Origin: Hymenopus coronatus
Taxonomy: Eukaryota; Arthropoda; Insecta; Mantodea; Hymenopodidae
Assembly: GCA_030762935.1 (NCBI GenBank)
Contig: CM060880.1
Span: 14,625,001 to 14,689,000, forward strand
Direction of reading: 5' to 3'
Length of the DNA stretch: 64,000 nt
Shown here: positions 1-64,000 of the stretch, one piece after another
Layout: each line of letters opens with the position of its first letter
Numbering within the stretch: position 1 is the first letter of the stretch
Made by a program: the position numbers and the translations under genes
Notes under the pieces: model-generated
Database searches by the model: none
What the model saw: only the letters and a program-made list of their open reading frames with translations
What the model was told of the DNA's origin: nothing

Positions 1-170
1 TAAATTGTGTGTTTCAATGTGCTCTACATTTTTTGTGTGGTAAGCTTTTGTCTATCTCTTTACGGTTTAAGAGTTATGCAAAACTCCGTAAAATGTAAAA
101 TGTAAAGCCTCGGTATCGAATTTTTTAGGTACATTACAATACCTTCTCTATAGTACATGTAGGGAAATTA
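1..170 (+). mobile_element. HLE fragment, 3' part, cut by window edge
   Basis: The window opens inside an HLE. The order of conserved blocks matches the family up to the hairpin end, but about 400 bases between the ACGGTTTAAG block and the TCGAATTTTTTAGG block are missing. The 3' end reads GTAGGGAAATTAAAA and abuts the next copy with no spacer. Confidence 0.85.
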
Positions 171-1044
171 AAAATCTGATGTGCTCCATTCACATGACTT
201 TCTCTATTTCTCTGCAACAGATTATTGTTAATAAGCTTATTCTTCTATTTACTTCATGCTAATCGAGAAAAAATTAGCAGAAATTATTTTATAACTTGTT
301 TCATTAAAAGCAGAAGCGAAATAAGGGAGTACCATTGATTAAAGTGATAGTCAAAAGCTGGTTGCTATGTGACTGGAGTTGATTTGTTTGTATGGACAAG
401 AGTTGACAAATTACTGTATGAAAAAATTTTGGTTTTTAAAACTGAAACCAAAAACAAGGAATATCTAAAAAACGATCAACTCCATGAAAAAATGTATATA
501 ACATAAATTGTGTGTTTTAATGTGCTCTACATTTTTGTGCAGTAAGTTTTTGTCCATCTCTTACGGTTTAGGAGCTATGCAAAATTCCGTAAATTTCATC
601 CAGAATAAAGTAAGCTTCCGAGGCTATTCCCAGAAAATTGAAGATATACATTTTGTCAGGTAAATATTTTTAATATACGAAATTTTAATCAAAATTGTTA
701 GAGCCATTTTGAGGAGATCAAAATTTTTTAAAAATGTTCCATGTAAAGGGTTGTTTGTGGTGGGGTTTTTTTTTTTCTCTCAAAATCTTCGTGTCGCATC
801 CCTGGAAGTTACTAAACTTAAATACCAATTTTGGTATTTTACCGACTTTTCGTTTTTGAGCTATCATGTTCACAGACACGCGGACACACACACATACACA
901 CGGACCTTTTTCTGAAAACGGATTTTTTGGATAAAGAGGACCCAAAACATGTATTTCCGGTGATATCTCAGTATGGAATTTTTGGGTGCAATACAATACC
1001 TTCTGTATACAGTATGTACATAGTACGTGTAGAGGAAGTTAAAA
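171..1044 (+). mobile_element. HLE, full length
   Basis: Complete copy of about 874 bases. It starts AATCTGATGTGCTCCATTCAC and ends GTAGAGGAAGTTAAAA after the palindrome around ATGTACATAG. The internal dinucleotide tract is short and appears here as CA near 880-900. It lies head-to-tail behind the previous copy. Confidence 0.9.
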
Positions 1045-1377
1045 TGTATTAATTGCCGGGCAGGAGGGACCGGGGGAGGTAATTTCTATTGAAATATAAA
1101 GATGTGGAGACTGCTGAGGGCGTGAAAACGTAATTTCACGGTACGTGTGCGACAGGCTGTGTACCGAAATAGCCGTTCCACGAATCAGAACAAGTTTAGC
1201 GTCCACCACGGTCCTCTTGCATGATGTCATGGCCTTCTTCAACAAATGTTTGCGTTGAATCGTGCAGTATTATTTCATCTGTTTATGAATTCCACATGGC
1301 TGGACGTTTCCTAATCTGGTATCGCGGCGAGTATGGTGGGAGCACTGCCCCTTCATCACACCTCTTCCCCTAAATTC
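1045..1377. other. unassigned spacer
   Basis: No family recognised. GC content is clearly higher than in the flanking HLEs. No convincing reading frame, RNA gene or repeat partner elsewhere in the window was seen. Confidence 0.5.
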
Positions 1378-1925
1378 AGTTTCTCTGCCCAATATTTTAG
1401 TGCACCCAAAAATTCGATACCGAGAATTCACCGGAAATACATGTTTTGGGACCCCCTGAATCCAAAAAAAATTCGGAAAGAGATCTGTGTCTACGTGTGC
1501 AGCATAACTCAAAAATGAAAAGACGTTAGATACCAAACTTGGTATTTAATTTTGGTATCTTTCAAGGATGCGACACGAAAATTTTCAAGAAAATCCCCCC
1601 ACCCCCGACTACCCTTTAAATGGAACTTTTTTCAAAATTGAAATTTTCTCAAAATATTTTTGATTAAAATATGTATATAAAGATATTTACCTGACAAATA
1701 AAATGTATATCTTGAATTTTCTAGGGATAGAATCTGAAGACTACTTTATTCTGGATGAATTTTACGGAATTTTGCATAACTGTTAAGCCGAAAGACAGAC
1801 AAAGGCTAACTTAACAACAGAAAATGAAGAGCTCATTAAAACACGCAATTTATGTTATATATACTTTTTTCGTAGAGTTGATCGTTTTTGAGATATTCCT
1901 TGTTTTTGGTTTCAGCTTTAAAATA

Positions 1926-2803
1926 CAGGGTTACTACAAAAGAAATAGACAACTTCAACTGCCTGTAAAAAAAAAAATTTAGAGATAGCAACCTAATTAT
2001 TTTGGAGGTATGTTGAGAAACTCTCAAAGTTTCGTTTGTTACTATTGGTAACGCTGTAGTGTTTTGTTTGTTGTTGCAGAAGCTGAAATGGCGGAAAATC
2101 CTGTGGAAAAGGCATTGCGTGTTGGAATTTGCTAGAACGCAATCAGCAACTGTTGGCCAACGACATTTTAGAACACGTTACCACAAAAATGAAATGATGC
2201 GCTCACAAGAACCAGCATCGTCTTCATCATGTCGCAACATGTCGATGCAAAAGTCACGCCGTATGACCTTATCTTCTTCACTCAGAAACTGCAACATCTG
2301 TAATCTGTAAGGCATCATATGCAGTCGCTTCCGCAAGATTTTCCATACAGTTTGCTGTGGAATTTGTAATTGCATGCTTGCCCTAGACGTCGATTTCTGT
2401 GGGCTTCTTATGTAGGCAGAACGAACACGTTCAACGTTTTCTTCCGAAACTCTTGGTCTTCCCGAGCTCTTCCCTTTGCACAAACATCCCGCTGTCTCTA
2501 ATTTTCTATACCAGTCGTAGATTGACTGTCTAGTCGGTGGCGTTTTGTGGTAACGTGTTCTAAAATGTCGTTGGACAACAGTTGCTGATTGCGTTCTAGC
2601 AAATTCCAACACGCAATATGCCTTTTCCACAGGATTTTCCGCCATTTCAGCTTCTGCAACAACAAACAAAACACTACAGCGTTACCAATAGTAACAAACG
2701 ACACTTTGAGAGTTTCTCAACATATCTCCAAAATAATTAGGTTGCTATCTAGTAGTTTTTGTTTTACAGGCAGTTGAAGTCTATTTCTTTTGTAGTAACC
2801 CTG
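1926..2803 (-). mobile_element. IS630/Tc1-type transposon, foldback chimera
   Basis: Element of 878 bases bounded by CAGGGTTACTACAAAAG and its inverse, with TA on both sides (1924-1925 and 2804-2805), the hallmark target duplication of the IS630-Tc1-mariner superfamily. The inverted arms are not short terminal repeats: about 265 bases at 1926-2190 are an inverted copy of 2542-2803, including the start of the transposase gene. The element is therefore the 5' part of a transposon closed by a second, inverted copy of its own 5' end; the normal 3' end is absent. It sits inside an HLE and so is younger than that copy. Confidence 0.85.
2178..2645 (-). pseudogene. IS630/mariner-like transposase, N-terminal part only
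   Basis: The likely start is the Met of MAENPVEK at 2645; the longer frame runs on upstream to 2669. The visible protein is about 150 residues and resembles the helix-turn-helix DNA-binding half of insect IS630/mariner-like transposases: a first helix-rich block (VLEFARTQSATVVQRHFR), then YDWYRKLETAG, a GRPRVSEENVE linker and a second helix-turn-helix with SRASMQLQIPQQTVWKILRK. The D-D-D/E catalytic domain is missing because the frame runs into the inverted 5' arm at about 2190 and stops. It cannot make an active transposase. The same family may include the C-terminal relic at 48963-49418, whose element also ends in CAGGGT next to TA; that link is an inference. Confidence 0.75.
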
Positions 2804-3038
2804 TACATACTTTTCTCATACAAACAAAGGAACTTCAGTCATAGAGCAACCAGCTTTTGAGTATCACTTTAACCAATGCTACTCCCGTATTTAACTTCTA
2901 CTTACAAGGAAGCAAGTAATAAGACTATTTCTGCTATTTTTTTCTCGATTAGCTTGAAGTAAATAGAATAAGCTTTTTAACAATAATTTGTTGCAGAGAT
3001 GTGGAAAAAGTCATGTGAATGGTACACATCAGATTTTT

Positions 3039-3172
3039 GTGTTATGCTGTTCACAGAGGCACACACAGATCTTTTTCTTTTTTGAATTCAGAGTACCCTA
3101 AAACGTGCATTTCAGTGAAATTGCCATGTAGAATTTCGGGGCGGAATACAGTACCGTCTCTACCTATAGCTG
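3039..3172 (+). mobile_element. HLE fragment, 3' end
   Basis: Starts at the GTTATGCTGTTCACAG block and runs to a decayed hairpin region (CCGTCTCTACCTATAGC). It lies in inverted orientation directly against the 5' end of the previous copy. Confidence 0.7.
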
Positions 3173-3185
3173 AACATTGCGTAAT

Positions 3186-3274
3186 TCTAAGGCGTTGAAT
3201 CCATGACTCACTTGAGCATAATCTCACTTAATTCATTGGATTAAATTACCTACCAGGTTAAAAGATGCTACCTT
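3186..3274 (+). repeat. SINE fragment, 3' part (same family as 39002-39262)
   Basis: The stretch around GACTCACTTGAGCATAATC, TTAATTCATTGG and ACCTACCAGGTTAAAAGATG matches the 3' body of the SINE at 39150-39235 with many changes. The tRNA-like head is absent. It is an old, 5'-truncated copy. Confidence 0.5.
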
Positions 3275-3905
3275 CAAAAATCTGATGTGTTCCATTCACA
3301 TGGCTTTCTGTTACATCTCTGCAACAAATTATTGTAAAAAAAGCTTACGCTTCTATTTACTTCATGCAAATCGAGAAAAAATTAGCAGAAATAGTATTAT
3401 TACTTGCCTCCTTGTAAGTAGAAGCGAAATAAGCTAGTTCCATAGCTTAAAGTGATAGTCAAAAGCTGGTTGCTATGTGACTGAAGTTCCTTTGTATGGA
3501 CAAGAGTTGACAAACTCCTGTGTGAGAAAAGTATAAGTTTTTTTAAAGCTGAAGTCAAAAACAAGGAATATCTCAAAAACGATCAACTCCATGAAAAAGT
3601 GCACATAGCATAAATTGTATGTTTTAAAGTGCACTATATTTTTGAGTGGTAAGTTTTTCTCCATCTCTTACGGTTTAGCATTTTGGTATTTTACCGGCTT
3701 TTAGTTTTTCAGTTATCGTGTACTTAGACACACGGACACACACACGGACACACACACACACACGGACCTTTTTGTGAAAATGCTATTTTAGATACTGGGT
3801 ACCCTAAAATATACATTTCCGGCGAAATCTCCGTATCAAATTTTGGATGGAATGCAACACCTTCTCTATACACTACGTACATAGTACGTGTAGGGAAAGT
3901 AAAAA
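3275..3905 (+). mobile_element. HLE with internal deletion
   Basis: Both ends are present (AAAAATCTGATGTGTTCC and GTAGGGAAAGTAAAAA). The middle from the ACGGTTTAGC block to the GGTATTTTACCGG block is deleted, about 240 bases. Confidence 0.9.
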
Positions 3906-4029
3906 CGTTTTTTGGCGTTCAGGAACCCAAAACATTTCTGGCAAATCTCGGTATAGAAATTTTGGGTGCAATGCAACACTTTGTTTATTTGTAAGACAGT
4001 GCAGGAAATGTAAAAGCAGAGAAAATAAA
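3906..4029 (+). mobile_element. HLE fragment, 3' end
   Basis: A second, older 3' end follows the previous copy head-to-tail: AACCCAAAACATTTCTGG, then AAATCTCGGTATAG and a worn terminus GCAGGAAATGTAAAAG. Confidence 0.7.
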
Positions 4030-4390
4030 AGAAAGGGTCCAGTGACATTCAAGTCGTGTCAACGCACGTTCCTTGCCCTGAAGAAAAAAACCACAAAACT
4101 CTCGAACAATTTACGTGATTGGAAAACAAACGAGAAGCTTTACTAACTAAACGTGCAAAAGAATAATAAAATAGGATGGCTGCCAAAGCCACCTGTACTT
4201 ACTATAGCAGTTCCAAGGCCAGATCTATACATACCTCACGTAATACAGGCGGCCATGTCTGCTTTCTGGTGTGCGTGTCCAGCATTCACAACTTTTATTC
4301 AATCAAATAAATAAAATTAACTAAATATTACATTTAAAACTAACATGTTTTAAATTTCTTTTCATTATTGCATCAAAAGTTAATTACTTC
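4030..4390. other. unassigned spacer
   Basis: AT-rich sequence with no repeat partner noticed in the window and no supported gene. Confidence 0.5.
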
Positions 4391-4920
4391 CTCTACCAAT
4401 TAACAATCTACTTATAGGTAGAGAAGGTATTGTATTCTATACAATGCAATAGCGATATTTCACCGGAAATACATATTTTGAGGCCTCTGAATAAAAAATA
4501 AACATTCTTAGAAAAAGGTTCGTGTATGTGTGTGTGTGCTTACATCCGTTACACACCAAACTTGGTATTTAAGTTCAACATCTTCCAAGAACGCAACACT
4601 AACATTTTAAAGACCCCCCCTCCACCCCACCCCAAACTACTCTCGACAGAAATTTACGATTTTTTAAAGCAATTCCTCTAACGATTTTGATTAAAACTTT
4701 AAATATATAATGTAGACTTTCATGACAAATGAAATTTATAATTTGAGTTTTCCGGGAATATCCTCTGAAGCATTCTAGATGACTTTTGGGCATCTAAAGC
4801 GTACGAGAGAACAAACTTTACTACACATATTGTTTAAATAAACACTTTATGTCACATACATGTTTATTGAGTATACCATTTCCAAGATATTCCTTGTTAT
4901 TAGTTTAAGTTTTCCAACAT
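4391..4920 (-). mobile_element. HLE, old and partly deleted
   Basis: Minus-orientation copy recognisable from TAGAGAAGGTATTGTATTC (4421) through the GT tract, the C-rich block near 4613-4630 and the AAGATATTCCTTGTTATTAG block. The 5' terminal third is missing; it ends where the SINE fragment starts. Confidence 0.75.
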
Positions 4921-4924
4921 TGGT

Positions 4925-5262
4925 CTCAAGGTGGCAGGATCAAGACCGCAGCCAACCTCTGACCCATGGTTTCTTCGTTCGCCCCAACTTCCTGTCCCTT
5001 CATTACATCCCACGGTTTCTTTCAGGGCTGTAAGAGAGGCCTGCGGTGGTGGCGCCCTCTTATGAAGATGACTGCGCTTCGGAATTATGTTTGAAGTCGT
5101 CTACAGTGGTGCTTGGTCAGACCTTGACGTGCGCTGCTGGTGCTCACCACATCGAGATGAACTGCTTGGAAACAGTTAGGGATCCTCCACGGTGGCTCCC
5201 TCTCGCCCAACGGCCCCGCCCGGCCGGAACCGTAAGGCCCTACTAACTTCTTCCAACCCCTT
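4925..5262 (+). repeat. SINE-like repeat, 5'-truncated (partner 24032-24460)
   Basis: Shares with 24060-24460 the order: GGATCA head remnant, TCTGTCCC-like block, TTTCTTTCAGG, then GCGGTGGTGGCGCCCT, AGACGA/AGATGACTG, and CAGTTAGGGA..CTCCACG.TGGCTCCC. The tRNA-like 5' part is worn. GC content is well above the surrounding HLE sequence. Confidence 0.6.
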
Positions 5263-5270
5263 CGAAAACT

Positions 5271-5430
5271 CAAACGACGAAATTAATTAATGATCTTCCA
5301 TCTAAGAATTGTCTTGGCCACTACAAACTGACACACTCTCGTCTTCTAAACAAAGACCAAACTCCAACCTGTTCCAAATGCAACACACCAATAGATCATT
5401 GTGGACTGATCACTCTACTCTAGGAGTAGA
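5271..5430 (+). pseudogene. non-LTR retrotransposon fragment, ORF2 C-terminal region
   Basis: One frame from 5271 reads ...INDLPSKNCLGHYKLTH then SRLLNKDQTPTCSKCNTPID before a stop at about 5426. The pattern G-H-x-x-L-T-H followed by a C-x-x-C pair is typical of the C-terminal end of jockey/R1/I-type ORF2 proteins after the RNase H-like region. Only about 50 residues survive and no reverse transcriptase motif is nearby. Clade assignment is not possible from this piece. It is dead sequence between a SINE fragment and an HLE. Confidence 0.5.
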
Positions 5431-5488
5431 TAATAAACCAGCATCTCGGATTTATCCACTACAAAACAGACAATATAATAAAAAATCT

Positions 5489-6243
5489 AATAAGCTCATG
5501 CATCTATTTACTTCATGCTAATAAGAAGAAAACAAAATAGCAGAAATACTGTTATTACTTGCTTCCTTGTAAGTAGAAGCGAAATAAGGGAGTACCATAG
5601 GTTAAAGTCATACTCAAAAGCTGGTTGCTATGTGACTGAAGTTCCTTTGTTTGTATGGACAGGAGTTGACAAATTCCTGTATGAGAAAAGTATAACTTTT
5701 TCAAATTTGAAACCAAAAACAAGGAATATCTAAAAAACGATCAATTCCACGAAAAAATGTATATAACAAAAATTGTGTGTTTAAAAGTGCTCTATATTTT
5801 TGGTCTGGTGAGTTTTTGTTTATCTATTACGGTTTAGCAGTTATGCTAAATTCCGTTAAATTCATCCAGAATAAAGTAGGCTTCAGAGACTATACCCAGA
5901 AAATTCAAGATATAGCTACGTTGTATTTGTCAGGTGAATATCTTTAATATACGATATTGTAATCAAAATCGTTAGTCATTTTTGATAAAATCAACATTTT
6001 CGAAAAAAGTTCCATGTAAAGGGTAGCTGGGGGTGGGAGCATTTTCTTGAAAATCTTCGAGTCATTGAGTTATGCTGCCCACAGATACACACACACACGG
6101 ACATTTTTCTACAAAGGCTTTTCTTGGATTCAGAGGGTCCTAAAATATCTATTTCCGGTGAAATCTCGGTAACGAATTTTTGGATGCATTACAAAACCTT
6201 CTTTATACACTATGTACATAGTACGTGTAGAGAAAGTAAAAAT
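5489..6243 (+). mobile_element. HLE, 5' end missing
   Basis: Starts inside the family at AAGCTCATGCATCTATTTAC and runs to a complete hairpin end, GTAGAGAAAGTAAAAA. The tract before the GT microsatellite is shortened (CTTCGAGTCATTGAG). Confidence 0.85.
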
Positions 6244-7097
6244 CTACAATTTCTTAACGATATATTTGTTTAAGAATCTGTAAACAAGTAATTTTCTGTG
6301 TTAATGTAGAAACGATTATTATATAATGTTGGAAATAATGTATTAATTTTAAAATGATGTAAGGTCGTGATGAGACCAAACAGTCAAAGCGACCAAAAAT
6401 TAATATTATAGCAACAAAATGTTACAGATGCACTAGCTAAGCAAGAAGTGGATAGAAGAGAAGCTATTGTACGATAGGCATGGCCAACACTAATGCTGTT
6501 CTCAGCCAGGAACTGGTTGCTAAGATACCGAAGATTCCATCTACCTTTTGTATAAGACGCAACCAACCTAAGTTTTTCTTTTCAAACCTTTTCTATTTTC
6601 TAATCTGATATCAGAAACTCTTACGGTAAGCCTCAATCTGCCCCCTCCTACTGGGAAAATGAGACACCCCTTGAAAGAAAAATTACTTTGAAACTTCATC
6701 CTTGTAAAACTTGGAAGAAGACGGCGCCTTTTACCTGTGTAATCTCCTTCGTTTGTTGCTAAGCAACAGGCAATTACAAAATAATTGGTGTGCAACTGTT
6801 TTCTTTCAGGAGGCCGTAGAAACAACTCATTACGGTTGAGTAACCGCTGAACAAGACAAATATAGAGCACAGTTTTCTTAAAGGAAAAGACAAGAAAGTG
6901 GCACGCTTTCTTTTCTAGTAAAAAAGTTGGAATTAAAAGGCATTCAACCGGAATTTTAACATAGAAAAATATAAAATATATTTCTAGGCATGCTACATTT
7001 CTCTTTATGATGTACACACACTGAAATAAATATTCTTGCTGATATTGGTGGAAATGTCATGAGAAAATACAAAACTCAAATTACATATTATGTACAA
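6244..7097. other. unassigned spacer
   Basis: About 850 bases with no recognised family. A minus-strand frame of 149 codons (6568-7017) shows no known motif and has the lysine/phenylalanine-rich composition expected from AT-rich filler, so I do not call it a gene. Confidence 0.5.
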
Positions 7098-7150
7098 TTT
7101 TTACTTTTTCTACACGTACTATGTACATACTATATAGACAAGGTAAAGTA
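7098..7150 (-). mobile_element. solo HLE hairpin end
   Basis: Only the terminal hairpin is present: TTTTTACTTTTTCTACACG, the ACTATGTACATA palindrome and a worn right arm. Another HLE starts in the T-run directly after it. Confidence 0.75.
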
Positions 7151-7400
7151 TTTTTTATTTTCTGTAGCCCCGCATGTACAATGTACATAGGGATACATAA
7201 GTATTGTATTCCACCCAAAAATTCGATGTCGAGGTTCACTGGAAATACATGTTTTAGGACCCCCTGAATGAAAAACATAAAAAAAATAAAAAAATAAAAA
7301 AAAAAGGATTTTCAGGAACGGGTCCGTGTGTCTGTGTGGTGGGGGGGGGGGTGACAGCACAGCTCAAAGAAGATTTTCCCATCCTCGGAAGATACCAAAC
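7151..7400 (-). mobile_element. HLE fragment, type-B hairpin end
   Basis: Begins TTTTATTTTCTGTAGCCCC with the B-type palindrome TATGTACA-A-TGTACATA (here GCATGTACAATGTACATA). It carries an expanded A-rich run at 7275-7304 and a G-run at 7340-7351, then changes orientation near 7400. Confidence 0.8.
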
Positions 7401-7590
7401 TTACATACCTCGTTTGATATTGACCTACTTTTCGTTTTTGAGTTAGAGTGTTTATAGACCACACACAAACCTTTTTCTGAAAATACTTTTTTTTTCAATA
7501 TACAGTGGACCCTAAACGTGTATTTCCGGTGAAATCCCGGTATCGAATTTTTGGGAGGAGCAAAACATTCTCTATACAACATGTATATAG
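7401..7590 (+). mobile_element. HLE fragment, left arm of an inverted dimer
   Basis: Plus-orientation 3' part running into the hairpin region. Instead of finishing with GTAGAGAAAGTAAAAA it passes through the palindrome apex directly into the next, minus-orientation copy. Confidence 0.75.
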
Positions 7591-8428
7591 TACATAGTGT
7601 ACACAGAAGGTATTGTATTCCACCCAAAAATTCGATGCCGAGATTTCATCGGAAATATATGTTTTAGGGTCCCCTGTATACAAAACAGCATTTTCAGAAA
7701 AAGGTCCGTGTGTGTGTCCGTGTCTGTGAACACGATAACTCAAAAACGGATAGTCGGTAAAATACCAAACTTGATATTTAAGTTTAATATCTTCCAGGGA
7801 TGCGACAAGAAGATTTTGAGAAAAATTCCCCTAACCCAAACTACCCTTTACATGGAACTTTTTTCGAAAATGTTGATTTTCTTTAAAACGGCTCTAACGA
7901 TTTTGATTAACATACAGTAAACTAAACATATTTACCTGACAAATAAAATATATTTTTTGAATTTTCTGGGTATAGCCTCTGAAGACTACTTTATGCTGAG
8001 TGAATTTAACGGAATTTTGAATAACTGCAAAACCATAAGAGATAGATAAAATCTTACCGTATAAAAAATGTAGAGCACGTTAAAACACACAATTTATGTT
8101 GTTATATACATATTTGTTCGTGATGTTGATTGTTTTTTAAATATTCCTTGTTTTCTGTTTCAGCTTTAAAAACTTATGCTTTTCTCATACAGGAGCTTTT
8201 CAACTCCTGTCCATACAAACAAAGGAACTTCAGTCACATAGCAACCAGCTTTTGACTATCACTTTAACCTATGGTACTCCTTTATTTCGCTTCTACTTAC
8301 AAGGAAGCAAGTAATAAGACTATTTCTGCTAATTTTTTCTCTATTAGAATGAAGGAAATAGAAGCATAAGCTTTTTAACAATAATTTGCTGCAGAGATAG
8401 TCATGTGAATCGAACACATCAGATTTTA
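7591..8428 (-). mobile_element. HLE, right arm of the inverted dimer, otherwise complete
   Basis: Continues from the shared hairpin (GTGTACACAGAAGGTATTG) through all internal blocks to the 5' terminus GAACACATCAGATTTT. It lacks the outer hairpin arm and the TTTTTACTTTCTC terminus. Confidence 0.85.
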
Positions 8429-8997
8429 TATGGATTATTTCACATAGAAACCAGGAGAGAAATTGAAAGGAACCGATCATGGGGAGAGTGTCTGTGAATG
8501 GAGAAATATGGTTATGGAGAGAGAGGACCAGAGAAGGAGGGGGTGGAAAATGATTGAGGGAAGGGGAGAAGAAACGAGGGAGAAACTGATAGAGTATGAA
8601 GAAGCTCCATTTAATGCAATATCGCAGATTTGAAGCTTTTGATATTGCAAAAATAAATCACTCGCCCTTGTAAACAAAAATAATGTAATTTTTTATATCG
8701 ATATAGAAGCCACACAAGTGCCATCTAAATGGTTTCATCATTTAACAACTCTTTGCTCATCAGCTCATGGTCTCTGGCAGTAAAGCAAAATAGCAATACT
8801 GCCAACTTTCGTGCATCTATTCTCGTCAAGATTAAACCGCAAAAGTGGCTCGAAACCTAAATTAAAATTTATTCTATTTGCTGTACCACATTTAGTTTAC
8901 AAACAAGTGAAAGATCGGCTCACTTACACTGGAGGGGGAAGAGGGGAAATTAAAAATCACGATGGCATTCGCTATAACACTCTTCTCACAGCAATCA
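8429..8997. other. unassigned spacer
   Basis: A purine-rich stretch at about 8450-8590 (GGAGAGAG-type) is the only compositional feature. No repeat partner or gene seen. Confidence 0.5.
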
Positions 8998-10444
8998 TTT
9001 TTACTTTCTCTATACGTACTATGTACCTAGTGCACAGAGAAGTATTGTATTGCACCCAAAAATTCAAAACCGAGATTTAACAGGGTCCCCTTTATCTAAA
9101 AAAAATTCTCATGTGTTCCATTCACATGACTTTCTCTACTTCTGTGCAATAAATTATTATTTCAAGCTAATCGAGAAAAGTACAAATTTTTCAAAGCTGA
9201 AACCAAAAACAAGGAATATCTCAAAAAACGATCAACTCCTCGAAAAGAATTCATATAACATAAATTGTGTGTTTTGATGAGCTATACATTTTTTGTGTGT
9301 TAAGTTTTTGACCATCTCTAACGGTTTAGCAGTTATGCAAAATTCAGTGAAATTCATCCAGAATAAACTACTCTTAAGAGGCTATTCCCAGAAAATTAAA
9401 GATATATATTTTATTTGTCAGGTAAATATCTTTATTATACGATATTTTAATCAAAATCGTTACAGCCATTTTTAAGAAAACCAAAATTTTCGAAAAAAGT
9501 TCCATGTATTGGGTACTTGGAAGGTGGGAGGATTTTCTTGAAAATGTTCGTGTCGCATCCTTGCAAGGTACCAAACTTAAATACCAAGTTTGGTATTCAA
9601 CGGTCTTTTCGTTTTTGAGCTATGCTATCTACAGACACAGACACGGACCTTTGTCCAAAAATGCTTTTTTTGGATTCAGGGGGACCCAAAATATGTATTT
9701 CCTGTGAAATCTCGGTGTCGAATTTTGGGTGCAATACAATACCTTCTCTATACACTATGTACATAGTACGTGTAGAGAAAATAAAAAGCATTTTCGGAAA
9801 AAAGTGCATGTGTGTGTGTGTGTGTGTGAACACGATAACTCAAAAACCAGAAGTCGGCAAAATACCAAATTTGGTATTTAAGTTTAGTATATTCCAGAGA
9901 TGCGACACGAAGATTTTGAGAAAATCCCCCCACTCCAAACTAACCTTTACATGGAGCTTTTTACGAAATTTTTGATTTTCTCAAAAATGGCTCTAACGAT
10001 TTTGATTAAAATTTCAAATATTAAAGATATTTAGCTGACAAAAAAATTTTATATCTTGAGGTTTCTGGGAATAGCCTCTGAAGAGTACTTTATTCTGGAT
10101 CAATTTTACGGAATTTTGAAGAACTGCTAAACCGTAAAGATGGACTAAAGCTTACTACACGAAAAATATAGAGCACGTTAAAACACACAATTTATGTTAT
10201 ATACATTTTTTTCGTGGAGTACTTCGTTTTCGAGACATTCCTTGTTTTTTGTTTTTGCTTTGAAAAACTTATGCTTTTCTCATACAGGAATTTTCCAAGT
10301 CCTGTCCATACAAACAAAGGAACTTCAGTGACATTATCTATTTTTTTCTCGATTAACATGAAGTAAATAGAAGTATAAGCTTCTTAACAATAATTTGTTG
10401 CAGAGATGTAGAGAAAGTCATGTGAATGGTACACATCAGATGTT
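8998..10444 (-). mobile_element. HLE, full length, split by a nested HLE
   Basis: Starts TTTTTACTTTCTCTATACG. The left part ends at 9100 in CCCTTTATCTAAAAAA; the right part resumes at 9788 with GCATTTTCGGAAAAAAG and runs to ACACATCAGATG. Removing 9101-9787 restores the normal block order without a gap. Confidence 0.9.
9101..9787 (+). mobile_element. HLE nested in another HLE
   Basis: Plus-orientation copy, AAAAATTCTCATGTGTTCC to GTAGAGAAAATAAAAA, with an internal deletion of roughly 130 bases after AATCGAGAAAA. It lies in the A-run of the host copy. Confidence 0.9.
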
Positions 10445-10756
10445 TTATCTTCTCTACAAGTTTCTAACACTCACAGACGATATATTGGTGTAATAAGTAT
10501 AGTTTTCTCTAAAACATGGTGGTCCTCAAACGGGACCTCTAACACTGGGCAATAACCATTAGCAAACAAAATACTGCCCTGTAGTAGGGGCGAGAGTCAA
10601 AGTAGTTAAATTGTGTTTCCTGGAGACACTGCAAGCAAGTCGAGAATACGCCTAAGTTAAGGGACAATAAAGTGGAAGACCTGGCAACGGCGTGGCAAAC
10701 TTTGGAGCAAGAATGGGGCAGGGCCATCATGTTCTGAAAAATACTATATAGTTGTC
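10445..10756. other. unassigned spacer
   Basis: No recognised family. A minus-strand frame at 10539-10730 has no known motif. Confidence 0.5.
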
Positions 10757-10897
10757 CTTTCTCTACTATAAAGGATTAGTAAGTAGGAGAAAGTATCCCA
10801 CCAAAAATTCAAAGTTCAAGACATCCTGATTTGAGGTCACCGGATCAAAAAAAATAATTATTACAAAGCTGCAGTGTGCATGTGCGTGGACATATCT
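10757..10897 (-). mobile_element. HLE fragment, 3' end, diverged
   Basis: Recognised from CTTTCTCTACTATAAAGG, AAGTATCCCACCAAAAATTC and GGACATATCTCACAAA. The palindrome is heavily worn. It stops in an A-run where the next copy starts. Confidence 0.65.
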
Positions 10898-11290
10898 CAC
10901 AAACCTAATGTGTTCCATTCACATGACTTTCTCTTCATCGTTGTAACAAATTATTGTTAAAAAGCATATTCTTCTATCTATTTTGGGCTAATCGAGCTAA
11001 ACATTAGCAGAAATTGGCTTAATTACTTGCTTCCTTGTAAGTAGAAGGAAAATAAGGCAATACACTAGGCTAAAACGATACTCAAAAATTTTAATAGCTG
11101 GTTGCCATAGGTTGAAACACGTTTCTATGCAGGGCCAGGAGTTTACAGCTTTCCGTGTGAGAAAAGCTAAAGTATTTTAAATCTGAAACAAACAACAAGG
11201 AATATCTCATAAATGGTTATTCTACGAAAAACAAACTATATCAAATAAATTGTGTGTTTTAACGAGATCCACATTCACATGCGCTGTATT
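10898..11290 (+). mobile_element. HLE, 5' half
   Basis: Begins CTAATGTGTTCCATTCACAT and proceeds through the TTACTTGCTTCCTTGTAAG block and GGAATATCTC block to TGTGTGTTTTAACGAG. The 3' half is absent. Confidence 0.85.
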
Positions 11291-11509
11291 TCATTTAATA
11301 AATCAGCTAGTTCACGGTGAATTAGACAACCCATTCGCCATAATGGCTGAGGACGAAAGAAACTTTCATTGATTGGCAACACTGAGGAAAGACAGGCTCG
11401 CGACATCCCTTTTGTTCACCGTAAATCAAGCTCCCAAAAAAAAAAAATGCTAAAAAATTAAAGAGCACCTTACCTGTACTGCCGGCACAAAACTTCTGGA
11501 ATCGTGACC

Positions 11510-12137
11510 CAGCTGCCGGGCCTAGCATATCGGAGTTTGTGCTATGATACTTTGCTTACTTAAAGTCACAGCGAGCAAACTTTGTACAGTCTGCATATGT
11601 TTGTATTCAAAGTGGGCAGCAAATTGTGTTCATTTTATTTTTTTAACCATGGCTCCTACGTTTTCAAAGTTAAGTGGTAAGGTATTACATAGTCAGAACA
11701 GAGAAATAATTGCAAATGTCCTTGACTTCATGAAACAAGAGGCAGAGACGCAGGAAGAAAATGTATGTTCCCCGAGTTCTTCAAAAGCCTGTAGAAAGTG
11801 AATGAAAGAGTAGCCAAGGCAACTGATATTTCACTGAGTTCTTATCTCAAAGATAAGAAAGAAACAAAAATAAAACTTAATATATCACCTTTAAATTAAA
11901 AGATATGGAGCAGTTGTGACGCCAGCGAATTGCAGAAATTGGCGGGCCAGAATGCGAAAATGTATGTCGACATGTTGAGAACATTAAAAATTATAAGAAA
12001 GAATTTTAATGCAGGATAATGGTGCAGAAAGTAGTGATAGCGTTGATGACGTGAGCTAAGACTGTCAGGTGTGGAAGAATTGGAGGCACATTGTTTATAT
12101 AGTAGGCCATTTGTATAGATATGAATATAACACATGT
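11510..12137 (+). repeat. unidentified repeat X, copy A
   Basis: This stretch reappears in inverse orientation at 18525-18692 plus 19305-19622. Shared landmarks are GCCGGGCCTAGCATATCGG, ACTTTGTACAGTC, the small frame at 11649-11801, AAGAAAGAATT.TAATGCAG and the end ATATAACACATG. Nothing like it is seen a third time. It has no obvious terminal inverted repeat. It is more likely a mobile element than a segmental duplication because both copies are bounded sharply by unrelated sequence. Confidence 0.75.
11649..11801 (+). pseudogene. short conserved frame in repeat X, possible transposase N-terminus
   Basis: Fifty codons from ATG: MAPTFSKLSGKVLHSQNR, then EIIANVLDFMKQEAETQEEN and SSSKACRK before TGA. 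A few bases later another frame gives RVAKATDISLSS. The pattern K-V-L-x-x-Q-N-R-E-I-I-x-N-V followed by an R-V-A-x-A-T-x-I-S helix resembles the first helix-turn-helix of some insect IS630/Tc1-type transposases. That resemblance is from memory and weak. The copy at 19310-19457 has ATA instead of ATG and a small deletion that shifts the frame, so neither is functional. Confidence 0.35.
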
Positions 12138-12455
12138 ATTTCTTTTGAGCCGAGTGTACAACCCACACAAGCGCCATCAGACACCCTCCTCCCCGTCTTA
12201 TTGGTTCCAATCATATGACTAGACATCCACCCTCGTCGACAACAGGATACCAACCTTCCTCCATGTTTTCCCAGTTGCTTCCCTTCTTCAGCAATGACGT
12301 CACTCACACGAAACATAAAAACATAGCGCCCACAGATCTTGTTTCAGGCCCCCGTCTAATTCCGTCTGGTCTGTGGGCTTCTCTGTCGACTTCAATAACT
12401 TCCTGATAACTGACATCTGCAGACAACCCTGCTGCTAATTTAGTTCACCTGGTTC
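12138..12455. other. unassigned spacer
   Basis: Balanced base composition, unlike the HLEs. No family or gene recognised. Confidence 0.45.
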
Positions 12456-12575
12456 AAAGTGAGCCGAGAACGACCACGAATCCCGTCTCGGTAATTTGTC
12501 TCCCTCACATTCAAGAGGTCATGAGTTCCAATCTCGCTTAGGGTTAGTTACCCTTAGAAATCGCATAATCAGGTA
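12456..12575 (+). repeat. SINE fragment (family of 39002-39262)
   Basis: GTCTCCCTCACATTCAAGAGG, then TGAGTTCCAATCTCGCTTAGG and GTTAGTTACCC match the tRNA-like head and start of the body of the SINE at 39002. The B box is altered (GAGTTCCAATCTC). The body stops where HLE sequence begins. Confidence 0.6.
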
Positions 12576-12583
12576 CTTTCATG

Positions 12584-12701
12584 TTTACTTTATCTAAACA
12601 TACTACATACATAGAAGAAGTATTACATTCCATCAAAAAATTCGATACCGAGATTTCACGATATGTTTTGAGACTCCCTGAATAAAAAAAAAAAAAAAGT
12701 A
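12584..12701 (-). mobile_element. HLE, outer copy, left part
   Basis: Starts TTTACTTTATCTAAACATAC and ends in AAAAAAAGTATTTTT where a second HLE begins. The same copy resumes at 13576. Confidence 0.85.
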
Positions 12702-13575
12702 TTTTTACTTTCTCTATACGAACTATGCACATAGTGTATAGAGAAGGTATTGCACTCCACCAAAAAATTCGATACCGAGATTTCACCGGAAATATATGTT
12801 TTAGGGTCCCCTTTATCTAAAAAAAAAAAGGATTTTCAGAAAAAGGTCCACATGTGTGTGCGTCCGTGTGTCTGTGAACACGATAACTCAAAAACGAAAA
12901 GTCGGTAAAACACCACACTTTTTATTTAAGTTTAGAATCTTCCAGGGATGCGACACGAAGATTTTGAGAAAAATCCCCCCACCCCAACCTACCCTTTACA
13001 TGGGACTTTTTTCGAAAATTATGATTTTCTAAAAAGTGGCTCTAGCGATTTTCATTAAAATATACTATATTAAAGATATTTACTTGACAAATAAAATATA
13101 TTTTTTGAATTTTCTGGGAATAGCCTCTGAGGAGTACTTTATTCTGAGTGAATTTTACGGAATTTTGTATAACTACTAAACCGTAAGAGATAGATAAAAA
13201 CTTACCACACAAAAAAAAATGTAGAACACATTAAAACACTCAATTAATGTTGTATACAATTTTTTTTCTTGGAGTTGATCGTTTTTGAGATATTCCTTGT
13301 TTTTGTTTTCAGGTTCGAAAATCTTAACTTTTCTCATACAGGAATTTGTCAACTCCTGTCCATACAAACAAAGGAACTTCAGTCACATAGCAACCAGCTT
13401 TTGACCTTCACTTTAACCTATGCTACTCCCTTATTTCCTTTCTACTGACAAGGAAGCAAATAATAAGACTATTTCAGGTCATTTTTTCTCGATTAGCGTG
13501 AAGTAAATAGAAGCATAAGGTTTTTAACTAAAATTTGTTGCAGAGATGTAGAGAAAGTCATGTGAATGGAACACA
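12702..13575 (-). mobile_element. HLE, full length, nested
   Basis: TTTTTACTTTCTCTATACG to GAACACATACGATTTTT, 874 bases, all blocks present. Inserted in the same orientation in a T-run of the outer copy. Confidence 0.92.
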
Positions 13576-13815
13576 TACGATTTTTAGAAATGGTGTGTGT
13601 GTGTGTGTGTGTGTGCGTATAGCATAGCTCAAAAACGAAAAGACCGTTAAATATCAAACTTGGTATTTAAGTTTACTGTCTTCCAAGGACACGACACTAA
13701 GATTTTCAAGAAAATTCCTCCACTCTAAACTACCCTTTACATGGAACAGCTTTCGAAAATTTTGATTTTCTCAAAAAAATGCTCTAACGATGTTGATAAA
13801 AATATCGTATTAGTG
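13576..13815 (-). mobile_element. HLE, outer copy, right part
   Basis: Resumes with AGAAATGGTGTGTGTG exactly where 12701 left off, continues through the GT tract and the CTCAAAAACGAAAAGACCG block, then fades after TTGATAAAAATATCG. Confidence 0.85.
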
Positions 13816-14039
13816 GTATTAAAAGTATTTATACTTTGTTTAGAACCCTAAAAACACAATAATCGCAATAAAATTCTGCGGAAACAGCTACATTTCCCAT
13901 TTCATTGTATATAGCATGTATAAAAAGGGAATTTGCGATACATAAACGCTTTAAGAGCTGGACGCTATATGATGGCCTTGCAATTCCATACATTTTTCAT
14001 GTAATCGAGAAAAGCAACTGAAAATCCATATGACTTAAA
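13816..14039. other. unassigned spacer
   Basis: AT-rich, no family recognised. Confidence 0.4.
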
Positions 14040-14478
14040 AATAGTCCTTCCTAATGAAGAGAAATTCACAGGCTATTTTCAGAACATTCTAGAAATACAT
14101 TTTTTTTTTTTTTTTCAAAAATAGCTTATACACCTGGTATTTTAATCAAAGTTGTCAAGAGTAGTTTTTTAGAAAATAAAAAAAAAATTGAAAAACATTC
14201 CATGCAAAGCTAATTTAGGGTGCGAGAGTATCTTCATAACCTTCGCGTCGCATCCTTGATATGGCCACTACTTAAATGGCGACATTCGTATTTTTTGTTT
14301 CGTTTCTTGAGTTATGTGATCCTCTGTTCTCTCTCACATGCACACACGCAAACGGATGGACATTTTTAGGTCTTTACTTGGATCCAGGGTGCGTCAAAAC
14401 ATTTCCGGTAAAAACTCAATATCGATGTGTGGGTGGAATACAATACTTCGCCTACTTGAATAGTAAAGAAAATAAAAC
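14040..14478 (+). mobile_element. HLE fragment, old 3' half
   Basis: Diverged copy from CAGGCTATTTTCAGAACATTC through a T16 run, TTCGCGTCGCATCCTTG and a worn end AGTAAAGAAAATAAAACC. Followed directly by a full copy in the same orientation. Confidence 0.75.
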
Positions 14479-14479
14479 C

Positions 14480-15185
14480 AAAAAATCGTATGTGTACCAT
14501 TCACATGATTTTTTCTACATCTCTGCAACAAATTATTGTTAAAATGCTTTTGCCTCTATTTACTTCATGCTGATTGAGAAAAAATTAGCCGAAACAGTCT
14601 TATTACTCGTTTCCTTGTAAGTAAAAGCGAAATAAGGGAGTGCCATAGCTTAAAGTGACAGTCAAAAGCTGGTTGCTGTGTCACTGAAGTTCCTTTATTT
14701 GTATGGATAGCAGGCGACAAATTCCTGTATGATTTTCAAAGCTGAAACTAAAAACAAGAAATATCTTAATAATGATCAACTCCTCGTAAAAAATGTATAT
14801 AACATAAATTGTGTGTTTTAAAGTGCTCCACATTTTTTATGTGGTAAGTTTTTGTCCAACTCTTACGGTTTAGCAGTTATGCAAAATTCCGTAAAATTCA
14901 TCCAGAATAAAGTAGTCTTAAGAGGCCATTCCCAGAAAATTCAAGATATACATTTTATTTGTCAGGTAAATATCTTTAATATACGATATTTTAATCAAAA
15001 TCGTTAGAGTCATTTTTAAGAAAATCAAAATTTTCGAAAAAAGTTCCAAGTAAAGGGTAGTTTAGGGTGGGGGAATTTTTCTCAAAATCTTCGTGTCGCA
15101 TCCCTGGAAGATACTAAACTTAAATACCAAGTTTGATATTTTACCGACTTTTCGTATTTGATTTATCGTGTTCACAGACACACGG

Positions 15186-15216
<31 letters not shown>

Positions 15217-15353
15217 CCATTTTTTGAAATGTTTTTTTATATAAGGGACCCTAAAACATATATTTCCGGTGAAATCTCGGTATCGAATTTTTGGGTGGAG
15301 TACAATACCTTCTCTATACACTACGCACATAGTGCGTATAGAGAAAGTAAAAA
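14480..15353 (+). mobile_element. HLE, full length
   Basis: AAAAAATCGTATGTGTACC to ATAGAGAAAGTAAAAA, 874 bases. The microsatellite is (CA)n of about 30 bases at 15181-15212. The hairpin centre is CTACGCACATAGTGCG, with matched changes in both arms. Confidence 0.92.
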
Positions 15354-15805
15354 CCTGAATGTCCGTATATCCGTATGAGAAGTCCGTTAAGTACCAAACT
15401 TGGTGTTTAAGTTTAGTATCCTCCAAAAATGCGACACATAGATTTTGAGGAAAATCACCCACCCCAAACTACCCTTTACATGTAAACATTTCGAAAATAT
15501 AGATTTTCTGAAAACTGGCTAACGATTTTGATTAAAATATCGTACACTAAAGATATTTACATGACAAATAAAACGTGTATTTGAATTTTCTGGGAATTCC
15601 TCTTCATTCTGAACGATTTTTATATAACTGATAAACTGATAAAAGAACTTACTGTACAAAACATGTGAGTCTCGTTAAAACACACAATTTATGTTCTACA
15701 CATTTTTTTCGTGAAGTGTATACATTTGCATACATTTAGTTTAGTGCATTGCCACATTTCTCCTTCTACTTGCAAGGAAGCAAGTAATAAGATAATTTCT
15801 GTTGA
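15354..15805 (-). mobile_element. HLE fragment, hairpin end missing
   Basis: Minus-orientation interior from the AGAAGTCCGTTAAGTACC block to the GGAAGCAAGTAATAAG block. Tail-to-tail with the previous copy, but with its own hairpin lost. Confidence 0.8.
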
Positions 15806-16169
15806 TGTCACTTGTTACGCTTGTTGAAATCATTGATGTGATTGGCAAAGAATACGAGAAGGAAGCACCCATCTGCAGAGTGACCAGGTCCGGCGCTACC
15901 TAACCGGGTCAGGGCACGCGTGTTTAATGACAAAACTACTGTTAACACGAAACACGACCACGCCCATCCACCTGTCTACAGGTTAGGCAACCTTCCATCT
16001 AAGGCGCTCTGTTTTCATTTAATGACATCTACTGCCATTACTGTCTGCTCTTCTTTTGTTAATTCCCTTATTGGCATGACAACCACGTACTGCCTGTCAC
16101 AAGCCGCGTGCACAGTAACAATTGCCTTTCTGGGGGTTAAAGTGTGTCTTGATGTCGCATCGCAAATAA
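15806..16169. other. unassigned spacer
   Basis: Mixed composition; a 94-codon plus frame at 15920-16204 contains no motif I recognise and runs into HLE sequence, so it is not called as a gene. Confidence 0.45.
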
Positions 16170-16330
16170 TACCAGGTGTGCTACATTCACATGGCTTTCT
16201 CTAGCCACTCCTCTATGAACATCAAATAGAGCGATACTAAATTCCATCTAGAGTTCTTATTTCAAATTGTCACCAGAAATACACGTTTCGAGATCCACTG
16301 AATTTAAAGGCATTTTAAAAACGAAGCCCA
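16170..16330. mobile_element. two HLE scraps
   Basis: A solo plus-orientation 5' end (GTGTGCTACATTCACATGGC, CTTTCTCTAGCC; type B) is followed by a minus-orientation scrap of the 3' region (GATACTAAATTCC, CACCAGAAATACACGTTT). Confidence 0.55.
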
Positions 16331-16929
16331 AGCGTATTTAAGTACATCTTACCATTTATTACAAAATCATTAGTCAAACGTTTAAATCGCCCTTCGGTGA
16401 CACCAACTTTAGCGCCATAAAATATAACAGTATTTCCTATTGGTTCTTAGTTAGCATCATCTCACAAGTTATGAGAATAAATTGTGCCAAGTTCTGATGT
16501 CATATGTGCACATGACGCGTTTGGAAAAAACCAATGGTTCCTTCTCACTTTAACTTTATGCGCTTGTCTGTTTTTCCAATTCCCTGTGCTACTTTGAAGG
16601 CAAGTCACTATTCCTGTCTTACTTCTTTCTATGTCTGTTCTTTTTTATCTTACATTCTTTAGTCTAAACCCTGTGCTCATTAGCCTGTGGTGGTTGGTGA
16701 ACTGTTACCTAGCTCAACTTGCCTAAGGTACAACAACTTGCATTTATGCATATTTCTATCCGTAAATATTCACAACTATTTTACATTGCTTTCTATAAAC
16801 TAATAATGTTATATTCGATTTCTCTTTTCACAAATTTTGTGAGCATGTGTATGTGCTCCTACAGGTTCCAGAATCAGAAAAAGAGTGGCGTATGTATACA
16901 AATAATTCATTGAATGTAGCATTAAATTT
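16331..16929. other. unassigned spacer
   Basis: About 600 bases without a recognised repeat or gene. Confidence 0.45.
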
Positions 16930-17222
16930 TCCTTTAAGAAAAGCGCTTTAGAAAAATATTGTTTTTTTTTTCGAAAATGATTGCAAATTTTAATAAAATG
17001 TATGTTTGAAACATATGTGTATCTTGAATTTTCTGGGAATAGCCTATGAAGTCCTCTTCATTCTGGATGACTTCTATATTACCGTAAACCGCAAGATATA
17101 GATCTCATTCAAGTACGTACACACCTTATAAAATAAACTTTTTTGGCGTTACCATTTCGGAGATATTCCTTGTTATTTGTTTGAAAATTTAAATATTTAT
17201 ATTATTCTGAAATGGGGATTCG
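16930..17222 (-). mobile_element. HLE fragment, interior, old
   Basis: Minus orientation, from TTTTTTTTTTCGAAAATG through TATCTTGAATTTTCTGGG to AGATATTCCTTGTTATTTG. Both ends are lost. Confidence 0.75.
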
Positions 17223-18070
17223 TTTTTACTTTCTCTACACGTACTATGTACATAGTGTATAGAGAAGGTATTAAACTCCACCCAAAAATTCGATACCGAG
17301 ATTTCACCGGAAATATATGTTTTAGGGTCCCCTTTATCTATATATATATAGATATATTAAAAAAAAAAAAGCATTTTCGGAAAAAGGTCCTGTGTGTGTC
17401 CGTGTGTCTGTGAACACGATAACTCAAAACAAAAAGTCGGTAAAATATCAAACTTGGTATCTAAGTTTAGTATCTCCCCACCCTAAACTTCCCTTTCCAT
17501 GGAACTTTTTTCGAAAAGTTTGATTTTCCCAAAACATGGCTCTAACGATTTTGATTAAAATGTCGTATATGAAAGCTATTTACCTGACAAATAAAATGTA
17601 TGTCTTGAATTTTCTGGGAATAGCCTCTGAAGACTACTTTATTCTGGATAAATTTTACGGAATTTTGCATAACTGCTAAACCGTAAGAGATGGAGAAAAA
17701 CTTACCACATAAAAATGTGGAGCACTTTAAAACACACAATTTATGTTATATACATTTTTTTCGAGGAGTGGATCGTTTTTGAGATATTCCTTGTTTTTTG
17801 TTTCAGCTTTGAAAAACGTATACTTTTCTCATACAGGAATTTGTCAACTGCTGTCCGTACAAACAAAGGAACTTCAGTGACATAGCAACCAGCTTTTGAC
17901 TATCACTTTAACCTATGGGACTCCCTTAAATCGCTTCTACTTACAAGAAAGTAAGTAATAAGACTATTTCTGCTGATTTTTTCTCGATGAAGTAAATAGA
18001 AGCATAAGCTTTCTAACAATAATGTGTTGCAGAGATGTAGAGAAAGTCATGTGATTGGAACACAGATTTT
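17223..18070 (-). mobile_element. HLE, nearly full length
   Basis: TTTTTACTTTCTCTACACG to GAACACAGATTTTT. A TATATATATAGATATAT insert expands the internal A-run at about 17336-17358. The block around the ATCTCCCCACCC C-tract is shortened. Confidence 0.9.
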
Positions 18071-18152
18071 TTTATAAGCTGGTTTGTTTGTTTTCTTTGA
18101 AATCTCGGTATGGAATTTTTGGTTAGCTCATACGTCCCAGAGATAGTAAAAA
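18071..18152 (+). mobile_element. HLE fragment, 3' end
   Basis: GAAATCTCGGTATGGAATTT followed by a worn terminus CCCAGAGATAGTAAAAATG, inverted relative to and touching the previous copy. Confidence 0.6.
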
Positions 18153-18524
18153 TGTATCAATGTTTCAGAAACAATGACCTCATGTCAATTTGTGACATCG
18201 TGGGCCACAAAGAAGACCACCACATTCCCGGAGCAGGAAAATATCCTGCTTGTCTTGCAATTAACGTGTAACAGGAATTCAGCTGATGCAAGAGCAAAAG
18301 AGCTGATGTCATGTCAAATAGAAATTCTCCGAAAGTTTTAATTGCATCTTCTTGTGTTTACTGATAGTCTTCATATGAAAATAAGTGTCCATTAACTGGT
18401 AGTAAAAGTTCTCATATCCTAAGTTATTGTTATAACTAGCACAACATACGTGAAAACCTTAATGAGAGCTAGGAAGCGAGTTGTACTTTCAGTTCACCAG
18501 TCGATTCATGTCACCTGCACTGAT
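18153..18524. other. unassigned spacer
   Basis: No recognised family or gene. Confidence 0.45.
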
Positions 18525-19622
18525 AAACATGTGTTATATTCATATCTATACAAATGGCCTGCTATATAAACAATGTCAATCGTCTGCCTCCAATTCTTCC
18601 ACACCTGACAGGCTTCGCTCACGTCATCAACGCTATCACTACTTTCTGCACCATTATCCTGCATTAGAATTCTTTCTTATAATTTTCTACAATTTTTACT
18701 TTCTCTAGCCCCGTATGTACAATGTACATAGGCATAGAGAAGTATTGTATTCCACCCAAAAATTCGATGTCAAGATTTCACCGGAAATACATGTTTTAGG
18801 ACCCCCTGAATCCAAAAAAAGCATTTCCAGAAAAAGGTCCGTGTGTGTGTCCGTGAACTCGATAACTCAAAAATGAAAAGTAGCTAAAATACCAAACCTG
18901 GTATTTAAGTTCAGTATCTTCCAGGGATATGACACGAAGATTTTGAGAAAAATCCCCCCACCCCAAACTACCCTTTACATGGAACATTTTTCGAAAAGTT
19001 TGATTTTCTCAAAAATTGCTCTAACGATTTTGATTAAAATATCGTATATTAAAGATATTTACCTGACAAATAAAATGTAAATCTTGAATTTTCTGGGAAT
19101 ATCTTCTAAAGACCTGTTTATTCTGGAATAATTTTGCTTAATTTGGCATAACTAGCAAACCGTAAGAGATAGACAAAAACTTACTGTACAAAAAATGAAG
19201 GCCTTGTTAAAACACACAACTTACGTCACATAGATTTTTTTCGTGGATCTTACCGTTTTCGAGGTACTCATTGTTATTAGTTTCAGTTGTGAAGTACTTT
19301 TGCCTTGGCTACTCTTTCATTCACTTTCTACAGGTTTTTGAAGAACTCGGGAAACATAAATTTTCTTCCTTCATCTCTGCCTCTTGTTTCACGAAGTCAA
19401 GGACATTTGCAATTAGTTCTCTGCTCTAAGTAATACCTTGCCCCTTAACTTTGAAAACATAGGAGCTATGGTTAAAAAAAATAAAATGAAACAATATTTA
19501 CTGTCCATTTTGTATACAAATATATGCGGAACACTTTCGATATAGACTGTACAAAGTTTGCTCGCTGTGAATTTAAGTAAGCAAAGTATCATATCACAAA
19601 CTCCGATAAGCCAGGCCCGGCA
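18525..19622 (-). repeat. repeat X, copy B, split by an HLE
   Basis: Inverse orientation match to 11510-12137. The distal part is 18525-18692, an HLE occupies 18693-19304, and the proximal part is 19305-19622 ending in the GATAAGCCAGGCCCGGCAAC block. About 170 bases present in copy A (11815-11985) are missing at the HLE position, so the HLE landing or later decay removed them. The small frame here starts with ATA and is frameshifted. Confidence 0.75.
18693..19304 (-). mobile_element. HLE type B, 5' terminus missing, inside repeat X
   Basis: TTTTTACTTTCTCTAGCCCC with the B-type palindrome TATGTACA-A-TGTACATA. Extends to CATTGTTATTAGTTTCAG and stops there; about 300 bases of the 5' part are missing. 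Confidence 0.88.
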
Positions 19623-20245
19623 ACTGGCCCGGCGGCTTGTTTTAAAAGATTTCTACAACTCTTGTTAACAATTTCTCTCGCACGGTCTCCCTTGTAAACC
19701 TAATAACAAAAAAGTTTCTCGTGAACTAACGTTTCTGTATAGGTATAGAATTCTCCCGTAACTATTTGGTTTAAAACAAATATGAGGTGTTAAAATCGCA
19801 TGACTTACCTACATTTCTTTAATAAATTATTGTTAAAAAGCGTATTCTTCTATTTCATGCTAATCGAGATAAACATTAGCAAAAATTGTCCTCATTACTT
19901 GGTTCCTTGTAAGTAGAAGCGAAATAAGAAAAAATACACGGGTTAAAGCGATAGTCTCGTCCTTTACAAGCCAGTCGCATTGTGAAACAATTGAAATTCT
20001 AATGAGAAGTAAGATGTCTTCTGTTTTTAGAGAAGTTTAAGTGGCTAAAATTTGAACTAATAATCCAGAATATGTCTTAAACGGTTAACTGTATATAAAA
20101 AAAAAGGTATATGACAAAAGTTGTGTGTTTTAACGATATCTACTTTTATGTATAGTAAATGTTTGTCTGTTACATTTTACCAGTTATGCAAAACTCGTTC
20201 AGAATGACGACTTCAAAGGTTATTTTCAACACACACACATATATA

Positions 20246-20948
20246 CACGAAGTACGTCCAGAAAGTAAGTTCCGTTTTAATTTATTTCCGCTGCAGCGCT
20301 GCGATCGCAGTTCCGCACATGCGCGATAGACGCTCTGTATCAAGGAGAAGAAACGTGCGCCATTTTGAGATCGCTGTCAGCCACATACGCTTTGTTGTGC
20401 TTGTTTACAATGTCGGTGTTGATTGAAAATCCCGCCGCTTGTGAAATCAGATCTGTGATTCGTTTTCTGAATGCTAGGAAAGTGAAACCAATTGAAATTT
20501 ATCGGCAAATTTGCGAAGTTTACGGACAAAATGCGATGAGTGATTCAATGGTGAGAAGATGGGTCCGACAGTTCAATGAAGGACGTAGTGAAGTGGGCGT
20601 CCATCTTTGGTTACAGAAGAACTGGTTCACGCGATTGATGACAAGATCCAGGAAAACCGCAAGTTTACAATTAGTGCTCTCGCTATGGAATTTCCTCAAT
20701 TGTTTCATGAAATTGTTACCGAAAAACTGACATTTCGTAAACTTTGCTCACTTTGGGTACAGGCGGCAAACTTCTATGAAGAAGGTATACAAAAACTTGT
20801 GCCACGCTATGACAAATGCCTGAAAATTTCGGCAGTTATGTGGAAAAGTAGTTTAAGAATTGTAGAATTTTGTGCAATAATTATTCTGTATCTGTACACA
20901 ATTTAATTTTATTACCAAACGGAACTTACTTTCTGGACGTACCTCGTA
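20246..20948 (+). mobile_element. mariner-type transposon, internally deleted
   Basis: Terminal inverted repeats of about 30 bases, ACGAAGTACGTCCAGAAAG at the left and its inverse at the right, flanked by TA (20244-20245 and 20949-20950). Length about 703 bases, roughly half of a complete mariner. Both ends are intact enough to have been moved by a transposase supplied elsewhere. Inserted in an HLE. Confidence 0.88.
20410..20903 (+). pseudogene. mariner transposase, N- and C-terminal ends only
   Basis: ATG at 20410 (MSVLIENPAACEIRSV) begins a typical mariner helix-turn-helix: RFLNARKVKPIEIYRQI, then SMVRRWVRQFNEGR. Near 20590 a small deletion shifts the frame; the next frame continues with RPSLVTEELVHAIDDKI and the second helix-turn-helix block ending EKLTFRKLCSLWV. 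There it jumps directly to AANFYEEGIQKLVPRYDKC, the last residues of the family protein. The whole D-D-D catalytic domain, roughly 190 residues, is gone. The remaining parts are the DNA-binding domain and the tail; with the frameshift no protein is expected. Confidence 0.85.
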
Positions 20949-21282
20949 TATATTATTTGTCTTGTAAATATCTTTAATATAGGATGTCTTAATTAAAATC
21001 GTTTAAAATAATTTTGCAGAAAAATATTTTTCCCCATATACAGATTAACTTGGGGTGGAGGGATTTTGTTAAAAATCTTCGTGTCGCATCCTTGCAAGAC
21101 ACTCAACTTAAATAAATACCAGGTTTGGTATTTAACGGCATTTTTGTTTCTTAGCTATGCTGTCCACAGAGACACAGATACACGCGCGCGCACCTTTTTC
21201 TAAACATACTTTATATATAGGGGTCAACAAAGCCTGTATTTACGGTAAAAATATCGATATGGAATTTCTGAGTGGAAACATT

Positions 21283-21710
21283 TTTGAAAATGTTGATTTT
21301 CTCAAAAATGGTTCTAACGATTCTGATTAAAATATCGTGTGGTAATGCTATTTACCTGACAAACAATATGTATATCTTGAATTTTCTGGGAATAGTCTCT
21401 GAAGACTACTTTATTCTGTATGAATTTTATCGAATTTTACTTAACTACTAAACCGTAAGCGATACACAAAAACTTACTCCACCAAAAATGTAGATCTCAT
21501 CAAAACACATAATTTATATTCTTTACGTTTTTGTTGTGGAGGTAACCGTTTCCGAGATATTCCTTGTTATTGGTTTGAATTGTGAAGTACTTACACTCTT
21601 CTCAGGCAGGGAGTTTCTTGGATTAGCAAGGAATAGAAAAAGAGTACTCTTTTGTAATAAGTTTGTTTGTAGAGCGGCTAGAGAAAGTCAGTTGTGTAAG
21701 TTCTGAAAAA
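21283..21710 (-). mobile_element. HLE fragment, type B 5' half
   Basis: Minus orientation from TTTTTGAAAATGTTGATTTT to CGGCTAGAGAAAGTC. The 5' subterminal repeat is the TAGC variant. The terminal stem-loop is worn (AGTTGTGTAAGTTCTG). Confidence 0.8.
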
Positions 21711-22215
21711 TGGGGGTCATCTTGCATTCGAAGTCGACTGGTATTCGGATAAATACGGAATTTTGAAAAGATTAGCAGGGAGTGTAACGAGAAAAACGCA
21801 GTTTATCAGTGACATTATGCGGCTGATATAAAGACACGGAATGAATATTTAAAGCCAATAAACGAATCTCACTCAGTTTACCATCCATCACCTGCTGCTA
21901 CAGTGGTATAAACTTCAGCATGGAGATAAATGCGAACTCGCCAAATGATTGGGAAATACACATGTCACATGACATGATAGATGTTGAGGGTGTATCAGTT
22001 TAATCTCGGCCCAGGACCACTCTCAATCACGTTTTTAAATTACCATTAAAATAGATGGCGTTAAGATTGACGAGTTATTTTTTTTTTTTATGTTGCCAAA
22101 CCTGTATTTTGCAAATATAAGTGCAGTCATAAATTTCGAATAAAAAGGAAATTAAACAACTTTAAAGGCTTAAGTCTTGTATAAATAATAATTATAATAC
22201 CAAGATTTGAAAAAT
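21711..22215. other. unassigned spacer
   Basis: No recognised repeat or gene. Confidence 0.45.
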
Positions 22216-23172
22216 TATTTTTAAAAGTTTATTTTTTTATTGTTACACTTATATACCCCCTTTAACATCTAAAGTAATATCGGGGGCTTTGCACTTGAAA
22301 CAAATCATTCATTGTCTGTACGTTCTTTTTACTTTCTCTACACGTACTATGTACATAGTGTATAGAGAAGGTATTGTATTGCACCCAAAAATTCGATACC
22401 GAGATTTCACCGGAAATACATGTTTTGGGTCACCCCTGAATAAAAAAAAAACATTTTTGGAATAGGTTCCGTGTATGTGTGAGCGTGCGTGTGTGTGTTT
22501 GTGTGTCTGTGGACAGCATAGCTCAGAAACGAAAAGACCGTTAAATACCAAACTTGGTATTTAACTTTGGTATCTTCCAAGGATGCAACACGAAGATTTT
22601 CAAGAAAATCCCCCCACCCAAAACTATCCTTTACATGGAACTTTTTTCGAAAATATTAATTTTCTCAAAAATGGCTAACGATTTTGATTAAAATATCGTG
22701 TAAAAGATATTTACCTGACAAATAATATGTATATCTTGAATTTTTTTGGGAATAGCCTCTGAAGACTACTTTATTCTGGAGGAATTTTGCAATGGAAATG
22801 GACAAAAACTTACCACACAAAAATGTAGAGCACTTGTTTCACTTCTACGTACAAGGAAGCAAGTAATAAGAGTATTTCTCCTAATTTTTTCTCGATTAGC
22901 GTGAAGCAAATAGAAGAATAAGCTTATTAACAATAATTTGTTACACAGGAGAGAAAGTCATGTGAATGGAACACATAAGATTTTTTAGATGTGGTTTACA
23001 TCATTTTATTTTACTCAAACACCCACGCATTCACTCTCATATATATACTTCCAGACCTTATGGGAGATAGGGAATAATTCTAGCTAAAGAAAAATTCCCC
23101 GCCCCTGCCGGGAATCGAACCCGGGACCTCCGCGTGAGAAGTCAGCTCGCTGACCACTCGACCACGGAGGCC
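22216..23172 (-). repeat. tRNA-derived SINE, split by an HLE
   Basis: Read on the minus strand the element starts GGCCTCCGTGGTCGAGTGG (A box TGGTCGAGTGG) and has the B box GGGTTCGATTCCC at 23109-23121, so its head is tRNA-like with a possible Glu-type loop (GACTTCTCACGC). The body has GGGGCGGGGAA, GGTCTGGAAGTA and TTTGAGTAAAATAAAATG. It is interrupted at 22326-22986 by an HLE; the 3' part then follows (AGAACGTACAGACAATG, GCAAAGCCCCCGATATTAC) and ends in an A-rich tail. Without the HLE it is about 296 bases. Related copies: 29875-30112 and 52773-53022. Confidence 0.85.
22326..22986 (-). mobile_element. HLE inserted in a SINE
   Basis: TTTTTACTTTCTCTACACG to GAACACATAAGATTTTTT. An internal deletion removes the region between TTTTGCAATGGAAATGG (ACGGTTTAG side) and the CACTTGTTTCACTTCTACG block. 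Confidence 0.92.
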
Positions 23173-23174
23173 AT

Positions 23175-23934
23175 GAAAAAGCTTATTGTTCTATTTATAT
23201 CATGCTAATCGATATTAACATTAGCAGAAATTGTCCTTATTACTTGGTCCCTTGTAAGTAGGAGCGAAATAAGGGAGTACCATAGGTTAAAGTGAAAGCC
23301 AAAAGCTGGTTGCTATGTGACTGAATTTCTTTTGTTTGTATGGACAGGAGTTGACAAATTCCTGTATGAGAAAAGTATAAGTTTTTCAAAGCTGAAACTA
23401 AAAAACAAGTGATATCTTAAAAACAGATCAACTCCACGAGAAAAAAAAAATTATAACATAAATAGTGTGCTTTAATGTGCTCTACGTTTTCTCAGAGGTA
23501 GGTTTTTGTCCATCTCTTACGGTTTAGCAGTTATGCAAAATTCCGTAAAAATCATCTATAATAAAGTAGTCTCCAGAGGCTGTTCCGAGAAAATTCAAGA
23601 TATACATTTCGTTTGTCCTTAAAATATCTTAAACCTGAGGGATTTTAATCAAAATCGTTAGCCATTTTTGAGAAAATCAAAGTTTTCGGAAAATGTTCCA
23701 TGTTAAGGGTAGTTTGGGGTGGGGGTATGTTCTTGAAAATCTTCGTGACTCATCCTCGGAGGATACGAAACTTACATACCAAGTTTGGTACTTAACGGTA
23801 TTTTCGTTTTTGAGCTATGCTGCTCAAACACACGGACATTTATGTAATTTTTTTTTTATTCAGGGGGTCTCAAAACATGTATTTCCGGTGAAATCTGGAT
23901 TTAGAATTTTTGGGTGCAATACAATACTTATTTT
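23175..23934 (+). mobile_element. HLE, both termini missing
   Basis: Starts at AAAGCTTATTGTTCTATTTA, directly next to the SINE head, and ends at GGGTGCAATACAATACTTA before the hairpin. The CA tract is almost gone (CTCAAACACACGGAC). Confidence 0.85.
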
Positions 23935-24031
23935 GTGTATTACATCTGACATTCCTAAACCCTTTCTATTTCTAAAATATCCTCCTGCTCATTTTTCGTT
24001 CTTTAAAAATGCCAGTTTTAGATACCTTTAG

Positions 24032-24462
24032 CTGGCTCAGGTGTTTCGCCTGGGACTGGCGTTCTGAAGGTCGTGGGATCAGTTTCCCGCGGCTGATCTC
24101 TCTGGCTCATGGGTTTTTTCGGGGTTTTCCCAGGTCAGTAGGTTAATGCTGGGGAGGATTTTTCATTCTCCTGAATTTTCTGTCCCTCCATTTAATCTGT
24201 TAGGTCTTTCTTTCAGGTTTGTAAATGTCGGCAAGTTCTGCGGTGGTGGCGCCCTGTCGTGGAGACGATTGTGCTTTGGAGACTGAGCTCTCGGCTGCAG
24301 GATGGTGCTGGGGGGTCGCCGGTATACTCAGGGACCTTTCCACAGACCGAGGCCCGTGCTCCTAGCGCTCACTGCGTCGAGATATACTACTTAGGACAGT
24401 TAGGGACTCTCCACGATGGCTCCCAGCCGCAGTCTGGTTCTGGCTGCCCTCTGTAATTTCTC
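24032..24462 (+). repeat. SINE-like repeat, longest copy (partner 4925-5262)
   Basis: The head GGCTCAGGTGTTTCGCC with GGGATCAGTTTCCC 30 bases later is spaced like the A and B boxes of a tRNA promoter. The body has GGGTTTTCCCAGG, TTTCTTTCAGG and GCGGTGGTGGCGCCCT. No A-tail is visible, and the 3' boundary is set only by the end of similarity with the copy at 4925. Confidence 0.6.
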
Positions 24463-24774
24463 TTATCTTCTCCTCCCGGGGTCTGACGTACAAAAAGCAT
24501 ACCACTGGCTGGTACAACACAGTAAACATTTTCGCTTTGAACCTCCTATTAGCATTTCTCTAGTACTACGTATCATCTGACCATAGGCGACACTAAACAT
24601 ATTTTGTACTGGAGGAATGATTTGGGGGAGGGGAGAAGTTACACACGTATATGGATATAAGTATCTAGGAATAAAGAATCACAGGAGGCTACAGACCCCA
24701 AGCAGACAGATTAGAGACGCTCGGAAGTCCTACATTTCCAAGTCTGAAGACCCGTCATACTGCTGAAGGCACCA
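24463..24774. other. unassigned spacer
   Basis: No recognised family. Confidence 0.4.
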
Positions 24775-25030
24775 GAGAAGGTGATCAGGCGACCCGTCGA
24801 CATATCAGCCCTATAGTGCCCACAAGGAGTATCCCTCCATTGAGCATGCATCCCCGGCATCTGCCCATACCGCAGTACACTAGAAACCTACAAACACACG
24901 TAAAATATGAGAAGAAAACTAATGAAGGGGAAGTCACGAAAAACCCAGGTTCAGAGTAGGCGGTATCCGGGGATCGAACCTTGGACCTCCGAAATACGAG
25001 TCGCACGCTACCGCGGCACCACCTCACTCG
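24775..25030 (-). repeat. tRNA-derived SINE, single copy here
   Basis: On the minus strand: GAGGTGGTGCCGCGGTAGCG supplies the A-box region and AGGTTCGATCCCCGG at about 24971-24985 the B box. The downstream body (TGCGGTATGGGCAGATGCC, ATGGAGGGATACTCC) has no partner in the window, so the 3' limit is a guess. It is not a tRNA gene: the acceptor stem does not close. Confidence 0.6.
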
Positions 25031-25914
25031 TATTTGAGGTGTTTAGTATTATCCGTGCAAGTAGACGAGAGCGCCGTAAACATGATGCGCAGTGGCATGA
25101 TCTGATTGCTGCAGTCAGCCGATATCTTCATGCGTTTACAACATGGCTATCATTTCCAGTCTCCGCCTCTTTCCCCCACTCCTTGTACTGCGCAACTTGA
25201 CTGCTCACGTCTATTTGCAAGGATAATAACCATTATTTTGTGTCATGTCATGGAAGCCAACCTGCTAATTCTCTTATACCTACAATGAAATACGTATTGA
25301 AATGATTTCTGCAAGGTTTATCTGGATTACAATAAAACTTGCTAAAGAACAGTTTGTTGAAGAGTGGGTAGGGAAAGTGATATGAATGTTGGGTTAATAT
25401 TTGGTGTTGTGATATAAATGGCAGAGTCTGCAACTCAATTTCCTTGTTCCAGATGGCAACGTGTCTCGATAGAACCACTTCAACGCTTATGAATAATTTC
25501 CCCCGTCCCGCCAGTAGGATATTCGCCAAGCACATTTCGTCATGTGTGTCGCACGCGGTAGCTGATACCATCTGCTGGAATAAATCAGCCCGTCCGCCCC
25601 CATCTGTCTCAAAACAGTCACACTGCAAACTTACCCACAACTCCTCTTTTACACGGCCTGCTCACCTGAAAATAAAAACAAAAATATATTAATTGTCTGT
25701 TTCATTTATTACTGAGATATGCAAAACATATTTGGCAGAAATACTCAACATTAAGCAGCCTGACAGCTTTTGGTAACAGATAAATTTTCCAAATAATTGC
25801 CTATTTACACTTAATTAAATTGTACAAGTCGCGGGCATTAGCTACCCAGCCGGCAACAAAGCGAAAGGAACACTTTGAAATCTATCAACAAACCCATCTA
25901 TAAACGATTACTAG
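25031..25914. other. unassigned spacer
   Basis: About 880 bases. A scrap at 25345-25394 (AAGAGTGGGTAGGGAAAGTG) resembles the diverged HLE 5' end at 33210-33250. The 130-codon minus frame at 25248-25640 shows no recognisable domain and I leave it uncalled. Confidence 0.4.
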
Positions 25915-26132
25915 TTTTTTTTTTTTGTTTTTTTTTTTTTTGTGTTTAATACCCGCTTTACTGCTTATGACTATGATGACATGGAATGACGATGGAGCAC
26001 CGGTGGAATGCGATGGCGGGGGAAACCGGATTGTGCACCACAAATCTCACATGCGGTCGCTTGGGATCCAACCCGGGCCATCTAGGTGAGATGGCGAATG
26101 GTCTAACCGCGGCCCACGATTGCTGTCAATAA
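25915..26132 (-). repeat. tRNA-derived SINE with poly(A), inverted partner of 26245-26590
   Basis: Minus strand: GGCCGCGGTTAGACC head, B box GGGTTGGATCCCAAGCG, body GACCGCATGTGAGATTTG, and a long A-tail (seen as T-runs at 25914-25940). The body is short compared with its partner, so this copy has an internal or 3' deletion. Confidence 0.75.
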
Positions 26133-26244
26133 CCCTCATCCCGCCCTTTGTACTACCTGTCTGACGAAAGAATACAGTTGTTGGAGAGGTCGCTGGTGTA
26201 GCATGGCACGGTTTAGAGCGATCAGAGAAGACTGGAATATAGTC

Positions 26245-26590
26245 CGACCAGTGGCGGCGCCGTGGAGAGTGGGCTAGACCGCTCGCCTCCCATCTAGGCG
26301 GCCCGGTTCGATCCCAAGCGTCCGCATGTGGAATTCGTGGTGGACGAAGCGGCATCTGGACGGGTTTTCTCCTCCTCCTCCGGTTTAAAACCCAAACATT
26401 CCCCCAATTGCTCCATCATCACCTTTCCAATCATCATTCATCAATTTCCTTTGTTCATGCCTGCCTATGGGCCGACCCCTCGTAACAGGTTCTCCAATCT
26501 GTGGTTTCGCGCCGTTGGCTCCCCAACAGGCTTCTGACCCCTAGACATTGGCTTGTAAGTCCCACAAATACGGGGAGGGTAAGCCGATTA
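26245..26590 (+). repeat. tRNA-derived SINE, longer copy
   Basis: GGCGCCGTGGAGAGTGGGC head, CATCTAGGCGGCCCGGTTC with B box GGTTCGATCCCAAGCG, then CGCATGTGGAATTCGTGGTG as in the partner. The 3' body continues with CTCCTCCTCCTCCGG and CCACAAATACGGGGAGGG; no A-tail is clear. Confidence 0.7.
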
Positions 26591-27092
26591 CGAAAAGAAA
26601 CAGTCTAACCATCAAAACACAAGCTCAGAGTACATAAAACGAGTAAACTAACGATATGCAACACGTTAAACTTGCTGTTTTCTTTATTATAATGGATATT
26701 AATTTTCTACTTTGTGAGCGTATGACGACGCGCGGCGGTGTTTGCATTTTGATTTGACTCGTACCCGTCCATTGTAAGATATTCAACTGCTGCATTCGTG
26801 TTATACTGGGCATGCACCGGGAGTGATGACGTAATACCGCTTATCTGTTTACGCAAGCTTCCACTCGTGGCCGTCTGCATTCATTCTTCAGACAGGTAAT
26901 CTCCCTCAGATGTTTATTGGTGGGTGTGTTAAGAGAAAAGGGAACAAGGCACCGTACAAAGGCACCCGTTTGGGTAGGCAATGCGCGCGGTTTATATAAT
27001 TAGAATATTACAGTCATTCATGTGCCAAATTTTCATTTTTACTGAAAATATTCAAAATTGCATATTTTGCTATACCACACAAAAAACTATTT
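26591..27092. other. unassigned spacer
   Basis: No recognised repeat or gene. Confidence 0.45.
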
Positions 27093-27278
27093 AAAAATCA
27101 GATGTGTTACATTCACATGACGGATGCACGTACATACACACAAAGGCCTTTTTCTAAAAATGTTTTATTTTTAAATTCAGGGGACCTGAAAACATTTACG
27201 GAGAAAGCTCAACATCGATTTTTTGTACAATACAATGACTTCTCTGCCCATGTAAATTATGTGTTGACAAAGTAAAAA
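27093..27278 (+). mobile_element. miniature HLE, ends only
   Basis: Only 186 bases: AAAAATCAGATGTGTTACATT at the 5' end joins after ATTCACATGAC directly to the ACACACAAAGGCC block, then to a worn hairpin end GTTGACAAAGTAAAAA. Nearly all internal sequence is absent. Confidence 0.8.
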
Positions 27279-27415
27279 TACTGATTTTCATTTCAGGGAT
27301 GCGCTAGCCTGATGGAAACTCCGATATTCATGGAATTAATAATCACTTTAATTGCAAAACAATAACTGAAAGCAATTGTGTGTTTTAATATTGTAACATA
27401 ATGTACACCAGCCCT

Positions 27416-28286
27416 TTTTTACTTTCTCCATATGCACTATGTACATAGAGTATAGCGAAAGTATTGCACTCCACCAAAAAATTCGATACCGAGATTTCAC
27501 CGGAAATATATGTTTTAGGGTCCCCTTTATCTAAAAAAAACATTTTCGGAAAAAGGTCCGTGTGTGTGTGTGTGTGTGTCCGTGTGTCTGTGAATACGAT
27601 AACTCAAAAACGAAAAATAGGTAAAATACCAAACTTGGTATTTAAGTTTAGTATTTTCCAGGGATGCGACACGAAGATTTTGAGAAAAATCCCCCCACCC
27701 CAACTACCCTTTATATGGAACTTTTTTCGAAAATTTTGATTTTCTCAAAAATGGCTCTAACGATTTTGATTAAAATTGTGTATATTAAAGATATATACCT
27801 GACAAATAAAATGTATATCTTGAATTTTCTGGGAATAGCCTCTGAAGAGTAGTTTATTCTGGAAGAATGTTACTAAATTTTGAATAGCTGTTAAACCGTA
27901 AGAGATGGAAAAAAACTTACTACACAAAAAATGTAGAGCACGTTAAAACACACAATTTATGTTATATATATTTTTCTCGTGGAGTTCGTCGTTTTTGTGA
28001 CATTCCTTATTTTTGGTTTCTGCTATGAAAAACATTTCTCATACAGGAATTTGTCAACTGCTGTCCATACAAACAAATGAACTTCAGTGACATATCAACC
28101 AACTTTTGACTATCACTTTAACCTATGGTACTCCCTTATTTCACCTCTACTTACAAGGAAGCAAGTAATATGGCTATTTCTGCTGTTTTACTGATTAGCA
28201 TGAAGTTAATAGAAGTATAAGTTTTTAAGAATAATTTGTTGCAGGAATATAGAGAAAGTCATGTGAATGGTACGCATAAGATTTTT
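27416..28286 (-). mobile_element. HLE, full length, subgroup C
   Basis: TTTTTACTTTCTCCATATGC to GGTACGCATAAGATTTTT. It has the subgroup markers GTGGAGTTCGTCGTTTTTG and GACATTCCTTATTTTTGG shared with 44298, 57480, 58322 and 63062. Confidence 0.92.
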
Positions 28287-28337
28287 ATATTATCCGAAGG
28301 TTTATAGTAGTTTTAAATCTGAACGAAAACTGGTTAC

Positions 28338-29190
28338 TTTTTACTTTCTCTATACGTGCTATGTACATAGTGTATAGAGAAGATATTGCACTCCACCGAA
28401 AAATTCGATACCGAGATTTCACTGGAAATATATGTTTTAGGGTCCTCTTTATCTAAAAAAAGTATTTTCAGAAAAAGGTCCGTGTGTCTGTGAACACGAT
28501 AACTCAAAAACGAAAAGTCTGTCAAATACCAAACTTGGTATTTAAGTTTAGCATCTTCTAGGGATGCAACACGAATATTTTGAGAATAATACCCCTACTC
28601 CAAACTACCCTTTACATGGAACTTTTTTTCGAAATTTTTGATTTTCTTAAAAATGGCTCTAACGCTTTTGATTAAAAATTCGTACATTAAAGGCATTTAC
28701 CTCACAAATAAAATGTATATTTTGAATTGCCTGGGAATAGTGTCTGAAGACTACTTTACTCTCGATGAATTTTACGGAATTTTGCATAACTGCTCAACCG
28801 TAACAGATCCACAAAAACGTACCACACCAAAAATGTAGAGCACGTTAAAACACACAGTCTATGTTATATACATTTTTGTTTTTTTGTTTGGAGTTGATCG
28901 TTTTTGAGATATTCCTTATTTTTGGTTTCACTTTTTAAAAACTTACACTTTTCTCATACAGGAATTTGTCAACTCCTGTCCATACAAACAAAGGAACTGC
29001 AGTCTCTTAGCAACTAGCTTTTGACTATCACTTGAGCCTATGGTACTCCCTTATTTCGCTTCTACTTACAAGTAATAAGACTGTTTCTCCTATTTTCTTC
29101 TCTATTAGCATGAAGTAAATAGAAGCATAAGCTTTTTAACAATAATTTGTTGCAGAGAAAGTTATACGAATGGAACACATCAGATTTTTA
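28338..29190 (-). mobile_element. HLE, full length
   Basis: TTTTTACTTTCTCTATACGTG to GAACACATCAGATTTTT, 853 bases. The GT tract is minimal (CCGTGTGTCTGTG). Confidence 0.92.
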
Positions 29191-29379
29191 ACTTTTCTAA
29201 GCTATTACTTCATGTATTTTGAGCAATAAATAGGTTTTAAATCCGAATGAAAAACTGAATCAATCGATAGCATTTCACATGGTCGTAATACAATAGTGAC
29301 ATTAATTGTGGATGCCTTTTTGGTTAAATTAAATTTCAGATTGCAATATTGCATTGACCACTTTTTCAGGAATATTCTT
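29191..29379. other. unassigned spacer
   Basis: AT-rich, possibly decayed HLE, not demonstrable by eye. Confidence 0.35.
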
Positions 29380-29809
29380 CGCTGATAAATTATAACCAGG
29401 AAATGTTAATTTAATATAGCTAGTAAACCGTAAGTTGATAGACAAAATATTATTGCACAAAAAACGTAGATCTCGTTATACATAATTTATGTCATACATT
29501 TTTTTCGTGCATTTGACTGCTTTCAAGATATTCAGTTTTAAAACACCTATACATTTCTCATACGAGAACTTTTCAAACTCCTGACCACGCAAAGAAACGG
29601 ATTTCAATCCCATAGCAACCACATTCTAAAACATTTGAATGTCGGTTTAGCCTAGGGTATTCCGTTATTTCTAATTACAAGGAACTAAGTGATAAGATCG
29701 TTTCTGCTTCTTATATAGATTATAGATCGAAGAATAAGTCAGCTTTTTAATAATAGATACTTTGTACAAATGTGTAGAGAAAGTCATGTGAATGGAACAC
29801 ATCAGTTTT
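29380..29809 (-). mobile_element. HLE, old 5' half
   Basis: Diverged minus copy: AGTAAACCGTAAGTTGATAG, CACAAAAAACGTAGATCTCG, CATAGCAACCACATTC and a clear 5' terminus TAGAGAAAGTCATGTGAATGG. Confidence 0.8.
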
Positions 29810-29874
29810 TCTTAAATAATATATTTTCAAAATTTGGGCCAAATTACCTCTATTTTGTGTTAAAAGGTTTACTA

Positions 29875-30112
29875 ATGTATTTTATTTAATTTTATTGCTT
29901 TATTTACATGGCTTCTATTAACATCTAAGGCCATATAGGGGGCTTTGCATTAAAACAGTTCGTTGTCTGTAGGTTCTTTAAGTTGGGTTTTTTAAATCAT
30001 TTTATTTTCCTCAAACACTCTCACAGACATACTTCCAGACTCTGTGGGGGATAGGGAATAATTCTGGTTAAAGAAAAAGTCCCCACCCCAGCCGGGAATC
30101 GAAGCCGGAGGC
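29875..30112 (-). repeat. tRNA-derived SINE, 5'-truncated
   Basis: Same family as 22216-23172. On the minus strand it starts inside the tRNA part with GCTTCGATTCCCGGC, then GGGGTGGGGAC, ACAGAGTCTGGAAGTATG, GAACCTACAGACAACG and a tail rich in AATAAA. It preserves the insertion point occupied by an HLE in that other copy. Confidence 0.82.
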
Positions 30113-30865
30113 AGTCAACTAATGTATTATGCTAACACTTACTAGCTATACTTGCTGAATAAAAGTTTAATGCAATATTGTAATACGAAAGTTAATTTAA
30201 CCGAAAACGTGTCCAGAATTTATGCCATTACTGTACAATCGATTGTGAAAACATTCGATAATTCCCATCACTACCTTACAAGTTACTGAAGAGTCATTTT
30301 GCTCAGTGACATTTAACTTACACTCAGCAAATATATTGTACTTAAAATGACTGGTAAATTAAGACACCAAGAAATTGCAGTGTTCATAACTATTAGCAGT
30401 AAACTTTTTTATCAGAGCTTTGTTAATAAATCGATTGGAATGAGACAGGCCTGGAAAGTTCCGCGAGGCAGTTAAATTGGTATTCCATGTTTGGTTGGCC
30501 AGTCTCTCGTCTTGGGAGCGAATAAATCAGTCACAAGTCAATCTTGAAGGCCAACACGGTATTTAAACATAATTTGTATTTCACGTGATGTTATGTGCTA
30601 CATATATGGAAGCCGCCCTGACTTGCCAATTTTGGTACTCGTGTAATTAATTTGAGCCGTTGACAATATGATGGAAGCCCTTGATATAAGTTATTGCTGA
30701 CAGAGTGACGTACACCCATTCAGGGAGTGGCCAAGCTGGGAGCTGCTTAACTCTTAGTGAAGTAAAGGAACATTTCTCTAACAATTTTCCTTTGTTTACC
30801 TCACTCTCAACATTTTAAGGCGATTCATCCGGGGAGGAGGGACTAGAAAACAAATTTATTGGCTG
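30113..30865. other. unassigned spacer
   Basis: About 750 bases, no family or gene recognised. Confidence 0.45.
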
Positions 30866-30878
30866 CAATTTTTCTTCT

Positions 30879-31204
30879 GGGTCGTCTCCTTTGCGCGGTG
30901 GTAGCGTTGCTGCTTGCCGAGCGGGAAACCTGGGTTCGATTCCCAGTACCGGCGTGGGGATTTTTCCTCCACTGGGAGACCTGAACCGGGGTGCACTCAG
31001 CCTCCTGAGGTCCCTGGAGAGCTACTTGATGGAGAAGTAGCGGTTCCAGGTCGTGAAGACCGTATTAACTGGCCAGGGGGGATCGAAGCGCTGACCACGT
31101 CTCACCCCCAATACTGCACCCCACACATGACTGTAATGGACTGGGATGGGGGATGCAGCGGCCGGGCGGTAGGCCAAGGCTCTTAGTGAGCTGTGCCACG
31201 GAGT
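30879..31204 (+). repeat. tRNA-derived SINE with 13-bp target duplication
   Basis: A direct repeat CAATTTTTCTTCT lies at 30866-30878 and 31205-31217, exactly around this element. The head GCGCGGTGGTAGCGTTGC with GCTTGCCGAGC and B box GGGTTCGATTCCC looks Gly-tRNA-like (GCC in the loop position). The body includes GGTCCCTGGAGAGC, ACGTCTCACCCCC and GGGATGGGGGATGCAGCGG; it ends GCCACGGAGT without an A-tail. The intact duplication means it is comparatively recent. Confidence 0.85.
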
Positions 31205-31312
31205 CAATTTTTCTTCTACTTATTTTAATTTCAATGTTAAAGTAAGGTTCTATTTGAAGAATTTGATACAAATGTCAAACAAAAGGGCCAAAAATACAAT
31301 GGATTCCATTCA

Positions 31313-31313
<1 letters not shown>

Positions 31314-31358
<45 letters not shown>

Positions 31359-31359
31359 T
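31314..31359 (+). repeat. (CT)n microsatellite
   Basis: About 46 bases of CT with one GT interruption. Not inside an HLE. Confidence 0.95.
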
Positions 31360-31399
31360 ATTGTTTTCATTTATACAGCTCTCTTTAACAGCTAAGGGA

Positions 31400-31677
31400 T
31401 TTTTACTTTCTCTACACGTATAATGTACATCAGTGTATAGAGAAGGTATTGTATTGTACCCAAAAATTCCGTATGGAGATTTCATCAGAAATATAGGTTC
31501 TGAGTCCACCTAAATAAAAAAAAAACCTTTTTTGTAAAATGTTCCGTGTGTGTATGTGTGTCTGTGAAATTGTCTATTTCCGGTGAAATTTCGGTATCGA
31601 AATTTTGGGTGGAATACAATACCTTGTCTAAACACAATGCACATAATACGAGTAGAGAAAGTAAAAAGGAGCAGTTC
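31400..31677. mobile_element. HLE foldback: two hairpin ends joined
   Basis: Starts as a minus copy (TTTTTACTTTCTCTACACG) and, inside the GT tract near 31568, switches to a plus-orientation 3' end that finishes GTAGAGAAAGTAAAAA. The result is 278 bases with a hairpin terminus on each side and no 5' terminus. Confidence 0.85.
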
Positions 31678-31837
31678 TTTGTTGAGGTTGATGTCGAAGT
31701 TTCATCTCAGGACCGATTAATGGAGTTTCTATTCCGCTGATTTTTGTACAATTTGTACGATAGGTGAGTCAAAGTTAAAAGTTCCTTAATTTAATCTATT
31801 ACAAATTCCAATTCTCAACCGCCGCACGCCACTGTCA

Positions 31838-31978
31838 CAAACACGGAAGTTTTTCTGAAAACACTGTTTTATTGGGGATCTCAAAACATGTATCTGTGGT
31901 GAAATCTCGGTATCAACTTTAATACAATGCCTTCATTACCTACTATGTACATCGTACATACGTGATTGAGCAAGTAAC
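31838..31978 (+). mobile_element. HLE fragment, 3' end, old
   Basis: ACACGGAAGTTTTTCTGAAAA, GGTGAAATCTCGGTATC, and a hairpin variant TATGTACATCGTACATA. Confidence 0.75.
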
Positions 31979-32321
31979 ACCATTATAATTATGAGTAGAG
32001 ACGGCCTTGTGAAAGAGAAACAGCATGGAGAGATGCAATGAAGTGCAGCAGGAAGGTATCTGGAATCTTGTCGATAGTCACGGCCTCCTTGCACCGAACA
32101 TCATCTGGCCAACGGAAGCCATGCAGCATGCCACGACAAGGCCATCCAACAGATGGACTTCCTAAACCAGTTTGTATTGGGAGGCCATGGTCGGGACTGC
32201 AAACACTCGATCAATGGATCATTGATACAGTACAGCGTGACGTAATACTCGTCACCAAACAACGCCAATCTCACACTCCATTGTCTAATCCCAGCAACCA
32301 ATACAGGGATTTGTTTTCCAG
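31979..32321. other. unassigned spacer
   Basis: GC-balanced sequence at 32030-32290 open in two opposed frames of about 100 codons; neither shows a motif I know. It could be a scrap of an unrecognised element. Confidence 0.4.
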
Positions 32322-33089
32322 TTTTTACGTTCTCTACACTTACTATGTACATGGTGTATAGAGAAGGTATTGTATTGCACCCAAAAATTTGATATTGAGA
32401 TTTCACCGGAAATACATCTTTTAGGACCCCTTGTATCCAAAAAAAAAAGCATGTTCAGTAAAAGGTCCGTGTGTATGTGTGTGTGTGTGTGTGTGTCTGT
32501 GCACAGCATAGCTCAAAAACGAAAATACGATTTTGATTAAAATCCCGTATATTAAAGATATTTACATACCAAATAAAATGTATATCTTGAATTTTGTGGT
32601 AATAGCCTCTGAAGAGCTCTTTATTCTGGATGAATTTTGCTAAATTTTGCTTAACTGATAAATGGTAAGAGAGAGACAAAAACTTACTACACAGCAAATG
32701 TTGATCTGATCAAATTACACGATTTGTGTCCTTTACATTTTTGTTGTGGAGGTAACCGTTTCCGAGATATTCCTTGTTTTAGGTTTCAGTTGTGAGTAAA
32801 ACTTTTCTCAGACAGGAAGTGTCCGTTTTTCTTTTGTTCTACTCCTGGCCAAGCAAAGAAGCGATTTGCAATGACAATCGAATAACCACAGCTTTTAAAA
32901 CATTTGACTACTATCGGTTTAATCTAGTGTATTCCCTTATGTTCTTTCTACTTGTAAGGAACTAAGTAGTAGGAACATTCTGCTAATGATTATCTCGATT
33001 AACAAGGTGCAAAAAGAAGAATAATCTTATGTAAGAAGTTTGTAGAAGAACTTAGAGAAAGTCATGCGAGTGTAACACATCAGATTTTT
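32322..33089 (-). mobile_element. HLE with internal deletion
   Basis: TTTTTACGTTCTCTACACTT to GTAACACATCAGATTTTT. The part between AAAAACGAAAATACG and ATTTTGATTAAAATCCCG, which holds the C-tract, is deleted. The 5' end is the GTGTAACAC variant typical of subfamily B. Confidence 0.9.
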
Positions 33090-33099
33090 CAAAAAAAAT

Positions 33100-33252
33100 G
33101 TAATTTTTTTGTATTTTCCGGTGCCATCTCGGTGTATCGCTTTTAAGTGGAATACAACACCTTCTCTGCCGAATATTATGTGCTAAGTAGAGAGAGTAAC
33201 ACAGTTTTGTTAAGAAGAGTGGGTAGAAAAAGTCATGAGAATGTTACACATA
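33100..33252. mobile_element. two HLE scraps
   Basis: A plus-orientation 3' end (ATTTTCCGGTGCCATCTCGG to AGTAGAGAGAGTAAC) is followed by a diverged minus-orientation 5' end (GGTAGAAAAAGTCATGAG). Confidence 0.6.
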
Positions 33253-33308
33253 TTCCCTATTTTCAACTACTTATTTGTTTGTAATGACTACTCTTAAGCT
33301 GACTTTTA

Positions 33309-33311
<3 letters not shown>

Positions 33312-33375
<64 letters not shown>
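33312..33375 (+). repeat. (ATT)n microsatellite
   Basis: About 64 uninterrupted bases of ATT repeats. The poly-Asn and poly-Ile frames over it are artefacts. Confidence 0.97.
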
Positions 33376-33712
33376 GTAGTGCAGGAAATGCTGGTTTCGT
33401 GTTGGAGATTTACAGGACCTGGACATTGTGCTGGAAGTTTCCAGAGATTGCATGTCCTTGTTTGGGGAAAGGAAAAGCAAACACCTGTGCTACAATGGGC
33501 CTCAGTCAGAGGCGCCCGACAAAAGTAAAAAAAAGTGTCTCTTAGAGGCGAGCCTGGTTCACGTTTCCTTTCTTCTTTTAACAAAATAAGCTCTTTCTAA
33601 CGAAGGTGAGTCAATGGGAACCATCCATCAGCCAGAGATCGTGTGAATAGTCCAGTTCGCACTTCACCATTCCCTCCTTTTTAGCCCACCTCCTCTACCC
33701 TACCTGACATAG
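33376..33712. other. unassigned spacer
   Basis: Mixed composition, no recognised family or gene. Confidence 0.45.
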
Positions 33713-34550
33713 ATTTTTTATTTTCTCTACACGTACTAAGTGCATAGTGTATAGAGAAGGTATTGAATTGCACCCAAAAATTCCATACCGAGATTTACAT
33801 GTTTTGAGACCACCAGAATCCAAAAAAAAAGCATTTTTTGAAAAATGTCCATGTGTGTGTCTGTCTGCCTGTGGGCAGCATAGCTGAAAAACGAAAAGAC
33901 CGTTAAATACCAAATTTGGTATTTAAGTTTAGTATCTTCCAGGGATGCGACACGAAGATTTTGAGAAAAAATTCCCCCCACCCCCAATTACCCTTTACAT
34001 GGAAAAAATTTCGAAAATTTTAATTTTCTCAAAAATGGCTCTAACGATTTTGATTAAAATTTCGTATATTAAAGATATTTACCTGACAAATAAAATGTAT
34101 ATTTTGAATTTTCTGGGAATAGCCTCTGAAGACTACTTTATTCTGGATGAATTTTACGGAATTTTGTGTAACTACTAAACCATAAGAGATGGACAAAAAC
34201 TTACGCACAAAAAATGTAGGGCATATTAAAACACACAATTTATGTGATATACATTTTTTTCGTAGAGTTGATCGTTTTTTAGATATTCCTTTTTTTTTCA
34301 TACAGGAACTTGTCAACTGCTGTCCATACAAACAAAGGAACTTCATTTACATAGCAACCAGCTTTTGCCTTTCACTTTAACCTATGGTACTCCCTTATTT
34401 CGCTTCGACTTACAAAGAAGCAAGTAATAAGACTATTTCTGCTAAGTTTTTCTCGATTAGCATTAAGTAAATAGAAGAATAATCTTTTTAACAATAATTT
34501 GTTGCAGAGATGTAGAGAAAGTCGTGTGAATGGAATATATCCGATTTTTT
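33713..34550 (-). mobile_element. HLE, full length
   Basis: TTTTTATTTTCTCTACACG to GGAATATATCCGATTTTTT. About 60 bases around the TTTCAGCTTTGAAAAAC block are missing (CCTTTTTTTTTCATACAGG). Confidence 0.92.
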
Positions 34551-34668
34551 TTAATTCAGGAATGCTAAAAACATATAATTTCTTGTGAAATGCTGGTATC
34601 GAATTTTAGGGTGCAATACAATTCCTTCGCTATGTACATTTTACATGTATAGAAGAGAAAAGAAAAAT
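34551..34668 (+). mobile_element. HLE fragment, 3' end
   Basis: Continues from the T-run of the previous copy as AATTCAGGAATGC, AATGCTGGTATCG and a B-like hairpin (TATGTACATTTTACAT). Confidence 0.7.
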
Positions 34669-35091
34669 GCTGGTCCAATAAGGTCTTGAACCCTGAGGGT
34701 ATCGGACGAAACTAGGATGGCTTCATCTTGTGACAGGTTTTTGCATCACTCTCTCCCTCTGTGGAAAGACAAGGGAAAACTTTTAATGTCCAGAGGGTAG
34801 GTAAGGGAAAAAAACTTTGATGGGAAAGTATGGTGCTGAAAACAGTGTGGGAAACTTGATAACACTTGAGGGAACGTACCCAAGGTGAAATAAAGCGGCA
34901 GTTAATTCCTAACGAGTTTATAAAACCAAACTCTTTGGACCCTCCGGCGTGAAATGAGTGGGCACTTAACACCTCCCCTAAAAGGGGCATTTATACGAAT
35001 CTTCACAGGACGAACTATTCAATTCTATAATCCGAAGTATTTATAAAACAAAGGGAAAACGTTGCTTAATTCATACTACACGAAAGATATT
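34669..35091. other. unassigned spacer
   Basis: GC-balanced single-copy-looking sequence; the 92-codon minus frame at 34712-34990 has no known motif. Confidence 0.45.
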
Positions 35092-35850
35092 AAAAAAATC
35101 TGATCTGTTCCATTCACATGTCTTTCTCTACATCTCTGAAACAAATTATTGTTAAAAAGCTTATGCATATATTTACTTTATACTAATCGAGAAAAAATTA
35201 GCAGAAATAGTATTATTGCTTGCTTCCTTGTACGTAGAAGGAAATAAGAGAGTACCATAGGTTAAAGTGATAGTCAAAAGCTGGTTGCTATGTGACTGAA
35301 ATTCCTTTGTTTGTATAGAAAGGAGTTGACAAATTCCTGAATGAGAAAAGTATAAGTTTTTCAAAGCTGAAACCAATAACAAGGAATATCTCAAAAACGA
35401 CAAAATTCACGGAAAAATGTATATTACATAAATTGTGTGTTTTAACGTGCTCTACATTTTTGTGGGGTGAGCTTTTGTCCATCTCTTGCAGTTTAGTAGT
35501 TATGCAAAATTCCGTAAAATCGATCCAGAATAAAGTAGTCTACAGAGACTATTCCCAGAAAATTCAAGATATAGATTTTATTTGTCAGGTAAATATCTTT
35601 AATGTATGATATTTTAATCAAAATCTTTAGAGCCATTTTTGAGAAAATCAAAATTTTAGTAAAACGTTCCATGTAAAGGGTTGTTGGGGGTGGGGTGGGG
35701 GTTCTTGAAAATCTCCATGTCGCATCCTTGGAAGATACCGAACTTAAATACCAAACATCATTTCTGGTAAAATCTGGGTATGGAATTTTTGGGTGGAATG
35801 CAATACTTTCTCTATACACTATGTATATAGTACGTGTAGAGAAAGTAAAA
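35092..35850 (+). mobile_element. HLE with deletion at the microsatellite
   Basis: AAAAAAATCTGATCTGTTCC to GTAGAGAAAGTAAAA. The whole GT/CA region between CTTAAATACCA and AACATCATTTCTGGTAAAAT is deleted. Abuts the next copy head-to-tail. Confidence 0.92.
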
Positions 35851-36748
35851 AAATCTTATGTGTTACACTCACATGACTTTCTCTAGCTGTTCTACCAACT
35901 TCATACATAAGATGATTCTTCTTTCTGCACCTTGCTAATCGAGGTACTCATTAGCACAGTGTTGTTATTACTTAGTTCCGTATAAGTAGGAAGAAAATAA
36001 GGGAATACACTAGGCTAAATCGATAGTCACATGTTTTAAAAGCTGTCGTTATGCGATTGGCTTAACAAATCGCTTCTTTTCTTGGCCAGGAGTAGAATAA
36101 AAGAAAAACGGACACTCACGTCTGAGAAAAGTATAAGTACTTCACAACTGAAACTAATAACAATGAATACCTCGTTAACGGCAAGCTCCACGAAAAAAAT
36201 GTACATGAAATAAGTTGTGTATTTTAACAAGCCCTACATTTTTTGTATAGTAAGTTTTTGTCTATCGCTTACGGTTTACTAGTTATGCCAAATTAAGCAA
36301 AATTCATCCAGAATAAACAGGTCTTTAGAAGCTATTCCCAGAAAATTCAAGATATACATTTTATTTGTCAGGTAAATAAATATCTTTAATGTACGATATT
36401 TTAACCAAAATCGTTAGAGCCATGTTTAAGAAAATAAAAATTTTCGAAAAAAAAATCCATGTAAAAGGTAGTTTGGGGTGGGGGATTTTTCTCAAAATCT
36501 TAGTGTCACATCCCTGGAAGATACTGAACTTAAATACCAGGTTTGGTATTTTAGCTACTATTCGTTTTTGAGTTATCGTGCTCACAGACACACACACACG
36601 GACCTTTTTCTGGAAATACCTTTTTTGGATTCAGGGGGTCCTAAAACATGTATTTCCGGTGAAATCTCGACATCGAATTTTTGGGTGGAATACAATACTT
36701 CTCTATCCCTATGTACATTGTACATACGGGGCTAGAGAATGTAAAAAA
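35851..36748 (+). mobile_element. HLE type B, full length
   Basis: Best complete type-B copy: 5' end TCTTATGTGTTACACTCAC, then CTTTCTCTAGC; 3' hairpin TATGTACA-T-TGTACATA and GGGGCTAGAGAATGTAAAAA. Both ends carry the TAGC/GCTA variant. Confidence 0.93.
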
Positions 36749-37294
36749 AGTCAGAGTGGGTGGTCGACGGAGAAACCGTGTAAGCCTTTCCCTTTCGTAT
36801 AAAAGGTCCTTACTTTTAAAAGCTAATTGGAGCTTTCCTGGAATCCTGTTATATTTTCTGTCAAGAGAGATTTGTTGGAGTAGAGACAGGAACCAATCAT
36901 CGGCGCCGAGTAAGTGAAACAAGACGCCAGAGGAACCTTTGTGAGGAGACTGCTATAAACATAATGTGTTTCTCCCGAGCGGCGGAACGAAGGGTCCATT
37001 CTATTATGTCCTTCGTCTTTTAAAAATGAGAAGAATGGCCGGTAGTCTTTTCAATTCTTGGAGGGTTATAACTTTACTTTTAATGACCGTGCTCCGTTCC
37101 TAGAGTTTTACTATGTCTGTTGTCAACAGACCGTGTCTCTGGGTCCTATTCCCTGTCACATACAGTAGGTGCTGAAAGTGCTGCATTCAATCGAAAATCT
37201 TACGTCCTGACTTCACAGCAAACACGCACTCTAAACATCGTCCTGTAAAACGACAATAGGGGAGTGTGGGGTAATGGCGCTCACTTACGCAAGG
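36749..37294. other. unassigned spacer
   Basis: No recognised family or gene. Confidence 0.45.
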
Positions 37295-37430
37295 GTATTT
37301 AATCAAAATCGTCAAAACAATTTTTGAGAAATTAAAACTTTCGACATTTTTTCAAGTTGAGGGAGGGAGATTTTCTTGAAAACCTTTGTGTCGCATCCTT
37401 GGAAATTGCTGAACTTAAATATTACGCTAT
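37295..37430 (+). mobile_element. HLE fragment, interior
   Basis: TTTAATCAAAATCGTCAAAAC through TGTCGCATCCTTGG; stops before the GT tract, where a minus copy begins shortly after. Confidence 0.75.
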
Positions 37431-37433
37431 CTA

Positions 37434-38331
37434 TTTTTACTTTCTCTAGCCCCATATGTACAATGTACATAGGGACAGAGAAGTATTGTATTCCACCAAA
37501 AAATTCGATACCGAGATTTCACCGGAAACACATGTTTTAGGACCCCCTGTATCCAAAAAAAGTATTTCCAGAAAAAGCTCCGTGCGTGTGTGTGTGTGTC
37601 CGTGTCTCTGTGAACACGATAACTCAAAAAAGAAAAGTAGCTAAAACACCAAAGTTGGTATTTAAGTTTGGTATCTTCCAGGGATGCGACACGAAGATTT
37701 TGAGAAAAATCCCCCCACCCCAAACTACCCTTTACCTGGAACTTTTTTTCGAAAATTTTGATTTTCTTAAAAATGGCTCTAACGATTTTTATTAAAATAT
37801 CGTATAATAAAGATATTTAGCTGACAAATAAAATGTATATGTTGCATTTTCTGAGAATAGCTTCTAAAGACCTATTTATTCTCGATGAATTTTGCTTAAT
37901 TTGGTATAACCAGTAAACCGTAAGAGATAGACAAAAGCTTACTATACAAAACATTTAGGTCTTGTTAAAATACACAAGATATGTCATATACATTTTTCTC
38001 GTGGAGCTTGCTGTTTTCGAGGTATTCATTGTTATTAGTTTCACTTGTGAAGTACTTATGCTTTTCTCAGACGGGAGGGTGCGGTTTTCTTTTTTTTCTA
38101 CTCCCAGCCAAAGAAAAGAAGGGATTTGTAAAGGCAATCGCATAATGACAGCTTTTAAAACATTTGTCTATGGCTTTAGCCTAGTGTATTCGCTTATTTT
38201 TTCCTACTTATAAGGAGCTAAGTAATAAGAACATTGTGCTAATGAGTACCTCGATTAGCAAGATGCAGAAAGAAGAATAATAGAACGCTAGAGAAAATCA
38301 TGTGAGTGTAACATGTCAGTTTTTTTTTTTT
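37434..38331 (-). mobile_element. HLE type B, full length
   Basis: TTTTTACTTTCTCTAGCCCC with palindrome TATGTACA-A-TGTACATA; 5' end GCTAGAGAAAATCATGTG and GTGTAACATGTCAG. Its terminal T-run merges with the A-tail of the SINE that follows. Confidence 0.92.
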
Positions 38332-38568
38332 AAAGCTTAACGTCCTTTAACCTGGTTCGTCATATCGGACGATGTATGAAATTGGTGAAATGATAGTCAA
38401 ATGATCTCGGGGTCCTTGGAGCTTAAAGTTACTCGACATTCGTCTTCTCAGGATAAAGGACCCCCCCAAAAAAAAACCTTATCCGGGTAACTCTTCCTAA
38501 GCGAGGTTCGAACTCACGACCTGTTGAATATGAGGCAGACACGCTACCACTACACTACCCAGGCGGGC
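38332..38568 (-). repeat. tRNA-derived SINE (family of 39002-39262)
   Basis: Minus strand: GCCCGCCTGGGTAGTGTAG head with A-box region TAGTGTAGTGGTAGCG, B box GAGTTCGAACCTCG at about 38502-38515, GTTACCCGGATAAGG, a C8/G run, GAGTAACTTTAAGCTCC, and an A-tail. Confidence 0.82.
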
Positions 38569-38765
38569 TGACGCTACTTGATTGAGAAGGAGCGGCTACA
38601 GATCGAGAAGACCGCATCAACCGGCCGGGAGGGACTAGAGGCGCTGATCACGTCTCACCCTCCATCACTGCACCCCATTCATGACGCCTGCCTGGGCCGA
38701 GATGGGGGATGCAGCGGCCGCGCGGTAGGCCATGGTCCCTTGTGAACTGTCATGACATGGAGTTA
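38569..38765 (+). repeat. SINE fragment, 3' two thirds (family of 30879-31204)
   Basis: From GCTACTTGATTGAGAAGG to GACATGGAGT it follows 31020-31204 closely. The tRNA head is missing and its start touches the head of the SINE on the other strand. Confidence 0.8.
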
Positions 38766-38848
38766 GGTTTAAACATTGAACGTTCCGACCATTAACAAAG
38801 GATATCTCGAAAATGGCTTTTGCCATGAAAACTTATTTGGAGAGATCT

Positions 38849-39540
38849 AAACGTTTACTTTCTCTAACACGTAAAAAAAGCGATAATGAGATTTCACTTG
38901 AAATGCATGTTATATGGAACTCGGAATCCAAAAATAAGCCTTTTTAGAACAAGCTCCGTGTGTGCATCTGTGAACAGCATAGTTCAAAAAAAGAAAATTC
39001 GAGCCCGCCTGGGTTGTGTGGTGGTAGCGTGTCTGCCTCACATTCAATAGGTTGCGAGTTCGAACCACGCTTATGGTGAGTTACCCGGATAAGGTTTCTT
39101 TTGGGATTTTCCCTTATCCTGACAAGACGAATGTCGAGTAGCTTTAAGCTCGATGGACTCCGAGATCATTTGAGCATCATTTCACCAATTTCATTCCTCG
39201 TCCGATATGACCAACCAGGCTAGAAGATGTTGAGCTAAAAGAAGAAGAAAAAGAAGAATAAAAGCGATTAAGTACCAAGCTTAATATTTAAGTTAAGCAA
39301 TTTCCAGGGATGCGGCACAAAGGCTTTCAAGAAAAATTCCCTCCGCAAACTAACTTTGAGTTTCTGAACTTCTCAAAAACTGTTTAACGATTTTGATTAA
39401 AATAGCGTAAATTAAAGATATTTATATGATAAAATTAATTATACTTATTTTAAATTTTCTAGGAAATTACTTCTGAAGTCCGCTTCATTCTGAGTGATTT
39501 TTGCAGAACCGGTAAAACGTAAGAGGCAAACAAAAACAAT
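38849..39540 (-). mobile_element. HLE, old, split by a SINE
   Basis: TTTACTTTCTCTAACACG, hairpin almost gone, to CATAGTTCAAAAAAAG at 38995; resumes at about 39263 with GATTAAGTACCAAGC and runs to GCAGAACCGGTAAAACG. 5' part lost. Confidence 0.8.
39002..39262 (+). repeat. tRNA-derived SINE inserted in an HLE
   Basis: AGCCCGCCTGGGTTGTGTGG head, B box GAGTTCGAACCACG, GTTACCCGGATAAGG, CGAGTAGCTTTAAGCTC and an (AGA)-rich tail, about 260 bases. It is the cleanest plus-strand copy of this family. Confidence 0.85.
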
Positions 39541-39554
39541 TAATGTATATCCTG

Positions 39555-39712
39555 TTAAAGAACACAGAGGTCTTTTTTTTTAAATGCTTTTCTTTTATTC
39601 AGGGGCCCTCAAAACACAGTTTCGGTGAAATCTCGTTATCAAAATTTTGTATGAAATACAATGCCCTCTCTACCTACTTTGTACATTTTACATACGTGCA
39701 GGACAAAGTAGT
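39555..39712 (+). mobile_element. HLE fragment, 3' end
   Basis: AACACAGAGGTC, T-run, ATTCAGGGGCCCTCAAAACAC, then a B-like hairpin with TTGTACATTTTACATA. Confidence 0.7.
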
Positions 39713-39812
39713 ATACATTGATTGGCGGCGATAATAAAAAGTTCTTTATAACCATATGTATATGTGTGTCTCGAGGATATATTACGAATTATACGAACAA
39801 CTCTTTTTTATT

Positions 39813-40644
39813 TTTTTACTTAACCCAGCACGTATGTAAATAAAATGTACATAGTATCTAGCGAAGGTATTTTATTCCACCCACCGATTCGATGTCGAGA
39901 TACCACCGGAAATATGTTTCGAGGTGCCCTGAACCCGAAAAAATAATTTTTAGAAAAAGGTATGTACAGCTCTAAACGAAAATACCGTTAAAAACCAAAC
40001 TTGGTATTTAGTTAGGTATCTTTCAAGGATGAAACACGAAGATTTTCAACAAAAAAAAAAAAAAAATCTCCCAACATAAACTATCCTTTACATGGAAAAG
40101 GTTTCCAAAGTGTTGTTTTTCTCAAAAATGGCTCTAACGATTTTTATTAGAATACCGTGGGTATATCAACAATATTTACATCACAAATAAAATGTACATT
40201 TTTAATTTTCTGGGAGCATTCTCTGAAGCCTCTTTACTCTAGATGATTTTTTTAAAATTTTACATAACGGCTTCACCATAAGACAGACGGAAACTTAAAA
40301 CACAAAAAATGTAGATATCGTTAAAATATAATTTATGTCATATGGATTTTATTTAGTTTTTCAGATCCTTCTTGTTATTGCTTTCAGTTTTAAACTACCA
40401 ACTTTTCTCAAACAGCGCCATACAAAGCGAACAGAACCTAAATTGTTTCACATAGCAACCAGCTTCTAAAACCTTTGCTATCGCTTTAATATAATTTATT
40501 CCTTTCTATTCACAATGAATTAAATATTAAGACCAACTTTGCTAACGTTTATCTCGATTAGTATGATGTAAAAAAGAATAAACTTTTGTAAGAATTGCAC
40601 TTGGAACAGCTAGAGATAATTATATGAATGGAACCATCAGATTT
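39813..40644 (-). mobile_element. HLE type B, old, nearly full length
   Basis: TTTTTTTACTTAACCCAGC hairpin remnant, then all internal blocks in order, to GCTAGAGATAATTATATG and GGAACCATCAG. No GT tract remains (GGTATGTACAGCTC). Confidence 0.85.
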
Positions 40645-40984
40645 AAAAAAAAAAAAAAAAAAATCACGTATTTGGCTCCATTACTGTCGCCTCATAATAT
40701 TACTCGGTAGCCTAACAAACTATGAAATAGTCCATTGTGACGAGAGATCAGCTCATTCTCCATAGATGGCACCATAGTACGAAATAACAACTTGCGGACA
40801 TCTTGCTTAGTGGCCTTTTCTTTTAAGGTATGGGGTTTCTTTTATTGTAAATAAATACTGCACAAGTTCAACGGCTTTATTTCCCCTCCGAAGAAGGCCA
40901 TACTAGGTTTTTTACGTCCCAAAAAAGCCATTACCTCCGCCGGATATTAGAGAAAGGTAGATAGATATATAATATGTACATTTT
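40645..40984. other. unassigned spacer
   Basis: Starts with an A18 run that may be a retroposon tail; nothing else recognised. Confidence 0.4.
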
Positions 40985-40986
40985 TA

Positions 40987-42170
40987 CGAGGGTCGGCTGA
41001 TAAGTCCCGGGCCTCACACAGATATGGCCCCACTAGGCCAGTTAGGCGGTAGAATCGTATAGTTTAACTCTAGACTAGCTTGTATCCATAGTTACAGGTC
41101 AATAGCTTGTTTAGTTTATGAATGACATAATTTTAAACAAGACACCTTTAGAGTTTTCACGAAATTGGAGGATTTGGAAAAACGAGCAGTGATTAAATAC
41201 TTCCATTTGAAAGGCTTAACGCCTAAAGAAATCAAGGAGGAAATGGACAGTACATTGAAAGACTCTGCCCCTTCATATTCAATGGTTAAAAGGTGGGTTG
41301 CAGAGTTTAAAATGGGACGTACGAGCACTAGTGATGAGCCTCGCTCTGGACGCCCTGTAGAAGTGACAACTCCAGAGATCATTGAAAAAATTCATCGTTT
41401 AGTACTGGAAGACCGCAGATTAAAGTTCTTTGAGATAGCAGAGGCTGTAAACATATCAAAAGCACGAGCTTTCACAAGGTCTGTGCAAAAGTTGCAAAGA
41501 AAAACTGTTTCTGTTAAGAATGTGGAGCTCTGCCGTAAAAACCCCACTGAATTTTTGAGACGGATTACCATGGATGAAATTGGGATACTTCACTACACTC
41601 CAGAAACTAAATCACAGTCAAAACAGTGGATCGCGACAGGTGAACCAACTCAAAAAAGACAAAGTCAATTTTGTTAGCTAACAAGGTTATGGCGAGTGTT
41701 TTCTGGGATGCACAGGGAATTATTTTTGTTGATTACTTGGTAAACAATAAAAGTATCACTGGTGACTACTACGCAAGCTTACTGCAACGTTTGACTGATA
41801 AGGTGAAAAGATAATACTAAAAAATAAAAAATCTTGTTTCATCACGACAATGCTCCGACCCATCGTTCAGTCATTGCAATGGGAAAAATGTGCTAATTAA
41901 AGTTGGAATTGCTTGAACATCGACCCTATTCGCCAGAATTAGCAGCCAGCGACTACCACCTGTTCCCAAACCACCTTGGAGGACGAAGATTTCACAGCAA
42001 CGAGGAGGTCATTGATGCGGTAAACAGCTATTTTGAGGACCTTGATAAATCGCACTACAGAGTTGGTTTAATGAAATTAGAACACCGATAGACAAATGCA
42101 TTAGCCTTTCTGGAGATTATGTGAGAGAAAAAAAATTAAATGCTGTTTTTATTGACTTATCAGCTGGCCC
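40987..42170 (+). mobile_element. mariner transposon, near full length, decayed
   Basis: Terminal repeats GAGGGTCGGCTGATAAGTC and inverse GACTTATCAGCTGGCCC, with TA at 40985-40986 and 42171-42172. At about 1.18 kb it is close to a complete mariner. Confidence 0.85.
41165..42091 (+). pseudogene. mariner transposase pseudogene
   Basis: First frame 41165-41677 (170 codons): helix-turn-helix block [35 protein letters not shown], a SGRPVEV linker, the second helix-turn-helix [16 protein letters not shown], and the first catalytic region [19 protein letters not shown] with D at residue 137. The frame then shifts: 41680-41815 reads NKVMASVFWDAQGIIF and YYASLLQRL. It shifts back for LFHHDNAPTHRSV (second D) at 41834, has an in-frame TAA at 41894, and continues to YSPELAASDYHLF, where the D of SDYHLF is the third catalytic Asp of the D-D34-D signature. 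All three Asp are still readable, but two frame changes and a stop make it a pseudogene. The start codon is uncertain. Confidence 0.88.
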
Positions 42171-42172
42171 TA

Positions 42173-42461
42173 GAAACGAAGTATGTTGTTTCTTGTACAA
42201 GTTTTCACTTGTTTACCTAAGGAATGTTTTCTGGAAGGGTGTGGCCGGGCGGATACCGACCGTTCAAACAGCTCCACTACCATAATTTTCCTGAAAGAAA
42301 GAAGTGTCACCGTCCTTTTTGTCGGCGCGGTCAGGGTGATTTACTGACATGGAACTTCGGTCAGGCAGGAAGTGAAGACCACCATCTCGGCAGATTCATT
42401 GTCAAACCCTACAACACGCAAAAAACATTCCCTTCCTATGTGCAACTGTTTCACCAACGTT
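42173..42461. other. unassigned spacer
   Basis: No recognised family; includes the end of decayed sequence next to the mariner. Confidence 0.4.
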
Positions 42462-43108
42462 ACTTTATCTGCATGTGCTATCTATGTACCTACACGGTGT
42501 ATAGAGAAAGTGTTGTATTGCACCCAAAATTTCGATACCGAGATTTCATCGGAAATGCATGTTTAAACAGGTCTTCAGAGGCTATTCCCAGAAAATTCAC
42601 AATATACATTTTATTTGTGATGTAAATAGCTTTAATATACGGATTTTAATCAAAACTGTTAAGAGTCAATTTTGAGAATAACAACATTTTCAAACTCTTT
42701 CCCATATAAAGGGTAGTTTGTGGTGGGGGAATTTTCCCTAAAATCTTCGTTTCGCACCCATGGAAGAACACCAAACTCAAGCACCAAGTTGGTAATTAAC
42801 GGTCTTTTAGTTTGTTTTTGTATCTATAGTCGATGTTTGCGAGACATTCCTTGTTATTAATTTCATTTTTAATTTGCGTAATTTTTCTGAAACGGGAAGT
42901 CACCTTCCGTTTCATCTCGCTGTTTTTCTGCTGGCCAAGCAAAGCGAACCAAACTTTAATTGTTCAAATAGGGACCAGCTTTTAAAAGATTTGATTATCG
43001 CTTTAGCCTAGCGAATCCTCTTATTTCCTGTCTGCTTAGGAGAAAGCAAGTAACAAAAGGGGTTCTTTGCAGAACAGGGTATGTGAATGGAATACTTTTT
43101 TTTTTTTT
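42462..43108. mobile_element. mosaic of three HLE pieces
   Basis: A minus 3' end (42462-42563, TGTATAGAGAAAGTGTTG), a plus interior (42564-42815, GAGGCTATTCCCAG to GTTGGTAATTAACGG) and a minus 5' part (42816-43108, GCGAGACATTCCTTG to GTATGTGAATGGAATAC). Confidence 0.7.
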
Positions 43109-44297
43109 AAATCTTTATATTCAATATCCATTTCTTTACTGCTCAACTTATTTCCCTACCTCGTTACTCTAAGACATATGTTGTTATTATTATACATTTG
43201 TTCATAATCATAGCTAAGCAGATGCTATTTCACATTTAATTAACTAAATCTGAATCTAAAGCTTTATAAACACTCAAAGTGTATACTTACGAGCCGCTAC
43301 TGCTAAACATTTCAAACGTAAAGGTAAAAAGACGACGCTGCCCATCTCTACGTACATATGTACATACCAAAGCCGCCTGGCAGCGGGCGTTGCTAAGTTA
43401 CGATAACAAATTAACGGCCACCCAAATTAAAATACGACGTCGTTTAGATAATGCTCAAATTGTTTTCTACGCTGCAAGCACAGACTTCTTATCACATCCT
43501 AACTTAAAATATGTATGTACACATAAGTTATAGCACCGCAAGATAAAACTTTGAAGATACGCTGCAATTAAGGCGACCAGAGGAAAACTTTTACAAGTAT
43601 TCTAATTTCTCAGAGCTTTCCCAAATCATTAAGTGATATTTATGGTAGACGGGGACATGCTAATGAAATAACCAAAAAACCTACTTACTCTGACCGAATT
43701 AATGGAACATACTTTTGGTATCATCAGCATTTAATTCCTACAGCAAGGTGTTTGTTTTGTGTAATAATAAAATAAATATTAAAACTAAAAACATTTTGAA
43801 TAATGTAAAATATAAAAATATAAAAAGTTAGATAATAATAATATAGAAATTATATACATTCAGGAAAGTTATTAAATTTTTGAAAAAAAAATTGAAAATA
43901 AATATATAGTTGTTATTTTAGGTGGTGGTAGTGTAGATATGTAATATAATAGAGGACTTTATGTGAAGTTGAAGAAAATGTTTGGTATTAAAATGTTTGT
44001 TTGTGGTGTGTTTTTGTGTTTACGTGATTTGTTTAGTTTATGCTTGTTTTTAAATTACTTTTGCATTTTATTGGTTATTTGTTTAGATTAGTTTATGAAA
44101 GTGTAATTATTTAAATGTTGAAATATTTTTATAATTTTGTTTTATTTTCTCATTTTTATTAGTTTTTGTTATGTATGTAGTTTATTATAATTTATTACTC
44201 TTATTATTTTTATTTTATGCTCTATTTTTTATTTGTTTAATTTTTTAATTTATAAATTATCTGTCAACAATAATTGTATGAATATAAATCATTTTTT
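43109..44297. other. AT-rich block with strand-skewed composition
   Basis: About 1.2 kb with no recognised element. From roughly 43900 to 44270 the plus strand is made almost only of T, A and G; C is very rare. No NUMT gene, tRNA or repeat could be identified by eye. Confidence 0.6.
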
Positions 44298-45011
44298 AAA
44301 AATCTGATGTGTACCATTCACATGACTCTCTCCATATCCCTGCAACAAATAATTATTAAAAAGCTTATACTTCTATTTACTTTATGCTAATCAGAAAACA
44401 TTAGCTGAAATAGTCTTATTACTCGCTTCCTTGTAAGTAGAAGGGAAATAAGGGACAACCGTAGGTTAAAGTGATAGTCAAAAGCTGGTTGCTATGTCAA
44501 TGAAGTTCCTTTGTTTATATGGAGAGGAGTTGACAAGTTCCTGTATGAGAAAAGTATACGTTTTTCATAGCAGAAACCAAAAATAAGGAATGTCACAAAA
44601 ACGACGAACTCCACGAAAAAAATGTATATAACATAAATTGTGTGTTTTAATGTGCTCTACATTTTTTGTGTGGTAAGTGTTTGTCCATCTCTTACGGTTT
44701 AGCAGTTATTCAAAATTTAGTAAAATTCATCCAGAATATACTCTTCAGAGGCTATTCCCAGGAAATTCAAGATAGACATCTCATTTGTCAGGTAAATATG
44801 TTTAATATCCGAAATTTTAATCAAAATCGTTAGAGCCATTTTCGAGAAAATCAAAATTTTCGAAAAAAGTTCCATGTAAAGGGTAGTTGGGGGTGGGGGG
44901 ATTTTTCTCAAAATCTTCGTGTCGCATCCCTGGAAGATACTAAACTTAAATACCAAGTTTGGTATTTTACCGACTTTTCGTTTTTGAGTTATCGTGTTCA
45001 CAGACACACAC

Positions 45012-45052
<41 letters not shown>

Positions 45053-45194
45053 CCTTTTTGTGAAAATACTTTTTTTGGATATTGGGGGCCCTAAAACATA
45101 TATTTCGGGTGAAATCTCGGTATCGAATTTTTGGGTGGAGTGCAATACTTTCTCTATACACTATGTACATAGCGCCTATGCAGAAAGTAAAAAA
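44298..45194 (+). mobile_element. HLE, full length, subgroup C
   Basis: AAAAATCTGATGTGTACC to GCAGAAAGTAAAAA. (CA)n of about 40 bases at 45005-45049. Shares AACGACGAACTCC and TTTTTCATAGCAGAAACC with the other subgroup C copies. Confidence 0.93.
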
Positions 45195-45235
45195 GATTAA
45201 ATACTGTTCCTTGTTAGTTCAAAAATATAATAAAT

Positions 45236-45561
45236 ATTTTAATCAAAATCGTCAGAGCCATTTTTGAGAAAACCAACATTTTCGAAATGTTTTTTCTATA
45301 TAAAGGATAGTTTGGGGGTGGGGAATCTTCTTGAAAATCTTTGTGTCGCATCCTTGGAAGATACTGATCTTAAATATCAAGTTTGGTGTTTTAACGGGTT
45401 TTTAATTTTAGAGTTATACCACCCAAAGACAGACACATACATGCGCGAGGGTACAGTTTTCTAAAAATGCTTTTCTTTTTGTTTTTTCGGAATCAGTGGG
45501 TCCCAAAACATATATTTCCGGTATAATCTCGGTAACGAATTTTTAGGTGCAATACAATAGT
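45236..45561 (+). mobile_element. HLE fragment, 3' third without hairpin
   Basis: TTTTAATCAAAATCGTCAGAG to GGTGCAATACAATAG; hairpin lost. Confidence 0.8.
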
Positions 45562-46100
45562 TTTATTAGATTATGGTAATTAAAGTAATGAGAAGGTTCT
45601 GTAAAATTAAGCCTTTAAGGAACAAAAACATTAATATTGCGATGCGGAAGTAACCCAGTTTTTGTTTGAGACGCCCCTTTTTGGTGCGTGGTGTTATCTG
45701 AGACACTTCCAGCCCCACAAGTGGTATCCATTACCTACCCTTTCAACACAATCGTCATGTTATCTAGGAGTCGAGCTTCATCTTTGGCTCAAGGTCGGTT
45801 TACTGTCTGCGGTCCACGACAACCAGATTCTTCAACAACATATCAATTAAATTCTCGATTATAATACCTATAATTAAATAGAATTCATATCATCAGTGAG
45901 GGTGCGGGTGGTATTCAAGTGCTACATTCATATTTCAATATCTATCCACTCTCCTAAAAATATTGTTACATTTGCTTATTATTTCTTACCTACAGGAAGT
46001 ACTGCATTCCAGTAAAAAATTCGATACCGATATGTCATGGTTTCAGTATTACAACAAATTGGTTTGACGATTACGATAAAGATATAAAGTAAAATAAAAC
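45562..46100. other. unassigned spacer with HLE scraps
   Basis: A short minus HLE scrap at about 45995-46040 (AGTACTGCATTCCAG, AAAAATTCGATACCG). The rest is unrecognised. Confidence 0.45.
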
Positions 46101-46873
46101 AAAAAAATCTGATGTGTTCCATTCATATGACTTTCTCTAAATCTCTGTAACAAATTGTTGTTAATAAGCTTATTCTTCTATTTATTTCATGCTAATCGAA
46201 AAAAAATTAACAGAAATAGTCTTTTATTTCTTGCTTCTTTATTAGTAGAAGCGAAATAAGGGAGTACCATATGTTAAACTGATAGTCAAAAGATGGTTGC
46301 TATGTGACTGATGTTCCTTTGTTTATATGCACAAGAGTTGACAAATTCCTGTATGAGAAAAGTATGTTTTTCAAAGCTGAAACCAAAAACAAGGAATATC
46401 TCAAAAAAGAACTCCACGAAAAATATGTATATAACATAAATTGTGTTTTAATGTGCTCTACGTTTTCTGTGTGGTAAGTTTTTGTACATCTCTTACAGTG
46501 TAGCAGTTATGCAAAATTCCGTAAAATTCATCCAGAATAAAGTGGTCTTCAGATGCTATTCCCAGAAAATTCAAGATATACATTTTATTTCTCAGGTAAA
46601 TGTCTTCGTTAGAACCATTTTTAAGAAAATCAAAATTTTCAAATGTTTTTCTATTTAAAGGGTAGTTGGAGGTGGGGGATTTTCTTGAAAATCTTCGTGT
46701 CGCATCCTTGGAAGATACCAAACTTAAATACCAAGCTGAAAATGCTTTTTTTTTTGGATACAGGAGACCCTAAAACATATATTTCCGGTGAAATCTCGGT
46801 ATCGAATTTTTTGGTGGAGTGCCAATACCTTCTCTATACACTATGTACATAGCACGTATAGAGAAAGTAAAAA
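46101..46873 (+). mobile_element. HLE with microsatellite region deleted
   Basis: AAAAAAATCTGATGTGTTCC to ATAGAGAAAGTAAAAA. ATACCAAGC joins directly to TGAAAATGC, removing the CA tract. Confidence 0.92.
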
Positions 46874-47274
46874 GGCAAATTCACGCTCCCTGTCTGTTAA
46901 TTCACTAAAAAATAAAGAGGGGGTGGACAAAATCGTATTCACATATGTATGGGCATTAACTGTTGACTCGAAAAATTTGGGTCTATAACGCTTTCTCTAC
47001 TAATGGCGCACCATACACCAATTTTTTCGTCATGAAGGGGTATTTCATGAACATTATTAGGTTTTACCAGAGCTCACACATATCTATGAAGGAGGAAGCA
47101 AGCCTCGTCCGTCAAAAATATTAAATTTGGGTCATTTTCGTCATATACACTATTGAGAGTCCACACACAAAATATGTTATCACAAGAATCATAAATAAAT
47201 ACACGCTATGCATAGAAACCAAATGCTGAGTCATAATACACTTTGTGACTAAGTACAGGATAAAATAATAAAAC
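46874..47274. other. unassigned spacer
   Basis: Flank of the minisatellite; no family recognised. Confidence 0.45.
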
Positions 47275-48270
47275 ATGATCCACAACAATAAAACAACGAC
47301 ATATTGCTGCACCAACATGACCCACAACAATAAAACCACGACATATTGCTGCACCAACATAACCCACAACAATAAGACCACGACATATTGCTGCACCAAC
47401 ATGACCCACAACAATAAAACAACGACATATTGGTGCACTAACATGACCCACAACAATAAAACAACGACATATTGGTGCACTAACATGACCCACAACAATA
47501 AAACCACGACGTACTGGTGAACCAACATGACCCACAACAATAAAACCACGACATATTGGTGCACCAACATGACCCACAACAATAAAACAACGACATATTG
47601 GTGAGGCAACATGACCCACAACAATAAAACCATGACGTATTGGTGAACCAACATGACCCACAACAATAAAACAACGACATATTGGTGCACCAACATGACC
47701 CACAACAATAAAACAACGACATATTGGTGCACCAACATGACCCACAACAATAAAACCACGACATATTGGTGAGGCAACATGACCCGCAACAATAAAACCA
47801 CGACATATTGCTGCACCAACATGACCCACAACAATAAAACCACGACATATTGGTGAGGCAACATGACCCACAACAATAAAACAACGACATATTGGTGAAC
47901 CAACAAGACCCACAACAATAAAACCACGACATATTGGTGCACCAACATGACCCACAACAATAAAACAACGACATATTGGTGCACCAACATGACCCACAAC
48001 AATAAAACCACGACATATTGGTGAGGCAACATGACCCGCAACAATAAAACCACGACATATTGCTGCACCAACATGACCCACAACAATAAAACCACGACAT
48101 ATTGCTGCACCAACATGACCCACAACAATAAAACCACGACATATTGGTGCACCAACATGGCCCACAACAATAAAACCACGACATATTGGTGAACCAACAT
48201 GACCCACAACAATAAAACCACGACATATTGCTGCACCAACATGGCCCACAACAATAAAACCACGGCACAA
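47275..48270. repeat. 42-bp minisatellite, 23 full units plus a partial
   Basis: Unit ATGACCCACAACAATAAAAC / CACGACATATTGGTGCACCAAC. Variation is confined to a few places: C or A in AAACCACG/AAACAACG, and the last ten bases, which come as GGTGCACCAA, GGTGAACCAA, GGTGAGGCAA or GCTGCACCAA. Because 42 is a multiple of three and the unit lacks stops, three minus frames (up to 380 codons) and one plus frame stay open; the 14-residue period, the absence of any start context and the simultaneous openness of overlapping frames say this is a tandem repeat, not a protein gene. The last unit (48244-48270) is partial. Confidence 0.95.
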
Positions 48271-48779
48271 CAAAGGATTAAAGGTTTAATTAGCCGATCA
48301 AAGGTAAGGGGAAGCGGAAGGTTAGATATCCGCGGGGCAAGCTTACAAGTTATATGTGAACTTGATCATAAAGACACCTTAGTTTTCTACCCATGTTGCT
48401 GAAAGCTAATTATTTGTTATCAGTAAACAAACATTGCAATAAATCTTGAAGAAACAGCGATGGCATTACGCAATTACTGGATTTCTTGCCGCGGTTGTGT
48501 CAGGCCGGTCCGAGCTAGCGAGCTATTAATCTTTCTAAATTCGGGGCTCAGCGCGCGGGGCCGCATGACGGATAGGCCATATGGGATCAGGAGTGTTATT
48601 GGAATTCCAGCTATGTGCGACCAGACCGTGATAAATTTAGTTACAGATATTATCGTAAACCCCTCCGCGTTTTATCTTGTGGTCCGCCACTCTTTTCATT
48701 CCTTTCTGCCAATTTCACTCCAAGCTTTTTATCCCCAACCTCGTGAAAATACCCTTTACACAGGGCGTTAATGTACATA
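48271..48779. other. unassigned spacer
   Basis: No recognised family or gene. Confidence 0.45.
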
Positions 48780-48869
48780 GAAAATCTGATGTGTTTCATT
48801 CACATAACTTTCTCTACATATCTATAACAAATTATTGTTAAAAATCCACTTCATTGTAATCGACATAAA

Positions 48870-49534
48870 CATTTAAGTTATACAGAACTGACACATTTCT
48901 TTCCTTAATTATTCCGTTGGAAATTCATTCAATGACCCAATTTTAGCACTAAATTAAGTAGAATGTTCTGGAGTTTCGATTCCTTGTCACTAGATGCGCA
49001 GATGTTTAACCAGACTGTGAACACTGCAGAGTACCGACTGATTTTAATGGAGTTTGTTGAGCAACTGGACGATGTAGAACTGAGCCAAGGATATTTTCAG
49101 CAAGATGGCGCTACATTGCATACATCAAATGAATCCATGAACCTAATTGCAAGTTCCTTTGACGACCGGATAATTTCCAGGAACCTGTGGCCACCGAGAT
49201 CTCCGGATTTGACATCGCCGAACTTCTTTCTATGGGGTTACTTAAAAGACAGGGTTTACGCCACACGTCCCCAGACATTGGACGATCTGAAGCACAACAC
49301 CACAAAGGAGATTCAAGCTATTGACAACAGAGTCCTCCAACGAGTGGCCAGTAACATGGAACGACGTGTTGAGTTGTGCCTTATGCAGGATGGAGGACAT
49401 TTGCAACATTTGCTATAGAGGTAAATAATATCACAAAATTCCTCTACAATTTAGGTATAATAAGTGGTCGCTAGCACAATTCGTTTTGAAACAATTAAAG
49501 AAAGAAAAGTGTCAGCTCTATATAAATCACCCTG
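48870..49534 (+). mobile_element. IS630/Tc1-type transposon, 5' part deleted
   Basis: The right end TCACCCTG next to TA and the inner arm GTGTCAGCTCTATATAAATC are matched at the left by ATACAGAACTGACAC and TTTCTTTCCTTAATTATTCC, so both terminal repeats are represented; the outermost left bases are gone. The terminal CAGGGT is shared with the element at 1926-2803. Confidence 0.75.
48963..49418 (+). pseudogene. IS630/mariner-like transposase, C-terminal half
   Basis: About 150 residues of the catalytic domain: AEYRLILMEFVEQLDD, YFQQDGATLHTS with the second Asp, then WPPRSPDLTSPNFFLWGYLK and the usual tail DRVYATRPQTLDDLK. The first Asp and the DNA-binding domain are missing. In the SPDLTSPNFF motif the position that is D or E in active relatives appears to be N, which would kill catalysis on its own. 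The frame is otherwise open, so the loss of the 5' part may be recent or the frame fortuitously intact. The start at 48963 is only the first ATG after the deletion point. Confidence 0.82.
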
Positions 49535-50259
49535 TAGAAGGAAAATAATGGAATACACTAGGCTAAAACGATAGTCAAATGTTTTAAAAGCTGGTTGTCA
49601 TGTGGTTGAAATCCGTTTCTATGCAGGGCCAGGAGTTTACAACTTTCCATGTGAGAAGTATTTTACATCTGAAACAAATAATAAGGAATATCTCAGAAAT
49701 GGCCAATTCAACGGAAAAGAACGTATATGACATAAATGTTGTGTTTAACGTGATGTGCATCTTTGTGAAGTTTTTGTCTATCTCTTACGGTTTGCCAGTT
49801 ACGCAAAATTCGCTCAGAATAAAGAGGTCTTTAGAGGCTATTCCCAAAAAATCCAAGATATACATTTTATTTACGATATAAATATCTTTGATACACGGTA
49901 TTTTAATCATAATCGTAAGAGGCATTTTTCAGAAAATCAAAATTTTCGAAATTTTGTCTATGTAAAGGGATGTTTGGGGTGTCGCATCCCTGGAAGATAC
50001 TATACTTAAATACCAAGTTTAGTATTTTACCGACTTTACGTTTTTGAGTTTTTATGTTTACAGACACACGGACTTTTTCCTGAAAATATTTTTTTTTCTT
50101 TTTTTTTGGGGGGGGGGATACAGGGGAACCTAAAACAAGTATTTCCAGTGAAATATCGGTGTCGAATTTTTGGGGAGTGCAATACATTCTCTATACGCTA
50201 TGAACACTACGGGGAGAGAAACTAGAAAAACAACTGAATGACGAATTAAATATAATTTA

Positions 50260-50575
50260 AAAGTCTGATACGTTCACATATGTGTCTCTACTGAAAATCT
50301 TTTCTTACTTTCTCTAACACGCGTGTACAATGTACATAGTAGGTAGAAAGTACTGTATTCCACCAAAAATTTGATACCGAGATTTCACCGGATAACATAT
50401 GTCTTGACGACTCCTGAACAAAAAAGGGAAAAATTTTTAAAACCAAACTTAGTATTCAAGTTCAGTATCTTCCAAGGATGCGACAAGAGGATTTTCAAGA
50501 AAATTCCCCCATCCCCAAATACCTTGATTTTCTCAAAAGATGGATCTAACGATGTTGACTAAAATACTTAATCAA
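50260..50575. mobile_element. HLE scraps, type B-like
   Basis: A plus 5' end remnant (AAGTCTGATACGTTCACAT) then a minus copy from TTACTTTCTCTAACACGC with palindrome TGTACA-A-TGTACA to GATGTTGACTAAAATAC. Confidence 0.65.
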
Positions 50576-50690
50576 AATTATTATAGCCTTTTTTGAGATA
50601 AACAACATTCACGTAAAGCGTGCTTTGTGGTAGGGGTATTTTCTTGAAAATATTCGTGTCGCATCCTTAAAACAAACTAAATGTATGTTT
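50576..50690 (+). mobile_element. HLE fragment, interior
   Basis: AATTATTATAGCCTTTTTTG to GTGTCGCATCCTTAAAAC. Confidence 0.6.
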
Positions 50691-50754
50691 ATATGTGCTA
50701 GAGAAAGCGATAACGAGATAGTTTTTGCATAGCAATACTTAATCTCTCTCTCTC

Positions 50755-51058
50755 TCGTTTATTTACGGTTTACTAGTACCTAATGCAAAAGGCATTTCAG
50801 AGGCTATTCCCTGAAAAAATCCATGATATATATAATTTGTCAAGAAAATGCCTTAAACATAAGGCATTATAATCAGAACCGTTAAAACTATTTTTCAAAA
50901 AATCAATTTTTACTTTCTCTACACGCACTATATACATAGTGTATAGAGAAGGTATTGCACTCCACCAAAAAATTCGATACCGAGATTTCACCGGATAAAT
51001 ATATGTTTTAGGGCCCCTTATATAAAAAAAAAATTCACAAAAATGTCCGTGTGTATGT

Positions 51059-51118
<60 letters not shown>

Positions 51119-51760
51119 GTGAACACGATAACTCACAAACGAAAAGTCGGTAAAATACCAAACTTGGTATTTAAGTTTAGTATCTTCCCGGGATGCGACA
51201 CGAACATTTTGGGAGAAAATATCGTATATTAAAGATATTTTAAAGACTACTTTATTCTGGGTCAATTTTACGGAATTTTGCATAACTGCTAAACCGTAAG
51301 AGATGGACAAAAACTTACCACACAACAAATGTAAAGCACTTAAAAACACACAATTTATGCCATATACACTTTTTTCGTGGAGTTGATTGTTTTTGAGATA
51401 TTCCTTGTTTTTGATTTCAGCTATAAAAACCATACTTTTATTATACAGAACTTTGTGAACTCCTGCCCATACAAACAAAGGAACATCAGTCACATAGCAA
51501 CCAGCTTTTGACTATCACTTTAACCTATGCTACTCCCTTATTTCGATTCTACTTACAATGTTGCAAGTAATAAGACTATTCCTGCTAATTTTTTCTCGAT
51601 TAGCAGGAAGTAAATAGAAGCATAAGTTTTTTAACAATAATTTATTGCAGAGTTGTAGAGAAAGTCATGTGAATGGAACACATCAGATTTTTTCTAAAAA
51701 GTTTCCATTAAAAATCTTCGTGTGCCATCCTTGGAAGATACTAATCATAAACATCAAGTT
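50755..51760 (+). mobile_element. HLE interior, split by a nested HLE
   Basis: Left part TTTATTTACGGTTTACTAG to TTTTTCAAAAAATCAA (50906); right part from 51693, TCTAAAAAGTTTCCATT, AAAATCTTCGTGTGCCATCC, GGAAGATACTAATC. Together they form one continuous HLE interior. Confidence 0.75.
50907..51692 (-). mobile_element. HLE, nested, with internal deletion
   Basis: TTTTTACTTTCTCTACACGC to GAACACATCAGATTTTTT. GT tract of about 50 bases at 51065-51115. The C-tract and following block are deleted (GGGAGAAAATATCG). Confidence 0.92.
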
Positions 51761-52070
51761 AAAGAATCGCTTAACTTATAGCACTTTAAAAACAAACTCT
51801 TCAAATACCTACTTGAGCAATACTGTAATGCCTAACAATTTGACAACAGAAATTCCCTATGGTGTTTTTTGAAATATTGCATTAAGTTTAATCACACACC
51901 CACACAAATTACGTAAAAATTGTAAATATATACATATATAACATTTATACTTATATGTGTTTATTTTATTCTTTGTATTTTGCTTACCGCCTCACTAAAG
52001 GGAGTCCCTACCTAGAGCAACATTTCTTATTGGGACAATCTATGTAAATAAATAAGCTTAGTATTTGACG
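51761..52070 (+). mobile_element. non-LTR retrotransposon 3' end fragment
   Basis: A short frame with HFKNKLFKYLLEQYCNA resembles the very C-terminal end of jockey-type ORF2 proteins. It is followed by an AT-rich 3' UTR-like stretch and ends GGGACAATCTATGTAAATAAATAAG, a tail style usual for such elements. No reverse transcriptase core is present, so this is a 5'-truncated insertion. Identification is tentative. Confidence 0.45.
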
Positions 52071-52075
52071 GACAT

Positions 52076-52203
52076 GTCCTTTTTAGTTTCGTTGTCTTTT
52101 TCCCTATATTTAAGGTCTTCAAAACGTGTATTTTTGGTATAGAATGTTTTGGTGGAATTTAGCACTTCCCCTACTTATTATACATAGGTAGTAGAGACAG
52201 AAA
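52076..52203 (+). mobile_element. HLE fragment, 3' end, old
   Basis: TTTGACGGACATGTCC, TTTAAGGTCTTCAAAACGTG, then a worn hairpin ACTTATTATACATAGGTAG. Confidence 0.6.
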
Positions 52204-52772
52204 TAAGCCTTTGTAAGAAATGTTCGTTATGTCAATGTCAAATTCTGCAGTGGAATACAGAGTATTTTCTGCCTTGTGCAGTAAAAATTGTGTTAGCTGC
52301 CCATATAGTGTGCACATATTTCGGAAGTATCGCGTTGCAAATTTGCGGTTTAAAGAAACCGGATAAGACGCGAATATGATTAGCAAGGAAGTGCTGTTTA
52401 CCAAGTACGACGACAAACGAGTCGTTTAAAGACAGGAAGACAAGCGAGAATATGTTCCTTACTGTGGCCACATCCGGTTGCTCCCACCTACACTTCCGGC
52501 TCATCCTCACACCTGCCGCATATCCTGCCTGATCAACCGGCACGCGCCACCTTGGTTCCTGGGAAACCGCAAACACCCCCAGCTTCTAGAAAAATACTCA
52601 TTTTATACTCATATACTGAAATGTGTTCACTCACTGCTAAAAATCTATATCGAAATGAAGACCATTTCGATACAGATTTTCACGCCTGAGCGCTGCCCTA
52701 TTAATCGATATTCACTGCCTGCTAATCTGCATAAAATTACAGAAACATCTTATGCGTACAATAACCTAAGAG
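52204..52772. other. unassigned spacer
   Basis: A 121-codon plus frame (52478-52843) runs into the SINE and has no motif; not called. Confidence 0.45.
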
Positions 52773-53022
52773 AATATTTATTTATTTTATTGTTTCATTC
52801 ATATAGCCCACTTCAACATCTAAGGTCATATCGTTGTCTATAGATTCTTTAAGTTGGGTATAAATTAATAGTTTCATTTTCCTCAAACACACACACAAAC
52901 ACACATATTCACACTTCCAGACTCTGTTAACTTCTGGTTAAAGATTCCCCGCCCCGGCCGGAAATCGAACCCAAGACCTTTGAGTGAGAAGTCAGCCCGC
53001 TGACCACTCGACCACGGAGGTG
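52773..53022 (-). repeat. tRNA-derived SINE, full length
   Basis: Third copy of the family at 22216-23172. Minus strand: CCTCCGTGGTCGAGTGG head, B box GGGTTCGATTTCC, GGCCGGGGCGGGGAA, AGAGTCTGGAAGTGTG, AGAATCTATAGACAACG and an A-rich tail with AATAAA. It has an inserted GT-rich stretch (TGTGTGTTTGTGTG). Confidence 0.85.
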
Positions 53023-54003
53023 GTCAATATTTAATTATATAATCATAAGAATATATAATGTACCCGAATCTAAACTCGTAATATACGTAAACAAAGCAAA
53101 GCATGTCATGACATTGGCATCACAGAGACGAGCTAATCAATAACCAGGGCATGCGCGCTAGCTCTACTTCCAACCAAAATATTTATTTTTACAAGAATAG
53201 TTATATTTACATGCCTTTATCAGTAGATGTGTATTGTCAGGTGCGTCATCAATGATGGTTTTAATTTCATTTGTGAAAATATTTTCGCTTTTTTCCCCCA
53301 CTGTACCCTACCGAGGTGTACAACTTCTTATATTGAGATATATCAATTCCATGTTTCACATTTAGAGTAGTTTTCTATACTGAATAATGTTCCATAAGGT
53401 TGGGGATTTCATTGTTTTCGATATTTCTTCTAAGTAAACTGAGGACATTTTCCAAGAATAAAGTTTCATTTTTTTGTTATTCTCCATGCCATGAAGTTAT
53501 CATATAACTTTTCGAAGATTTTTTTTTTTTTATTTCTGTGGAAGTAAATTTTTAACACTACTCGCCTCCTCTGCTATATCAGGAGGCGTGGAACTAAATT
53601 CCATACCACTATCACTAGGCCAAAATACCTCAGTCTCCATCTTGCAAATCAACTATCACCGTGAATCAAATTTCATTTGTTATCGACGCATGCGTACAAT
53701 AGGCATAGTGGTCGGCCGAGTTCATGTGTCGTATGAAGGCTATCTAAATATTAAATACTTATTGTATATCTACATGTGGTAGAAAAAAATGATTAGGATA
53801 CGAGTGAGAGGTCAAAACTTCACCAGTATTCTAATGACTACCATTATATGATCGTTGCATAAATAGCTATTTTCGTTCCTAGCAACTTAGAAATAAGAAA
53901 CAGTACGATAAACCAATAGTCAGATTTTTATAAAGCGAAACGATATGTAATGGATTTAAAATGTACATCCGAAAAAATAACAGCGACCTACGACTTGAAA
54001 ATA
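53023..54003. other. unassigned spacer
   Basis: Nearly 1 kb with no recognised element or gene; contains a T12 run near 53520. Confidence 0.45.
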
Positions 54004-54603
54004 TGTGCTCCATTTCATGACTTTCTCTGCATCTCTGTAACAAATTAATATTATCCACTTCATGCTAATCGAGATAAACACTAGCATAAACGGTCTTATT
54101 ACTTATTTCCTTAAAAGTAGAAGGTAAATAAGAGAATACACTAGGCTAAACCGACAGTCAAATGTTTTAAAATGTGGTTGCTAGGGGATTGAAATTCGTT
54201 TCTTAGTGTGGCCAGGAGTTGACATGTCCCGTGTGAGGAAAGTTACAACTGAAACCAATAACAAGGAAAATCTCGAAAATGATCAACTCCAGGAAAAAAA
54301 TGTATATAATATATATTGTGCGTTTTAAGGAGATCTACATTTTTTGTGTAGCAAGTTTTGCCAGTCTCTTACATTTTACCATTTATACAAAATTCCGTAA
54401 AATTCATCCAGAATAAAGTAAAGTAGTCTTCAGAAGCTATTCCCAGAAAATTCAAATATACCTTTTATTTGTAAGGTAAATATCTTTAATATACGATATT
54501 TCAATCAAAATGGTTAGAGTCATTTTTGAGAAAATCATGAAAATCTTCCTGTCGCATCCCTGGGAGGTATTAAACTTAAATACCCAGTTTAGTATTTAAC
54601 AGA
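54004..54603 (+). mobile_element. HLE, 5' two thirds, outer copy
   Basis: GTGCTCCATTTCATGACTTTC to CCCAGTTTAGTATTTAACAG. A minus HLE begins in the T-run that follows; a plus 3' fragment at 55468 is probably the rest of this copy. Confidence 0.85.
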
Positions 54604-55445
54604 TTTTTACTTTCTCTATATGCACTTTGTATATAATGTATACAGAATGTATTGCACTCCACCCAAAAATTCGATAGCGAGATTTCACCGGAAATACAAG
54701 TTTTAGGGTCCCCTGTATCCAAAAAAAGTATTTTCAGAAAAAGGTCCGTGTGTGTCCGTGTGTCTGTGAACACGATAACTCAAAAACGAAAAGTCGGTAA
54801 AATACCAAACTTGGTATTTAAGTTTAGTATTTTCCGGGGATGCGACACGAAGCTTTTGAGAAAAATCCCCCCACTCCAAACTACCCTTTACATGGAACTT
54901 TTTCGAAAATTTTGATTTTCTAAAAAATGCCTCAAACGATTTTGATTAAAATATCGTATATTAAAGATATTTACCTGATAAATAAAATGTATATTTTGAA
55001 TTTTCTGGGAATAGCCTCTGAAGACTACTTTATTCTGAGTGAATTTTACGGAATTTTGCATAAGTGCTAAACCGTAAGAGAGAGAGAAAAACTTACCACA
55101 CAAAAAAATAGAGCACATTAAAACACACAATTTATGTTGTATACATTTTTTTCGTGGAGTTGGTTGTTTTTTTAGATATTCCTTGTTTTTAGTTTAAGCT
55201 ATAAAAACTTTATTTTTCTCATACAGGAATTTGTGAACTCGTGTCCATACAAACAAAGGAACTTCAGTCACATAGTAACCAGCTTATGACTTTCACTTTA
55301 ACCTATGGTAGTCCCTTATATCGCTTCTACTTACAAGGAAGCAAGAAATAAGACTATTTCTGCTAACTTTTTCTTGATTAGCAGGAAGTAAATAGAAGCA
55401 TAAGCTTTTTAAAAATAATTTATTACAGAGATATAGAGAAAGTCA
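54604..55445 (-). mobile_element. HLE, nearly full length, nested
   Basis: TTTTTACTTTCTCTATATGC to ATATAGAGAAAGTCAT; the last 20 or so bases of the 5' terminus are replaced by a run of 24 T. Confidence 0.9.
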
Positions 55446-55545
55446 TTTTTTTTTTTTTTTTTTTTTTTACTCAGGAGGACCCAAATCATATATTTCCGGT
55501 GAAATCTCGGTATCGAATTTTTGGGTGCATTAGGGAAGTAAAAAT
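55446..55545 (+). mobile_element. T-run and HLE 3' fragment
   Basis: After the T24 run: ACTCAGGAGGACCCAAATC, TTTCCGGTGAAATCTCGG and a shortened end GGGAAGTAAAAATGG without the palindrome. Confidence 0.75.
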
Positions 55546-56054
55546 GGATGTGATAGATTTTGATATTAGATCCTTATATATTACGCACACACTTAATTTG
55601 GCCACCAGAATGTTTTAATTGGAGAAGAACGGAGGCAGTTTATTTTGAATAGCAAATATGTAATTAACCCTGAGAATAGAAATAGGAAACACATTTCTTG
55701 GAAGGGAATATAAACAGCGACGCCCAAATGAACATTGAAAACAACTGAAAGCCAGTGACTACTTGAAGTGAGTCAATGTGTCTGTGGTGGGTATCCTAGG
55801 AGACAGCGTGCGCCGCTGTGTGGTGTAAATATGGCGCACTTCCGGTCCCTTCCTTCACTTAAAGGGGAACACGACCAGAAAAAGCCAGTCAGTCGACTGT
55901 GGTCATAATTTATGGTTTAACGAAATAGCTCTCGTACACATCCCCTTCTTTACTCCCCTACCACTAGTTCTTGCTCATCATCTTAATCAGCAGCGTGCAC
56001 ACTTTAATTCAATAATTCAACAAGTACATATTATTGAGAAGTAGCCTATTTAAA
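55546..56054. other. unassigned spacer
   Basis: No recognised family or gene. Confidence 0.45.
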
Positions 56055-56287
56055 AGTGTATTACCTTCTCATGATTTTCTCTACTAATTCTGCAAAAACT
56101 ATTCTCGTAACTATTCTCCTCTATTCTCTTCTTCATACTAATCAACAAATAGCAGCAGAAGTGGTTTTATTACGTAATTCCTAATACATAGAAAATAAGG
56201 AATATACAAAGCCAAAGCAATAGTCAAATTTTAAACAGCTTGCATTACCAGAGTACAAAAAACTGAATAACGACTTCAATTTGAGAA
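56055..56287 (+). mobile_element. HLE fragment, old 5' part
   Basis: ACCTTCTCATGATTTTCTC, CTTCATACTAATCAAC, AAAATAAGGAATATACAAAG; fades into an A-run where the next copy begins. Confidence 0.65.
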
Positions 56288-56751
56288 AAAAATCTGATGT
56301 GTTCCATTCACATGTAACTGAAGTTCCTTTGTTTGAATGGACAGCAGCTGTTTGAGAAAAGTACAAGTTTTTTAAAGCTAAAATCAATAACAAGAAATAT
56401 CTCAGAAACGGTCAACTCTACGAAAAAAATGTATATGAAATAAACTGAGTGTTTTATCGTGATCTATATTTTTGTGTAGTAAGTTTTTGTTTATCTCTTA
56501 TGATTCACCAGTTATGCAAAATTCAATTAAAATCATCCAGAATAAAGAGGTCTTTAGAGGATATTCCCAGAAAATCCAAGATATGCATTTTATTTGCAGT
56601 GTAAATATCTTAAATATATGAGCTTCTAATAAAAATCGTTAAAAGCATTTTGGTGAGAATCAAAATTTTTTCCATGTAAAGGGTAGTTTGAAAATCTTCG
56701 TGTCGTATACTTGGAATAAACCAAACTTAAATACCAAGTTTGGTATTTAAC

Positions 56752-56783
<32 letters not shown>

Positions 56784-56955
56784 CGTTTTTAAGCTATGCC
56801 GCCCACAGACACACACAAGCACCTTTTTTCAAAAATGCATTTTTTAGTTTCAGGGGGTCCCAAAACATATATTTCCGGTGAAATCTTTTATCGAATTTTT
56901 GGGTGGAATACAATAGCTTCTCTATATCTATGTACATAGTACATGTAGAGAAAAC
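56288..56955 (+). mobile_element. HLE with deletion next to the 5' end
   Basis: AAAAAATCTGATGTGTTCC, ATTCACATG joins straight to TAACTGAAGTTCC, losing the subterminal repeat and about 190 bases. 3' end GTAGAGAAAACATAATC. A T-run of about 30 bases sits at 56752-56783. Confidence 0.88.
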
Positions 56956-57479
56956 ATAATCCCAAATGCTGCCTTTGTGAGAGGTGATTGGTGATTGGTG
57001 GCCACTGGGCCACCAAAAAAGAAATTCAACAACAACAATAATATATGAATATTTGTTAGTAAAATATGTAAAAGTAAATTTAAGTTCTTAAACTCGCTTC
57101 ATCCTGTTAGGAGCGTATTTCCTTGAAAGCGCTTCCATGCAAGTAGAAAGAGTTATTTACTTCCACGTGTGAAGATTTGGGAAGTTTGGGGATTATATTG
57201 AACACCTTGAGAAACCCCTTCAGGGGACGGACCTCTTGGTGAAGAATGGAAAATGCTGTTACCTACATTTCAACAAAAGTTTAGAATTAGATTTGTGGAA
57301 CTGAGGCTGAGGTAAGGAAGGTCCAAGAAGCTGAATTCCTGAGTGATGACGAAACAAGAGCCTTTGTTTCGCCGCATGCGTGTCTTCGTGACCAATTGCA
57401 AGAGTGGAATTTATCACTAAACAAGGAGTTGGGTTATCTTCATCACGACACACTCTGCTGTCCTCGCAAACACAACACA
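56956..57479. other. unassigned spacer
   Basis: No recognised family or gene. Confidence 0.45.
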
Positions 57480-57638
57480 TTTTTACTTTCTCCATACGCA
57501 CTATGTACATAGTGTATAGAGAAAGTATTGCACTCCACCAAAAATTAGATACCGAGATTTCACCGGAAATATATGTTTTAGGGTTCCCAATATCAAAAAA
57601 AAATCATTTTTATAAAAAGGTACGCGCGCGCGTGTCTA

Positions 57639-57711
<73 letters not shown>

Positions 57712-58321
57712 GTGTGTCTGTGAACACGATAACTCAAAAACGAAAAGTCGGTAAAATACCAAACTTGGTATTTAAGTTTAATATCCTCCAGGGATGCGAC
57801 ACGAAGATTTTGAGAAAAATCCCCCCACCCCCAACTACCCTTTACATGGAACTTTTTTCGAAAATTTTGATTTTCTCAAAAATGGCTCTAACGATTTTAT
57901 GTAAATTACGGATATTAAACATATTTACCTGGCAAATAAAATGTATATCTTGAATTTTCTGGGAATAGCCTCTAAAGAGTAGTTTATTCAGGATGAATTT
58001 TACTAAATTTTGAATAACTGCTAAACCGTAAGAGATGGACAAAAACTTACTCCACAAAAAATGTAGAGCACGTTAAAACACACAATTTATGTTATATACG
58101 TTTTTTCGTGGAGTTCGTCGTTTTTGTGACATTCCTTATTTTTGGTTTCTGGTATGAAAAACGTATACTTTTCTCATACAGGAACTTGTCAACTCCAATC
58201 CATATAAATAAAGGAACTTCATTGACATAGCAACCAGCCTTTGACTATCACTTTAACCTACGGTTGTCCCTTATTTCGCTTCAACTTACAAGAAAGCGAG
58301 TAATAAGAATATTTCTGCTAA
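57480..58321 (-). mobile_element. HLE, subgroup C, longest GT tract
   Basis: TTTTTACTTTCTCCATACGC with about 68 bases of (GT)n at 57642-57709, preceded by CGCGCGCG. Complete through the GAAAGCGAGTAATAAG block; at 58321 the next HLE starts in the following T-run, so the 5' terminus is missing. Confidence 0.93.
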
Positions 58322-58446
58322 TTTTTACTTTCTCTAGAGGCACTATGTACATAGTGGATAGAGAATGTATTGCACTCCACCAAGAATTAGATACCGAGAT
58401 TTCACCGGAAATATATGTTTTAGGGTCCCCTTTATCTAAAAAAAAG

Positions 58447-58486
<40 letters not shown>

Positions 58487-59205
58487 TGTGTGTCCGTGTG
58501 TCTGTGAACACGATAACTCAAAAACGAAAAGTAGATCAAATACCAAACTTGGTATTTAAGTTTAGTATCTTCCAGGGATGCGACACGAAAATTTTGAGAA
58601 AAATCCCCCACCCCCAACTACCCTTTACATGGAACTTTTTTCGAAAATGTTGATTTTCTCTAAAATGGCTCTAACGATTTTGATGAAAATTTCGTATATT
58701 AAAGATATTTACATGACAAATAAAATATATATCTTGAATTTTCTGGGAATAGCCTCTGAAGAGTAGTTTATTCTGGATGAATTTTACTGAATTTTGAATA
58801 ACTGCTAAACCGTAAGAGATGGACAAAAACTCCACAAAAAATGTAGAGCACGTTAAAACACACAATTTATGTTATATACGTTTTTTCGTGGAGTTCGTCG
58901 TTTTTGTGACATTCCTTATTTTTGGTTTCTGCTATGAAAAACTTATACATTTCTCATACAGGAACTTGTCAACTCCTATCCATATAAACAAAGGCACTCC
59001 ATTGACATAGCAACCAGCTTTTGACTATCACTTTAACCTACGGTTGTCCCTTATTTCGCTTCAACTTACAAGAAAGCGAGTAATAAGACTATTTCTGCTA
59101 TTTTTTTCTGATTAGCATGAAGTATATAGAAGTATAAGCTTTTTAAGGATTATTTGCTGCAGGGATATGGAGAAAGTCATGTGAATGGTACACATCAGAT
59201 TTTTT
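58322..59205 (-). mobile_element. HLE, full length, subgroup C
   Basis: TTTTTACTTTCTCTAGAGGC to GGTACACATCAGATTTTTT. Very close to the previous copy and to 63062-63965 over the whole interior. Confidence 0.94.
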
Positions 59206-59654
59206 AAATTAATCTGAAGCAAGTATATAATGATACAGCTTTCATTTTAGGAATTGTCCCTTCGGTTTACACAGGAATGTCTGAAACACACGCGTGTTGC
59301 CACAGGACTGTAATGAGGGTGGGAAACATTTGAGGATTAAATTTTATGCTTAAATCGCACACAACATAAATGATCCTAGAATTTTACATCGGTGATTATT
59401 TCCAAAGTTTGAAACTTTGATTTCAATTATCTGTCGCTCTTACGGAAAACGCAGGATTAGCTGATCATGTCCAGGACAAAAAGCTAATCATATATCACTT
59501 GCCTTCAAAGTATCATCCCTACTGGGACACTACGAGTAAAATGGAGTCAAAAACACGAAAATCGCTTTTTACTTTTTCTACACGTAGATAGATACATAGG
59601 TAAGTTTATTTGCCAGAAAAAAATACATTGTGTAGCAACGTCAACTACAAATAA
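59206..59654. other. unassigned spacer with HLE hairpin remnant
   Basis: A remnant TTTTTACTTTTTCTACACG lies at 59567-59586 without the rest of an HLE. Otherwise unrecognised. Confidence 0.45.
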
Positions 59655-60060
59655 TATCAAAAACAATTGGCAGTATCATAAAATTCATCCAGACAATAAA
59701 ATGGATTCATAATCAAAGTGTGCTTCACTGGCCTCTTAAAAGATTCAATGGAGAGAACTTTAGTGCTATTATTAAGTTTATTAAATAGATTTTTGTAAAT
59801 ACTCGAAAAGGTTCTTGTGTGATGAAGATGAACTTCGGAACATAGATTGCATTTGTGACTATTTTTCTTAGCAAATAAGAGGCAGTGGAACACGAACAAT
59901 GAAGTCAAAGTTAAAACACTAAATTTATCAAATAAAGGTTTACAATGAGTTCTGGGGGCTACACCACATAAAATTCGAATTGATTGTTTTTCTATAATAA
60001 AAGTATCTTTTTAGTAAAGCATGGTCGCCCCAAAATAAAATACCATGACTCAAATGGCTC
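59655..60060 (-). pseudogene. non-LTR retrotransposon ORF2, C-terminal fragment
   Basis: On the minus strand one frame reads SHGILFWGDHALLKRYF, a block typical of the region after the reverse transcriptase of jockey-type ORF2 (the G-I-x-x-W-G motif). After a frame change it continues IRILCGVAPRTHCKPLF, TLTSLFVFHCLLFAKKNSH, CSEVHLHHTRT and ends ESFKRPVKHTLIMNPFYC before the stop at 59657. That order matches the usual C-terminus of such proteins. The upstream polymerase domain is absent and at least one frameshift is present, so it is a dead, 5'-truncated copy. Confidence 0.7.
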
Positions 60061-60121
60061 TGGATTTCTCCATAATAAAACATTGGAACACACATGATAT
60101 TTTAAAATACGTAACATAAAT

Positions 60122-61271
60122 ATACCCCTGCTTATATTGTACATAGTGTATAGAGAAGGTATGCATTACACCCAAAATTCCATACCGATATCTCAACGGA
60201 AATATATATGATCAGCTGGGTCCAAAAAAAAAAAGCATTTTAGAATAAGGTCCGTGCACAGCATAGCTCTAAAACTAAAACACAATTAAATACCAAAGAT
60301 TTTTAATTAAATCCCCCCCATCCTAAACTAACCTTTACATTGATCATTTTTCGAAAATGTTGATTTTCCAAAACTGGCTTTAACGATTTTGATTCAAATT
60401 CCTATGTTTAAGATATTTTTATGACAAACGAAATGCATATCTTAGATTTCTGGGAATAGCCTCTAAAGACCTCTTCATTCTGGATGATTTTTGCATAACT
60501 GGCTAACCGTAAAAGATAGACAAAAATTGCTACACAAAAATGTAGATCACCTTAAAACACACAATTTTTCGTGGAGTTGATCGTTTTTACTTTCTCTACA
60601 CGTACTATGTACACAGTGTATAGAGGAAGTGTATTCCACTCAAAAATTTGATACCGAGATTTCGCCGGAAATACATGTTTTAGGATCCCCCGAAACATTT
60701 TCACAAACAGGTTACTTTTCTCATACAGGAATTTGTCAACTCCTGTCCATACAAACAAAGGAACATCAGTCATATAGCAACCAGCTTTTGATTATCACTT
60801 TAACCTACGATACTCCCTTATTTCGCTTCTACTTACAAGGAAGCAAGTAATAAGACTATTTCTACTAATTTTTTCTCAATTAGCATGAAGTAAATAGAAG
60901 CATAAGCTTTTTAACAATACTTTCTTGCAGAGAAGTAGAGAAAGTCATGTGAATGGAACACATCAGGTTTTTTTTAGATATTCCTTGTTATCGGTTTCAG
61001 CTTTAAAAAACTTATTTTTCTCATACAGGAATTTATCTACTGCTGTCCATAGAAACAAAGGAACTTCAGTCATATAGCAACCAGCTTTTGACTGTCACTT
61101 TAACCTATGGTACTCCCTTTTACGCTTCTACTTACAAGGAAGCAAGTGATAAGAATATTTCTGGTATTTTTTTCTTGATTACCTTAAAGTAAATAGAAGC
61201 ATAAGATTTTCAACAGTAATTTGTTGCAGAGATGTAGAGAAAGTCATGTGAATGGAGCATATCAGGTTTTT
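60122..61271 (-). mobile_element. HLE, outer copy of a nested pair
   Basis: Recognisable from TTGTACATAGTGTATAGAG through AAAACACACAATTTTTCGTGG and GTTGATCG at 60583, interrupted by 60584-60972, and resuming at 60973 with TTTAGATATTCCTTGTTATC to GGAGCATATCAGGTTTTT. Confidence 0.88.
60584..60972 (-). mobile_element. short HLE nested in an HLE
   Basis: Only 389 bases: TTTTTACTTTCTCTACACG, normal 3' region to GGATCCCCCGAAACATTTTC, then directly the TTACTTTTCTCATACAGG block and a full 5' end GAACACATCAGGTTTTT. Confidence 0.92.
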
Positions 61272-61785
61272 CTACCTATTTGTATGTCGTAGAGAGGGTA
61301 AAGAGGGAGGTGTTACAGGAAATTAAATCGGAAATGATTATAAACGCACACGTTGTTGTTGTTGTTGCTAAGCAACCATTTTGGCACACGTGCTGCAGCA
61401 TTTTCTTGTGTTAGTATATCGGACCGATCGCTGCAGGAAACTGTTATTCCCAAATCACTTACCAGCCGATACCCATAACGTGCTGTATACATCTGGCAAC
61501 ATCGCCGCCCTTAATTACCGCAGATACATTAATCCACCCTCGCGGGTACCGCCACTGAGGGAAGCCCGGCTAGGAAATGGGGGTGAGCATCGCAGGGAAA
61601 ACTCTCTCTCTCTTTCTCTGACTCGAGATGGAAAATTAAAAACCAAGGAATTTCCATCTTCTTGGAGAACTGGAAGAATGCATTCAGGCATAAATGAATA
61701 TATTCGAGAGCCTATCGTCCATTGAAAGGCTATGCTTAACGGATAGGCCTGTTTACACGAGTTGTATCTCACCACTTTACAATTT
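61272..61785. other. unassigned spacer
   Basis: Includes a short (GTT)n at about 61352-61366. The 114-codon plus frame at 61381-61725 has no known motif and I do not call it. Confidence 0.45.
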
Positions 61786-61830
61786 AGAGTGCTGCATTCA
61801 CATGACTTTCTCTACTCGTCATTCTAAAAA
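61786..61830 (+). mobile_element. solo HLE 5' end
   Basis: GTGCTGCATTCACATGAC then CTTTCTCTACTCG with no HLE interior behind it. Confidence 0.65.
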
Positions 61831-61992
61831 AAAATTATTTTACTTAATGAACTACACCGAAAAAAGTTGCGAGATTGTGCACGTGACAGATATAAGTAAT
61901 TTGAGATCGGCGATGCATGGTCCCCGGATAAACATAACGCAACTTCAAAGCGTTAAACGTGTGGGTATCAGGTGTCAATGCACAGCAGGTTG

Positions 61993-62690
61993 AAAATATC
62001 TGATATGCACCATTCACATGACTTTCTCTACATCTCTGCAACGAATTATTGTTAAAAAGCTTATGCCTCTATTTACTTTATGCTACTCGAGAACAAATTA
62101 GCAGAAATAGTCTTATTACTTGCTTCCTTGTAAGTAGAAGCGAAATAAGGGAGTACCATAGATTAAAGTCATAGTCAAAAGCTGGTTGCTATGTGACTGA
62201 AGTTCCTTTGTACGCACAGGAGTTGACAAAATTCCTGTATGAGAAAAATAAGTTTTTAATAGCTGAAACAAAAAACAATATCTCAACAACGATCAACTCC
62301 ACGAAAAAAATGTATATAACATAAATTGTGTGTTTTAACGTGCTGTACATTTCTTTGTAGTAAGTTTTATCTAAGTATTACGGTTTAACAGTTATGCAAA
62401 ATTCCGTAAAATTCGTCCAGAATAAAGTACTCTTCAGAGGCTATTCCCAGAAAATTCAAAATATACATTTTGCTTCTGAGGTAAATATCTTTAATATATG
62501 ATATTTGAATCAAAGTCGTTTGAGTCATTTTTGCGAAAATCAAAATTTTCGAAAAAAGTTCCTTGTAAAGGGTAGTTGGGGTGGGGTGATTTTTCTCAAA
62601 ATCTTTGTGTCGCATCCCTGGAAGATACTAAACTTAAATATCAAATTTGGTATTTTACCGACTTTTCGTTTTTGAGTTATCGTATTCACA

Positions 62691-62740
<50 letters not shown>

Positions 62741-62883
62741 CCTTTTTGTGAAAATGCTTTTTTTTTTATATAAGGGACCCTAAAACATATATTTCCGGTG
62801 AAATCTCGGTATCGAATTTTTGGGTGGAGTGCAATACCTTCTCTATACACTATGCACATAACGCGTGTAGAGAAAGCAAAACT
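61993..62883 (+). mobile_element. HLE, full length
   Basis: AAAATATCTGATATGCACC to GTGTAGAGAAAGCAAAA. (CA)n of about 45 bases at 62692-62736. Confidence 0.93.
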
Positions 62884-63061
62884 GGCTTAGAATGTCTTTA
62901 AAACTGCTGCCCGAGCATAGAACTATCGATTTTTAGCAGCTCGTTACTAGCGTTCTCAAAGATTTAATGTTGCAAACATCTGTAAAATCTTGAACGAATC
63001 ACTTGACAGTGCGACACTGAGCATTCATTAACCACGAGTTGTATAACCCACTCTGGAGGCG

Positions 63062-63201
63062 TTTTTACTTTCTCCATAAGCACTATGTACATAGTGTATA
63101 GAGAAAGTATTGCACTCCACCAAAAATTCGATACCGAGATTTCACCGGAAATATATGTTTTAGGGTCCCCAATATCCAAAAAAAGCATTTTCACAAAAAG
63201 G

Positions 63202-63250
<49 letters not shown>

Positions 63251-63965
63251 GTGTGTCTGTGAACACGATAACTCAAAAAAGAAAAGTCGGTAAAATACCA
63301 AACTTGGTATTTAAGTTTAGTATCTTCCAGGGATGCGACACGAAGATTTTGAGAAAAATCCCCCCACCCCGAACTACCCTTTACATGGAACTGTTTTCGA
63401 AACTTTTGATTTTCTAAGAAATGGCTCTAACGATTTTGATTAAAATTTCGTATATTAAACATATTTACCTGACAAATGAAATGTTTATCTTGAATTTTCT
63501 GGGAATAGTCTCTGAAGAGTAGTTTATTCTGGATGAATTTTACTAAATTTTGAATGTCTGATAAACCGTAAGAGATGGACAAAAACTTACTACACAAAAA
63601 ATGTAGAGCACTTTAAAACACACAATTTATGTTATATACATTTTTTTCGTGGAGTTCGTCGTTTTTGTGACATTCCTTATTTTTGGTTCCTGCTATGAAA
63701 AACGTATACTTTTCTCATACAGGAACTTGTCAACTCCTATCCATATAAACAAAGGAACTTCATTGACATAGCAACCAGCTTTTGACTATCACTTTAACCT
63801 ACGGTTGTCCCTTATTTCGCTTCTACTTACAAGGAAGCGAGTAATAAAACTATTTCTGCTATTTTTTTCTGATTAGCATAAAGTAAATAGAAGTATAAGC
63901 TTTTTAAGAATTATTTGTTGCAGGGATATGGAGAAAGTCATGTGAATGGTACACATCAGATTTTT
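63062..63965 (-). mobile_element. HLE, full length, subgroup C
   Basis: TTTTTACTTTCTCCATAAGC to GGTACACATCAGATTTTT, 904 bases, GT tract about 45 bases at 63204-63248. One of the least worn copies and a good reference for the family. Confidence 0.95.
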
Positions 63966-63973
63966 ATTATTAT

Positions 63974-64000
63974 GTTTTTTTACTTTCTTTATACGCACTA
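63974..64000 (-). mobile_element. start of another HLE, cut by window edge
   Basis: TTTTTTTACTTTCTTTATACG begins nine bases after the previous copy, so the HLE field continues beyond the window. Confidence 0.75.

Follow-up and report, generated by a model that had tools for sequence, protein, structure and literature searches.

A Helentron-derived HINE family of high copy number in Hymenopus coronatus, with copies aligned head-to-tail

Results

One non-coding family and its copies in the window

The window analyzed here is the whole 64,000-nt stretch of DNA, and it was compared by blastn with an 876-bp consensus, which was built from 18 copies of a repeat having 85.6%–92.9% identity to it. 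The consensus covered 33,166 of the 64,000 bases (51.8%) in 95 pieces, and a single window copy used as the query covered 31,130 of the 64,000 bases in 96 pieces. The reversed window, which served as a control, gave 66 pieces and 413 bases, and all five of the pieces that were printed lay within the GT microsatellite part. With at most three mismatches allowed, the window gave 27 matches to the 27-nt 3′ terminus (seven of them exact) and 21 to the 35-nt 5′ terminus, while the number expected from 100 dinucleotide shuffles was 0.00 for each. The original prediction that a single family fills more than half of the window was thus borne out, with ends that could be placed precisely. The copies, which are assigned below to the HINEs, non-autonomous derivatives of Helentrons, include the following (percentages are identities to the consensus; a caret marks the insertion point).

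63062–63965, + strand: full HINE copy, used as the type copy and reading 5′ to 3′ in the HINE direction (blastn, consensus 1–876, 90.8%)
63062–63109, + strand: 5′ terminus of the type copy, TTTTT and palindromic 5′ subTIR (5′ pattern match 63062–63096; consensus 5–48 self-inverse at 63066–63109)
63205–63261, + strand: GT microsatellite in the type copy (Tandem Repeats Finder)
63939–63965, + strand: 3′ terminal hairpin and TTTTT of the type copy, with the 3′ subTIR immediately upstream (exact match to the 27-nt terminus)
170–1044, − strand: full HINE copy (89.6%)
12702–13585, + strand: full HINE copy nested within another copy, site read by eye as GCA^TTTTCAG (blastn to consensus, empty-site reading)
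14481–15353, − strand: full HINE copy (91.5%)
17223–18071, + strand: full HINE copy (85.6%)
27416–28286, + strand: full HINE copy (92.9%)
28338–29189, + strand: full HINE copy (87.0%)
33715–34549, + strand: full HINE copy (86.1%)
44298–45193, − strand: full HINE copy (91.1%)
58322–59204, + strand: full HINE copy (89.5%)
61994–62881, − strand: full HINE copy (89.9%)
35849–36747, − strand: full-length member of a divergent HINE subfamily (76.9%), its 3′ end joined head-to-tail to 35094–35851
35094–35851, − strand: internally deleted copy, its 5′ T-run overlapping the 3′ T-run of 35849–36747 (head-to-tail junction)
9102–9787, − strand: internally deleted copy lying within another copy, insertion point TGC^TTTTTTTAG (HINE sense)
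50907–51692, + strand: copy inserted at a TTTT run of an antisense copy
60584–60972, + strand: short copy with an internal deletion, inserted into another copy at ATCG^TTTTTGAG
22326–22985, + strand: internally deleted copy inside an unrelated repeat; the empty-site relative 29881–30108 reads GTTC^TTTAAG

The full copies listed in the original prediction were all real, except that the one given as 12702–13575 stops short of its true end at 13585. The GT microsatellite that had been noticed inside the element was also found, as GT/CA microsatellites within several copies. Copies contained short open reading frames, such as one of 147 aa within 44298–45193, and no similarity to Helentron proteins was found in the 64-kb window, which agrees with the proposed lack of coding capacity. 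No match to Rfam was obtained in the window at the gathering threshold.

Structure of the element ends

The 5′ end of the element consists of TTTTT followed by a palindromic subTIR, ACTTTCTCTACA (consensus 6–17), while the 3′ end consists of the subTIR TGTAGAGAAAGT, set 27 nt before the terminus, a small hairpin and TTTTT. In the consensus the two subTIRs are complementary at 12 of 12 positions, so that the inverted subterminal repeat described earlier as joining the ends was confirmed. The hairpin has an ATGTG/CACAT stem and finishes 9 nt short of the 3′ end. The asymmetry of the two ends was also seen correctly in the original prediction, but their orientation was swapped, because the palindrome marks the 5′ end and the stem–loop the 3′ end. 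These features correspond to those used to define HINEs, which are subTIRs of 12–15 bp, one close to the 5′ end and the other at some distance from the 3′ end, and a palindrome of 5–10 bp near the 3′ terminus, although the 3′ hairpin alone was no more stable than shuffled sequences (z −0.65). The 5′ palindrome of the consensus, folded as DNA, gave a z of −3.2. The terminal letters, TTTTTAC at the 5′ end and GATTTTT at the 3′ end, differ from the traits of canonical Helitrons (5′ TC, 3′ CTRR, insertion at A/T), and the missing CTRR is expected of Helentron-type ends.

Coding Helentrons with the same ends

The 3.13-Gb genome contains coding relatives, which are Helentrons with DUF6570, a PIF1 helicase and a PF14529 endonuclease, broken where they were read. 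The Helentron loci of the genome number about 41. In the Helentron on contig C11 these domains were matched with E values of 3e-10 (DUF6570), 3e-26 (PIF1) and 2e-8 (PF14529), while its Rep gave a weak match to PF14214 (E 0.002), which is under the profile cut-off. In the group formed by C11x and its relatives, an HUH-like PHEH was also noticed by eye. Similarity to the endonuclease was present in eight of nine further Helentron loci. The C11 region is divided into several separate open reading frames and stops interrupt nine of the 10 best helicase matches; judged from these sequences, the coding copies look dead.

In six of 10 loci the homology among Helentrons ran up to the HINE 3′ terminus and stopped precisely there, and across 15 pairs the last 60 nt were 77%–93% identical, as compared with 33%–46% for the next 60 nt. 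In L046, L050 and L053 the homology did not reach the terminus, and the hairpin of L048 carries a deletion. A 5′ leader with parts of HINE positions 1 to ∼590 in sense orientation was found in five of nine Helentron loci; of the others, L054 and L060 are preceded by HINE copies in antisense, L055 by none, and L057 is 5′-truncated. For HINE positions ∼600–835 nothing clearly corresponding was seen in the compared Helentrons.

The published criterion for a common family is an identical subTIR of at least 11 bp shared with the Helentron, and that for a common subfamily is at least 80% identity to the Helentron across the last 60 bp. The 11-nt sequence GTAGAGAAAGT is common to the consensus, L045, L047, L051 and L052, while fewer nucleotides are shared in C11x and L049. 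The last 60 nt of six Helentrons were 66%–71% identical to the HINE consensus. By these cut-offs the Helentrons found belong to the same family as the HINE, as a sister subfamily, and identity below 80% means that its direct partner is absent among the Helentron loci compared. The long elements looked for in the genome, with both ends in common with the family and with Rep and helicase domains, were therefore found in part: they share both ends and code for helicase and endonuclease, while Rep is only weakly matched and the subfamily is a sister one. None of the elements with these ends that were encountered codes for a DDE transposase or a reverse transcriptase.

Target sites and orientation of neighboring copies

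Six of seven empty sites were T-runs with the T's on the element's own strand, and in these six the insertion point was the 5′ edge of the T-run. The exception was L006, where the empty site lies in a TA repeat without a T-run. At the site of 22326–22985, where the relative L003 reads GTTATATACG, one of the two relatives lacks a T-run. Among 29 full copies, flanks identical over 2, 3, 4 and 5 nt were found in 2, 1, 0 and 0 cases, compared with shuffled means of 1.6, 0.7, 0.4 and 0.0. When T-runs were removed from the flanks, the counts for 2, 3 and 4 nt were 6, 1 and 0, compared with 1.3, 0.5 and 0.04, and the 2-nt value (6/29) was reached in 0.05% of 2,000 shuffles. Hence, the earlier view that there is no target duplication apart from homopolymers agrees with the data for lengths of 3 nt and above, as no duplication of 3–5 nt exceeded shuffles in the 29 full copies, while for 2 nt it is put in doubt by the excess that appears once T-runs are stripped.

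Junctions of at most 12 bases were collected from 354,241 bases of a sample enriched in family-rich loci, and eight were head-to-tail, while none was head-to-head or tail-to-tail. Genome-wide, there were 11,226 head-to-tail arrangements (gap 4–16) versus 68 tail-to-tail ones (gap 4–24), the head-to-head count coming only from the local sample.

Abundance in the genome

The exact 27-nt 3′ terminus occurs 75,744 times genome-wide. The total number of 3′ ends could roughly be 3 × 10^5, an uncertain figure extrapolated from the exact copies with the ratio 15:51:62 (exact, at most three and at most six mismatches) observed in 310,733 bases enriched in Helitron and Helentron loci. In eight stretches of 2.5 kb at hand-chosen round coordinates, none of which was dropped, 5,191 of 20,000 bases were family sequence (0%–52% in each); two stretches adjoining the window were counted apart. 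The exact 3′ terminus had no match in viral contigs, a set from which this genome's records may be excluded.

Discussion

The data indicate that the family is almost certainly a HINE, a non-autonomous derivative of Helentrons, as originally predicted, because its ends are shared with Helentrons coding for helicase and endonuclease in the same genome. As this assignment is based on shared ends, confidence in it is unaffected by the 2-nt flank excess. The same excess would fit a TIR-type MITE whose mobility depends on a DDE transposase, such as one of Tc1/mariner type. Such an element would also be consistent with the 12-nt inverted repeat between the ends, with the relics of Tc1/mariner in the window, where mariner-like and DUF4817 HTH open reading frames were seen, and with the reported abundance of Tc1 elements in the host. 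However, the inverted repeats lie at unequal subterminal distances (5 and 27 nt from their respective ends), target duplications of at least 3 nt are lacking in the 29 full copies, T-run targeting is strand-specific, and the copies show a head-to-tail bias. Since both ends are common to helicase/endonuclease elements, the MITE explanation is extremely improbable and for practical purposes refuted.

It is also very unlikely that the HINE family is moved by canonical Helitrons (families A, B and C among the PF14214 matches), even though these are present, with 112 PF14214 matches and helicase partners. HINE sequence made up only 1,248 of 104,076 bases around 30 such loci, and their 1.5-kb flanks, short enough to make this a partial test, contained no HINE end outside the HINE copies of L017, L022 and L024. 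These 30 loci were rejected as the source, as they represent other families that are not bounded by HINE ends within these flanks. In L040, the sole locus followed far beyond the helicase, the next domains, more than 2 kb further on, are a non-LTR-type endonuclease and reverse transcriptase, so no Helentron-type endonuclease was seen there. The region C16:121777001–121793000, considered as a Helentron, was set aside because by eye it resembles a broken canonical Helitron.

We infer that the HINE is mobilized in trans by a Helentron protein. The parent Helentron would code for Rep, helicase and endonuclease, and the HINE would have lost these genes while retaining the 5′ terminus, several hundred bases of leader and ∼40 bases of the 3′ terminus. 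The protein could recognize the subterminal repeats and the 3′ hairpin, and one strand would be replicated by a rolling-circle mechanism and then inserted beside T-runs. Because a T-run stands on the same strand at both element ends, copies could also land at the ends of earlier copies in the same direction, which would build head-to-tail clusters.

Such clusters could instead be concatemers, formed when rolling-circle replication bypasses the 3′ terminator and several units are inserted together. This has been proposed for tandem arrays of Helitrons, which are known and are ascribed to terminator bypass (PMC4067079). At C1:9442752–9444537 three junctions are spaced by 880 bases, resembling one array, and the same divergent HINE unit precedes the Helentron in L057, L058 and L059, suggestive of joint movement of a composite of the two. 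On the other hand, in all five testable pairs from the eight head-to-tail junctions the neighbor was never the nearest relative (ranks 5 to 58 among 76–78, distances 0.11–0.25), which favors oriented independent insertion over fresh concatemers and makes the concatemer origin rather doubtful. Oriented independent insertion is part of a wider tentative reading, to which we give somewhat less than even confidence: a single HINE family would make up an eighth to a quarter of the 3.1-Gb genome, the T-runs of each copy would preferentially attract the next insertion and fix its direction, arrays would arise by serial targeted insertion, not by replication read-through, and coding Helentrons would gain HINE arrays as upstream leaders, sometimes moving together with them.

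This kind of element is already known; what is striking is its abundance and the head-to-tail alignment of its copies. A very abundant repeat is now tied to coding relatives, and sequence otherwise perhaps labeled as generic Helitron or unknown gains a name and ends. A genome with copies in the order of 3 × 10^5 offers a setting for measuring the rules of rolling-circle insertion, and the two origins considered for head-to-tail arrays of rolling-circle elements can be distinguished by test. Such arrays are themselves a candidate source of satellite DNA.

HINE/DINE-1 elements as described in PMC4067079 are similar in having a palindromic subTIR near the 5′ end with a matching 3′ subTIR and a distal 3′ hairpin, T-rich ends whose T's are part of the element, TT or T-run targets, an internal microsatellite, high copy number, and the presence in the genome of coding Helentrons that share their ends. 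In contrast, the coding relatives found here fall below the subfamily cut-off, and the copy number is estimated in the order of 3 × 10^5. The same source places the subTIRs of mite HINEs 38–60 nt from the 3′ end and 2–4 nt from the 5′ end, and the distances found here (27 and 5 nt) are slightly outside these ranges. The C11 locus and its relatives resemble Helentron/Helitron2 elements in carrying DUF6570, PIF1, PF14529 and the shared ends, while the window elements code for nothing. The HINEs of Crassostrea gigas (PMC7492417, cited in PMC7992393) are likewise non-autonomous Helentrons with subTIRs and a microsatellite, dispersed genome-wide, and they carry satellite-like repeats, while the consensus obtained here is without a central tandem repeat and its clusters consist of whole elements.

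HINE consensus and its orientation

The window was located at C1:14625001–14689000 of the assembly (3,126,739,099 bases in 384 contigs), and a HINE consensus of 876 bp was built from 18 full copies, 11 in the window and 7 from other places, which match it at 85.6–92.9% identity. Ninety-five pieces of the window match the consensus and together cover 33,166 of its 64,000 bases, in agreement with the original prediction that one family occupies more than half of the window. Kimura distances to the consensus spanned 0.05–0.31, with the median at 0.11 (51 window pieces above 200 bases), so the copies in the window do not stem from a fresh burst. At least one divergent subfamily is present: three window copies and one in L045, a Helentron 3′ flank, match the consensus at 77–84%, while the former match the L045 copy at 88–92%.

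Divergent-subfamily copies in the window
35849–36747
37434–38280
18693–19301

At 60714–61271, a tandem pair of the HINE 3′ third (consensus positions 618–876 and 578–876) was observed, not whole units.

The consensus starts with TTTTTACTTTCTCTACACGCACTATGTACATAGTGTATAGAGAAGG and ends with TGTAGAGAAAGTCATGTGAATGGTACACATCAGATTTTT. This sense is opposite to that first proposed, in which the stem-loop end was 5′ and the long palindrome 3′; the palindrome is 5′ and the hairpin 3′. The palindrome folded far better than shuffled sequences (z −3.2), while the hairpin did not (z −0.65). In mite HINEs, the subterminal inverted repeats are described as lying 2–4 nt from the 5′ end and 38–60 nt from the 3′ end; both ends are rich in T, a palindrome sits close to the 3′ one, and the target is left unmodified (PMC4067079). 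The corresponding distances here are 5 nt and 27 nt; otherwise the mantis layout is the same.

Coding Helentrons sharing the HINE ends

A Pfam PF14214 search of the genome gave 112 matches to canonical Helitrons, and the flanks examined held no HINE ends bounding these elements. A PIF1 search led to C11:16912188, a locus (C11x; L041 and L042) with ORFs for DUF6570, a Rep-like protein, a helicase (618 aa, uninterrupted by stops) and an endonuclease that matches PF14529, followed ~0.9 kb downstream of the endonuclease by the HINE-type 3′ terminus AGCAGAGAAAGTTATGTGAATGTAGAACATCAGATTTTT. The search proposed earlier, for a coding element sharing the HINE ends, thus found PIF1 helicase, PF14529 endonuclease and this terminus together. 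The only PDB sequence match of the ORF upstream of Rep (L041:4139–4528) was 8adb, a deubiquitinating enzyme (E 0.25); herpes-tegument-like deubiquitinase domains are among those reported in Helentrons (PMC9741609).

The C11x helicase ORF had 100 genomic matches among the best candidates scored, corresponding to ~41 Helentron helicase loci when matches within 15 kb were merged. Five of nine further 3′ flanks (L045, L047, L049, L051, L052) were homologous to C11x up to the terminus; L048 had the terminus with a hairpin deletion, and in L046, L050 and L053 homology was lost before it. Among the six complete ends, pairwise identity was 77–93% over the last 60 nt and 33–46% over the following 60 nt, and this drop marks the terminus as the Helentron boundary. 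The same ends matched the HINE consensus at 81–95% over the aligned 36–42 nt and at 66–71% over 60 nt.

With the helicase ORF, 377 proteins were retrieved from 7,993 candidates scored, and PIF1 and PF14529 occurred together in several of 120 listed (e.g., protein P0002, as well as entries of Temnothorax americanus, Oedothorax gibbosus and Holothuria leucospilota). Judged by these matches, helicase-endonuclease proteins similar to that of C11x occur in other organisms.

Four near-identical helicase fragments at C16:139564038, 139736342, 139891064 and 140049651, spaced ~155–172 kb apart, are probably a large segmental tandem duplication. Two Helentron copies with equal stop counts, C21:292948302 (+) and 292957296 (−), inverted and ~7 kb apart, are probably an inverted duplication.

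Nine Helentron 5′ flanks (L054–L061 and C11x) were also compared, and in five a sense HINE-like leader lay upstream of Helentron-specific sequence.

HINE-like leaders (consensus positions, all sense)
L061, 1–397, joined directly to the Helentron part
L058, 71–548, homology with L059 continuous through leader and Helentron
L059, 187–591, homology with L058 likewise continuous
L056, 1–369, ~290 bases of other sequence before the Helentron part
C11x, 1–869, HINE-like tail precedes the Helentron part

Three sense HINE units lay upstream of a 5′-truncated Helentron in L057, antisense copies were found upstream in L054 and L060, and none in L055. Judged by the leaders and the 3′ termini, the sequence common to HINE and Helentron runs from the 5′ end to about position 590 and takes in ~40 nt at the 3′ end; no clear match to HINE positions 600–835 was seen in the Helentrons compared.

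Target sites

Among 111 HINE 5′ ends found by pattern, a fifth T was present in 81%, and the base preceding it was A in 47% and T in 23%. At 78 3′ ends, positions 2–8 past GATTTT were T-rich (0.38–0.55). In 29 full copies, flank duplications of 3–5 nt did not exceed those in shuffled pairs, but 2-nt identity after T-stripping was in excess (6 of 29 versus a mean of 1.3). Two of the six copies have, by eye, another HINE-family copy as right neighbour.

Empty sites were read from insertions into other HINE copies or repeats; their exact T counts are uncertain, and several target copies have diverged.

Empty sites (HINE sense; slash, insertion point)
L007, GTCCG/TTTTTC, G absent from the filled site
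Window copy 22326, GTTC/TTTAAG, second relative GTTATATACG
Window copy 12702, GCA/TTTTCAG, by eye
Window copy 50907, TCAAAA/TTTTCG
Window copy 9102, TGC/TTTTTTTAG
Window copy 60584, ATCG/TTTTTGAG

At all six, the T-run and the element share a strand. The L006 insertion, the seventh, is in a TA repeat without a T-run, yet this copy carries five T's at each end, so these terminal T's are largely the element's own.

Head-to-tail junctions

In 354,241 bases, a sample enriched in family-rich loci, ends abutting within 12 bases were head-to-tail in eight cases (four at Helentron loci), and never head-to-head or tail-to-tail. Genome-wide, the exact head-to-tail pattern (gap 4–16) occurred 11,226 times (backwards control, 0), and the tail-to-tail pattern (gap 4–24) 68 times (control, 1). 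In none of the five testable head-to-tail pairs were the neighbours nearest relatives. This and the head-to-tail bias would both be expected of insertion guided by the strand of the T-run, with the ends of existing copies as targets.

Against this reading speak a regular array of 880-base period on C1 and one divergent upstream unit common to three Helentron loci, as if moved jointly, so replication read-through may be an additional source of head-to-tail units. This unit (L057:1713–2615, L058:1–691, L059:1–374; L058 and L059 given in sense orientation) forms a divergent HINE lineage, in sense at all three loci, with 85–89% identity among its members and 66–74% to the consensus; the resemblance suggests that HINE and Helentron moved jointly as composites.

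Abundance and distribution

The exact 27-nt HINE 3′ terminus occurred 75,744 times in the genome (38,087 + 37,657; control, 0), or 24 per Mb, and seven times in the window, or 109 per Mb, which makes the window ~4.5 times richer than average. As 15 of 51–62 recognisable ends in the sequence examined were exact, ~2.6–3.1×10^5 ends are expected genome-wide. The genome fraction scaled from the window was ~12%, while eight 2.5-kb stretches gave 26% overall (0–52% each) and 30 canonical Helitron loci 1.2%, so the density is uneven. Among published comparators, values of 6% in Myotis and 6.6% in Heliconius are given for Helitrons, and 7–20% of the repeatomes for grasshopper helitrons (PMC7486953).

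A keyword search of open-licence literature and listings found no earlier report of this family. The account of the Hymenopus coronatus assembly (3,127,590,514 bp, 20+X, scaffold N50 159,059,693) reports an ancient Helitron burst, with no family described in that connection (PMC12908712). C16 is 159,052,695 bases long here. The largest contig, C21 (545,668,161 bases, 17% of the genome), is possibly the X. It held none of 51 listed matches to one HINE copy, 34 of the 112 PF14214 matches and ~15 of the ~41 helicase loci. This might point to fewer HINEs and more coding copies on C21, but two sampled C21 stretches were 14% and 0% HINE.

Other window features
2178–2681, 20281–20730, 41126–41677 and 48936–49418, DDE transposon relics (DUF4817 HTH, two Mos1-type HTH, one below cut-off, and a weak DDE_3 match)
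47272–48264, minisatellite, 42-bp unit, 23.6 copies, several reading frames open
23100–23171, minus strand, candidate tRNA-Val (gac) called by ARAGORN, adjoining a HINE copy
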